Assembly (NCBI GenBank): GCA_037783545.1
Contig: JBBELK010000053.1
Coordinates: forward strand, 372,001 to 436,000
Source: Henricia sp. BOLD:AAB3569
Taxonomy: Eukaryota; Echinodermata; Asteroidea; Spinulosida; Echinasteridae
Reading direction: 5' to 3'
Length of the DNA: 64,000 bases
Shown: one piece after another, positions 1 to 64,000 of the stretch
Layout of the letters: every line of letters begins with the position of its first letter
How positions within the stretch are numbered: the stretch's first letter is position 1
Program-made: the position numbers and the translations under genes
Notes under the pieces: generated by a model
Seen by the model: the letters and a program-made list of their open reading frames with translations, nothing else
Database searches by the model: none
What the model was told of the DNA's origin: nothing

Positions 1-44
1 TGCTGAAATTTGCAGAACACGTCTGCGATATAGAGTTGTTTTAG

Positions 45-68
45 CAGACAAAATTTGAAGTTTGTCTG
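45..68. repeat. Inverted repeat 1 of the monomer (CAGACAAA / TTTGTCTG)
   Basis: The left arm CAGACAAA at 45-52 is the exact reverse complement of TTTGTCTG at 61-68, with an 8-nt spacer. The element recurs once per 205 bp. One monomer class has TTTGTTTG in the right arm, which would still pair by a G-U wobble in RNA. Another class has CAGACTAA in the left arm, which loses one pair. Arms of this length could form a small hairpin or a palindromic protein-binding site; neither is shown by sequence alone. Confidence 0.75.
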
Positions 69-85
69 GAAATTCCTTCAGTTCC

Positions 86-97
86 AAAATGGCGACC
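86..97 (+). promoter_or_regulatory. YY1/Pho-like word AAAATGGCG in a subset of monomers
   Basis: The word AAAATGGCGACC resembles the AANATGGCGGC-type site of the metazoan zinc-finger protein YY1/Pho. Monomers fall into two sets at this place: those with ATGGCG and those with ATAGCG, which loses the essential core. Two monomers (34254 and 42344) carry GGCGGCC and so match the consensus more fully. That the motif is bound is inference only. Confidence 0.25.
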
Positions 98-101
98 ACT
101 T

Positions 102-132
102 CAGACGCAATGTTTCCCGAAAGCGGCGTCTG
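102..132. repeat. Inverted repeat 2 of the monomer (CAGACGC / GCGTCTG)
   Basis: The left arm CAGACGC at 102-108 is the exact reverse complement of GCGTCTG at 126-132, with a 17-nt spacer that contains CCCGAAAGCG. The right arm is nearly invariant across the window, while the left arm occurs as CAGACGC, CGGACGC or CAAACGC. CGGACGC keeps pairing only through G-U in RNA and CAAACGC does not pair fully. This lack of compensating change argues against strong selection for a hairpin. Confidence 0.65.
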
Positions 133-185
133 TTTGTGCGAAAAATTTTCCGGCAGAGAGTTTTTGCTAGATTCGACGATAACTC

Positions 186-202
186 GGTCGGTTTAAACGG
201 GA
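186..202 (+). other. CENP-B-box-like stretch, one core mismatch
   Basis: The CENP-B box core is nTTCGnnnnAnnCGGGn. Here the aligned bases are GTCG, four bases, A, two bases, CGGG, which is 8 of the 9 defined core positions, with G in place of the first T. The stretch recurs once per monomer. A large class of monomers has TTTAAACGTG and therefore breaks the CGGG half. A smaller class has GGTTGG and breaks the TCG half. CENP-B binding is established in mammals; pogo-transposase-derived relatives exist elsewhere. Function here is inference. Confidence 0.25.
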
Positions 203-259
203 AATTGCTGAAATTTGCAGAACACGTTTGGGATATAGAGTTGTTTTAGCAGACAAAAT

Positions 260-3200
260 TTGAAGTTTGTCTGGACATTCCTTCAGTTCCAAAATAGCGA
301 CCACTTCAAACGCAATGTTTCCCGAAAGCGGCGTCTGCTTGTGCGAAAACTGTGCCCGCAAGGAGTTTTTGCTAGATTCGACGATAACTCGGTCGGTTTA
401 AACGTGAAATTGCTGAAATTTGCAGAACACGTTTGCGATATAGAGTTGTTTTAGCAGACAAAATTTGAAGTTTGTCTGGACATTCCTTCAGTTCCAAAAT
501 GGCGACCACTTCAGACGCAATGTTTCCCGAAAGCGGCGTCTGTTTGGGATATAGAGTTGTTTTAGCAGACAAAATTTGAAGTTTGTTTGGAAATTCCTTC
601 AGTTCCAAAATAGCGACCACTTCAGACGCAATGTTTCCCGAAAGCGGCGTCTGCTTGTGCAAAAACTGTGCCGGCAAGGAGTTTTTGCTAGATTCGACGA
701 TAACTCGGTCGGTTTAAACGGGAAATTGCTGAAATTTGCAGGACACGTTTGCGATATAGAGTTGTTTTAGCAGACAAAATTTGAAGTTTGTCTGGAAATT
801 CCTTCAGTTCCAAAATGGCGACCACTTCAGACGCAATGTTTCCCGAAAGCGGCGTCTGTTTGTGCGAAAAATGTTCCGGCAGAGAGTTTTTGCTAGATTC
901 GACGATAACTCGGTCGGTTTAAACGGGAAATTGCTGAAATTTGCAGAACACGTTTGGGATATAGAGTTGTTTTAGCAGACAAAATTTGAAGTTTGTTTGG
1001 AAATTCCTTCAGTTCCAAAATAGCGACCACTTCAGACGCAATGTTTCCCGAAAGCGGCGTCTGCTTGTGCAAAAACTGTGCCGGCAAGGAGTTTTTGCTA
1101 GATTCGACGATAACTCGGTCGGTTTAAACGGGAAATTGCTGAAATTTGCAGAACACGTTTGCGATATAGAGTTGTTTTAGCAGACAAAATTTGAAGTTTG
1201 TCTGGAAATTCCTTCAGTTCCAAAATGGCGACCACTTCAGACGCAATGTTTCCCGAAAGCGGCGTCTGTTTGTGCGAAAAAATGTTCCGGCAGAGAGTTT
1301 TTGCTAGATTCGACGATAACTCGGTCGGTTTAAACGGGAAATTGCTGAAATTTGCAGAACACGTTTGGGATATAGAGTTGTTTTAGCAGACAAAATTTGA
1401 AGTTTGTCTGGACATTCCTTCAGTTCCAAAATAGCGACCACTTCAAACGCAATGTTTCCCGAAAGCGGCGTCTGCTTGTGCGAAAACTGTGCCCGCAAGG
1501 AGTTTTTGCTAGATTCGACGATAACTCGGTCGGTTTAAACGTGAAATTGCTGAAATTTGCAGAACACGTTTGCGATATAGAGTTGTTTTAGCAGACAAAA
1601 TTTGAAGTTTGTCTGGACATTCCTTCAGTTCCAAAATGGCGACCACTTCAGACGCAATGTTTCCCGAAAGCGGCGTCTGTTTGGGATATAGAGTTGTTTT
1701 AGCAGACAAAATTTGAAGTTTGTTTGGAAATTCCTTCAGTTCCAAAATAGCGACCACTTCAGACGCAATGTTTCCCGAAAGCGGCGTCTGCTTGTGCAAA
1801 AACTGTGCCGGCAAGGAGTTTTTGCTAGATTCGACGATAACTCGGTCGGTTTAAACGGGAAATTGCTGAAATTTGCAGAACACGTTTGCGATATAGAGTT
1901 GTTTTAGCAGACAAAATTTGAAGTTTGTCTGGAAATTCGTTAAGTTCCAAAATAGCGACCACTTCAGACGCAATGTTTCCCGAAAGCGGCGTCTGCTTGT
2001 GCAAAAACTCTGCCGGCAAGGAGTTTTTGCTAGATTCGACGATAACTCGGTTGGTTTAAACGGGAAATTGCTGAAATTTGCAGAACACGTTTGGGATATA
2101 GAGTTGTTTTAGCAGACAAAATTTGAAGTTTGTCTGGACATTCCTTCAGTTCCAAAATAGCGACCACTTCAAACGCAATGTTTCCCGAAAGCGGCGTCTG
2201 CTTGTGCGAAAACTGTGCCCGCAAGGAGTTTTTGCTAGATTCGACGATAACTCGGTCGGTTTAAACGTGAAATTGCTGAAATTTGCAGAACACGTTTGCG
2301 ATATAGAGTTGTTTTAGCAGACAAAATTTGAAGTTTGTCTGGACATTCCTTCAGTTCCAAAATGGCGACCACTTCAGACGCAATGTTTCCCGAAAGCGGC
2401 GTCTGTTTGGGATATAGAGTTGTTTTAGCAGACAAAATTTGAAGTTTGTTTGGAAATTCCTTCAGTTCCAAAATAGCGACCACTTCAGACGCAATGTTTC
2501 CCGAAAGCGGCGTCTGCTTGTGCAAAAACTGTGCCGGCAAGGAGTTTTTGCTAGATTCGACGATAACTCGGTCGGTTTAAACGGGAAATTGCTGAAATTT
2601 GCAGAACACGTTTGCGATATAGAGTTGTTTTAGCAGACAAAATTTGAAGTTTGTCTGGAAATTCCTTCAGTTCCAAAATGGCGACCACTTCAGACGCAAT
2701 GTTTCCCGAAAGCGGCGTCTGTTTGTGCGAAAAATGTTCCGGCAGAGAGTTTTTGCTAGATTCGACGATAACTCGGTCGGTTTAAACGGGAAATTGCTGA
2801 AATTTGCAGAACACGTTTGGGATATAGAGTTGTTTTAGCAGACAAAATTTGAAGTTTGTTTGGAAATTCCTTCAGTTCCAAAATAGCGACCACTTCAGAC
2901 GCAATGTTTCCCGAAAGCGGCGTCTGCTTGTGCAAAAACTGTGCCGGCAAGGAGTTTTTGCTAGATTCGACGATAACTCGGTCGGTTTAAACGGGAAATT
3001 GCTGAAATTTGCAGAACACGTTTGCGATATAGAGTTGTTTTAGCAGACAAAATTTGAAGTTTGTCTGGAAATTCCTTCAGTTCCAAAATGGCGACCACTT
3101 CAGACGCAATGTTTCCCGAAAGCGGCGTCTGTTTGTGCGAAAAAATGTTCCGGCAGAGAGTTTTTGCTAGATTCGACGATAACTCGGTCGGTTTAAACGG

Positions 3201-3985
3201 GAAATTGCTGAAATTTGCAGAACACGTTTGGGATATAGAGTTGTTTTAGCAGACAAAATTTGAAGTTTGTCTGGACATTCCTTCAGTTCCAAAATAGCGA
3301 CCACTTCAAACGCAATGTTTCCCGAAAGCGGCGTCTGCTTGTGCGAAAACTGTGCCCGCAAGGAGTTTTTGCTAGATTCGACGATAACTCGGTCGGTTTA
3401 AACGTGAAATTGCTGAAATTTGCAGAACACGTTTGCGATATAGAGTTGTTTTAGCAGACAAAATTTGAAGTTTGTCTGGACATTCCTTCAGTTCCAAAAT
3501 GGCGACCACTTCAGACGCAATGTTTCCCGAAAGCGGCGTCTGTTTGGGATATAGAGTTGTTTTAGCAGACAAAATTTGAAGTTTGTTTGGAAATTCCTTC
3601 AGTTCCAAAATAGCGACCACTTCAGACGCAATGTTTCCCGAAAGCGGCGTCTGCTTGTGCAAAAACTGTGCCGGCAAGGAGTTTTTGCTAGATTCGACGA
3701 TAACTCGGTCGGTTTAAACGGGAAATTGCTGAAATTTGCAGAACACGTTTGCGATATAGAGTTGTTTTAGCAGACAAAATTTGAAGTTTGTCTGGAAATT
3801 CGTTAAGTTCCAAAATAGCGACCACTTCAGACGCAATGTTTCCCGAAAGCGGCGTCTGCTTGTGCAAAAACTCTGCCGGCAAGGAGTTTTTGCTAGATTC
3901 GACGATAACTCGGTTGGTTTAAACGGGAAATTGCTGAAATTTGCAGAACACGTTTGGGATATAGAGTTGTTTTAGCAGACAAAAT
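260..3985 (+). repeat. Tandem pair of 1863-bp higher-order units
   Basis: The units are 260-2122 and 2123-3985. Each is eight full-size monomers and two 111-bp short monomers, in the order 205, 111, 205, 205, 205, 206, 205, 111, 205, 205. The 206-bp member has one extra A in an A-run near 1277 and again near 3140. The last monomer of each unit has the GGAAATTCGTTAAG variant. The only base difference I noticed between the two units is at 742 (G instead of A). A third unit starts at 3986 but follows a different monomer order after its first monomer. Confidence 0.9.
465..575 (+). repeat. 111-bp short monomer (94-bp internal deletion), first of 32 copies
   Basis: This copy follows the normal monomer up to CGTCTGTTTG and then continues with GGATATAGAG, skipping 94 bp. 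The bases GTTTG occur at both deletion ends (CTGTTTG and ACGTTTG), so the junction sits in a 5-bp microhomology. The same junction occurs in copies starting at 465, 1602, 2328, 3465, 12420, 13351, 17769, 18905, 21681, 22817, 26182, 27318, 33143, 35034, 40647, 41578, 43739, 49153, 50289, 51220, 51536, 52672, 53603, 54124, 55055, 55781, 56507, 59257, 60188, 61324, 62644 and 63576. It lacks inverted repeat 2's downstream flank, the GTTTAAAC palindrome and the CENP-B-like stretch. It is absent from 3576-12419, where other variants dominate. Confidence 0.95.
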
Positions 3986-4190
3986 TTGAAGTTTGTCTGG
4001 ACATTCCTTCAGTTCCAAAATAGCGACCACTTCAAACGCAATGTTTCCCGAAAGCGGCGTCTGCTTGTGCGAAAACTGTGCCCGCAAGGAGTTTTTGCTA
4101 GATTCGACGATAACTCGGTCGGTTTAAACATGAAATTGCTGAAATTTGCAGAACACGTTTGCGATATAGAGTTGTTTTAGCAGACAAAAT

Positions 4191-5010
4191 TTGAAGTTTG
4201 TCTGGACATTCCTTCAGTTCCAAAATAGCGACAACTTCAAACGCAATGTTTACCGAAAGCGGCGTCTGCTTGTGCGAAAACTGTGCCGGCAAGGAGTTTT
4301 TGCTAGATTCGACGATAACTCGGTCGGTTTAAACGGGAAATTGCTGAAATTTGCAGAACACGTTTGCGATATAGAGTTGTTTTAGCAGACTAAATTTGAA
4401 GTTTGTCTGGAAATTTGTTAAGTTCCAAAATAGCGACCACTTCAGACGCAATGTTTCCCGAAAGCGGCGTCTGTTTGTGCGAAAAATGTTCCGGCAGAGA
4501 GTTTTTGCTAGATTCGACGATAACTCGGTCGGTTTAAACGGGAAATTGCTGAAATTTGCAGAACACGTTTGGGATATAGAGTTGTTTTAGCAGACAAAAT
4601 TTGAAGTTTGTCTGGACATTCCTTCAGTTCCAAAATGGCGACCACTTCGGACGCAATGTTTCCCGAAAGCGGCGTCTGTTTGTGCGAAAAATGTTCCGGC
4701 AGAGAGTTTTTGCTAGATTCGACGATAACTCGGTCGGTTTAAACGGGAAATTGCTGAAATTTGCAGAACACGTTTGGGATATAGAGTTGTTTTAGCAGAC
4801 AAAATTTGAAGTTTGTCTGGACATTCCTTCAGTTCCAAAATGGCGACCACTTCGGACGCAATGTTTCCCGAAAGCGGCGTCTGTTTGTGCGAAAACTGTT
4901 CCGGCAGTGAGTTTTTGCTAGATTCGACGATAACTCGGTCGGTTTAAACGGGAAATTGCTGATATTTGCAGAACACGTTTGCGATATAGAGTTGTTTTAG
5001 CAGACAAAAT
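4191..5010 (+). repeat. 820-bp four-monomer unit (early copy)
   Basis: Four 205-bp monomers in fixed order make the unit: (1) GACAACTTC with GTTTACCG; (2) CAGACTAAAT with GGAAATTTGTTAAG; (3) GACATTCC with TCGGAC and CAGAGAG; (4) TCGGAC with CTGTTCCGGCAGTGAG. A second copy is at 7549-8368. The same unit is tandemly repeated after 28 kb, showing that it predates or was exchanged between distant parts of the array. Confidence 0.88.
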
Positions 5011-5830
5011 TTGAAGTTTGTCTGGACATTCCTTCAGTTCCAAAATAGCGACAACTTCAAACGCAATGTTTACCGAAAGCGGCGTCTGCTTGTGCGAAAA
5101 CTGTGCCGGCAAGGAGTTTTTGCTAGATTCGACGATAACTCGGTCGGTTTAAACGGGAAATTGCTGAAATTTGCAGAACACGTTTGGGATATAGAGTTGT
5201 TTTAGCAGACAAAATTTGAAGTTTGTTTGGAAATTCCTTCAGTTCCAAAATAGCGACCACTTCAGACGCAATGTTTCCCGAAAGCGGCGTCTGCTTGTGC
5301 AAAAACTGTGCCGGCAAGGAGTTTTTGCTAGATTCGACGATAACTCGGTCGGTTTAAACGGGAAATTGCTGAAATTTGCAGAACACGTTTGGGATATAGA
5401 GTTGTTTTAGCAGACAAAATTTGAAGTTTGTTTGGAAATTCCTTCAGTTCCAAAATAGCGACCACTTCAGACGCAATGTTTCCCGAAAGCGGCGTCTGCT
5501 TGTGCAAAAACTGTGCCGGCAAGGAGTTTTTGCTAGATTCGACGATAACTCGGTCGGTTTAAACGGGAAATTGCTGAATTTTGCAGAACACGTTTGTGAT
5601 ATAGAGTTGTTTTAGCAGACAAAATTTGAAGTTTGTCTGGACATTCCTTCAGTTCCAAAATGGCGACCACTTCGGACGCAATGTTTCCCGAAAGCGGCGT
5701 CTGTTTGTGCGAAAACTGTTCCGGCAGTGAGTTTTTGCTAGTTTCGACGATAACTCGGTCGGTTTAAACGGGAAATTGCTGATATTTGCAGAACACGTTT
5801 GCGATATAGAGTTGTTTTAGCAGACAAAAT

Positions 5831-6113
5831 TTGAAGTTTGTCTGGACATTCCTTCAGTTCCAAAATAGCGACAACTTCAAACGCAATGTTTACCGAAATC
5901 GGCGTCTGCTTGTGCGAAAACTGTGCCGGCAAGGAGTTCCAAAATGGCGACCACTTCAGACGCAATGTTTCCCGAAAGCGGCGTCTGTTTGTGCGAAAAA
6001 TTTTCCGGCAGAGAGTTTTGCTAGATTCGACGATAACTCGGTCGGTTTAAACGGGAAATTGCTGAAATTTGCAGAACACGTTTGGGATATAGAGTTGTTT
6101 TAGCAGACAAAAT
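5831..6113 (+). repeat. 283-bp fused monomer (also at 9189 and 10087)
   Basis: The first part follows the GTTTACCG monomer type up to AAGGAGTT near 5938. It then jumps back to CCAAAATGGCG, repeating the middle of the monomer. The shared AGTT at the joint suggests microhomology-assisted joining or slippage. One T is missing in the following GAGTTTTGC. Copies at 9189-9471 and 10087-10369 have the same joint and the same missing T, so all three descend from one event. Confidence 0.92.
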
Positions 6114-6933
6114 TTGAAGTTTGTCTGGACATTCCTTCAGTTCCAAAATAGCGACCACTTTAAACGCAATGTTTCCCGAAAGCGGCGTCTGCTTGTGCGA
6201 AAACTGTGCCCGCAAGGAGTTTTTGCTAGATTCGACGATAACTCGGTCGGTTTAAACGTGAAATTGCTGAAATTTGCAGAACACGTTTGCGATATAGAGT
6301 TGTTTTAGCAGACAAAATTTGAAGTTTGTCTGGACATTCCTTCAGTTCCAAAATGGCGACCACTTCAGACGCAATGTTTCCCGAAAGCGGCGTCTGTTTG
6401 TGCGAAAAATGTTCCGGCAGAGAGTTTTTGCTAGATTCGACGATAACTCGGTCGGTTTAAACGGGAAATTGCTGAAATTTGCAGAACACGTTTGGGATAT
6501 AGAGTTGTTTTAGCAGACAAAATTTGAAGTTTGTTTGGAAATTCCTTCAGTTCCAAAATAGCGACCACTTCAGACGCAATGTTTCCTGAAAGCGGCGTCT
6601 GCTTGTGCAAAAACTGTGCCGGCAAGGAGTTTTTGCTAGATTCGACGATAACTCGGTCGGTTTAAACGGGAAATTGCTGAAATTTGCAGAACACGTTTGC
6701 GATATAGAGTTGTTTTAGCAGACAAAATTTGAAGTTTGTCTGGAAATTCCTTCAGTTCCAAAATGGCGACCACTTCAGACGCAATGTTTCCCGAAAGCGG
6801 CGTCTGTTTGTGCGAAAAATGTTCCGGCAGAGAGTTTTTGCTAGATTCGACGATAACTCGGTCGGTTTAAACGGGAAATTGCTGAAATTTGCAGAACACG
6901 TTTGGGATATAGAGTTGTTTTAGCAGACAAAAT

Positions 6934-9471
6934 TTGAAGTTTGTTTGGAAATTCCTTCAGTTCCAAAATAGCGACCACTTCAGACGCAATGTTTCCCGAA
7001 AGCGGCGTCTGCTTGTGCAAAAACTGTGCCGGCAAGGAGTTTTTGCTAGATTCGACGATAACTCGGTCGGTTTAAACGGGAAATTGCTGAAATTTGCAGA
7101 ACACGTTTGCGATATAGAGTTGTTTTAGCAGACAAAATTTGAAGTTTGTCTGGAAATTCGTTAAGTTCCAAAATAGCGACCACTTCAGACGCAATGTTTC
7201 CCGAAAGCGGCGTCTGCTTGTGCAAAAACTCTGCCGGCAAGGAGTTTTTGCTAGATTCGACGATAACTCGGTTGGTTTAAACGGGAAATTGCTGAAATTT
7301 GCAGAACACGTTTGGGATATAGAGTTGTTTTAGCAGACAAAATTTGAAGTTTGTCTGGACATTCCTTCAGTTCCAAAATAGCGACCACTTCAAACGCAAT
7401 GTTTCCCGAAAGCGGCGTCTGCTTGTGCGAAAACTGTGCCCGCAAGGAGTTTTTGCTAGATTCGACGATAACTCGGTCGGTTTAAACGTGAAATTGCTGA
7501 AATTTGCAGAACACGTTTGCGATATAGAGTTGTTTTAGCAGACAAAATTTGAAGTTTGTCTGGACATTCCTTCAGTTCCAAAATAGCGACAACTTCAAAC
7601 GCAATGTTTACCGAAAGCGGCGTCTGCTTGTGCGAAAACTGTGCCGGCAAGGAGTTTTTGCTAGATTCGACGATAACTCGGTCGGTTTAAACGGGAAATT
7701 GCTGAAATTTGCAGAACACGTTTGCGATATAGAGTTGTTTTAGCAGACTAAATTTGAAGTTTGTCTGGAAATTTGTTAAGTTCCAAAATAGCGACCACTT
7801 CAGACGCAATGTTTCCCGAAAGCGGCGTCTGTTTGTGCGAAAAATGTTCCGGCAGAGAGTTTTTGCTAGATTCGACGATAACTCGGTCGGTTTAAACGGG
7901 AAATTGCTGAAATTTGCAGAACACGTTTGGGATATAGAGTTGTTTTAGCAGACAAAATTTGAAGTTTGTCTGGACATTCCTTCAGTTCCAAAATGGCGAC
8001 CACTTCGGACGCAATGTTTCCCGAAAGCGGCGTCTGTTTGTGCGAAAAATGTTCCGGCAGAGAGTTTTTGCTAGATTCGACGATAACTCGGTCGGTTTAA
8101 ACGGGAAATTGCTGAAATTTGCAGAACACGTTTGGGATATAGAGTTGTTTTAGCAGACAAAATTTGAAGTTTGTCTGGACATTCCTTCAGTTCCAAAATG
8201 GCGACCACTTCGGACGCAATGTTTCCCGAAAGCGGCGTCTGTTTGTGCGAAAACTGTTCCGGCAGTGAGTTTTTGCTAGATTCGACGATAACTCGGTCGG
8301 TTTAAACGGGAAATTGCTGATATTTGCAGAACACGTTTGCGATATAGAGTTGTTTTAGCAGACAAAATTTGAAGTTTGTCTGGACATTCCTTCAGTTCCA
8401 AAATAGCGACAACTTCAAACGCAATGTTTACCGAAAGCGGCGTCTGCTTGTGCGAAAACTGTGCCGGCAAGGAGTTTTTGCTAGATTCGACGATAACTCG
8501 GTCGGTTTAAACGGGAAATTGCTGAAATTTGCAGAACACGTTTGGGATATAGAGTTGTTTTAGCAGACAAAATTTGAAGTTTGTTTGGAAATTCCTTCAG
8601 TTCCAAAATAGCGACCACTTCAGACGCAATGTTTCCCGAAAGCGGCGTCTGCTTGTGCAAAAACTGTGCCGGCAAGGAGTTTTTGCTAGATTCGACGATA
8701 ACTCGGTCGGTTTAAACGGGAAATTGCTGAAATTTGCAGAACACGTTTGGGATATAGAGTTGTTTTAGCAGACAAAATTTGAAGTTTGTTTGGAAATTCC
8801 TTCAGTTCCAAAATAGCGACCACTTCAGACGCAATGTTTCCCGAAAGCGGCGTCTGCTTGTGCAAAAACTGTGCCGGCAAGGAGTTTTTGCTAGATTCGA
8901 CGATAACTCGGTCGGTTTAAACGGGAAATTGCTGAATTTTGCAGAACACGTTTGTGATATAGAGTTGTTTTAGCAGACAAAATTTGAAGTTTGTCTGGAC
9001 ATTCCTTCAGTTCCAAAATGGCGACCACTTCGGACGCAATGTTTCCCGAAAGCGGCGTCTGTTTGTGCGAAAACTGTTCCGGCAGTGAGTTTTTGCTAGT
9101 TTCGACGATAACTCGGTCGGTTTAAACGGGAAATTGCTGATATTTGCAGAACACGTTTGCGATATAGAGTTGTTTTAGCAGACAAAATTTGAAGTTTGTC
9201 TGGACATTCCTTCAGTTCCAAAATAGCGACAACTTCAAACGCAATGTTTACCGAAAGCGGCGTCTGCTTGTGCGAAAACTGTGCCGGCAAGGAGTTCCAA
9301 AATGGCGACCACTTCAGACGCAATGTTTCCCGAAAGCGGCGTCTGTTTGTGCGAAAAATTTTCCGGCAGAGAGTTTTGCTAGATTCGACGATAACTCGGT
9401 CGGTTTAAACGGGAAATTGCTGAAATTTGCAGAACACGTTTGGGATATAGAGTTGTTTTAGCAGACAAAAT
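6934..9471 (+). repeat. 2538-bp block, second copy
   Basis: This is the second copy of the 3576-6113 block. The homology ends at 9471, after the fused monomer. The first copy is followed by the GACATTCC/TTTAAACGTG type at 6114, whereas this copy is followed by a tandem duplication of its own last 898 bp. The monomer order starting at 6114 reappears at 10370. Confidence 0.88.
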
Positions 9472-10369
9472 TTGAAGTTTGTTTGGAAATTCCTTCAGTT
9501 CCAAAATAGCGACCACTTCAGACGCAATGTTTCCCGAAAGCGGCGTCTGCTTGTGCAAAAACTGTGCCGGCAAGGAGTTTTTGCTAGATTCGACGATAAC
9601 TCGGTCGGTTTAAACGGGAAATTGCTGAAATTTGCAGAACACGTTTGGGATATAGAGTTGTTTTAGCAGACAAAATTTGAAGTTTGTTTGGAAATTCCTT
9701 CAGTTCCAAAATAGCGACCACTTCAGACGCAATGTTTCCCGAAAGCGGCGTCTGCTTGTGCAAAAACTGTGCCGGCAAGGAGTTTTTGCTAGATTCGACG
9801 ATAACTCGGTCGGTTTAAAGGGGAAATTGCTGAATTTTGCAGAACACGTTTGTGATATAGAGTTGTTTTAGCAGACAAAATTTGAAGTTTGTCTGGACAT
9901 TCCTTCAGTTCCAAAATGGCGACCACTTCGGACGCAATGTTTCCCGAAAGCGGCGTCTGTTTGTGCGAAAACTGTTCCGGCAGTGAGTTTTTGCTAGTTT
10001 CGACGATAACTCGGTCGGTTTAAACGGGAAATTGCTGATATTTGCAGAACACGTTTGCGATATAGAGTTGTTTTAGCAGACAAAATTTGAAGTTTGTCTG
10101 GACATTCCTTCAGTTCCAAAATAGCGACAACTTCAAACGCAATGTTTACCGAAAGCGGCGTCTGCTTGTGCGAAAACTGTGCCGGCAAGGAGTTCCAAAA
10201 TGGCGACCACTTCAGACGCAATGTTTCCCGAAAGCGGCGTCTGTTTGTGCGAAAAATTTTCCGGCAGAGAGTTTTGCTAGATTCGACGATAACTCGGTCG
10301 GTTTAAACGGGAAATTGCTGAAATTTGCAGAACACGTTTGGGATATAGAGTTGTTTTAGCAGACAAAAT
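8574..10369 (+). repeat. Tandem 898-bp duplication
   Basis: Segments 8574-9471 and 9472-10369 match. Each holds three 205-bp monomers and one 283-bp fused monomer. The second copy has TTTAAAGGGG near 9818, a private change that removes the GTTTAAAC palindrome. The duplication is present only here and not in the 5216-6113 counterpart, so it arose after the 2538-bp block was copied, or was lost from the other copy. Confidence 0.9.
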
Positions 10370-13300
10370 TTGAAGTTTGTCTGGACATTCCTTCAGTTCC
10401 AAAATAGCGACCACTTTAAACGCAATGTTTCCCGAAAGCGGCGTCTGCTTGTGCGAAAACTGTGCCCGCAAGGAGTTTTTGCTAGATTCGACGATAACTC
10501 GGTCGGTTTAAACGTGAAATTGCTGAAATTTGCAGAACACGTTTGCGATATAGAGTTGTTTTAGCAGACAAAATTTGAAGTTTGTCTGGACATTCCTTCA
10601 GTTCCAAAATGGCGACCACTTCAGACGCAATGTTTCCCGAAAGCGGCGTCTGTTTGTGCGAAAAATGTTCCGGCAGAGAGTTTTTGCTAGATTCGACGAT
10701 AACTCGGTCGGTTTAAACGGGAAATTGCTGAAATTTGCAGAACACGTTTGGGATATAGAGTTGTTTTAGCAGACAAAATTTGAAGTTTGTTTGGAAATTC
10801 CTTCAGTTCCAAAATAGCGACCACTTCAGACGCAATGTTTCCCGAAAGCGGCGTCTGCTTGTGCAAAACCTCTGCCGGCAAGGAGTTTTTGCTAGATTCG
10901 ACGATAACTCGGTTGGTTTAAACGGGAAATTGCTGAAATTTGCAGAACACGTTTGGGATATAGAGTTGTTTTAGCAGACAAAATTTGAAGTTTGTCTGGA
11001 CATTCCTTCAGTTCCAAAATAGCGACCACTTCAAACGCAATGTTTCCCGAAAGCGGCGTCTGCTTGTGCGAAAACTGTGCCCGCAAGGAGTTTTTGCTAG
11101 ATTCGACGATAACTCGGTCGGTTTAAACGTGAAATTGCTGAAATTTGCAGAACACGTTTGCGATATAGAGTTGTTTTAGCAGACAAAATTTGAAGTTTGT
11201 CTGGACATTCCTTCAGTTCCAAAATAGCGACCACTTCAGACGCAATGTTTCCCGAAAGCGGCGTCTGTTTGTGCGAAAACTGTTCCGGCAGTGAGTTTTT
11301 GCTAGATTCGACGATAACTCGGTCGGTTTAAACGGGAAATTGCTGAAATTTGCAGAACACGTTTGGGATATAGAGTTGTTTTAGCAGACAAAATTTGAAG
11401 TTTGTTTGGAAATTCCTTCAGTTCCAAAATAGCGACCACTTCAGACGCAATGTTTCCTGAAAGCGGCGTCTGCTTGTGCAAAAACTGTGCCGGCAAGGAG
11501 TTTTTGCTAGATTCGACGATAACTCGGTCGGTTTAAACGGGAAATTGCTGAAATTTGCAGAACACGTTTGCGATATAGAGTTGTTTTAGCAGACAAAATT
11601 TGAAGTTTGTCTGGAAATTCCTTCAGTTCCAAAATGGCGACCACTTCAGACGCAATGTTTCCCGAAAGCGGCGTCTGTTTGTGCGAAAAATGTTCCGGCA
11701 GAGAGTTTTTGCTAGATTCGACGATAACTCGGTCGGTTTAAACGGGAAATTGCTGAAATTTGCAGAACACGTTTGGGATATAGAGTTGTTTTAGCAGACA
11801 AAATTTGAAGTTTGTTTGGAAATTCCTTCAGTTCCAAAATAGCGACCACTTCAGACGCAATGTTTCCCGAAAGCGGCGTCTGCTTGTGCAAAAACTGTGC
11901 CGGCAAGGAGTTTTTGCTAGATTCGACGATAACTCGGTCGGTTTCAACGGGAAATTGCTGAAATTTGCAGAACACGTTTGGGATATAGAGTTGTTTTAGC
12001 AGACAAAATTTGAAGTTTGTTTGGAAATTCCTTCAGTTCCAAAATAGCGACCACTTCAGACGCAATGTTTCCCGAAAGCGGCGTCTGCTTGTGCAAAAAC
12101 TGTGCCGGCAAGGAGTTTTTGCTAGATTCGACGATAACTCGGTCGGTTTAAACGGGAAATTGCTGAAATTTGCAGAACACGTTTGCGATATAGAGTTGTT
12201 TTAGCAGACAAAATTTGAAGTTTGTCTGGAAATTCCTTCAGTTCCAAAATGGCGACCACTTCAGACGCAATGTTTCCCGAAAGCGGCGTCTGTTTGTGCG
12301 AAAAATGTTCCGGCAGAGAGTTTTTGCTAGATTCGACGATAACTCGGTCGGTTTAAACGGGAAATTGCTGAAATTTGCAGAACACGTTTGGGATATAGAG
12401 TTGTTTTAGCAGACAAAATTTGAAGTTTGTCTGGACATTCCTTCAGTTCCAAAATAGCGACCACTTCAAACGCAATGTTTCCCGAAAGCGGCGTCTGTTT
12501 GGGATATAGAGTTGTTTTAGCAGACAAAATTTGAAGTTTGTTTGGAAATTCCTTCAGTTCCAAAATAGCGACCACTTCAGACGCAATGTTTCCCGAAAGC
12601 GGCGTCTGCTTGTGCAAAAACTCTGCCGGCAAGGAGTTTTTGCTAGATTCGACGATAACTTGGTTGGTTTAAACGGGAAATTGCTGAAATTTGCAGAACA
12701 CGTTTGGGATATAGAGTTGTTTTAGCAGACAAAATTTGAAGTTTGTCTGGACATTCCTTCAGTTCCAAAATAGCGACCACTTCAAACGCAATGTTTCCCG
12801 AAAGCGGCGTCTGCTTGTGCGAAAACTGTGCCCGCAAGGAGTTTTTGCTAGATTCGACGATAACTCGGTCGGTTTAAACGTGAAATTGCTGAAATTTGCA
12901 GAACACGTTTGCGATATAGAGTTGTTTTAGCAGACAAAATTTGAAGTTTGTCTGGACATTCCTTCAGTTCCAAAATAGCGACCACTTCAGACGCAATGTT
13001 TCCCGAAAGCGGCGTCTGTTTGTGCGAAAACTGTTCCGGCAGTGAGTTTTTGCTAGATTCGACGATAACTCGGTCGGTTTAAACTGGAAATTGCTGAAAT
13101 TTGCAGAACACGTTTGCGATATAGAGTTGTTTTAGCAGACAAAATTTGAAGTTTGTCTGGACATTCCTTCAGTTCCAAAATAGCGACAACTTCAAACGCA
13201 ATGTTTACCGAAAGCGGCGTCTGCTTGTGCGAAAACTGTGCCCGCAAGGAGTTTTTGCTAGATTCGACGATAACTCGGTCGGTTTAAACGTGAAATTGCT

Positions 13301-16300
13301 GAAATTTGCAGAACACGTTTGCGATATAGAGTTGTTTTAGCAGACAAAATTTGAAGTTTGTCTGGACATTCCTTCAGTTCCAAAATGGCGACCACTTCAG
13401 ACGCAATGTTTCCCGAAAGCGGCGTCTGTTTGGGATATAGAGTTGTTTTAGCAGACAAAATTTGAAGTTTGTTTGGAAATTCCTTCAGTTCCAAAATAGC
13501 GACCACTTCAGACGCAATGTTTCCCGAAAGCGGCGTCTGCTTGTGCAAAAACTGTGCCGGCAAGGAGTTTTTGCTAGATTCGACGATAACTCGGTTGGTT
13601 TAAACGGGAAATTGCTGAAATTTGCAGAACACGTTTGGGATATAGAGTTGTTTTAGCAGACAAAATTTGAAGTTTGTCTGGACATTCCTTCAGTTCCAAA
13701 ATAGCGACCACTTCAAACGCAATGTTTCCCGAAAGCGGCGTCTGCTTGTGCGAAAACTGTGCCCGCAAGGAGTTTTTGCTAGATTCGACGATAACTCGGT
13801 CGGTTTAAACGTGAAATTGCTGAAATTTGCAGAACACGTTTGCGATATAGAGTTGTTTTAGCAGACAAAATTTGAAGTTTGTCTGGACATTCCTTCAGTT
13901 CCAAAATAGCGACCACTTCAGACGCAATGTTTCCCGAAAGCGGCGTCTGTTTGTGCGAAAACTGTTCCGGCAGTGAGTTTTTGCTATAGATTCGACGATA
14001 ACTCGGTCGGTTTAAACTGGAAATTGCTGAAATTTGCAGAACACGTTTGCGATATAGAGTTGTTTTAGCAGACAAAATTTGAAGTTTGTCTGGACATTCC
14101 TTCAGTTCCAAAATAGCGACAACTTCAAACGCAATGTTTACCGAAAGCGGCGTCTGCTTGTGCGAAAACTGTGCCGGCAAGGAGTTTTTGCTAGATTCGA
14201 CGATAACTCGGTCGGTTTAAACGGGAAATTGCTGAAATTTGCAGAACACGTTTGCGATATAGAGTTGTTTTAGCAGACTAAATTTGAAGTTTGTCTGGAA
14301 ATTTGTTAAGTTCCAAAATAGCGACCACTTCGGACGCAATGTTTCCCGAAAGCGGCGTCTGCTTGTGCGAAAACTGTGCCCGCAAGGAGTTTTTGCTAGA
14401 TTCGACGATAACTCGGTCGGTTTAAACGTGAAATTGCTGAAATTTGCAGAACACGTTTGCGATATAGAGTTGTTTTAGCAGACAAAATTTGAAGTTTGTC
14501 TGGACATTCCTTCAGTTCCAAAATAGCGACCACTTCAGACGCAATGTTTCCCGAAAGCGGCGTCTGTTTGTGCGAAAACTGTTCCGGCAGTGAGTTTTTG
14601 CTAGATTCGACGATAACTCGGTCGGTTTAAACGGGAAATTGCTGAAATTTGCAGAACACGTTTGGGATATAGAGTTGTTTTAGCAGACAAAATTTGAAGT
14701 TTGTCTGGACATTCCTTCAGTTCCAAAATGGCGACCACTTCGGACGCAATGTTTCCCGAAAGCGGCGTCTGTTTGTGCGAAAAATGTTCCGGCAGAGAGT
14801 TTTTGCTAGATTCGACGATAACTCGGTCGGTTTAAACGGGAAATTGCTGAAATTTGCAGAACACGTTTGGGATATAGAGTTGTTTTAGCAGACAAAATTT
14901 GAAGTTTGTCTGGACATTCCTTCAGTTCCAAAATGGCGACCACTTCGGACGCAATGTTTCCCGAAAGCGGCGTCTGTTTGTGCGAAAACTGTTCCGGCAG
15001 TGAGTTTTTGCTAGATTCGACGATAACTCGGTTGGTTTAAACGGGAAATTGCTGATATTTGCAGAACACGTTTGCGATATAGAGTTGTTTTAGCAGACAA
15101 AATTTGAAGTTTGTCTGGACATTCCTTCAGTTCCAAAATAGCGACAACTTCAAACGCAATGTTTACCGAAAGCGGCGTCTGCTTGTGCGAAAACTGTGCC
15201 GGCAAGGAGTTTTTGTTAGATTCGACGATAACTCGGTCGGTTTAAACGGGAAATTGCTGAAATTTGCAGAACACGTTTGGGATATAGAGTTGTTTTAGCA
15301 GACAAAATTTGAAGTTTGTTTGGAAATTCCTTCAGTTCCAAAATAGCGACCACTTCAGACGCAATGTTTCCCGAAAGCGGCGTCTGCTTGTGCAAAAACT
15401 GTGCCGGCAAGGAGTTTTTGCTAGATTCGACGATAACTCGGTCGGTTTAAACGGGAAATTGCTGAAATTTGCAGAACACGTTTGGGATATAGAGTTGTTT
15501 TAGCAGACAAAATTTGAAGTTTGTTTGGAAATTCCTTCAGTTCCAAAATAGCGACCACTTCAGACGCAATGTTTCCCGAAAGCGGCGTCTGCTTGTGCAA
15601 AAACTGTGCCGGCAAGGAGTTTTTGCTAGATTCGACGATAACTCGGTCGGTTTAAACGGGAAATTGCTGAAATTTGCAGAACACGTTTGCGATATAGAGT
15701 TGTTTTAGCAGACAAAATTTGAAGTTTGTCTGGAAATTTGTTAAGTTCCAAAATAGCGACCACTTCGGACGCAATGTTTCCCGAAAGCGGCGTCTGCTTG
15801 TGCAAAAACTGTGCCGGCAAGGAGTTTTTGCTAGATTCGACGATAACTCGGTTGGTTTAAACGGGAAATTGCTGAAATTTGCAGAACATGTTTGGGATAT
15901 AGAGTTGTTTTAGCAGACAAAATTTGAAGTTTGTCTGGACATTCCTTCAGTTCCAAAATAGCGACCACTTCAAACGCAATGTTTCCCGAAAGCGGCGTCT
16001 GCTTGTGCGAAAACTGTGCCCGCAAGGAGTTTTTGCTAGATTCGACGATAACTCGGTCGGTTTAAACGGGAAATTGCTGAAATTTGCAGAACACGTTTGC
16101 GATATAGAGTTGTTTTAGCAGACAAAATTTGAAGTTTGTCTGAAAAATCGTTAAGTTCCAAAATAGCGACCACTTCGGACGCAATGTTTCCCGAAAGCGG
16201 CGTCTGTTTGTGCGAAAAATGTTCCGGCAGAGAGTTTTTGCTAGATTCGACGATAACTCGGTCGGTTTAAACGTGAAATTGCTGAAATTTGCAGAACACG

Positions 16301-16948
16301 TTTGCGATATAGAGTTGTTTTAGCAGACAAAATTTGAAGTTTGTCTGGACATTCCTTCAGTTCCAAAATAGCGACCACTTCAGACGCAATGTTTCCCGAA
16401 AGCGGCGTCTGCTTGTGCAAAAACTGTGCCGGCAAGGAGTTTTTGCTAGATTCGACGATAACTCGGTCGGTTTAAACGGGAAATTGCTGAAATTTGCAGA
16501 ACACGTTTGCGATATAGAGTTGTTTTAGCAGACAAAATTTGAAGTTTGTCTGGAAATTCCTTCAGTTACAAAATGGCGACCACTTCAGACGCAATGTTTC
16601 CCGAAAGCGGCGTCTGCTTGTGCGAAAACTGTGCCCGCAAGGAGTTTTTGCTAGATTCGACGATAACTCGGTCGGTTTAAACGGGAAATTGCTGAAATTT
16701 GCAGAACACGTTTGCGATATAGAGTTGTTTTAGCAGACAAAATTTGAAGTTTGTCTGAAAAATCGTTAAGTTCCAAAATAGCGACCACTTCAGACGCAAT
16801 GTTTCCCGAAAGCGGCGTCTGTTTGTGCGAAAACTGTTCCGGCAGAGAGTTTTTGCTAGATTCGACGATAACTCGGTCGGTTTAAACGGGAAATTGCTGA
16901 AATTTGCAGAACACGTTTGCGATATAGAGTTGTTTTAGCAGACAAAAT
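10370..16948 (+). repeat. Irregular mosaic of satellite monomer types
   Basis: This stretch is all satellite and in the same orientation. It starts with the order seen at 6114 and then mixes types without a long clean period. Short monomers occur at 12420 and 13351. Oddities include a changed palindrome (GTTTCAAC near 11945), an extra TA near 13985, and two monomers at 16129 and 16744 with the unusual TCTGAAAAATCG. A CAGTTACAAAATGG monomer at 16568 also occurs at 17388 and 21300, tying this stretch to the 3912-bp units that follow. I see nothing other than satellite here. Confidence 0.85.
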
Positions 16949-19900
16949 TTGAAGTTTGTCTGGAAATTCCTTCAGTTCCAAAATGGCGACCACTTCAGAC
17001 GCAATGTTTCCCGAAAGCGGCGTCTGTTTGTGCGAAAAATGTTCCGGCAGAGAGTTTTTGCTAGATTCGACGATAACTCGGTCGGTTTAAACGTGAAATT
17101 GCTGAAATTTGCAGAACACGTTTGCGATATAGAGTTGTTTTAGCAGACAAAATTTGAAGTTTGTCTGGACATTCCTTCAGTTCCAAAATAGCGACCACTT
17201 CAGACGCAATGTTTCCCGAAAGCGGCGTCTGCTTGTGCAAAAACTGTGCCGGCAAGGAGTTTTTGCTAGATTCGACGATAACTCGGTCGGTTTAAACGGG
17301 AAATTGCTGAAATTTGCAGAACACGTTTGCGATATAGAGTTGTTTTAGCAGACAAAATTTGAAGTTTGTCTGGAAATTCCTTCAGTTACAAAATGGCGAC
17401 CACTTCAGACGCAATGTTTCCCGAAAGCGGCGTCTGTTTGTGCGAAAAATTTTCCGGCAGAGAGTTTTTGCTAGATTCGACGATAACTCGGTCGGTTTAA
17501 ACGGGAAATTGCTGAAATTTGCAGAACACGTTTGGGATATAGAGTTGTTTTAGCAGACAAAATTTGAAGTTTGTCTGGACATTCCTTCAGTTCCAAAATA
17601 GCGACCACTTCAAACGCAATGTTTCCCGAAAGCGGCGTCTGCTTGTGCGAAAACTGTGCCCGCAAGGAGTTTTTGCTAGATTCGACGATAACTCGGTCGG
17701 TTTAAACGTGAAATTGCTGAAATTTGCAGAACACGTTTGCGATATAGAGTTGTTTTAGCAGACAAAATTTGAAGTTTGTCTGGACATTCCTTCAGTTCCA
17801 AAATGGCGACCACTTCAGACGCAATGTTTCCCGAAAGCGGCGTCTGTTTGGGATATAGAGTTGTTTTAGCAGACAAAATTTGAAGTTTGTTTGGAAATTC
17901 CTTCAGTTCCAAAATAGCGACCACTTCAGACGCAATGTTTCCCGCAAGCGGCGTCTGCTTGTGCAAAAACTGTGCCGGCAAGGAGTTTTTGCTAGATTCG
18001 ACGATAACTCGGTCGGTTTAAACGGGAAATTGCTGAAATTTGCAGAACACGTTTGCGATATAGAGTTGTTTTAGCAGACAAAATTTGAAGTTTGTCTGGA
18101 AATTCCTTCAGTTCCAAAATGGCGACCACTTCAGACGCAATGTTTCCCGAAAGCGGCGTCTGTTTGTGCGAAAAATGTTCCGGCAGAGAGTTTTTGCTAG
18201 ATTCGACGATAACTCGGTCGGTTTAAACGGGAAATTGCTGAAATTTGCAGAACACGTTTGGGATATAGAGTTGTTTTAGCAGACAAAATTTGAAGTTTGT
18301 TTGGAAATTCCTTCAGTTCCAAAATAGCGACCACTTCAGACGCAATGTTTCCCGAAAGCGGCGTCTGCTTGTGCAAAAACTGTGCCGGCAAGGAGTTTTT
18401 GCTAGATTCGACGATAACTCGGTCGGTTTAAACGGGAAATTGCTGAAATTTGCAGAACACGTTTGCGATATAGAGTTGTTTTAGCAGACAAAATTTGAAG
18501 TTTGTCTGGAAATTCCTTCAGTTCCAAAATAGCGACCACTTCAGACGCAATGTTTCCCGAAAGCGGCGTCTGTTTGTGCGAAAAATGTTCCGGCAGAGAG
18601 TTTTTGCTAGATTCGACGATAACTCGGTCGGTTTAAACGGGAAATTGCTGAAATTTGCAGAACACGTTTGGGATATAGAGTTGTTTTAGCAGACAAAATT
18701 TGAAGTTTGTCTGGACATTCCTTCAGTTCCAAAATAGCGACCACTTCAAACGCAATGTTTCCCGAAAGCGGCGTCTGCTTGTGCGAAAACTGTGCCCGCA
18801 AGGAGTTTTTGCTAGATTCGACGATAACTCGGTCGGTTTAAACGTGAAATTGCTGAAATTTGCAGAACACGTTTGCGATATAGAGTTGTTTTAGCAGACA
18901 AAATTTGAAGTTTGTCTGGACATTCCTTCAGTTCCAAAATGGCGACCACTTCAGACGCAATGTTTCCCGAAAGCGGCGTCTGTTTGGGATATAGAGTTGT
19001 TTTAGCAGACAAAATTTGAAGTTTGTTTGGAAATTCCTTCAGTTCCAAAATAGCGACCACTTCAGACGCAATGTTTCCCGAAAGCGGCGTCTGCTTGTGC
19101 AAAAACTGTGCCGGCAAGGAGTTTTTGCTAGATTCGACGATAACTCGGTCGGTTTAAACGGGAAATTGCTGAAATTTACAGAACACGTTTGCGATATAGA
19201 GTTGTTTTAGCAGACAAAATTTGAAGTTTGTCTGGAAATTCGTTAAGTTCCAAAATAGCGACCACTTCAGACGCAATGTTTCCCGAAAGCGGCGTCTGCT
19301 TGTGCAAAAACTCTGCCGGCAAGGAGTTTTTGCTAGATTCGACGATAACTCGGTTGGTTTAAACGGGAAATTGCTGAAATTTGCAGAACACGTTTGGGAT
19401 ATAGAGTTGTTTTAGCAGACAAAATTTGAAGTTTGTCTGGACATTCCTTCAGTTCCAAAATAGCGACCACTTCAAACGCAATGTTTCCCGAAAGCGGCGT
19501 CTGCTTGTGCGAAAACTGTGCCCGCAAGGAGTTTTTGCTAGATTCGACGATAACTCGGTCGGTTTAAACGGGAAATTGCTGAAATTTGCAGAACACGTTT
19601 GGGATATAGAGTTGTTTTAGCAGACAAAATTTGAAGTTTGTCTGGACATTCCTTCAGTTCCAAAATGGCGACCACTTCGGACGCAATGTTTCCCGAAAGC
19701 GGCGTCTGTTTGTGCGAAAACTGTTCCGGCAGTGAGTTTTTGCTAGATTCGACGATAACTCGGTCGGTTTAAACGGGAAATTGCTGAAATTTGCAGAACA
19801 CGTTTGCGATATAGAGTTGTTTTAGCAGACTAAATTTGAAGTTTGTCTGGAAATTTGTTAAGTTCCAAAATAGCGACCACTTCAGACGCAATGTTTCCCG

Positions 19901-20860
19901 AAAGCGGCGTCTGTTTGTGCGAAAAATGTTCCGGCAGAGAGTTTTTGCTAGATTCGACGATAACTCGGTCGGTTTAAACGGGAAATTGCTGAAATTTGCA
20001 GAACACGTTTGGGATATAGAGTTGTTTTAGCAGACAAAATTTGAAGTTTGTCTGGACATTCCTTCAGTTCCAAAATGGCGACCACTTCGGACGCAATGTT
20101 TCCCGAAAGCGGCGTCTGTTTGTGCGAAAAATGTTCCGGCAGAGAGTTTTTGCTAGATTCGACGATAACTCGGTCGGTTTAAACGGGAAATTGCTGAAAT
20201 TTGCAGAACACGTTTGGGATATAGAGTTGTTTTAGCAGACAAAATTTGAAGTTTGTCTGGACATTCCTTCAGTTCCAAAATGGCGACCACTTCGGACGCA
20301 ATGTTTCCCGAAAGCGGCGTCTGTTTGTGCGAAAACTGTTCCGGCAGTGAGTTTTTGCTAGATTCGACGATAACTCGGTCGGTTTAAACGGGAAATTGCT
20401 GATATTTGCAGAACACGTTTGCGATATAGAGTTGTTTTAGCAGACAAAATTTGAAGTTTGTCTGGACATTCCTTCAGTTCCAAAATAGCGACAACTTCAA
20501 ACGCAATGTTTACCGAAAGCGGCGTCTGCTTGTGCGAAAACTGTGCCGGCAAGGAGTTTTTGCTAGATTCGACGATAACTCGGTCGGTTTAAACGGGAAA
20601 TTGCTGAAATTTGCAGAACACGTTTGGGATATAGAGTTGTTTTAGCAGACAAAATTTGAAGTTTGTTTGGAAATTCCTTCAGTTCCAAAATAGCGACCAC
20701 TTCAGACGCAATGTTTCCCGAAAGCGGCGTCTGCTTGTGCAAAAACTGTGCCGGCAAGGAGTTTTTGCTAGATTCGACGATAACTCGGTCGGTTTAAACG
20801 GGAAATTGCTGAAATTTGCAGAACACGTTTGGGATATAGAGTTGTTTTAGCAGACAAAAT
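16949..20860 (+). repeat. 3912-bp higher-order unit, copy 1
   Basis: The monomer order matches 20861-24772 at a constant offset, including short monomers at 17769/21681 and 18905/22817. The two copies also share rare variants: CAGTTACAAAATGG (17388/21300), TTTCCCGCAAGC (near 17945/21857) and GAAATTTACAG (near 19178/23090). One internal stretch, 19571-19733, carries the CGGACGC/CTGTTCCGGCAGTGAG type while the partner has the GACAACTTC/GTTTACCG type. Confidence 0.92.
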
Positions 20861-23800
20861 TTGAAGTTTGTCTGGAAATTCCTTCAGTTCCAAAATGGCG
20901 ACCACTTCAGACGCAATGTTTCCCGAAAGCGGCGTCTGTTTGTGCGAAAAATGTTCCGGCAGAGAGTTTTTGCTAGATTCGACGATAACTCGGTCGGTTT
21001 AAACGTGAAATTGCTGAAATTTGCAGAACACGTTTGCGATATAGAGTTGTTTTAGCAGACAAAATTTGAAGTTTGTCTGGACATTCCTTCAGTTCCAAAA
21101 TAGCGACCACTTCAGACGCAATGTTTCCCGAAAGCGGCGTCTGCTTGTGCAAAAACTGTGCCGGCAAGGAGTTTTTGCTAGATTCGACGATAACTCGGTC
21201 GGTTTAAACGGGAAATTGCTGAAATTTGCAGAACACGTTTGCGATATAGAGTTGTTTTAGCAGACAAAATTTGAAGTTTGTCTGGAAATTCCTTCAGTTA
21301 CAAAATGGCGACCACTTCAGACGCAATGTTTCCCGAAAGCGGCGTCTGTTTGTGCGAAAAATTTTCCGGCAGAGAGTTTTTGCTAGATTCGACGATAACT
21401 CGGTCGGTTTAAACGGGAAATTGCTGAAATTTGCAGAACACGTTTGGGATATAGAGTTGTTTTAGCAGACAAAATTTGAAGTTTGTCTGGACATTCCTTC
21501 AGTTCCAAAATAGCGACCACTTCAAACGCAATGTTTCCCGAAAGCGGCGTCTGCTTGTGCGAAAACTGTGCCCGCAAGGAGTTTTTGCTAGATTCGACGA
21601 TAACTCGGTCGGTTTAAACGTGAAATTGCTGAAATTTGCAGAACACGTTTGCGATATAGAGTTGTTTTAGCAGACAAAATTTGAAGTTTGTCTGGACATT
21701 CCTTCAGTTCCAAAATGGCGACCACTTCAGACGCAATGTTTCCCGAAAGCGGCGTCTGTTTGGGATATAGAGTTGTTTTAGCAGACAAAATTTGAAGTTT
21801 GTTTGGAAATTCCTTCAGTTCTAAAATAGCGACCACTTCAGACGCAATGTTTCCCGCAAGCGGCGTCTGCTTGTGCAAAAACTGTGCCGGCAAGGAGTTT
21901 TTGCTAGATTCGACGATAACTCGGTCGGTTTAAACGGGAAATTGCTGAAATTTGCAGAACACGTTTGCGATATAGAGTTGTTTTAGCAGACAAAATTTGA
22001 AGTTTGTCTGGAAATTCCTTCAGTTCCAAAATGGCGACCACTTCAGACGCAATGTTTCCCGAAAGCGGCGTCTGTTTGTGCGAAAAATGTTCCGGCAGAG
22101 AGTTTTTGCTAGATTCGACGATAACTCGGTCGGTTTAAACGGGAAATTGCTGAAATTTGCAGAACACGTTTGGGATATAGAGTTGTTTTAGCAGACAAAA
22201 TTTGAAGTTTGTTTGGAAATTCCTTCAGTTCCAAAATAGCGACCACTTCAGACGCAATGTTTCCCGAAAGCGGCGTCTGCTTGTGCAAAAACTGTGCCGG
22301 CAAGGAGTTTTTGCTAGATTCGACGATAACTCGGTCGGTTTAAACGGGAAATTGCTGAAATTTGCAGAACACGTTTGCGATATAGAGTTGTTTTAGCAGA
22401 CAAAATTTGAAGTTTGTCTGGAAATTCCTTCAGTTCCAAAATAGCGACCACTTCAGACGCAATGTTTCCCGAAAGCGGCGTCTGTTTGTGCGAAAAATGT
22501 TCCGGCAGAGAGTTTTTGCTAGATTCGACGATAACTCGGTCGGTTTAAACGGGAAATTGCTGAAATTTGCAGAACACGTTTGGGATATAGAGTTGTTTTA
22601 GCAGACAAAATTTGAAGTTTGTCTGGACATTCCTTCAGTTCCAAAATAGCGACCACTTCAAACGCAATGTTTCCCGAAAGCGGCGTCTGCTTGTGCGAAA
22701 ACTGTGCCCGCAAGGAGTTTTTGCTAGATTCGACGATAACTCGGTCGGTTTAAACGTGAAATTGCTGAAATTTGCAGAACACGTTTGCGATATAGAGTTG
22801 TTTTAGCAGACAAAATTTGAAGTTTGTCTGGACATTCCTTCAGTTCCAAAATGGCGACCACTTCAGACGCAATGTTTCCCGAAAGCGGCGTCTGTTTGGG
22901 ATATAGAGTTGTTTTAGCAGACAAAATTTGAAGTTTGTTTGGAAATTCCTTCAGTTCCAAAATAGCGACCACTTCAGACGCAATGTTTCCCGAAAGCGGC
23001 GTCTGCTTGTGCAAAAACTGTGCCGGCAAGGAGTTTTTGCTAGATTCGACGATAACTCGGTCGGTTTAAACGGGAAATTGCTGAAATTTACAGAACACGT
23101 TTGCGATATAGAGTTGTTTTAGCAGACAAAATTTGAAGTTTGTCTGGAAATTCGTTAAGTTCCAAAATAGCGACCACTTCAGACGCAATGTTTCCCGAAA
23201 GCGGCGTCTGCTTGTGCAAAAACTCTGCCGGCAAGGAGTTTTTGCTAGATTCGACGATAACTCGGTTGGTTTAAACGGGAAATTGCTGAAATTTGCAGAA
23301 CACGTTTGGGATATAGAGTTGTTTTAGCAGACAAAATTTGAAGTTTGTCTGGACATTCCTTCAGTTCCAAAATAGCGACCACTTCAAACGCAATGTTTCC
23401 CGAAAGCGGCGTCTGCTTGTGCGAAAACTGTGCCCGCAAGGAGTTTTTGCTAGATTCGACGATAACTCGGTCGGTTTAAACGTGAAATTGCTGAAATTTG
23501 CAGAACACGTTTGCGATATAGAGTTGTTTTAGCAGACAAAATTTGAAGTTTGTCTGGACATTCCTTCAGTTCCAAAATAGCGACAACTTCAAACGCAATG
23601 TTTACCGAAAGCGGCGTCTGCTTGTGCGAAAACTGTGCCGGCAAGGAGTTTTTGCTAGATTCGACGATAACTCGGTCGGTTTAAACGGGAAATTGCTGAA
23701 ATTTGCAGAACACGTTTGCGATATAGAGTTGTTTTAGCAGACTAAATTTGAAGTTTGTCTGGAAATTTGTTAAGTTCCAAAATAGCGACCACTTCAGACG

Positions 23801-24772
23801 CAATGTTTCCCGAAAGCGGCGTCTGTTTGTGCGAAAAATGTTCCGGCAGAGAGTTTTTGCTAGATTCGACGATAACTCGGTCGGTTTAAACGGGAAATTG
23901 CTGAAATTTGCAGAACACGTTTGGGATATAGAGTTGTTTTAGCAGACAAAATTTGAAGTTTGTCTGGACATTCCTTCAGTTCCAAAATGGCGACCACTTC
24001 GGACGCAATGTTTCCCGAAAGCGGCGTCTGTTTGTGCGAAAAATGTTCCGGCAGAGAGTTTTTGCTAGATTCGACGATAACTCGGTCGGTTTAAACGGGA
24101 AATTGCTGAAATTTGCAGAACACGTTTGGGATATAGAGTTGTTTTAGCAGACAAAATTTGAAGTTTGTCTGGACATTCCTTCAGTTCCAAAATGGCGACC
24201 ACTTCGGACGCAATGTTTCCCGAAAGCGTCGTCTGTTTGTGCGAAAACTGTTCCGGCAGTGAGTTTTTGCTAGATTCGACGATAACTCGGTCGGTTTAAA
24301 CGGGAAATTGCTGATATTTGCAGAACACGTTTGCGATATAGAGTTGTTTTAGCAGACAAAATTTGAAGTTTGTCTGGACATTCCTTCAGTTCCAAAATAG
24401 CGACAACTTCAAACGCAATGTTTACCGAAAGCGGCGTCTGCTTGTGCGAAAACTGTGCCGGCAAGGAGTTTTTGCTAGATTCGACGATAACTCGGTCGGT
24501 TTAAACGGGAAATTGCTGAAATTTGCAGAACACGTTTGGGATATAGAGTTGTTTTAGCAGACAAAATTTGAAGTTTGTTTGGAAATTCCTTCAGTTCCAA
24601 AATAGCGACCACTTCAGACGCAATGTTTCCCGAAAGCGGCGTCTGCTTGTGCAAAAACTGTGCCGGCAAGGAGTTTTTGCTAGATTCGACGATAACTCGG
24701 TCGGTTTAAACGGGAAATTGCTGAAATTTGCAGAACACGTTTGGGATATAGAGTTGTTTTAGCAGACAAAAT
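20861..24772 (+). repeat. 3912-bp higher-order unit, copy 2
   Basis: This is the tandem partner of 16949-20860. It has private changes, for example CAGTTCTAAAATAG near 21822 and AGCGTCGTCTG near 24230. It ends where the 24.8-kb super-unit, which carries a 26-bp-deleted monomer, begins. Confidence 0.92.
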
Positions 24773-26519
24773 TTGAAGTTTGTTTGGAAATTCCTTCAGT
24801 TCCAAAATAGCGACCACTTCAGACGCAATGTTTCCCGAAAGCGGCGTCTGCTTGTGCAAAAACTGTGCCGGCAAGGAGTTTTTGCTAGATTCGACGATAA
24901 CTCGGTCGGTTTAAACGGGAAATTGCTGAATTTTGCAGAACACGTTTGTGATATAGAGTTGTTTTAGCAGACAAAATTTGAAGTTTGTCTGGAAATTCCT
25001 TCAGTTCCAAAATGGCGACCACTTCAGACGCAATGTTTCCCGAAAGCGGCGTCTGTTTGTGCGAAAAATGTTCCGGCAGAGAGTTTTTGCTAGATTCGAC
25101 GATAACTCGGTCGGTTTAAACGGGAAATTGCTGAAATTTGCAGAACACGTTTGGGATATAGAGTTGTTTTAGCAGACAAAATTTGAAGTTTGTCTGGACA
25201 TTCCTTCAGTTCCAAAATGGCGACCACTTCGGACGCAATGTTTCCCGAAAGCGGCGTCTGTTTGTGCGAAAACTGTTCCGGCAGTGAGTTTTTGCTAGAT
25301 TCGACGATAACTCGGTCGGTTTAAACGGGAAATTGCTGATATTTGCAGAACACGTTTGCGATATAGAGTTGTTTTAGCAGACAAAATTTGAAGTTTGTCT
25401 GGACATTCCTTCAGTTCCAAAATAGCGACAACTTCAAACGCAATGTTTACCGAAAGCGGCGTCTGCTTGTGCGAAAACTGTGCCGGCAAGGAGTTTTTGC
25501 TAAACGGGAAATTGCTGAAATTTGCAGAACACGTTTGGGATATAGAGTTGTTTTAGCAGACAAAATTTGAAGTTTGTCTGGAAATTCCTTCAGTTCCAAA
25601 ATGGCGACCACTTCGGACGCAATGTTTCCCGAAAGCGGCGTCTGTTTGTGCGAAAACTGTTCCGGCAGTGAGTTTTTGCTAGATTCGACGATAACTCGGT
25701 CGGTTTAAACGGGAAATTGCTGAAATTTGCAGAACACGTTTGCGATATAGAGTTGTTTTAGCAGACAAAATTTGAAGTTTGTCTGGAAATTCCTTCAGTT
25801 CCAAAATGGCGACCACTTCAGACGCAATGTTTCCCGAAAGCGGCGTCTGTTTGTGCGAAAAATTTTCCGGCAGAGAGTTTTTGCTAGATTCGACGATAAC
25901 TCGGTCGGTTTAAACGGGAAATTGCTGAAATTTGCAGAACACGTTTGGGATATAGAGTTGTTTTAGCAGACAAAATTTGAAGTTTGTCTGGACATTCCTT
26001 CAGTTCCAAAATAGCGACCACTTCAAACGCAATGTTTCCCGAAAGCGGGGTCTGCTTGTGCGAAAACTGTGCCCGCAAGGAGTTTTTGCTAGATTCGACG
26101 ATAACTCGGTCGGTTTAAACGTGAAATTGCTGAAATTTGCAGAACACGTTTGCGATATAGAGTTGTTTTAGCAGACAAAATTTGAAGTTTGTCTGGACAT
26201 TCCTTCAGTTCCAAAATGGCGACCACTTCAGACGCAATGTTTCCCGAAAGCGGCGTCTGTTTGGGATATAGAGTTGTTTTAGCAGACAAAATTTGAAGTT
26301 TGTTTGGAAATTCCTTCAGTTCCAAAATAGCGACCACTTCAGACGCAATGTTTCCCGAAAGCGGCGTCTGCTTGTGCAAAAACTGTGCCGGCAAGGAGTT
26401 TTTGCTAGATTCGACGATAACTCGGTCGGTTTAAACGGGAAATTGCTGAAATTTGCAGAACACGTTTGCGATATAGAGTTGTTTTAGCAGACACAATTTG
26501 AAGTTTGTCTGGACATTCC
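24773..26519 (+). repeat. Block homologous to 31734-33480 (offset 6961)
   Basis: The order is: GAATTTTGCAG monomer, GGAAATTCC/GGCGACC monomer, CAGTGAG monomer, 26-bp-deleted monomer (25388), CAGTGAG monomer, AAATTTTCCGG monomer (25772), GACATTCC/TTTAAACGTG monomer, short monomer (26182), full monomer (26293). The same order is found 6961 bp downstream, where the next monomer is interrupted by the inserted element. The uninterrupted monomer at 26498 is therefore one empty-site reference for that insertion. Confidence 0.9.
25388..25566 (+). repeat. 179-bp monomer with 26-bp deletion (five copies in the window)
   Basis: TTTTTGCTA is joined directly to AACGGG near 25503, removing 26 bp that include the CGGTCGG part of the CENP-B-like stretch and half of GTTTAAAC. 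A TA is shared at the joint. The same deletion is seen in monomers starting at 32349, 39862, 48360 and 58668. The 39862 copy also lacks 7 bp (GATATAG) near 40010. Each copy is followed by a CAGTGAG monomer, so the variant marks a long repeated block. Confidence 0.93.
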
Positions 26520-28248
26520 TTCAGTTCCAAAATGGCGACCACTTCAGACGCAATGTTTCCCGAAAGCGGCGTCTGTTTGTGCGAAAAATGTTCCGGCAGA
26601 GAGTTTTTGCTAGATTCGACGATAACTCGGTCGGTTTAAACGGGAAATTGCTGAAATTTGCAGAACACGTTTGGGATATAGAGTTGTTTTAGCAGACAAA
26701 ATTTGAAGTTTGTTTGGAAATTCCTTCAGTTCCAAAATAGCGACCACTTCAGACGCAATGTTTCCCGAAAGCGGCGTCTGCTTGTGCAAAAACTGTGCCG
26801 GCAAGGAGTTTTTGCTAGATTCGACGATAACTCGGTCGGTTTAAACGGGAAATTGCTGAAATTTGCAGAACACGTTTGCGATATAGAGTTGTTTTAGCAG
26901 ACAAAATTTGAAGTTTGTCTGGAAATTCCTTCAGTTCCAAAATGGCGACCACTTCAGACGCAATGTTTCCCGAAAGCGGCGTCTGTTTGTGCGAAAAATT
27001 TTCCGGCAGAGAGTTTTTGCTAGATTCGACGATAACTCGGTCGGTTTAAACGGGAAATTGCTGAAATTTGCAGAACACGTTTGGGATATAGAGTTGTTTT
27101 AGCAGACAAAATTTGAAGTTTGTCTGGACATTCCTTCAGTTCCAAAATAGCGACCACTTCAAACGCAATGTTTCCCGAAAGCGGCGTCTGCTTGTGCGAA
27201 AACTGTGCCCGCAAGGAGTTTTTGCTAGATTCGACGATAACTCGGTCGGTTTAAACGTGAAATTGCTGAAATTTGCAGAACACGTTTGCGATATAGAGTT
27301 GTTTTAGCAGACAAAATTTGAAGTTTGTCTGGACATTCCTTCAGTTCCAAAATGGCGACCACTTCGGACGCAATGTTTCCCGAAAGCGGCGTCTGTTTGG
27401 GATATAGAGTTGTTTTAGCAGACAAAATTTGAAGTTTGTTTGGAAATTCCTTCAGTTCCAAAATAGCGACCACTTCAGACGCAATGTTTCCCGAAAGCGG
27501 CGTCTGCTTGTGCAAAAACTGTGCCGGCAAGGAGTTTTTGCTAGATTCGACGATAACTCGGTCGGTTTAAACGGGAAATTGCTGAAATTTGCAGAACACG
27601 TTTGCGATATAGAGTTGTTTTAGCAGACAAAATTTGAAGTTTGTCTGGAAATTCCTTCAGTTCCAAAATGGCGACCACTTCAGACGCAATGTTTCCCGAA
27701 AGCGGCGTCTGTTTGTGCGAAAAATGTTCCGGCAGAGAGTTTTTGCTAGATTCGACGATAACTCGGTCGGTTTAAACGGGAAATTGCTGAAATTTGCAGA
27801 ACACGTTTGGGATATAGAGTTGTTTTAGCAGACAAAATTTGAAGTTTGTTTGGAAATTCCTTCAGTTCCAAAATAGCGACCACTTCAGACGCAATGTTTC
27901 CCGAAAGCGGCGTCTGCTTGTGCAAAAACTGTGCCGGCAAGGAGTTTTTGCTAGATTCGACGATAACTCGGTCGGTTTAAACGGGAAATTGCTGAAATTT
28001 GCAGAACACGTTTGGGATATAGAGTTGTTTTAGCAGACAAAATTTGAAGTTTGTCTGGAAATTCCTTCAGTTCCAAAATAGCGACCACTTCAAACGCAAT
28101 GTTTCCCGAAAGCGGCGTCTGCTTGTGCGAAAACTGTGCCCGCAAGGAGTTTTTGCTAGATTCGACGATAACTCGGTCGGTTTAAACGTGAAATTGCTGA
28201 AATTTGCAGAACACGTTTGCGATATAGAGTTGTTTTAGCAGACAAAAT

Positions 28249-31200
28249 TTGAAGTTTGTCTGGACATTCCTTCAGTTCCAAAATAGCGACAACTTCAAAC
28301 GCAATGTTTACCGAAAGCGGCGTCTGCTTGTGCGAAAACTGTGCCGGCAAGGAGTTTTTGCTAGATTCGACGATAACTCGGTCGGTTTAAACGGGAAATT
28401 GCTGAAATTTGCAGAACACGTTTGCGATATAGAGTTGTTTTAGCAGACTAAATTTGAAGTTTGTCTGGAAATTTGTTAAGTTCCAAAATAGCGACCACTT
28501 CAGACGCAATGTTTCCCGAAAGCGGCGTCTGTTTGTGCGAAAAATGTTCCGGCAGAGAGTTTTTGCTAGATTCGACGATAACTCGGTCGGTTTAAACGGG
28601 AAATTGCTGAAATTTGCAGAACACGTTTGGGATATAGAGTTGTTTTAGCAGACAAAATTTGAAGTTTGTCTGGACATTCCTTCAGTTCCAAAATGGCGAC
28701 CACTTCGGACGCAATGTTTCCCGAAAGCGGCGTCTGTTTGTGCGAAAAATGTTCCGGCAGAGAGTTTTTGCTAGATTCGACGATAACTCGGTCGGTTTAA
28801 ACGGGAAATTGCTGAAATTTGCAGAACACGTTTGGGATATAGAGTTGTTTTAGCAGACAAAATTTGAAGTTTGTCTGGACATTCCTTCAGTTCCAAAATG
28901 GCGACCACTTCGGACGCAATGTTTCCCGAAAGCGGCGTCTGTTTGTGCGAAAACTGTTCCGGCAGTGAGTTTTTGCTAGATTCGACGATAACTCGGTCGG
29001 TTTAAACGTGAAATTGCTGAAATTTGCAGAACACGTTTGCGATATAGAGTTGTTTTAGCAGACAAAATTTGAAGTTTGTCTGGACATTCCTTCAGTTCCA
29101 AAATAGCGACAACTTCAAACGCAATGTTTACCGAAAGCGGCGTCTGCTTGTGCGAAAACTGTGCCGGCAAGGAGTTTTTGCTAGATTCGACGATAACTCG
29201 GTCGGTTTAAACGGGAAATTGCTGAAATTTGCAGAACACGTTTGCGATATAGAGTTGTTTTAGCAGACTAAATTTGAAGTTTGTCTGGAAATTTGTTAAG
29301 TTCCAAAATAGCGACCACTTCAGACGCAATGTTTCCCGAAAGCGGCGTCTGTTTGTGCGAAAAATGTTCCGGCAGAGAGTTTTTGCTAGATTCGACGATA
29401 ACTCGGTCGGTTTAAACGGGAAATTGCTGAAATTTGCAGAACACGTTTGCGATATAGAGTTGTTTTAGCAGACTAAATTTGAAGTTTGTCTGGAAATTTG
29501 TTAAGTTCCAAAATAGCGACCACTTCAGACGCAATGTTTCCCGAAAGCGGCGTCTGTTTGTGCGAAAAATGTTCCGGCAGAGAGTTTTTGCTAGATTCGA
29601 CGATAACTCGGTCGGTTTAAACGGGAAATTGCTGAAATTTGCAGAACACGTTTGGGATATAGAGTTGTTTTAGCAGACAAAATTTGAAGTTTGTCTGGAC
29701 ATTCCTTCAGTTCCAAAATGGCGACCACTTCGGACGCAATGTTTCCCGAAAGCGGCGTCTGTTTGTGCGAAAAATGTTCCGGCAGAGAGTTTTTGCTAGA
29801 TTCGACGATAACTCGGTCTGTTTAAACGGGAAATTGCTGAAATTTGCAGAACACGTTTGGGATATAGAGTTGTTTTAGCAGACAAAATTTGAAGTTTGTC
29901 TGGACATTCCTTCAGTTCCAAAATGGCGACCACTTCGGACGCAATGTTTCCCGAAAGCGGCGTCTGTTTGTGCGAAAACTGTTCCGGCAGTGAGTTTTTG
30001 CTAGATTCGACGATAACTCGGTCGGTTTAAACGGGAAATTGCTGATATTTGCAGAACACGTTTGCGATATAGAGTTGTTTTAGCAGACAAAATTTGAAGT
30101 TTGTCTGGACATTCCTTCAGTTCCAAAATAGCGACAACTTCAAACGCAATGTTTACCGAAAGCGGCGTCTGCTTGTGCGAAAACTGTGCCGGCAAGGAGT
30201 TTTTGCTAGATTCGACGATAACTCGGTCGGTTTAAACGGGAAATTGCTGAAATTTGCAGAACACGTTTGCGATATAGAGTTGTTTTAGCAGACTAAATTT
30301 GAAGTTTGTCTGGAAATTTGTTAAGTTCCAAAATAGCGACCACTTCAGACGCAATGTTTCCCGAAAGCGGCGTCTGTTTGTGCGAAAAATGTTCCGGCAG
30401 AGAGTTTTTGCTAGATTCGACGATAACTCGGTCGGTTTGAACGGGAAATTGCTGAAATTTGCAGAACACGTTTGGGATATAGAGTTGTTTTAGCAGACAA
30501 AATTTGAAGTTTGTCTGGACATTCCTTCAGTTCCAAAATGGCGACCACTTCGGACGCAATGTTTCCCGAAAGCGGCGTCTGTTTGTGCGAAAAATGTTCC
30601 GGCAGAGAGTTTTTGCTAGATTCGACGATAACTCGGTCGGTTTAAACGGGAAATTGCTGAAATTTGCAGAATACGTTTGGGATATAGAGTTGTTTTAGCA
30701 GACAAAATTTGAAGTTTGTCTGGACATTCCTTCAGTTCCAAAATGGCGACCACTTCGGACGCAATGTTTCCCGAAAGCGGCGTCTGTTTGTGCGAAAACT
30801 GTTCCGGCAGTGAGTTTTTGCTAGATTCGACGATAACTCGGTCGGTTTAAACGGGAAATTGCTGATATTTGCAGAACACGTTTGCGATATAGAGTTGTTT
30901 TAGCAGACAAAATTTGAAGTTTGTCTGGACATTCCTTCAGTTCCAAAATAGCGACAACTTCAAACGCAATGTTTACCGAAAGCGGCGTCTGCTTGTGCGA
31001 AAACTGTGCCGGCAAGGAGTTTTTGCTAGATTCGACGATAACTCGGTCGGTTTAAACGGGAAATTGCTGAAATTTGCAGAACACGTTTGGGATATAGAGT
31101 TGTTTTAGCAGACAAAATTTGAAGTTTGTTTGGAAATTCCTTCAGTTCCAAAATAGCGACCACTTCAGACGCAATGTTTCCCGAAAGCGGCGTCTGCTTG

Positions 31201-31733
31201 TGCGAAAACTGTTCCGGCAGAGAGTTTTTGCTAGATTCGACGATAACTCGGTCGGTTTAAACGGGAAATTGCTGAAATTTGCAGAACACGTTTGGGATAT
31301 AGAGTTGTTTTAGCAGACAAAATTTGAAGTTTGTCTGGACATTCCTTCAGTTCCAAAATGGCGACCACTTCGGACGCAATGTTTCCCGAAAGCGGCGTCT
31401 GTTTGTGCGAAAACTGTTCCGGCAGTGAGTTTTTGCTAGATTCGACGATAACTCGGTCGGTTTAAACGGGAAATTGCTGATATTTGCAGAACACGTTTGC
31501 GATATAGAGTTGTTTTAGCAGACAAATTTGAAGTTTGTCTGGACATTCCTTCAGTTCCAAAATAGCGACAACTTCAAACGCAATGTTTACCCGAAAGCGG
31601 CGTCTGCTTGTGCGAAAACTGTGCCGGCAAGGAGTTTTTGCTAGATTCGACGATAACTCGGTCGGTTTAAACGGGAAATTGCTGAAATTTGCAGAACACG
31701 TTTGGGATATAGAGTTGTTTTAGCAGACAAAAT
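28249..31733 (+). repeat. 820-bp unit sub-array, 28.2-31.7 kb
   Basis: Units begin at 28249, 29069, 30094 and 30914 with the GACAACTTC/GTTTACCG monomer. The spacings are 820, 1025 and 820 bp. The 1025-bp unit has monomer 2 duplicated (29274 and 29479). After 30914 the order changes to a hybrid monomer at 31119 and a CAGTGAG monomer, leading into the 31734 block. Private changes include GGTCTGTTTAAAC near 29819 and GGTTTGAACG near 30439. Confidence 0.88.
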
Positions 31734-33481
31734 TTGAAGTTTGTTTGGAAATTCCTTCAGTTCCAAAATAGCGACCACTTCAGACGCAATGTTTCCCGAA
31801 AGCGGCGTCTGCTTGTGCAAAAACTGTGCCGGCAAGGAGTTTTTGCTAGATTCGACGATAACTCGGTCGGTTTAAACGGGAAATTGCTGAATTTTGCAGA
31901 ACACGTTTGTGATATAGAGTTGTTTTAGCAGACAAAATTTGAAGTTTGTCTGGAAATTCCTTCAGTTCCAAAATGGCGACCACTTCAGACGCAATGTTTC
32001 CCGAAAGCGGCGTCTGTTTGTGCGAAAAATGTTCCGGCAGAGAGTTTTTGCTAGATTCGACGATAACTCGGTCGGTTTAAACGGGAAATTGCTGAAATTT
32101 GCAGAACACGTTTGGGATATAGAGTTGTTTTAGCAGACAAAATTTGAAGTTTGTCTGGACATTCCTTCAGTTCCAAAATGGCGACCACTTCGGACGCAAT
32201 GTTTCCCGAAAGCGGCGTCTGTTTGTGCGAAAACTGTTCCGGCAGTGAGTTTTTGCTAGATTCGACGATAACTCGGTCGGTTTAAACGGGAAATTGCTGA
32301 TATTTGCAGAACACGTTTGCGATATAGAGTTGTTTTAGCAGACAAAATTTGAAGTTTGTCTGGACATTCCTTCAGTTCCAAAATAGCGACAACTTCAAAC
32401 GCAATGTTTACCGAAAGCGGCGTCTGCTTGTGCGAAAACTGTGCCGGCAAGGAGTTTTTGCTAAACGGGAAATTGCTGAAATTTGCAGAACACGTTTGGG
32501 ATATAGAGTTGTTTTAGCAGACAAAATTTGAAGTTTGTCTGGAAATTCCTTCAGTTCCAAAATGGCGACCACTTCGGACGCAATGTTTCCCGAAAGCGGC
32601 GTCTGTTTGTGCGAAAACTGTTCCGGCAGTGAGTTTTTGCTAGATTCGACGATAACTCGGTCGGTTTAAACGGGAAATTGCTGAAATTTGCAGAACACGT
32701 TTGCGATATAGAGTTGTTTTAGCAGACAAAATTTGAAGTTTGTCTGGAAATTCCTTCAGTTCCAAAATGGCGACCACTTCAGACGCAATGTTTCCCGAAA
32801 GCGGCGTCTGTTTGTGCGAAAAATTTTCCGGCAGAGAGTTTTTGCTAGATTCGACGATAACTCGGTCGGTTTAAACGGGAAATTGCTGAAATTTGCAGAA
32901 CACGTTTGGGATATAGAGTTGTTTTAGCAGACAAAATTTGAAGTTTGTCTGGACATTCCTTCAGTTCCAAAATAGCGACCACTTCAAACGCAATGTTTCC
33001 CGAAAGCGGCGTCTGCTTGTGCGAAAACTGTGCCCGCAAGGAGTTTTTGCTAGATTCGACGATAACTCGGTCGGTTTAAACGTGAAATTGCTGAAATTTG
33101 CAGAACACGTTTGCGATATAGAGTTGTTTTAGCAGACAAAATTTGAAGTTTGTCTGGACATTCCTTCAGTTCCAAAATGGCGACCACTTCAGACGCAATG
33201 TTTCCCGAAAGCGGCGTCTGTTTGGGATATAGAGTTGTTTTAGCAGACAAAATTTGAAGTTTGTTTGGAAATTCCTTCAGTTCCAAAATAGCGACCACTT
33301 CAGACGCAATGTTTCCCGAAAGCGGCGTCTGCTTGTGCAAAAACTGTGCCGGCAAGGAGTTTTTGCTAGATTCGACGATAACTCGGTCGGTTTAAACGGG
33401 AAATTGCTGAAATTTGCAGAACACGTTTGCGATATAGAGTTGTTTTAGCAGACAAAATTTGAAGTTTGTCTGGACATTCCT
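31734..33481 (+). repeat. Second copy of the 24773 block, ending at the insertion
   Basis: The monomer order is the same as 24773-26519, with the 26-bp-deleted monomer at 32349 and the short monomer at 33143. The next monomer, starting at 33459, is broken after GGACATTCCT by the inserted element. The preceding monomer at 31529 has two small private indels, in GACAAATTTG near 31526 and TTTACCCGAAAG near 31591. Confidence 0.9.
33476..33481. repeat. Target-site duplication, left copy (ATTCCT)
   Basis: The satellite reads GGACATTCCT up to here and then departs from the monomer. The same six bases reopen the satellite at 34231. Empty-site monomers at 26498, 40963 and 42304 have GGACATTCCTTCAG with a single ATTCCT. 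Confidence 0.8.
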
Positions 33482-33576
33482 AAATATGTCCAAGTTTTTC
33501 AGTAGTTTGCGTAATCATATTCTGTCTCCCGGTAAATCCATCATATTTCCATCCTAAGTACATGTAGGCCTGCACC

Positions 33577-33695
33577 CCCGAAACATACAAGTCTTGGTCT
33601 GCTTACATGCGCGCTTTTCTATGGCCCTACAAGCTGTCTGGTATTCTACCACGGAATTGTGCGCATGTAAGCAGAGTGCGACATCATGTTTCGGG
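33577..33695. repeat. 119-bp imperfect inverted repeat inside the insertion
   Basis: The outer arms CCCGAAACAT (33577-33586) and ATGTTTCGGG (33686-33695) are exact reverse complements. The inner arms, 15 bases at 33598-33612 and 33661-33675, are also exact reverse complements. Between them lie unpaired segments of 11 and 10 bases, and the loop is 48 bases. The loop itself has a TGGTA/TACCA mini-stem at 33639-33651. In RNA this would be a long hairpin with one internal loop. It may be a structured part of the element's 3' UTR or a small foldback element nested in it. I found no flanking duplication that would favour the second. Confidence 0.85.
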
Positions 33696-33700
33696 TTTAA

Positions 33701-33804
33701 TTTTTTTCTTTTCTGTTTTGTTTTGTTTTTGTTGTTGTTGTAGTTTTGTCTTTGTTTGTTGGATGTTTGTTTGTTTGTGTTGTTTGTTTGTTTTTTTTTT
33801 TTTT
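33701..33804 (+). repeat. T/G-rich low-complexity tract
   Basis: The tract is runs of TTTG and GTT units ending in 14 consecutive T (33791-33804). It creates an artificial open frame rich in Phe, Cys and Val. It is a likely site of sequencing or length variation. Confidence 0.85.
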
Positions 33805-33845
33805 AGAAGGAGATTTTTCATAAATGTACTTGAATTCCGTCTACA

Positions 33846-34010
33846 TATTTATTTATTTATACTTCCTCTCCTGCATAGCCCCTGTACTGTAAGCAAATCT
33901 ATTTGTAACTTAACCATACTTCAACATATATAACTGTACAAGAATGTATTTTTTAATCGACCAATATACTTGTAATACTATGCACTATGTATAATTTATT
34001 TATTTATTTA
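33846..34010 (+). repeat. Two ATTTA clusters flanking an A/T-rich stretch
   Basis: Overlapping ATTTA units occur at 33846-33861 and 33993-34010. In an mRNA 3' UTR such words can act as AU-rich destabilising elements; in genomic DNA they are equally explained as short microsatellites. Between them the sequence is A/T-rich with no recognisable gene. Confidence 0.6.
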
Positions 34011-34205
34011 AAATGCCTAATTACCTAGTATTATTTTATTTTGTACATGTGTATTTTAAGTGTTGGCATGGCGGCATTTGGAGAGCCACTCGATTGTGAT
34101 TTAGTTCACATTTGGCAATCCTTCAGGGGTGTTACCATGTAATGTTTTGTTTTATGTCAATTTTCATCTGTGCGTACTGTACCTTTCATGTTTGCCCTGA
34201 GAAAT

Positions 34206-34211
34206 AATAAA
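34206..34211 (+). promoter_or_regulatory. AATAAA polyadenylation-type signal
   Basis: The canonical hexamer overlaps the first base of the ATGAA tail. In retroposed elements whose tail is a short tandem repeat, the 3' terminus commonly lies immediately after such a hexamer. It supports plus-strand orientation of the insert. Confidence 0.6.
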
Positions 34212-34230
34212 TGAAATGAAATGAAATGAA

Positions 34231-34236
34231 ATTCCT
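34231..34236. repeat. Target-site duplication, right copy (ATTCCT)
   Basis: The copy follows directly after the ATGAA tail and continues as TCAGTTCCAAAATGG, the expected satellite. Because some monomers read GGAAATTCC, an alternative is that GAAATTCC belongs to the right flank, which makes the exact joint uncertain by a few bases. Confidence 0.75.
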
Positions 34237-34623
34237 TCAGTTCCAAAATGGCGGCCACTTCAGACGCAATGTTTCCCGAAAGCGGCGTCTGTTTGTGCGA
34301 AAAATGTTCCGGCAGAGAGTTTTTGCTAGATTCGACGATAACTCGGTCGGTTTAAACGGGAAATTGCTGAAATTTGCAGAACACGTTTGGGATATAGAGT
34401 TGTTTTAGCAGACAAAATTTGAAGTTTGTTTGGAAATTCCTTCAGTTCCAAAATAGCGACCACTTCAGACGCAATGTTTCCCGAAAGCGGCGTCTGCTTG
34501 TGCGAAAACTGTGCCCGCAAGGAGTTTTTGCTAGATTCGACGATAACTCGGTCGGTTTAAACGGGAAATTGCTGAAATTTGCAGAACACGTTTGCGATAT
34601 AGAGTTGTTTTAGCAGACAAAAT

Positions 34624-37600
34624 TTGAAGTTTGTCTGGAAATTCCTTCAGTTCCAAAATGGCGACCACTTCAGACGCAATGTTTCCCGAAAGCGGCGTCT
34701 GTTTGTGCGAAAAATTTTCCGGCAGAGAGTTTTTGCTAGATTCGACGATAACTCGGTCGGTTTAAACGGGAAATTGCTGAAATTTGCAGAACACGTTTGG
34801 GATATAGAGTTGTTTTAGCAGACAAAATTTGAAGTTTGTCTGGACATTCCTTCAGTTCCAAAATAGCGACCACTTCAAACGCAATGTTTCCCGAAAGCGG
34901 CGTCTGCTTGTGCGAAAACTGTGCCCGCAAGGAATTTTTGCTAGATTCGACGATAACTCGGTCGGTTTAAACGTGAAATTGCTGAAATTTGCAGAACACG
35001 TTTGCGATATAGAGTTGTTTTAGCAGACAAAATTTGAAGTTTGTCTGGACATTCCTTCAGTTCCAAAATGGCGACCACTTCGGACGCAATGTTTCCCGAA
35101 AGCGGCGTCTGTTTGGGATATAGAGTTGTTTTAGCAGACAAAATTTGAAGTTTGTTTGGAAATTCCTTCAGTTCCAAAATAGCGACCACTTCAGACGCAA
35201 TGTTTCCCGAAAGCGGCGTCTGCTTGTGCAAAAACTGTGCCGGCAAGGAGTTTTTGCTAGATTCGACGATAACTCGGTCGGTTTAAACGGGAAATTGCTG
35301 AAATTTGCAGAACACGTTTGCGATATAGAGTTGTTTTAGCAGACAAAATTTGAAGTTTGTCTGGAAATTCCTTCAGTTCCAAAATGGCGACCACTTCAGA
35401 CGCAATGTTTCCCGAAAGCGGCGTCTGTTTGTGCGAAAAATGTTCCGGCAAAGAGTTTTTGCTAGATTCGACGATAACTCGGTCGGTTTAAACGGGAAAT
35501 TGCTGAAATTTGCAGAACACGTTTGGGATATAGAGTTGTTTTAGCAGACAAAATTTGAAGTTTGTTTGGAAATTCCTTCAGTTCCAAAATAGCGACCACT
35601 TCAGACGCAATGTTTCCCGAAAGCGGCGTCTGCTTGTGCAAAAACTGTGCCGGCAAGGAGTTTTTGCTAGATTCGACGATAACTCGGTCGGTTTAAACGG
35701 GAAATTGCTGAAATTTGCAGAACACGTTTGGGATATAGAGTTGTTTTAGCAGACAAAATTTGAAGTTTGTCTGGAAATTCCTTCAGTTCCAAAATAGCGA
35801 CCACTTCAAACGCAATGTTTCCCGAAAGCGGCGTCTGCTTGTGCGAAAACTGTGCCCGCAAGGAGTTTTTGCTAGATTCGACGATAACTCGGTCGGTTTA
35901 AACGTGAAATTGCTGAAATTTGCAGAACACGTTTGCGATATAGAGTTGTTTTAGCAGACAAAATTTGAAGTTTGTCTGGACATTCCTTCAGTTCCAAAAT
36001 AGCGACAACTTCAAACGCAATGTTTACCGAAAGCGGCGTCTGCTTGTGCGAAAACTGTGCCGGCAAGGAGTTTTTGCTAGATTCGACGATAACTCGGTCG
36101 GTTTAAACGGGAAATTGCTGAAATTTGCAGAACACGTTTGCGATATAGAGTTGTTTTAGCAGACTAAATTTGAAGTTTGTCTGGAAATTTGTTAAGTTCC
36201 AAAATAGCGACCACTTCAGACGCAATGTTTCCCGAAAGCGGCGTCTGTTTGTGCGAAAAATGTTCCGGCAGAGAGTTTTTGCTAGATTCGACGATAACTC
36301 GGTCGGTTTAAACGGGAAATTGCTGAAATTTGCAGAACACGTTTGGGATATAGAGTTGTTTTAGCAGACAAAATTTGAAGTTTGTCTGGACATTCCTTCA
36401 GTTCCAAAATGGCGACCACTTCGGACGCAATGTTTCCCGAAAGCGGCGTCTGTTTGTGCGAAAAATGTTCCGGCAGAGAGTTTTTGCTAGATTCGACGAT
36501 AACTCGGTCGGTTTAAACGGGAAATTGCTGAAATTTGCAGAACACGTTTGGGATATAGAGTTGTTTTAGCAGACAAAATTTGAAGTTTGTTTGGAAATTC
36601 CTTCAGTTCCAAAATAGCGACCACTTCAGACGCAATGTTTCCCGAAAGCGGCGTCTGCTTGTGCAAAAACTGTGCCGGCAAGGAGTTTTTGCTAGATTCG
36701 ACGATAACTCGGTCGGTTTAAACGGGAAATTGCTGAAATTTGCAGAACACGTTTGGGATATAGAGTTGTTTTAGCAGACAAAATTTGAAGTTTGTCTGGA
36801 AATTCCTTCAGTTCCAAAATAGCGACCACTTCAAACGCAATGTTTCCCGAAAGCGGCGTCTGCTTGTGCGAAAACTGTGCCCGCAAGGAGTTTTTGCTAG
36901 ATTCGACGATAACTCGGTCGGTTTAAACGTGAAATTGCTGAAATTTGCAGAACACGTTTGCGATATAGAGTTGTTTTAGCAGACAAAATTTGAAGTTTGT
37001 CTGGACATTCCTTCAGTTCCAAAATAGCGACAACTTCAAACGCAATGTTTACCGAAAGCGGCGTCTGCTTGTGCGAAAACTGTGCCGGCAAGGAGTTTTT
37101 GCTAGATTCGACGATAACTCGGTCGGTTTAAACGGGAAATTGCTGAAATTTGCAGAACACGTTTGCGATATAGAGTTGTTTTAGCAGACTAAATTTGAAG
37201 TTTGTCTGGAAATTTGTTAAGTTCCAAAATAGCGACCACTTCAGACGCAATGTTTCCCGAAAGCGGCGTCTGTTTGTGCGAAAAATGTTCCGGCAGAGAG
37301 TTTTTGCTAGATTCGACGATAACTCGGTCGGTTTAAACGGGAAATTGCTGAAATTTGCAGAACACGTTTGGGATATAGAGTTGTTTTAGCAGACAAAATT
37401 TGAAGTTTGTCTGGACATTCCTTCAGTTCCAAAATGGCGACCACTTCGGACGCAATGTTTCCCGAAAGCGGCGTCTGTTTGTGCGAAAAATGTTCCGGCA
37501 GAGAGTTTTTGCTAGATTCGACGATAACTCGGTCGGTTTAAACGGGAAATTGCTGAAATTTGCAGAACACGTTTGGGATATAGAGTTGTTTTAGCAGACA

Positions 37601-40236
37601 AAATTTGAAGTTTGTCTGGACATTCCTTCAGTTCCAAAATGGCGACCACTTCGGACGCAATGTTTCCCGAAAGCGGCGTCTGTTTGTGCGAAAACTGTTC
37701 CGGCAGTGAGTTTTTGCTAGATTCGACGATAACTCGGTCGGTTTAAACGTGAAATTGCTGAAATTTGCAGAACACGTTTGCGATATAGAGTTGTTTTAGC
37801 AGACAAAATTTGAAGTTTGTCTGGACATTCCTTCAGTTCCAAAATAGCGACAACTTCAAACGCAATGTTTACCGAAAGCGGCGTCTGCTTGTGCGAAAAC
37901 TGTGCCGGCAAGGAGTTTTTGCTAGATTCGACGATAACTCGGTCGGTTTAAACGGGAAATTGCTGAAATTTGCAGAACACGTTTGCGATATAGAGTTGTT
38001 TTAGCAGACTAAATTTGAAGTTTGTCTGGAAATTTGTTAAGTTCCAAAATAGCGACCACTTCAGACGCAATGTTTCCCGAAAGCGGCGTCTGTTTGTGCG
38101 AAAAATGTTCCGGCAGAGAGTTTTTGCTAGATTCGACGATAACTCGGTCGGTTTAAACGGGAAATTGCTGAAATTTGCAGAACACGTTTGGGATATAGAG
38201 TTGTTTTAGCAGACAAAATTTGAAGTTTGTCTGGACATTCCTTCAGTTCCAAAATGGCGACCACTTCGGACGCAATGTTTCCCGAAAGCGGCGTCTGTTT
38301 GTGCGAAAACTGTTCCGGCAGTGAGTTTTTGCTAGATTCGACGATAACTCGGTCGGTTTAAACGGGAAATTGCTGATATTTGCAGAACACGTTTGCGATA
38401 TAGAGTTGTTTTAGCAGACAAAATTTGAAGTTTGTCTGGACATTCCTTCAGTTCCAAAATAGCGACAACTTCAAACGCAATGTTTACCGAAAGCGGCGTC
38501 TGCTTGTGCGAAAACTGTGCCGGCAAGGAGTTTTTGCTAGATTCGACGATAACTCGGTCGGTTTAAACGGGAAATTGCTGAAATTTGCAGAACACGTTTG
38601 CGATATAGAGTTGTTTTAGCAGACTAAATTTGAAGTTTGTCTGGAAATTTGTTAAGTTCCAAAATAGCGACCACTTCAGACGCAATGTTTCCCGAAAGCG
38701 GCGTCTGTTTGTGCGAAAAATGTTCCGGCAGAGAGTTTTTGCTAGATTCGACGATAACTCGGTCGGTTTAAACGGGAAATTGCTGAAATTTGCAGAACAC
38801 GTTTGGGATATAGAGTTGTTTTAGCAGACAAAATTTGAAGTTTGTCTGGACATTCCTTCAGTTCCAAAATGGCGACCACTTCGGACGCAATGTTTCCCGA
38901 AAGCGGCGTCTGTTTGTGCGAAAAATGTTCCGGCAGAGAGTTTTTGCTAGATTCGACGATAACTCGGTCGGTTTAAACGGGAAATTGCTGAAATTTGCAG
39001 AACACGTTTGGGATATAGAGTTGTTTTAGCAGACAAAATTTGAAGTTTGTCTGGACATTCCTTCAGTTCCAAAATGGCGACCACTTCGGACGCAATGTTT
39101 CCCGAAAGCGGCGTCTGTTTGTGCGAAAACTGTTCCGGCAGTGAGTTTTTGCTAGATTCGACGATAACTCGGTCGGTTTAAACGGGAAATTGCTGATATT
39201 TGCAGAACACGTTTGCGATATAGAGTTGTTTTAGCAGACAAAATTTGAAGTTTGTCTGGACATTCCTTCAGTTCCAAAATAGCGACAACTTCAAACGCAA
39301 TGTTTACCGAAAGCGGCGTCTGCTTGTGCGAAAACTGTGCTGGCAAGGAGTTTTTGCTAGATTCGACGATAACTCGGTCGGTTTAAACGGGAAATTGCTG
39401 AAATTTGCAGAACACGTTTGGGATATAGAGTTGTTTTAGCAGACAAAATTTGAAGTTTGTTTGGAAATTCCTTCAGTTCCAAAATAGCGACCACTTCAGA
39501 CGCAATGTTTCCCGAAAGCGGCGTCTGCTTGTGCAAAAACTGTGCCGGCAAGGAGTTTTTGCTAGATTCGACGATAACTCGGTCGGTTTAAACGGGAAAT
39601 TGCTGAAATTTGCAGAACACGTTTGGGATATAGAGTTGTTTTAGCAGACAAAATTTGAAGTTTGTTTGGAAATTCCTTCAGTTCCAAAATAGCGACCACT
39701 TCAGACGCAATGTTTCCCGAAAGCGGCGTCTGCTTGTGCAAAAACTGTGCCGGCAAGGAGTTTTTGCTAGATTCGACGATAACTCGGTCGGTTTAAACGG
39801 GAAATTGCTGAATTTTGCAGAACACGTTTGTGATATAGAGTTGTTTTAGCAGACAAAATTTGAAGTTTGTCTGGACATTCCTTCAGTTCCAAAATAGCGA
39901 CAACTTCAAACGCAATGTTTACCGAAAGCGGCGTCTGCTTGTGCGAAAACTGTGCCGGCAAGGAGTTTTTGCTAAACGGGAAATTGCTGAAATTTGCAGA
40001 ACACGTTTGGAGTTGTTTTAGCAGACAAAATTTGAAGTTTGTCTGGAAATTCCTTCAGTTCCAAAATGGCGACCACTTCGGACGCAATGTTTCCCGAAAG
40101 CGGCGTCTGTTTGTGCGAAAACTGTTCCGGCAGTGAGTTTTTGCTAGATTCGACGATAACTCGGTCGGTTTAAACGGGAAATTGCTGAAATTTGCAGAAC
40201 ACGTTTGCGATATAGAGTTGTTTTAGCAGACAAAAT
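34624..40236 (+). repeat. Large repeated block, copy 1
   Basis: The monomer order from 34624 matches 43329 onward at an offset of 8705 bp as far as about 36579. From 39245 the offset is 8500 bp, a net difference of one 205-bp monomer. The block contains a short monomer (35034) whose left half has TCGGAC, shared with 27318 and 43739 only. It ends with the 26-bp-deleted monomer at 39862 and the CAGTGAG monomer after it. Confidence 0.85.
35965..39449 (+). repeat. 820-bp unit sub-array, 36.0-39.4 kb
   Basis: GACAACTTC/GTTTACCG monomers that start units are at 35965, 36990, 37810, 38425 and 39245, at spacings of 1025, 820, 615 and 820 bp. The 615-bp unit lacks one monomer. The first 1025-bp interval includes a GTTTGTTTGG type and a TTTAAACGTG type in place of the fourth monomer. 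Unit lengths differ by exactly 205 bp, the pattern expected from register-shifted unequal exchange. Confidence 0.88.
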
Positions 40237-43200
40237 TTGAAGTTTGTCTGGAAATTCCTTCAGTTCCAAAATGGCGACCACTTCAGACGCAATGTTTCCC
40301 GAAAGCGGCGTCTGTTTGTGCGAAAAATTTTCCGGCAGAGAGTTTTTGCTAGATTCGACGATAACTCGGTCGGTTTAAACGGGAAATTGCTGAAATTTGC
40401 AGAACACGTTTGGGATATAGAGTTGTTTTAGCAGACAAAATTTGAAGTTTGTCTGGACATTCCTTCAGTTCCAAAATAGCGACCACTTCAAACGCAATGT
40501 TTCCCGAAAGCGGCGTCTGCTTGTGCGAAAACTGTGCCCGCAAGGAGTTTTTGCTAGATTCGACGATAACTCGGTCGGTTTAAACGTGAAATTGCTGAAA
40601 TTTGCAGAACACGTTTGCGATATAGAGTTGTTTTAGCAGACAAAATTTGAAGTTTGTCTGGACATTCCTTCAGTTCCAAAATGGCGACCACTTCAGACGC
40701 AATGTTTCCCGAAAGCGGCGTCTGTTTGGGATATAGAGTTGTTTTAGCAGACAAAATTTGAAGTTTGTTTGGAAATTCCTTCAGTTCCAAAATAGCGACC
40801 ACTTCAGACGCAATGTTTCCCGAAAGCGGCGTCTGCTTGTGCAAAAACTGTGCCGGCAAGGAGTTTTTGCTAGATTCGACGATAACTCGGTCGGTTTAAA
40901 CGGGAAATTGCTGAAATTTGCAGAACACGTTTGCGATATAGAGTTGTTTTAGCAGACAAAATTTGAAGTTTGTCTGGACATTCCTTCAGTTCCAAAATGG
41001 CGACCACTTCAGACGCAATGTTTCCCGAAAGCGGCGTCTGTTTGTGCGAAAAATGTTCCGGCAGAGAGTTTTTGCTAGATTCGACGATAACTCGGTCGGT
41101 TTAAACGGGAAATTGCTGAAATTTGCAGAACACGTTTGGGATATAGAGTTGTTTTAGCAGACAAAATTTGAAGTTTGTTTGGAAATTCCTTCAGTTCCAA
41201 AATAGCGACCACTTCAGACGCAATGTTTCCCGAAAGCGGCGTCTGCTTGTGCAAAAACTGTGCCGGCAAGGAGTTTTTGCTAGATTCGACGATAACTCGG
41301 TCGGTTTAAACGGGAAATTGCTGAAATTTGCAGAACACGTTTGCGATATAGAGTTGTTTTAGCAGACAAAATTTGAAGTTTGTCTGGAAATTCCTTCAGT
41401 TCCAAAATGGCGACCACTTCAGACGCAATGTTTCCCGAAAGCGGCGTCTGTTTGTGCGAAAAATTTTCCGGCAGAGAGTTTTTGCTAGATTCGACGATAA
41501 CTCGGTCGGTTTAAACGGGAAATTGCTGAAATTTGCAGAACACGTTTGGGATATAGAGTTGTTTTAGCAGACAAAATTTGAAGTTTGTCTGGACATTCCT
41601 TCAGTTCCAAAATAGCGACCACTTCAGACGCAATGTTTCCCGAAAGCGGCGTCTGTTTGGGATATAGAGTTGTTTTAGCAGACAAAATTTGAAGTTTGTT
41701 TGGAAATTCCTTCAGTTCCAAAATAGCGACCACTTCAGACGCAATGTTTCCCGAAAGCGGCGTCTGCTTGTGCAAAAACTGTGCCGGCAAGGAGTTTTTG
41801 CTAGATTCGACGATAACTCGGTCGGTTTAAACGGGAAATTGCTGAAATTTGCAGAACACGTTTGCGATATAGAGTTGTTTTAGCAGACAAAATTTGAAGT
41901 TTGTCTGGAAATTCCTTCAGTTCCAAAATGGCGACCACTTCAGACGCAATGTTTCCCGAAAGCGGCGTCTGTTTGTGCGAAAAATGTTCCGGCAGAGAGT
42001 TTTTGCTAGATTCGACGATAACTCGGTCGGTTTAAACGGGAAATTGCTGAAATTTGCAGAACACGTTTGGGATATAGAGTTGTTTTAGCAGACAAAATTT
42101 GAAGTTTGTTTGGAAATTCCTTCAGTTCCAAAATAGCGACCACTTCAGACGCAATGTTTCCCGAAAGCGGCGTCTGCTTGTGCAAAAACTGTGCCGGCAA
42201 GGAGTTTTTGCTAGATTCGACGATAACTCGGTCGGTTTAAACGGGAAATTGCTGAAATTTGCAGAACACGTTTGCGATATAGAGTTGTTTTAGCAGACAA
42301 AATTTGAAGTTTGTCTGGACATTCCTTCAGTTCCAAAATGGCGGCCACTTCAGACGCAATGTTTCCCGAAAGCGGCGTCTGTTTGTGCGAAAAATGTTCC
42401 GGCAGAGAGTTTTTGCTAGATTCGACGATAACTCGGTCGGTTTAAACGGGAAATTGCTGAAATTTGCAGAACACGTTTGGGATATAGAGTTGTTTTAGCA
42501 GACAAAATTTGAAGTTTGTTTGGAAATTCCTTCAGTTCCAAAATAGCGACCACTTCAGACGCAATGTTTCCCGAAAGCGGCGTCTGCTTGTGCAAAAACT
42601 GTGCCGGCAAGGAGTTTTTGCTAGATTCGACGATAACTCGGTCGGTTTAAACGGGAAATTGCTGAAATTTGCAGAACACGTTTGCGATATAGAGTTGTTT
42701 TAGCAGACAAAATTTGAAGTTTGTCTGGACATTCCTTCAGTTCCAAAATGGCGACCACTTCAGACGCAATGTTTCCCGAAAGCGGCGTCTGTTTGTGCGA
42801 AAAATGTTCCGGCAGAGAGTTTTTGCTAGATTCGACGATAACTCGGTCGGTTTAAACGGGAAATTGCTGAAATTTGCAGAACACGTTTGGGATATAGAGT
42901 TGTTTTAGCAGACAAAATTTGAAGTTTGTTTGGAAATTCCTTCAGTTCCAAAATAGCGACCACTTCAGACGCAATGTTTCCCGAAAGCGGCGTCTGCTTG
43001 TGCAAAAACTGTGCCGGCAAGGAGTTTTTGCTAGATTCGACGATAACTCGGTCGGTTTAAACGGGAAATTGCTGAAATTTGCAGAACACGTTTGGGATAT
43101 AGAGTTGTTTTAGCAGACAAAATTTGAAGTTTGTTTGGAAATTCCTTCAGTTCCAAAATAGCGACCACTTCAGACGCAATGTTTCCCGAAAGCGGCGTCT

Positions 43201-43328
43201 GCTTGTGCAAAAACTGTGCCGGCAAGGAGTTTTTGCTAGATTCGACGATAACTCGGTCGGTTTAAACGGGAAATTGCTGAAATTTGCAGAACACGTTTGC
43301 GATATAGAGTTGTTTTAGCAGACAAAAT

Positions 43329-46300
43329 TTGAAGTTTGTCTGGAAATTCCTTCAGTTCCAAAATGGCGACCACTTCAGACGCAATGTTTCCCGAAAGCGG
43401 CGTCTGTTTGTGCGAAAAATTTTCCGGCAGAGAGTTTTTGCTAGATTCGACGATAACTCGGTCGGTTTAAACGGGAAATTGCTGAAATTTGCAGAACACG
43501 TTTGGGATATAGAGTTGTTTTAGCAGACAAAATTTGAAGTTTGTCTGGACATTCCTTCAGTTCCAAAATAGCGACCACTTCAAACGCAATGTTTCCCGAA
43601 AGCGGCGTCTGCTTGTGCGAAAACTGTGCCCGCAAGGAGTTTTTGCTAGATTCGACGATAACTCGGTCGGTTTAAACGTGAAATTGCTGAAATTTGCAGA
43701 ACACGTTTGCGATATAGAGTTGTTTTAGCAGACAAAATTTGAAGTTTGTCTGGACATTCCTTCAGTTCCAAAATGGCGACCACTTCGGACGCAATGTTTC
43801 CCGAAAGCGGCGTCTGTTTGGGATATAGAGTTGTTTTAGCAGACAAAATTTGAAGTTTGTTTGGAAATTCCTTCAGTTCCAAAATAGCGACCACTTCAGA
43901 CGCAATGTTTCCCGAAAGCGGCGTCTGCTTGTGCAAAAACTGTGCCGGCAAGGAGTTTTTGCTAGATTCGACGATAACTCGGTCGGTTTAAACGGGAAAT
44001 TGCTGAAATTTGCAGAACACGTTTGCGATATAGAGTTGTTTTAGCAGACAAAATTTGAAGTTTGTCTGGAAATTCCTTCAGTTCCAAAATGGCGACCACT
44101 TCAGACGCAATGTTTCCCGAAAGCGGCGTCTGTTTGTGCGAAAAATGTTCCGGCAGAGAGTTTTTGCTAGATTCGACGATAACTCGGTCGGTTTAAACGG
44201 GAAATTGCTGAAATTTGCAGAACACGTTTGGGATATAGAGTTGTTTTAGCAGACAAAATTTGAAGTTTGTTTGGAAATTCCTTCAGTTCCAAAATAGCGA
44301 CCACTTCAGACGCAATGTTTCCCGAAAGCGGCGTCTGCTTGTGCAAAAACTGTGCCGGCAAGGAGTTTTTGCTAGATTCGACGATAACTCGGTCGGTTTA
44401 AACGGGAAATTGCTGAAATTTGCAGAACACGTTTGGGATATAGAGTTGTTTTAGCAGACAAAATTTGAAGTTTGTCTGGAAATTCCTTCAGTTCCAAAAT
44501 AGCGACCACTTCAAACGCAATGTTTCCCGAAAGCGGCGTCTGCTTGTGCGAAAACTGTGCCCGCAAGGAGTTTTTGCTAGATTCGACGATAACTCGGTCG
44601 GTTTAAACGTGAAATTGCTGAAATTTGCAGAACACGTTTGCGATATAGAGTTGTTTTAGCAGACAAAATTTGAAGTTTGTCTGGACATTCCTTCAGTTCC
44701 AAAATAGCGACAACTTCAAACGCAATGTTTACCGAAAGCGGCGTCTGCTTGTGCGAAAACTGTGCCGGCAAGGAGTTTTTGCTAGATTCGACGATAACTC
44801 GGTCGGTTTAAACGGGAAATTGCTGAAATTTGCAGAACACGTTTGCGATATAGAGTTGTTTTAGCAGACTAAATTTGAAGTTTGTCTGGAAATTTGTTAA
44901 GTTCCAAAATAGCGACCACTTCAGACGCAATGTTTCCCGAAAGCGGCGTCTGTTTGTGCGAAAAATGTTCCGGCAGAGAGTTTTTGCTAGATTCGACGAT
45001 AACTCGGTCGGTTTAAACGGGAAATTGCTGAAATTTGCAGAACACGTTTGGGATATAGAGTTGTTTTAGCAGACAAAATTTGAAGTTTGTCTGGACATTC
45101 CTTCAGTTCCAAAATGGCGACCACTTCGGACGCAATGTTTCCCGAAAGCGGCGTCTGTTTGTGCGAAAAATGTTCCGGCAGAGAGTTTTTGCTAGATTCG
45201 ACGATAACTCGGTCGGTTTAAACGGGAAATTGCTGAAATTTGCAGAACACGTTTGGGATATAGAGTTGTTTTAGCAGACAAAATTTGAAGTTTGTCTGGA
45301 CATTCCTTCAGTTCCAAAATGGCGACCACTTCGGACGCAATGTTTCCCGAAAGCGGCGTCTGTTTGTGCGAAAACTGTTCCGGCAGTGAGTTTTTGCTAG
45401 ATTCGACGATAACTCGGTCGGTTTAAACGTGAAATTGCTGAAATTTGCAGAACACGTTTGCGATATAGAGTTGTTTTAGCAGACAAAATTTGAAGTTTGT
45501 CTGGACATTCCTTCAGTTCCAAAATAGCGACAACTTCAAACGCAATGTTTACCGAAAGCGGCGTCTGCTTGTGCGAAAACTGTGCCGGCAAGGAGTTTTT
45601 GCTAGATTCGACGATAACTCGGTCGGTTTAAACGGGAAATTGCTGAAATTTGCAGAACACGTTTGCGATATAGAGTTGTTTTAGCAGACTAAATTTGAAG
45701 TTTGTCTGGAAATTTGTTAAGTTCCAAAATAGCGACCACTTCAGACGCAATGTTTCCCGAAAGCGGCGTCTGTTTGTGCGAAAAATGTTCCGGCAGAGAG
45801 TTTTTGCTAGATTCGACGATAACTCGGTCGGTTTAAACGGGAAATTGCTGAAATTTGCAGAACACGTTTGGGATATAGAGTTGTTTTAGCAGACAAAATT
45901 TGAAGTTTGTCTGGACATTCCTTCAGTTCCAAAATGGCGACCACTTCGGACGCAATGTTTCCCGAAAGCGGCGTCTGTTTGTGCGAAAAATGTTCCGGCA
46001 GAGAGTTTTTGCTAGATTCGACGATAACTCGGTCGGTTTAAACGGGAAATTGCTGAAATTTGCAGAACACGTTTGGGATATAGAGTTGTTTTAGCAGACA
46101 AAATTTGAAGTTTGTCTGGACATTCCTTCAGTTCCAAAATGGCGACCACTTCGGACGCAATGTTTCCCGAAAGCGGCGTCTGTTTGTGCGAAAACTGTTC
46201 CGGCAGTGAGTTTTTGCTAGATTCGACGATAACTCGGTCGGTTTAAACGGGAAATTGCTGATATTTGCAGAACACGTTTGCGATATAGAGTTGTTTTAGC

Positions 46301-48742
46301 AGACAAAATTTGAAGTTTGTCTGGACATTCCTTCAGTTCCAAAATAGCGACAACTTCAAACGCAATGTTTACCGAAAGCGGCGTCTGCTTGTGCGAAAAC
46401 TGTGCCGGCAAGGAGTTTTTGCTAGATTCGACGATAACTCGGTCGGTTTAAACGGGAAATTGCTGAAATTTGCAGAACACGTTTGCGATATAGAGTTGTT
46501 TTAGCAGACTAAATTTGAAGTTTGTCTGGAAATTTGTTAAGTTCCAAAATAGCGACCACTTCAGACGCAATGTTTCCCGAAAGCGGCGTCTGTTTGTGCG
46601 AAAAATGTTCCGGCAGAGAGTTTTTGCTAGATTCGACGATAACTCGGTCGGTTTAAACGGGAAATTGCTGAAATTTGCAGAACACGTTTGGGATATAGAG
46701 TTGTTTTAGCAGACAAAATTTGAAGTTTGTCTGGACATTCCTTCAGTTCCAAAATGGCGACCACTTCGGACGCAATGTTTCCCGAAAGCGGCGTCTGTTT
46801 GTGCGAAAAATGTTCCGGCAGAGAGTTTTTGCTAGATTCGACGATAACTCGGTCGGTTTAAACGGGAAATTGCTGAAATTTGCAGAACACGTTTGGGATA
46901 TAGAGTTGTTTTAGCAGACAAAATTTGAAGTTTGTCTGGACATTCCTTCAGTTCCAAAATAGCGACAACTTCAAACGCAATGTTTACCGAAAGCGGCGTC
47001 TGCTTGTGCGAAAACTGTGCCGGCAAGGAGTTTTTGCTAGATTCGACGATAACTCGGTCGGTTTAAACGGGAAATTGCTGAAATTTGCAGAACACGTTTG
47101 CGATATAGAGTTGTTTTAGCAGACTAAATTTGAAGTTTGTCTGGAAATTTGTTAAGTTCCAAAATAGCGACCACTTCAGACGCAATGTTTCCCGAAAGCG
47201 GCGTCTGTTTGTGCGAAAAATGTTCCGGCAGAGAGTTTTTGCTAGATTCGACGATAACTCGGTCGGTTTAAACGGGAAATTGCTGAAATTTGCAGAACAC
47301 GTTTGGGATATAGAGTTGTTTTAGCAGACAAAATTTGAAGTTTGTCTGGACATTCCTTCAGTTCCAAAATGGCGACCACTTCGGACGCAATGTTTCCCGA
47401 AAGCGGCGTCTGTTTGTGCGAAAAATGTTCCGGCAGAGAGTTTTTGCTAGATTCGACGATAACTCGGTCGGTTTAAACGGGAAATTGCTGAAATTTGCAG
47501 AACACGTTTGGGATATAGAGTTGTTTTAGCAGACAAAATTTGAAGTTTGTCTGGACATTCCTTCAGTTCCAAAATGGCGACCACTTCGGACGCAATGTTT
47601 CCCGAAAGCGGCGTCTGTTTGTGCGAAAACTGTTCCGGCAGTGAGTTTTTGCTAGATTCGACGATAACTCGGTCGGTTTAAACGGGAAATTGCTGATATT
47701 TGCAGAACACGTTTGCGATATAGAGTTGTTTTAGCAGACAAAATTTGAAGTTTGTCTGGACATTCCTTCAGTTCCAAAATAGCGACAACTTCAAACGCAA
47801 TGTTTACCGAAAGCGGCGTCTGCTTGTGCGAAAACTGTGCCGGCAAGGAGTTTTTGCTAGATTCGACGATAACTCGGTCGGTTTAAACGGGAAATTGCTG
47901 AAATTTGCAGAACACGTTTGGGATATAGAGTTGTTTTAGCAGACAAAATTTGAAGTTTGTTTGGAAATTCCTTCAGTTCCAAAATAGCGACCACTTCAGA
48001 CGCAATGTTTCCCGAAAGCGGCGTCTGCTTGTGCAAAAACTGTGCCGGCAAGGAGTTTTTGCTAGATTCGACGATAACTCGGTCGGTTTAAACGGGAAAT
48101 TGCTGAAATTTGCAGAACACGTTTGGGATATAGAGTTGTTTTAGCAGACAAAATTTGAAGTTTGTTTGGAAATTCCTTCAGTTCCAAAATAGCGACCACT
48201 TCAGACGCAATGTTTCCCGAAAGCGGCGTCTGCTTGTGCAAAAACTGTGCCGGCAAGGAGTTTTTGCTAGATTCGACGATAACTCGGTCGGTTTAAACGG
48301 GAAATTGCTGAATTTTGCAGAACACGTTTGTGATATAGAGTTGTTTTAGCAGACAAAATTTGAAGTTTGTCTGGACATTCCTTCAGTTCCAAAATAGCGA
48401 CAACTTCAAACGCAATGTTTACCGAAAGCGGCGTCTGCTTGTGCGAAAACTGTGCCGGCAAGGAGTTTTTGCTAAACGGGAAATTGCTGAAATTTGCAGA
48501 ACACGTTTGGGATATAGAGTTGTTTTAGCAGACAAAATTTGAAGTTTGTCTGGAAATTCCTTCAGTTCCAAAATGGCGACCACTTCGGACGCAATGTTTC
48601 CCGAAAGCGGCGTCTGTTTGTGCGAAAACTGTTCCGGCAGTGAGTTTTTGCTAGATTCGACGATAACTCGGTCGGTTTAAACGGGAAATTGCTGAAATTT
48701 GCAGAACACGTTTGCGATATAGAGTTGTTTTAGCAGACAAAA
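43329..48742 (+). repeat. Large repeated block, copy 2
   Basis: This is the counterpart of 34624-40236. It keeps the full GGGATATAG in its 26-bp-deleted monomer at 48360, where the partner lost 7 bp. The next downstream AAATTTTCCGG monomer, near 48801, lacks one G in CAATTTTCCC. Confidence 0.85.
44670..47949 (+). repeat. 820-bp unit sub-array, 44.7-47.9 kb
   Basis: Units start at 44670, 45490, 46310, 46925 and 47745, at spacings of 820, 820, 615 and 820 bp. The 615-bp unit lacks the fourth (CAGTGAG) monomer. This sub-array is the counterpart of 35965-39449 in the repeated 8.5-kb block, but the number and order of units differ by single monomers. Confidence 0.88.
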
Positions 48743-49152
48743 TTTGAAGTTTGTCTGGAAATTCCTTCAGTTCCAAAATGGCGACCACTTCAGACGCAAT
48801 TTTCCCGAAAGCGGCGTCTGTTTGTGCGAAAAATTTTCCGGCAGAGAGTTTTTGCTAGATTCGACGATAACTCGGTCGGTTTAAACGGGAAATTGCTGAA
48901 ATTTGCAGAACACGTTTGGGATATAGAGTTGTTTTAGCAGACAAAATTTGAAGTTTGTCTGGACATTCCTTCAGTTCCAAAAAAGCGACCACTTCAAACG
49001 CAATGTTTCCCGAAAGCGGCGTCTGCTTGTGCGAAAACTGTGCCCGCAAGGAGTTTTTGCTAGATTCGACGATAACTCGGTCGGTTTAAACGTGAAATTG
49101 CTGAAATTTGCAGAACACGTTTGCGATATAGAGTTGTTTTAGCAGACAAAAT

Positions 49153-52100
49153 TTGAAGTTTGTCTGGACATTCCTTCAGTTCCAAAATGGCGACCACTTC
49201 AGACGCAATGTTTCCCGAAAGCGGCGTCTGTTTGGGATATAGAGTTGTTTTAGCAGACAAAATTTGAAGTTTGTTTGGAAATTCCTTCAGTTCCAAAATA
49301 GCGACCACTTCAGACGCAATGTTTCCCGAAAGCGGCGTCTGCTTGTGCAAAAACTGTGCCGGCAAGGAGTTTTTGCTAGATTCGACGATAACTCGGTCGG
49401 TTTAAACGGGAAATTGCTGAAATTTGCAGAACACGTTTGCGATATAGAGTTGTTTTAGCAGACAAAATTTGAAGTTTGTCTGGACATTCCTTCAGTTCCA
49501 AAATGGCGACCACTTCAGACGCAATGTTTCCCGAAAGCGGCGTCTGTTTGTGCGAAAAATGTTCCGGCAGAGAGTTTTTGCTAGATTCGACGATAACTCG
49601 GTCGGTTTAAACGGGAAATTGCTGAAATTTGCAGAACACGTTTGGGATATAGAGTTGTTTTAGCAGACAAAATTTGAAGTTTGTTTGGAAATTCCTTCAG
49701 TTCCAAAATAGCGACCACTTCAGACGCAATGTTTCCCGAAAGCTGCGTCTGCTTGTGCAAAAACTGTGCCGGCAAGGAGTTTTTGCTAGATTCGACGATA
49801 ACTCGGTCGGTTTAAACGGGAAATTGCTGAAATTTGCAGAACACGTTTGCGATATAGAGTTGTTTTAGCAGACAAAATTTGAAGTTTGTCTGGAAATTCC
49901 TTCAGTTCCAAAATGGCGACCACTTCAGACGCAATGTTTCCCGAAAGCGGCGTCTGTTTGTGCGAAAAATTTTCCGGCAGAGAGTTTTTGCTAGATTCGA
50001 CGATAACTCGGTCGGTTTAAACGGGAAATTGCTGAAATTTGCAGAACACGTTTGGGATATAGAGTTGTTTTAGCAGACAAAATTTGAAGTTTGTCTGGAC
50101 ATTCCTTCAGTTCCAAAATAGCGACCACTTCAAACGCAATGTTTCCCGAAAGCGGCGTCTGCTTGTGCGAAAACTGTGCCCGCAAGGAGTTTTTGCTAGA
50201 TTCGACGATAACTCGGTCGGTTTAAACGTGAAATTGCTGAAATTTGCAGAACACGTTTGCGATATAGAGTTGTTTTAGCAGACAAAATTTGAAGTTTGTC
50301 TGGACATTCCTTCAGTTCCAAAATGGCGACCACTTCAGACGCAATGTTTCCCGAAAGCGGCGTCTGTTTGGGATATAGAGTTGTTTTAGCAGACAAAATT
50401 TGAAGTTTGTTTGGAAATTCCTTCAGTTCCAAAATAGCGACCACTTCAGACGCAATGTTTCCCGAAAGCGGCGTCTGCTTGTGCAAAAACTGTGCCGGCA
50501 AGGAGTTTTTGCTAGATTCGACGATAACTCGGTCGGTTTAAACGGGAAATTGCTGAAATTTGCAGAACACGTTTGCGATATAGAGTTGTTTTAGCAGACA
50601 AAATTTGAAGTTTGTCTGGAAATTCCTTCAGTTCCAAAATGGCGACCACTTCAGACGCAATGTTTCCCGAAAGCGGCGTCTGTTTGTGCGAAAAATTTTC
50701 CGGCAGAGAGTTTTTGCTAGATTCGACGATAACTCGGTCGGTTTAAACGGGAAATTGCTGAAATTTGCAGAACACGTTTGGGATATAGAGTTGTTTTAGC
50801 AGACAAAATTTGAAGTTTGTTTGGAAATTCCTTCAGTTCCAAAATAGCGACCACTTCAGACGCAATGTTTCCCGAAAGCGGCGTCTGCTTGTGCAAAAAC
50901 TGTGCCGGCAAGGAGTTTTTGCTAGATTCGACGATAACTCGGTCGGTTTAAACGGGAAATTGCTGAAATTTGCAGAACACGTTTGCGATATAGAGTTGTT
51001 TTAGCAGACAAAATTTGAAGTTTGTCTGGAAATTCCTTCAGTTCCAAAATGGCGACCACTTCAGACGCAATGTTTCCCGAAAGCGGCGTCTGTTTGTGCG
51101 AAAAATGTTCCGGCAGAGAGTTTTTGCTAGATTCGACGATAACTCGGTCGGTTTAAACGGGAAATTGCTGAAATTTGCAGAACACGTTTGGGATATAGAG
51201 TTGTTTTAGCAGACAAAATTTGAAGTTTGTCTGGACATTCCTTCAGTTCCAAAATAGCGACCACTTCAAACGCAATGTTTCCCGAAAGCGGCGTCTGTTT
51301 GGGATATAGAGTTGTTTTAGCAGACAAAATTTGAAGTTTGTTTGGAAATTCCTTCAGTTCCAAAATAGCGACCACTTCAGACGCAATGTTTCCCGAAAGC
51401 GGCGTCTGCTTGTGCAAAAACTGTGCCGGCAAGGAGTTTTTGCTAGATTCGACGATAACTCGGTCGGTTTAAACGGGAAATTGCTGAAATTTGCAGAACA
51501 CGTTTGCGATATAGAGTTGTTTTAGCAGACAAAATTTGAAGTTTGTCTGGACATTCCTTCAGTTCCAAAATGGCGACCACTTCAGACGCAATGTTTCCCG
51601 AAAGCGGCGTCTGTTTGGGATATAGAGTTGTTTTAGCAGACAAAATTTGAAGTTTGTTTGGAAATTCCTTCAGTTCCAAAATAGCGACCACTTCAGACGC
51701 AATGTTTCCCGAAAGCGGCGTCTGCTTGTGCAAAAACTGTGCCGGCAAGGAGTTTTTGCTAGATTCGACGATAACTCGGTCGGTTTAAACGGGAAATTGC
51801 TGAAATTTGCAGAACACGTTTGCGATATAGAGTTGTTTTAGCAGACAAAATTTGAAGTTTGTCTGGACATTCCTTCAGTTCCAAAATGGCGACCACTTCA
51901 GACGCAATGTTTCCCGAAAGCGGCGTCTGTTTGTGCGAAAAATGTTCCGGCAGAGAGTTTTTGCTAGATTCGACGATAACTCGGTCGGTTTAAACGGGAA
52001 ATTGCTGAAATTTGCAGAACACGTTTGGGATATAGAGTTGTTTTAGCAGACAAAATTTGAAGTTTGTTTGGAAATTCCTTCAGTTCCAAAATAGCGACCA

Positions 52101-53918
52101 CTTCAGACGCAATGTTTCCCGAAAGCTGCGTCTGCTTGTGCAAAAACTGTGCCGGCAAGGAGTTTTTGCTAGATTCGACGATAACTCGGTCGGTTTAAAC
52201 GGGAAATTGCTGAAATTTGCAGAACACGTTTGCGATATAGAGTTGTTTTAGCAGACAAAATTTGAAGTTTGTCTGGAAATTCCTTCAGTTCCAAAATGGC
52301 GACCACTTCAGACGCAATGTTTCCCGAAAGCGGCGTCTGTTTGTGCGAAAAATTTTCCGGCAGAGAGTTTTTGCTAGATTCGACGATAACTCGGTCGGTT
52401 TAAACGGGAAATTGCTGAAATTTGCAGAACACGTTTGGGATATAGAGTTGTTTTAGCAGACAAAATTTGAAGTTTGTCTGGACATTCCTTCAGTTCCAAA
52501 ATAGCGACCACTTCAAACGCAATGTTTCCCGAAAGCGGCGTCTGCTTGTGCGAAAACTGTGCCCGCAAGGAGTTTTTGCTAGATTCGACGATAACTCGGT
52601 CGGTTTAAACGTGAAATTGCTGAAATTTGCAGAACACGTTTGCGATATAGAGTTGTTTTAGCAGACAAAATTTGAAGTTTGTCTGGACATTCCTTCAGTT
52701 CCAAAATGGCGACCACTTCAGACGCAATGTTTCCCGAAAGCGGCGTCTGTTTGGGATATAGAGTTGTTTTAGCAGACAAAATTTGAAGTTTGTTTGGAAA
52801 TTCCTTCAGTTCCAAAATAGCGACCACTTCAGACGCAATGTTTCCCGAAAGCGGCGTCTGCTTGTGCAAAAACTGTGCCGGCAAGGAGTTTTTGCTAGAT
52901 TCGACGATAACTCGGTCGGTTTAAACGGGAAATTGCTGAAATTTGCAGAACACGTTTGCGATATAGAGTTGTTTTAGCAGACAAAATTTGAAGTTTGTCT
53001 GGAAATTCCTTCAGTTCCAAAATGGCGACCACTTCAGACGCAATGTTTCCCGAAAGCGGCGTCTGTTTGTGCGAAAAATTTTCCGGCAGAGAGTTTTTGC
53101 TAGATTCGACGATAACTCGGTCGGTTTAAACGGGAAATTGCTGAAATTTGCAGAACACGTTTGGGATATAGAGTTGTTTTAGCAGACAAAATTTGAAGTT
53201 TGTTTGGAAATTCCTTCAGTTCCAAAATAGCGACCACTTCAGACGCAATGTTTCCCGAAAGCGGCGTCTGCTTGTGCAAAAACTGTGCCGGCAAGGAGTT
53301 TTTGCTAGATTCGACGATAACTCGGTCGGTTTAAACGGGAAATTGCTGAAATTTGCAGAACACGTTTGCGATATAGAGTTGTTTTAGCAGACAAAATTTG
53401 AAGTTTGTCTGGAAATTCCTTCAGTTCCAAAATGGCGACCACTTCAGACGCAATGTTTCCCGAAAGCGGCGTCTGTTTGTGCGAAAAATGTTCCGGCAGA
53501 GAGTTTTTGCTAGATTCGACGATAACTCGGTCGGTTTAAACGGGAAATTGCTGAAATTTGCAGAACACGTTTGGGATATAGAGTTGTTTTAGCAGACAAA
53601 ATTTGAAGTTTGTCTGGACATTCCTTCAGTTCCAAAATAGCGACCACTTCAAACGCAATGTTTCCCGAAAGCGGCGTCTGTTTGGGATATAGAGTTGTTT
53701 TAGCAGACAAAATTTGAAGTTTGTTTGGAAATTCCTTCAGTTCCAAAATAGCGACCACTTCAGACGCAATGTTTCCCGAAAGCGGCGTCTGCTTGTGCAA
53801 AAACTGTGCCGGCAAGGAGTTTTTGCTAGATTCGACGATAACTCGGTCGGTTTAAACGGGAAATTGCTGAAATTTGCAGAACACGTTTGCGATATAGAGT
53901 TGTTTTAGCAGACAAAAT
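49153..53918 (+). repeat. Tandem pair of 2383-bp higher-order units
   Basis: The units are 49153-51535 and 51536-53918, each starting with a short monomer. Both carry the private change AGCTGCGTCT (49744 and 52127) found nowhere else that I noticed. Both contain three short monomers at the same offsets (49153, 50289 and 51220; 51536, 52672 and 53603). This is a recent duplication, since I noticed no base difference between the copies while reading. Confidence 0.92.
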
Positions 53919-56822
53919 TTGAAGTTTGTCTGGACATTCCTTCAGTTCCAAAATAGCGACCACTTCAAACGCAATGTTTCCCGAAAGCGGCGTCTGCTTG
54001 TGCGAAAACTGTGCCCGCAAGGAGTTTTTGCTAGATTCGACGATAACTCGGTCGGTTTAAACGTGAAATTGCTGAAATTTGCAGAACACGTTTGCGATAT
54101 AGAGTTGTTTTAGCAGACAAAATTTGAAGTTTGTCTGGACATTCCTTCAGTTCCAAAATGGCGACCACTTCAGACGCAATGTTTCCCGAAAGCGGCGTCT
54201 GTTTGGGATATAGAGTTGTTTTAGCAGACAAAATTTGAAGTTTGTTTGGAAATTCCTTCAGTTCCAAAATAGCGACCACTTCAGACGCAATGTTTCCCGA
54301 AAGCGGCGTCTGCTTGTGCAAAAACTGTGCCGGCAGAGAGTTTTTGCTAGATTCGACGATAACTCGGTCGGTTTAAACGGGAAATTGCTGAAATTTGCAG
54401 AACACGTTTGGGATATAGAGTTGTTTTAGCAGACAAAATTTGAAGTTTGTCTGGAAATTCCTTCAGTTCCAAAATGGCGACCACTTCAGACGCAATGTTT
54501 CCCGAAAGCGGCGTCTGTTTGTGCGAAAAATTTTCCGGCAGAGAGTTTTTGCTAGATTCGACGATAACTCGGTCGGTTTAAACGGGAAATTGCTGAAATT
54601 TGCAGAACACGTTTGGGATATAGAGTTGTTTTAGCAGACAAAATTTGAAGTTTGTTTGGAAATTCCTTCAGTTCCAAAATAGCGACCACTTCAGACGCAA
54701 TGTTTCCCGAAAGCGGCGTCTGCTTGTGCAAAAACTGTGCCGGCAAGGAGTTTTTGCTAGATTCGACGATAACTCGGTCGGTTTAAACGGGAAATTGCTG
54801 AAATTTGCAGAACACGTTTGCGATATAGAGTTGTTTTAGCAGACAAAATTTGAAGTTTGTCTGGAAATTCCTTCAGTTCCAAAATGGCGACCACTTCAGA
54901 CGCAATGTTTCCCGAAAGCGGCGTCTGTTTGTGCGAAAAATGTTCCGGCAGAGAGTTTTTGCTAGATTCGACGATAACTCGGTCGGTTTAAACGGGAAAT
55001 TGCTGAAATTTGCAGAACACGTTTGGGATATAGAGTTGTTTTAGCAGACAAAATTTGAAGTTTGTCTGGACATTCCTTCAGTTCCAAAATAGCGACCACT
55101 TCAAACGCAATGTTTCCCGAAAGCGGCGTCTGTTTGGGATATAGAGTTGTTTTAGCAGACAAAATTTGAAGTTTGTTTGGAAATTCCTTCAGTTCCAAAA
55201 TAGCGACCACTTCAGACGCAATGTTTCCCGAAAGCGGCGTCTGCTTGTGCAAAAACTGTGCCGGCAAGGAGTTTTTGCTAGATTCGACGATAACTCGGTC
55301 GGTTTAAACGGGAAATTGCTGAAATTTGCAGAACACGTTTGCGATATAGAGTTGTTTTAGCAGACAAAATTTGAAGTTTGTCTGGAAATTCCTTCAGTTC
55401 CAAAATGGCGACCACTTCAGACGCAATGTTTCCCGAAAGCGGCGTCTGTTTGTGCGAAAAATTTTCCGGCAGAGAGTTTTTGCTAGATTCGACGATAACT
55501 CGGTCGGTTTAAACGGGAAATTGCTGAAATTTGCAGAACACGTTTGGGATATAGAGTTGTTTTAGCAGACAAAATTTGAAGTTTGTCTGGACATTCCTTC
55601 AGTTCCAAAATAGCGACCACTTCAAACGCAATGTTTCCCGAAAGCGGCGTCTGCTTGTGCGAAAACTGTGCCCGCAAGGAGTTTTTGCTAGATTCGACGA
55701 TAACTCGGTCGGTTTAAACGTGAAATTGCTGAAATTTGCAGAACACGTTTGCGATATAGAGTTGTTTTAGCAGACAAAATTTGAAGTTTGTCTGGACATT
55801 CCTTCAGTTCCAAAATGGCGACCACTTCAGACGCAATGTTTCCCGAAAGCGGCGTCTGTTTGGGATATAGAGTTGTTTTAGCAGACAAAATTTGAAGTTT
55901 GTTTGGAAATTCCTTCAGTTCCAAAATAGCGACCACTTCAGACGCAATGTTTCCCGAAAGCGGCGTCTGCTTGTGCAAAAACTGTGCCGGCAGAGAGTTT
56001 TTGCTAGATTCGACGATAACTCGGTCGGTTTAAACGGGAAATTGCTGAAATTTGCAGAACACGTTTGGGATATAGAGTTGTTTTAGCAGACAAAATTTGA
56101 AGTTTGTTTGGAAATTCCTTCAGTTCCAAAATAGCGACCACTTCAGACGCAATGTTTCCCGAAAGCGGCGTCTGCTTGTGCAAAAACTGTGCCGGCAAGG
56201 AGTTTTTGCTAGATTCGACGATAACTCGGTCGGTTTAAACGGGAAATTGCTGAAATTTGCAGAACACGTTTGCGATATAGAGTTGTTTTAGCAGACAAAA
56301 TTTGAAGTTTGTCTGGAAATTCCTTCAGTTCCAAAATGGCGACCACTTCAGACGCAATGTTTCCCGAAAGCGGCGTCTGTTTGTGCGAAAAATGTTCCGG
56401 CAGAGAGTTTTTGCTAGATTCGACGATAACTCGGTCGGTTTAAACGGGAAATTGCTGAAATTTGCAGAACACGTTTGGGATATAGAGTTGTTTTAGCAGA
56501 CAAAATTTGAAGTTTGTCTGGACATTCCTTCAGTTCCAAAATAGCGACCACTTCAAACGCAATGTTTCCCGAAAGCGGCGTCTGTTTGGGATATAGAGTT
56601 GTTTTAGCAGACAAAATTTGAAGTTTGTTTGGAAATTCCTTCAGTTCCAAAATAGCGACCACTTCAGACGCAATGTTTCCCGAAAGCGGCGTCTGCTTGT
56701 GCAAAAACTGTGCCGGCAAGGAGTTTTTGCTAGATTCGACGATAACTCGGTCGGTTTAAACGGGAAATTGCTGAAATTTGCAGAACACGTTTGCGATATA
56801 GAGTTGTTTTAGCAGACAAAAT
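53919..56822 (+). repeat. Imperfect tandem units of 1452 and 1247 bp
   Basis: The two units start at 53919 and 55576. They share a rare hybrid monomer (54235 and 55892) in which the CAAAAACTGTGCC type switches to GGCAGAGAG. The first unit has one extra AAATTTTCCGG monomer at 54440, so positions after it are offset by 1452 instead of 1657 bp. An AAATTTTCCGG monomer at 55371 separates the two units. Confidence 0.82.
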
Positions 56823-57232
56823 TTGAAGTTTGTCTGGAAATTCGTTAAGTTCCAAAATAGCGACCACTTCAGACGCAATGTTTCCCGAAAGCGGCGTCTG
56901 CTTGTGCAAAAACTCTGCCGGCAATGAGTTTTTGCTAGATTCGACGATAACTCGGTTGGTTTAAACGGGAAATTGCTGAAATTTGCAGAACACGTTTGGG
57001 ATATAGAGTTGTTTTAGCAGACAAAATTTGAAGTTTGTCTGGACATTCCTTCAGTTCCAAAATAGCGACCACTTCAAACGCAATGTTTCCCGAAAGCGGC
57101 GTCTGCTTGTGCGAAAACTGTGCCCGCAAGGAGTTTTTGCTAGATTCGACGATAACTCGGTCGGTTTAAACGTGAAATTGCTGAAATTTGCAGAACACGT
57201 TTGCGATATAGAGTTGTTTTAGCAGACAAAAT

Positions 57233-58257
57233 TTGAAGTTTGTCTGGACATTCCTTCAGTTCCAAAATAGCGACAACTTCAAACGCAATGTTTACCGAAA
57301 GCGGCGTCTGCTTGTGCGAAAACTGTGCCGGCAAGGAGTTTTTGCTAGATTCGACGATAACTCGGTCGGTTTAAACGGGAAATTGCTGAAATTTGCAGAA
57401 CACGTTTGCGATATAGAGTTGTTTTAGCAGACTAAATTTGAAGTTTGTCTGGAAATTTGTTAAGTTCCAAAATAGCGACCACTTCAGACGCAATGTTTCC
57501 CGAAAGCGGCGTCTGTTTGTGCGAAAAATGTTCCGGCAGAGAGTTTTTGCTAGATTCGACGATAACTCGGTCGGTTTAAACGGGAAATTGCTGAAATTTG
57601 CAGAACACGTTTGGGATATAGAGTTGTTTTAGCAGACAAAATTTGAAGTTTGTCTGGACATTCCTTCAGTTCCAAAATGGCGACCACTTCGGACGCAATG
57701 TTTCCCGAAAGCGGCGTCTGTTTGTGCGAAAAATGTTCCGGCAGAGAGTTTTTGCTAGATTCGACGATAACTCGGTCGGTTTAAACGGGAAATTGCTGAA
57801 ATTTGCAGAACACGTTTGGGATATAGAGTTGTTTTAGCAGACAAAATTTGAAGTTTGTCTGGACATTCCTTCAGTTCCAAAATGGCGACCACTTCGGACG
57901 CAATGTTTCCCGAAAGCGGCGTCTGTTTGTGCGAAAACTGTTCCGGCAGTGAGTTTTTGCTAGATTCGACGATAACTCGGTCGGTTTAAACGGGAAATTG
58001 CTGACATTTGCAGAACACGTTTGCGATATAGAGTTGTTTTAGCAGACAAAATTTGAAGTTTGTCTGGACATTCCTTCAGTTCCAAAATAGCGACAACTTC
58101 AAACGCAATGTTTACCGAAAGCGGCGTCTGCTTGTGCGAAAACTGTGCCGGCAAGGAGTTTTTGCTAGATTCGACGATAACTCGGTCGGTTTAAACGGGA
58201 AATTGCTGAAATTTGCAGAACACGTTTGGGATATAGAGTTGTTTTAGCAGACAAAAT
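57233..58257 (+). repeat. 820-bp unit sub-array, 57.2-58.3 kb
   Basis: One complete four-monomer unit (57233-58052) is followed by the first monomer of another (58053). After a GTTTGTTTGG monomer and a CAGTGAG monomer, the 26-bp-deleted monomer at 58668 follows. The sub-array is shorter than its counterparts at 28, 36 and 44.7 kb, so the number of 820-bp units varies between super-units. Confidence 0.85.
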
Positions 58258-59777
58258 TTGAAGTTTGTTTGGAAATTCCTTCAGTTCCAAAATAGCGACC
58301 ACTTCAGACGCAATGTTTCCCGAAAGCGGCGTCTGCTTGTGCAAAAACTGTGCCGGCAAGGAGTTTTTGCTAGATTCGACGATAACTCGGTCGGTTTAAA
58401 CGGGAAATTGCTGAAATTTGCAGAACACGTTTGGGATATAGAGTTGTTTTAGCAGACAAAATTTGAAGTTTGTCTGGACATTCCTTCAGTTCCAAAATGG
58501 CGACCACTTCGGACGCAATGTTTCCCGAAAGCGGCGTCTGTTTGTGCGAAAACTGTTCCGGCAGTGAGTTTTTGCTAGATTCGACGATAACTCGGTCGGT
58601 TTAAACGGGAAATTGCTGATATTTGCAGAACACGTTTGCGATATAGAGTTGTTTTAGCAGACAAAATTTGAAGTTTGTCTGGACATTCCTTCAGTTCCAA
58701 AATAGCGACAACTTCAAACGCAATGTTTACCGAAAGCGGCGTCTGCTTGTGCGAAAACTGTGCCGGCAAGGAGTTTTTGCTAAACGGGAAATTGCTGAAA
58801 TTTGCAGAACACGTTTGGGATATAGAGTTGTTTTAGCAGACAAAATTTGAAGTTTGTCTGGAAATTCCTTCAGTTCCAAAATGGCGACCACTTCGGACGC
58901 AATGTTTCCCGAAAGCGGCGTCTGTTTGTGCGAAAACTGTTCCGGCAGTGAGTTTTTGCTAGATTCGACGATAACTCGGTCGGTTTAAACGGGAAATTGC
59001 TGAAATTTGCAGAACACGTTTGCGATATAGAGTTGTTTTAGCAGACAAAATTTGAAGTTTGTCTGGAAATTCCTTCAGTTCCAAAATGGCGACCACTTCA
59101 GACGCAATGTTTCCCGAAAGCGGCGTCTGCTTGTGCGAAAACTGTGCCCGCAAGGAGTTTTTGCTAGATTCGACGATAACTCGGTCGGTTTAAACGTGAA
59201 ATTGCTGAAATTTGCAGAACACGTTTGCGATATAGAGTTGTTTTAGCAGACAAAATTTGAAGTTTGTCTGGACATTCCTTCAGTTCCAAAATGGCGACCA
59301 CTTCAGACGCAATGTTTCCCGAAAGCGGCGTCTGTTTGGGATATAGAGTTGTTTTAGCAGACAAAATTTGAAGTTTGTTTGGAAATTCCTTCAGTTCCAA
59401 AATAGCGACCACTTCAGACGCAATGTTTCCCGAAAGCGGCGTCTGCTTGTGCAAAAACTGTGCCGGCAAGGAGTTTTTGCTAGATTCGACGATAACTCGG
59501 TCGGTTTAAACGGGAAATTGCTGAAATTTGCAGAACACGTTTGCGATATAGAGTTGTTTTAGCAGACAAAATTTGAAGTTTGTCTGGAAATTCCTTCAGT
59601 TCCAAAATGGCGACCACTTCAGACGCAATGTTTCCCGAAAGCGGCGTCTGTTTGTGCGAAAAATGTTCCGGCAGAGAGTTTTTGCTAGATTCGACGATAA
59701 CTCGGTCGGTTTAAACGGGAAATTGCTGAAATTTGCAGAACACGTTTGCGATATAGAGTTGTTTTAGCAGACAAAAT

Positions 59778-61639
59778 TTGAAGTTTGTCTGGAAATTCCT
59801 TCAGTTCCAAAATGGCGACCACTTCAGACGCAATGTTTCCCGAAAGCGGCGTCTGTTTGTGCGAAAAATGTTCCGGCAGAGAGTTTTTGCTAGATTCGAC
59901 GATAACTCGGTCGGTTTAAACGGGAAATTGCTGAAATTTGCAGAACACGTTTGGGATATAGAGTTGTTTTAGCAGACAAAATTTGAAGTTTGTCTGGACA
60001 TTCCTTCAGTTCCAAAATAGCGACCACTTCAAACGCAATGTTTCCCGAAAGCGGCGTCTGCTTGTGCGAAAACTGTGCCCGCAAGGAGTTTTTGCTAGAT
60101 TCGACGATAACTCGGTCGGTTTAAACGTGAAATTGCTGAAATTTGCAGAACACGTTTGCGATATAGAGTTGTTTTAGCAGACAAAATTTGAAGTTTGTCT
60201 GGACATTCCTTCAGTTCCAAAATGGCGACCACTTCAGACGCAATGTTTCCCGAAAGCGGCGTCTGTTTGGGATATAGAGTTGTTTTAGCAGACAAAATTT
60301 GAAGTTTGTTTGGAAATTCCTTCAGTTCCAAAATAGCGACCACTTCAGACGCAATGTTTCCCGAAAGCGGCGTCTGCTTGTGCAAAAACTGTGCCGGCAA
60401 GGAGTTTTTGCTAGATTCGACGATAACTCGGTCGGTTTAAACGGGAAATTGCTGAAATTTGCAGAACACGTTTGCGATATAGAGTTGTTTTAGCAGACAA
60501 AATTTGAAGTTTGTCTGGAAATTCCTTCAGTTCCAAAATGGCGACCACTTCAGACGCAATGTTTCCCGAAAGCGGCGTCTGTTTGTGCGAAAAATGTTCC
60601 GGCAGAGAGTTTTTGCTAGATTCGACGATAACTCGGTCGGTTTAAACGGGAAATTGCTGAAATTTGCAGAACACGTTTGGGATATAGAGTTGTTTTAGCA
60701 GACAAAATTTGAAGTTTGTTTGGAAATTCCTTCAGTTCCAAAATAGCGACCACTTCAGACGCAATGTTTCCCGAAAGCGGCGTCTGCTTGTGCAAAAACT
60801 GTGCCGGCAAGGAGTTTTTGCTAGATTCGACGATAACTCGGTCGGTTTAAACGGGAAATTGCTGAAATTTGCAGAACACGTTTGCGATATAGAGTTGTTT
60901 TAGCAGACAAAATTTGAAGTTTGTCTGGAAATTCCTTCAGTTCCAAAATGGCGACCACTTCAGACGCAATGTTTCCCGAAAGCGGCGTCTGTTTGTGCGA
61001 AAAATGTTCCGGCAGAGAGTTTTTGCTAGATTCGACGATAACTCGGTCGGTTTAAACGGGAAATTGCTGAAATTTGCAGAACACGTTTGGGATATAGAGT
61101 TGTTTTAGCAGACAAAATTTGAAGTTTGTCTGGACATTCCTTCAGTTCCAAAATAGCGACCACTTCAAACGCAATGTTTCCCGAAAGCGGCGTCTGCTTG
61201 TGCGAAAACTGTGCCCGCAAGGAGTTTTTGCTAGATTCGACGATAACTCGGTCGGTTTAAACGTGAAATTGCTGAAATTTGCAGAACACGTTTGCGATAT
61301 AGAGTTGTTTTAGCAGACAAAATTTGAAGTTTGTCTGGACATTCCTTCAGTTCCAAAATGGCGACCACTTCAGACGCAATGTTTCCCGAAAGCGGCGTCT
61401 GTTTGGGATATAGAGTTGTTTTAGCAGACAAAATTTGAAGTTTGTTTGGAAATTCCTTCAGTTCCAAAATAGCGACCACTTCAGACGCAATGTTTCCCGA
61501 AAGCGGCGTCTGCTTGTGCAAAAACTGTGCCGGCAAGGAGTTTTTGCTAGATTCGACGATAACTCGGTCGGTTTAAACGGGAAATTGCTGAAATTTGCAG
61601 AACACGTTTGCGATATAGAGTTGTTTTAGCAGACAAAAT
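59778..61639 (+). repeat. 1136-bp higher-order period
   Basis: The order at 59778-60503 (full, full, short, full) recurs at 60914-61639, an offset of 1136 bp, which is five full monomers plus one short one. The same 1136-bp spacing between short monomers is seen at 17769/18905, 21681/22817, 26182/27318, 49153/50289 and 51536/52672, so it is a favoured unit of the short-monomer sub-arrays. Confidence 0.85.
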
Positions 61640-61844
61640 TTGAAGTTTGTCTGGACATTCCTTCAGTTCCAAAATAGCGACCACTTCAAACGCAATGTTT
61701 CCCGAAAGCGGCGTCTGCTTGTGCGAAAACTGTGCCCGCAAGGAGTTTTTGCTAGATTCGACGATAACTCGGTCGGTTTAAACGGGAAATTGCTGAAATT
61801 TGCAGAACACGTTTGCGATATAGAGTTGTTTTAGCAGACAAAAT

Positions 61845-62028
61845 TTGAAGTTTGTCTGGAAATTCGTTAAGTTCCAAAATAGCGACCACTTCAGACGCAA
61901 TGTTTCCCGAAAGCGGCGTCTGCTTGTGCAAAAACTCTGCCGGCAAGGAGTTTTTGCTAGATTCGACGGGAAATTGCTGAAATTTGCAGAACACGTTTGG
62001 GATATAGAGTTGTTTTAGCAGACAAAAT
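61845..62028 (+). repeat. 184-bp monomer with a unique 21-bp deletion
   Basis: ATTCGACG is joined to GGAAATTGC near 61967, removing 21 bp that include GTTTAAAC and most of the CENP-B-like stretch. ACG is shared by the two ends. I found this deletion only once, unlike the spread 94-bp and 26-bp deletions, so it appears to be recent. Confidence 0.92.
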
Positions 62029-64000
62029 TTGAAGTTTGTCTGGACATTCCTTCAGTTCCAAAATAGCGACCACTTCAAACGCAATGTTTCCCGAAAGCGG
62101 CGTCTGCTTGTGCGAAAACTGTGCCCGCAAGGAGTTTTTGCTAGATTCGACGATAACTCGGTCGGTTTAAACGTGAAATTGCTGAAATTTGCAGAACACG
62201 TTTGCGATATAGAGTTGTTTTAGCAGACAAAATTTGAAGTTTGTCTGGACATTCCTTCAGTTCCAAAATAGCGACAACTTCAAACGCAATGTTTACCGAA
62301 AGCGGCGTCTGCTTGTGCGAAAACTGTGCCGGCAAGGAGTTTTTGCTAGATTCGACGATAACTCGGTCGGTTTAAACGGGAAATTGCTGAAATTTGCAGA
62401 ACACGTTTGCGATATAGAGTTGTTTTAGCAGACAAAATTTGAAGTTTGTCTGGAAATTCCTTCAGTTCCAAAATGGCGACCACTTCAGACGCAATGTTTC
62501 CCGAAAGCGGCGTCTGTTTGTGCGAAAAATTTTCCGGCAGAGAGTTTTTGCTAGATTCGACGATAACTCGGTCGGTTTAAACGTGAAATTGCTGAAATTT
62601 GCAGAACACGTTTGCGATATAGAGTTGTTTTAGCAGACAAAATTTGAAGTTTGTCTGGACATTCCTTCAGTTCCAAAATGGCGACCACTTCAGACGCAAT
62701 GTTTCCCGAAAGCGGCGTCTGTTTGGGATATAGAGTTGTTTTAGCAGACAAAATTTGAAGTTTGTTTGGAAATTCCTTCAGTTCCAAAATAGCGACCACT
62801 TCAGACGCAATGTTTCCCGAAAGCGGCGTCTGCTTGTGCAAAAACTGTGCCGGCAAGGAGTTTTTGCTAGATTCGACGATAACTCGGTCGGTTTAAACGG
62901 GAAATTGCTGAAATTTGCAGAACACGTTTGCGATATAGAGTTGTTTTAGCAGACAAAATTTGAAGTTTGTCTGGAAATTCCATCAGTTCCAAAATGGCGA
63001 CCACTTCAGACGCAATGTTTTCTCGAAAGCGGCGTCTGTTTGTGCGAAAAATGTTCCGGCAGAGAGTTTTTGCTAGATTCGACGATAACTCGGTCGGTTT
63101 AAACGGGAAATTGCTGAAATTTGCAGAACACGTTTGGGATATAGAGTTGTTTTAGCAGACAAAATTTGAAGTTTGTTTGGAAATTCCTTCAGTTCCAAAA
63201 TAGCGACCACTTCAGACGCAATGTTTCCCGAAAGCGGCGTCTGCTTGTGCAAAAACTGTGCCGGCAAGGAGTTTTTGCTAGATTCGACGATAACTCGGTC
63301 GGTTTAAACGGGAAATTGCTGAAATTTGCAGAACACGTTTGCGATATAGAGTTGTTTTAGCAGACAAAATTTGAAGTTTGTCTGGAAATTCCTTCAGTTC
63401 CAAAATGGCGACCACTTCAGACGCAATGTTTCCCGAAAGCGGCGTCTGTTTGTGCGAAAAATGTTCCGGCAGAGAGTTTTTGCTAGATTCGACGATAACT
63501 CGGTCGGTTTAAACGGGAAATTGCTGAAATTTGCAGAACACGTTTGGAATATAGAGTTGTTTTAGCAGACAAAATTTGAAGTTTGTCTGGACATTCCTTC
63601 AGTTCCAAAATAGCGACCACTTCAAACGCAATGTTTCCCGAAAGCGGCGTCTGTTTGGGATATAGAGTTGTTTTAGCAGACAAAATTTGAAGTTTGTTTG
63701 GAAATTCCTTCAGTTCCAAAATAGCGACCACTTCAGACGCAATGTTTCCCGAAAGCGGCGTCTGCTTGTGCAAAAACTGTGCCGGCAAGGAGTTTTTGCT
63801 AGATTCGACGATAACTCGGTCGGTTTAAACGGGAAATTGCTGAAATTTGCAGAACACGTTTGCGATATAGAGTTGTTTTAGCAGACAAAATTTGAAGTTT
63901 GTCTGGAAATTCGTTAAGTTCCAAAATAGCGACCACTTCAGACGCAATGTTTCCCGAAAGCGGCGTCTGCTTGTGCAAAAACTCTGCCGGCAAGGAGTTT

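Follow-up and report, generated by a model that had tools for sequence, protein, structure and literature searches.

The 64,000-bp window, the whole stretch of DNA analysed here, is a satellite array with a level of organization above its 820-bp higher-order repeat (HOR): variants and a deletion marker recur at equivalent positions 7 to 10 kb apart, in an irregular fashion. We accept this third level because private variants are shared by positions 7 to 9 kb apart and because near-identical stretches at lags of this kind reach up to 3.1 kb. The array is very probably a local-nested HOR, or superHOR, with variable run lengths, built by repeated in-register duplication and loss. An earlier note on this DNA had proposed a super-unit of 7 to 10 kb; the level above the HOR stands, but the unit is not fixed, having four lengths on the right and shorter versions on the left (Table 1).

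Table 1. Features of the satellite array in window coordinates. Letters are monomer types; EFHC is the 820-bp HOR.
Feature	Start	End	Strand	Remarks
205-bp satellite array, single, head-to-tail	1	64000	+	322 monomers as cut
Copy pair at lag 3358 bp	3542	9482	+	2 mismatches in 2583 bp
283-bp monomer variant	5797	6079	+	follows EFHCAAH in left part; more copies at 9155 and 10053
Tandem duplication, period 3912 bp	16847	24850	+	16 mismatches in 4092 bp; short super-unit version
Type-A monomer with private variant 193T	24739	24943	+	more at 5387, 8745, 9643, 31700, 39621 and 48121
Super-unit U1, 6961 bp	25354	32314	+	marker, HGBsAIAGBsADAB, CEFHCEEFHCEFHC, AHCADH
Marker, type C with 26-bp deletion, 179 bp	25354	25532	+	deletion junction
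U1 stretch between its two 111-bp monomers	26148	27394	+	second one at 27284
EFHC block of U1	28420	31084	+	three intact turns
Super-unit U2, 7511 bp	32315	39825	+	includes 755 bp of insertion and target-site duplication
Marker, 26-bp-deleted C, 179 bp	32315	32493	+	deletion junction
755-bp insertion	33482	34236	+	inside monomer with I-type front
EFHC block of U2	36136	39415	+	two intact turns and partial ones
Super-unit U3, 8500 bp	39826	48325	+	
Marker, 26-bp-deleted C, 179 bp	39826	40004	+	deletion junction
EFHC block of U3	44841	47915	+	three intact turns and a partial one
Super-unit U4, 10308 bp	48326	58633	+	short-monomer block enlarged
Marker, 26-bp-deleted C, 179 bp	48326	48504	+	deletion junction
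Tandem duplication, period 2383 bp	49046	53954	+	1 mismatch in 2526 bp
EFHC in U4	57404	58223	+	single turn
Fifth unit, start only	58634	64000	+	cut by window end
Marker, 26-bp-deleted C, 179 bp	58634	58812	+	deletion junction

All monomers lie on the same strand (no minus-strand anchors in the window), and their mean identity is 96.1%. They fall into ten main full-length classes, two short forms of 111 bp (s and t) and rare length variants. The window has 13 intact copies of EFHC, a succession whose class consensus sequences are 3 to 13 of 205 bases apart and which forms a true HOR: copies at lag 820 bp differ, at best, by 2 mismatches in 1573 bp. Eight of the 23 common variable sites lie at positions 113 to 137, a weak clustering that 139 of 2000 random draws reach. 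CpG observed/expected is 1.43, a surprising value were this a methylated satellite of a vertebrate. CpG bases change more often than others: 10 of 31 rare variants (at most three carriers) fall on them, and they make up 26 of the 205 consensus bases; the monomers at 31495 and 39998 were omitted from these counts because small indels put them out of register. There is no clear deamination signature among these CpG changes, which comprise five transversions and five transitions. A search of Rfam gave no family at gathering score, and satellite words did not occur in viral contigs or in one-per-species prokaryote contigs. Nor did six such words occur in the literature searched, although we do not claim that the satellite is unpublished.

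Each bounded unit runs from a short-monomer block through C(EFHC)n, where the 820-bp turn occurs intact one to three times, to a marker, and this succession appears four times in 25354-58812. Read by eye from the type string, it qualifies as a superHOR in the CentromereArchitect sense, in which one succession of blocks appears two or more times when the lengths of runs are left aside. Since the number of EFHC turns varies among U1 to U4, and tandem stretches in U4 repeat almost perfectly at lags of 2383 and 1452 bp, it is also a local-nested HOR, a larger unit inside which a sub-unit is amplified a variable number of times. Because the four units all differ in length, no unit with a set number of monomers dominates, and the array is not a cascading HOR built on a canonical unit. 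The window has exactly five deletion junctions, and each deleted monomer stands after an EFHC block, as the earlier note had it. Two of the marker spacings given there, 6961 and 10308 bp, are exact; the other two, 7513 and 8498 bp, are each off by 2 (7511 and 8500 bp here), and our marker starts lie 34 to 36 bp before its coordinates owing to a different phase. Its nine block ranges do hold the monomers attributed to them: the five short-monomer ranges contain 2, 2, 3, 10 and 3 111-bp monomers and no E-F steps, and the four 820-bp ranges contain 3, 3, 4 and 1 E-F steps and no 111-bp monomers. Calling the former "rich in" short monomers was nevertheless generous (2 of 12 in the first block), and the last of the supposed 820-bp sub-arrays, at 57.2-58.3 kb, is one 820-bp unit. 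Nor is 24773-64000 a region apart, as shorter units in the same order occur within 1-24.8 kb, at lags of 3358 and 3912 bp.

Aligned blind to monomer types, U1 to U4 are pairwise 97.3-98.7% identical. Most of the gaps (205, 111, 110, 94, 1230, 1435, 1452 and 2887 bp) are sums of 205 and 111, and there are some small ones of 1 and 7 bp as well. The suggested 205-bp steps are one part of the length changes, which involve whole monomers of either 205 or 111 bp: once the insertion is subtracted, U2 falls 205 bp short of U1, while in U3 and U4 additional 111-bp monomers contribute too. U2 includes 749 inserted bases ending in a TGAAA run and a second ATTCCT, the target-site duplication. This insertion is present in U2 only; one 32-base pattern of it is absent from viral contigs, the whole element has no match among phage records, and six-frame translations of it and of a monomer trimer contain nothing recognizable by eye.

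Alternation by itself proves little, because two kinds of block must alternate and because the observed type string is no more repetitive than Markov strings of order 2 and above. While only 3 of 300 order-1 strings reach the observed repetition, it is no more than that of order-2 strings (106 repeated 7-mers of types against a mean of 104.6) and less than that of orders 3 and 4. Local succession rules combined with recent short duplications could thus give the alternating look with no third level at all, and the case for that level therefore rests on private variants and markers. Such rules would not, however, place private variants and the 26-bp deletion at equivalent positions 7 to 9 kb apart, nor enrich near-identical stretches about 2.5-fold at lags of 6.5-10.5 kb, and we regard this reading as unlikely.

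The private variants and markers are few and were partly picked after being seen, but their placement is consistent: 193T is carried by 7 of 83 type-A monomers, and every carrier is the last A before a 179- or 283-bp marker, accounting for seven of the eight such markers. Carriers in the right part are spaced by 6961, 7921 and 8500 bp; the last A before the marker that closes U4 lacks the variant. Similarly, 83G occurs in 3 of 25 s monomers (27284, 35000 and 43705), recurring at lags of 7716 and 8705 bp. We compared flanks within nine groups of full-length monomers, each defined by a rare variant (2 to 10 carriers), and within the 83G short monomers, leaving out variants at the 23 class-defining positions, including T at position 6 (five carriers) and the variants of class J; the out-of-register monomers at 31495 and 39998 were omitted from the rare-variant counts here too. 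Flanks of carriers were more alike than those of random same-type monomers (gapped score, 36 pairs), a level reached by none of 1000 draws, and for right-part carriers by none of 2000. The deletion markers scored 5.80, where the highest of 2000 draws gave 5.70, a narrow margin, and the ungapped context score of carriers averaged 0.51 over the 36 pairs.

Near-identical copies recur on this scale too: 421 such ungapped stretches were listed, 184 of which start right of 24.5 kb. For the latter, lags of 6.5-10.5 kb average 7796 bases per 500-bp bin (8 bins; stretches can overlap in these sums), compared to 3036 at 2-6.5 kb (9 bins), 3062 at 10.5-14.5 kb (8 bins) and 3980 at 14.5-18.5 kb (8 bins), so that the diagonals expected at 7 to 10 kb are present, with about 2.5 times the bases per bin of lags just below or above. 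The enrichment is uneven, with strong bins at 6.5, 7.5, 8.5 and 9.5 kb (8859, 11506, 16683 and 8980 bases) and weak ones at 7.0, 8.0 and 9.0 kb (4030, 2467 and 4396). Shorter duplications are also frequent: tandem stretches fill 25 rows at lags of 410-3912 bp with 1 to 29 mismatches, and 19 of the 25 span a full period, the other six not. Copies as close as 1 mismatch in 2526 bp within so homogeneous an array raise the concern that near-identical reads were wrongly joined or duplicated during assembly. We consider such an artefact very unlikely: simple duplication by an assembler would yield identical copies, whereas whole monomers set the units apart, as do the insertion found in one of them and the 7 bp missing near the start of the H monomer after the marker at 39826.

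We propose a history of repeated in-register duplications and losses, each involving a segment of between a few and some tens of monomers. Misaligned sisters or homologues may have exchanged unequally, or a copying process with an equivalent effect, for instance break-induced replication, may have acted. Long duplications would have come first and spread a cassette of short-monomer block, EFHC block and deletion marker, and later, shorter ones would have grown or shrunk both blocks inside each copy; we infer this mechanism and order of events from the copies, the shared private variants, the whole-monomer length differences and the tandem squares. Hybrid monomers are best explained as traces of unequal exchange. 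Short form t combines a B front with the deletion of s; all seven t monomers follow D or G and precede A, and 16 of 22 B-s-A groups likewise follow G or D, the pattern expected from a crossover between B and s. The t copy at 41544, with a different breakpoint, is probably a separate event. In blind simulations of duplication and loss, with segments of up to 60 monomers, between 2 and 37 runs in every 100, depending on the settings, placed a label at intervals of 25-60 monomers three or more times; this shows possibility only.

Two further readings give the super-unit a role in chromatin. EFHC runs keep a strict 205-bp register, which might accommodate a nucleosome plus linker per monomer, and each 111-bp monomer shifts that register by 94 bp; phased and dephased chromatin would then alternate over kilobases, and amplification might favour units with both, an idea we hold to be highly improbable. 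We hold it also highly improbable that the super-unit is maintained by selection, say as a centromeric unit whose chromatin follows a set pattern. The regular order would fit, as would one CENP-B-box-like stretch with 8 of 9 core bases of the motif. Unit length is not conserved, though (6961 to 10308 bp between markers, with shorter versions on the left), and B monomers carry T at position 180, inside that stretch; 16 of 500 shuffles score at least as well, and we rejected the stretch as a sign of function. That the array is centromeric or pericentromeric is our guess, and so is a eukaryotic host.

Duplication and loss in register remains our preferred reading, and the window is valuable because, short and very homogeneous, it displays several stages of level-building, from single-monomer hybrids through four-monomer HORs to multi-kilobase cassettes with nested duplications, with a history partly readable via private variants. 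It is also well suited to testing HOR finders built on the assumption that each monomer occurs once per unit, and it cautions that the alternating look of two block kinds alone is no evidence for a further level.

The earlier note had presented this organization as beyond the usual levels. A third level is present, but primate centromeres already provide described cases of such nesting: local-nested HORs, cascading HORs and superHORs with variable run lengths. In the HiCAT study, local-nested HORs of human centromeres contain a subunit tandemly amplified variable times in a larger unit, as in CEN15 with its pattern 1-2-3-4-5-(6-7-8-9)xn-10-11 (PMC10053651), and block-(EFHC)n-marker has the same form. 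The cases there are human alpha satellite and a plant satellite (PMC10053651), whereas ours is a 205-bp satellite with four bounded units in 64 kb. CentromereArchitect treats as superHORs those repeats that appear in the HOR string when the lengths of runs are disregarded, and reports cenX runs of changing length and hybrid monomers (PMC8336445), both resembling our array; its long runs of the dominant HOR (PMC8336445) contrast with an inner HOR of one to three intact turns plus partials. Cascading HORs and the orangutan Y 58mer are large units that repeat monomer types and have sub-periods (PMC11157248, PMC12428378). Types repeat within our units too, with sub-periods, but those systems have a canonical unit in many near-identical copies (46 of 67 in orangutan Y; PMC11157248, PMC12428378), which has no counterpart in a canonical length here. 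Compared with human HORs, the monomers are much closer to each other (96.1%). The Cenp-a-bound satellite of Xenopus tropicalis has 205-bp monomers, a mean identity above 95% and one most variable segment (PMC10794172), a likeness by description only to the monomer length, 96.1% identity and weak clustering of variable sites (8 of 23 at 113-137) found here. The organization is thus of a known kind, and is well preserved in this array.

The satellite's third level of organization is real but irregular, and belongs to a type already known. A single array spans the window head-to-tail, interrupted by one insertion. The first level is a 205-bp monomer. Monomers were cut at a conserved 20-base anchor, found 323 times in the window and never on its minus strand, which gave 322 monomers of 205 bp (275), 111 bp (32), 179 bp (4), 283 bp (3) and 206 bp (3), and one each of 207, 204, 184, 172 and 960 bp in this automatic cut. 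The 960-bp monomer contains the insertion, and the "172-bp" monomer is a cutting artefact, really a fifth 179-bp monomer followed by an H monomer that lacks 7 bp; among marker-adjacent monomers, this loss occurs in that unit only. Mean pairwise identity among the 275 full monomers is 96.1%, and they comprise only 71 distinct sequences. Their 23 common variable positions yield 57 labels, many of them rare, with separate labels for the short forms and other length variants. The ten commonest full-length labels were named A to J and the remaining full monomers given the nearest letter, so that the letters of hybrid monomers are approximate. The 111-bp monomers take two forms, s with an I-like front and t with a B-like front, both lacking the identical 94 bp between two GTTTG words. 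One C monomer of normal length (31495-31699) is out of register between two compensating single-base indels.

The second level is the four-monomer HOR C-E-F-H (820 bp), with 13 intact EFHC in the window, nine of them after 24.8 kb. At the third level, five C monomers with a 26-bp deletion (the markers) bound four units, U1 to U4, whose order in letters is marker, HGBsA.AGBsADAB (in some units altered or expanded), C(EFHC)n and a tail of A, AA or a longer string with D and H, before the next marker. Unit length changes by whole monomers, as the compositions of U1 to U4 show. The earlier note described this super-unit as blocks of short monomers alternating with 820-bp blocks from 24.8 kb onward. 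The claimed monomers are present in all nine block ranges, but the five short-monomer blocks contain just 2, 2, 3, 10 and 3 short monomers, and the pattern begins before 24.8 kb, the same order occurring in shorter versions within the left part of the array (1-24.8 kb). There, a 283-bp variant follows EFHCAAH, its place taken further right by the 179-bp monomer, which would fit two rearrangements of the unit boundary. Letter order is less regular between about 10 and 17 kb.

Features of the array, with positions in the window
Feature	Position	Description
Copy pair, lag 3358 bp	3542-9482	Shorter version of unit order
283-bp monomer variants (n = 3)	5797, 9155, 10053	Nearly identical; C front joined to second monomer copy
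Tandem duplication, period 3912 bp	16847-24850	Shorter version of unit order
26-bp-deleted C monomers (n = 5)	25354, 32315, 39826, 48326, 58634	Junction identical in all
U1, 6961 bp	from 25354	32 x 205 + 2 x 111 + 179
U2, 7511 bp	from 32315	Without insertion, 31 x 205 + 2 x 111 + 179
U3, 8500 bp	from 39826	38 x 205 + 198 + 3 x 111 + 179
U4, 10308 bp	from 48326	43 x 205 + 204 + 10 x 111 + 179
C-type monomer, normal length	31495-31699	Single-base deletion near position 30 and single-base insertion near position 96
Insertion in U2	33482-34236	755 bp: 749 foreign bases (33482-34230) and second ATTCCT (6-base target-site duplication)
H monomer after third marker	40005 onwards	7 bp (GATATA region) missing near start
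Near-identical stretch, lag 6961		1840 bp, 1 mismatch
Near-identical stretch, lag 7716		2336 bp, 4 mismatches
Near-identical stretch, lag 8500		3123 bp, 7 mismatches
Near-identical stretch, lag 16421 (about two units)		3173 bp, 8 mismatches

Block alternation is no test of a third level, because two kinds of block have no other option. The type string held 106 matching 7-mer pairs, compared with means of 26.7, 104.6, 180.3 and 226.7 in Markov strings of orders 1 to 4, of which 3, 111, 296 and 300 of 300 reached the observed value; its longest repeat was 14 monomers, against an order-3 mean of 18.5 (200 strings). This null is strict, because a chain trained on a repetitive string reproduces its loops, but the outcome holds and warns that the alternation is not to be leaned on.

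Independent marks are better evidence than either the alternation or the type string. Of the 83 type-A monomers, seven carry a private A-to-T change at position 193; each of these is the last A ahead of a 179- or 283-bp marker, and seven of eight such markers have it. A private G at short-monomer position 83 is carried by 3 of 25 s monomers (27284, 35000 and 43705; lags of 7716 and 8705 bp). Carrier flanks, scored with gaps over six monomers on each side, averaged 3.56 over 36 pairs, some of them close together in the left part (null mean -2.43, maximum 1.33, 1,000 draws). For the two right-part sets only, the mean was 6.67 (null -1.82, maximum 4.67, 2,000 draws). The five deletion markers scored 5.80, compared with -1.17 for random right-part C monomers, a narrow margin over the null maximum of 5.70 (2,000 draws). 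The list of near-identical ungapped stretches has 421 entries, 184 of which begin to the right of 24.5 kb; in these, mean summed length per 500-bp lag bin was 7796 at 6.5-10.5 kb, compared with 3036 at 2-6.5 kb, 3062 at 10.5-14.5 kb and 3980 at 14.5-18.5 kb. Single bins inside 6.5-10.5 kb ranged from 2467 to 16683, and lags of about 1 kb were also high (15530).

The insertion lies in a monomer with an I-type front, and a TGAAA run closes its foreign part. It resembles the 3' end of a non-LTR retrotransposon truncated at its 5' end; the whole insertion had no match in phage records. It is present in one of the four units, and therefore arrived after the units were copied or was lost elsewhere. 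Within it are a T/G-rich low-complexity stretch (about 33703-33803) and an inverted repeat (33598-33624 and 33649-33675; two 27-nt arms with 81% complementarity, separated by 24 nt), which may be an older foldback element.

Duplication and exchange most likely built the unit. The listing includes 25 tandem stretches at lags of 410-3912 bp, some overlapping and 18 of them right of 24.5 kb. A full period is covered by 19 of them (1 to 29 mismatches), and the cleanest resemble recent duplications made in register. U4 owes its length, the greatest of the four, to an enlarged short-monomer block, and contains tandem stretches with lags of 2383 bp (1 mismatch in 2526 bp) and 1452 bp (4 mismatches in 1570 bp). 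The t monomers, combining a B front with the s deletion, look like traces of exchange. Each of the seven is preceded by D or G and followed by A; of the 22 B-s-A groups, 16 likewise follow G or D. Six of the seven are alike at three diagnostic sites; the break in the t at 41544, between positions 71 and 84, differs from the other six, so there were probably two or more exchanges. Unequal exchange between misaligned copies accounts for each step, and the traces of break-induced replication would look almost alike. In a simple model, we simulated blind duplication and loss (segments of up to 60 monomers, six settings, 100 runs each), and a label with at least three spacings of 25-60 monomers arose in 2, 7, 30, 37, 20 and 22 runs per 100. 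Therefore, the unit needs no selection, although such an outcome is not guaranteed.

Over the whole window, satellite CpG observed/expected is 1.43. Rare variants fall on CpG bases (26 of 205) in 10 of 31 cases, above expectation, with transitions and transversions equal in number, a pattern that does not resemble plain deamination of methylated CpG. Consensus positions 166-182 match eight of nine core bases of the CENP-B box; this may be chance, the score being equalled or exceeded by 16 of 500 shuffles, and B monomers differ inside this stretch.

Judged from its type string, the array fits two published definitions: the local-nested HORs of HiCAT, such as 1-2-3-4-5-(6-7-8-9)xn-10-11 in human CEN15 (PMC10053651), and the superHORs of CentromereArchitect, repeats within the HOR string with run lengths ignored, an account that also reports hybrid monomers (PMC8336445). 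In cascading HORs and in the 58mer of the orangutan Y, types recur inside a large unit (PMC11157248, PMC12428378); unlike those, the array here lacks a canonical unit length. By length and identity level alone, it can be likened to a frog Cenp-a-bound satellite of 205 bp with >95% identity (PMC10794172), both of which it shares; its CpG content is mild evidence against a vertebrate satellite that is methylated.
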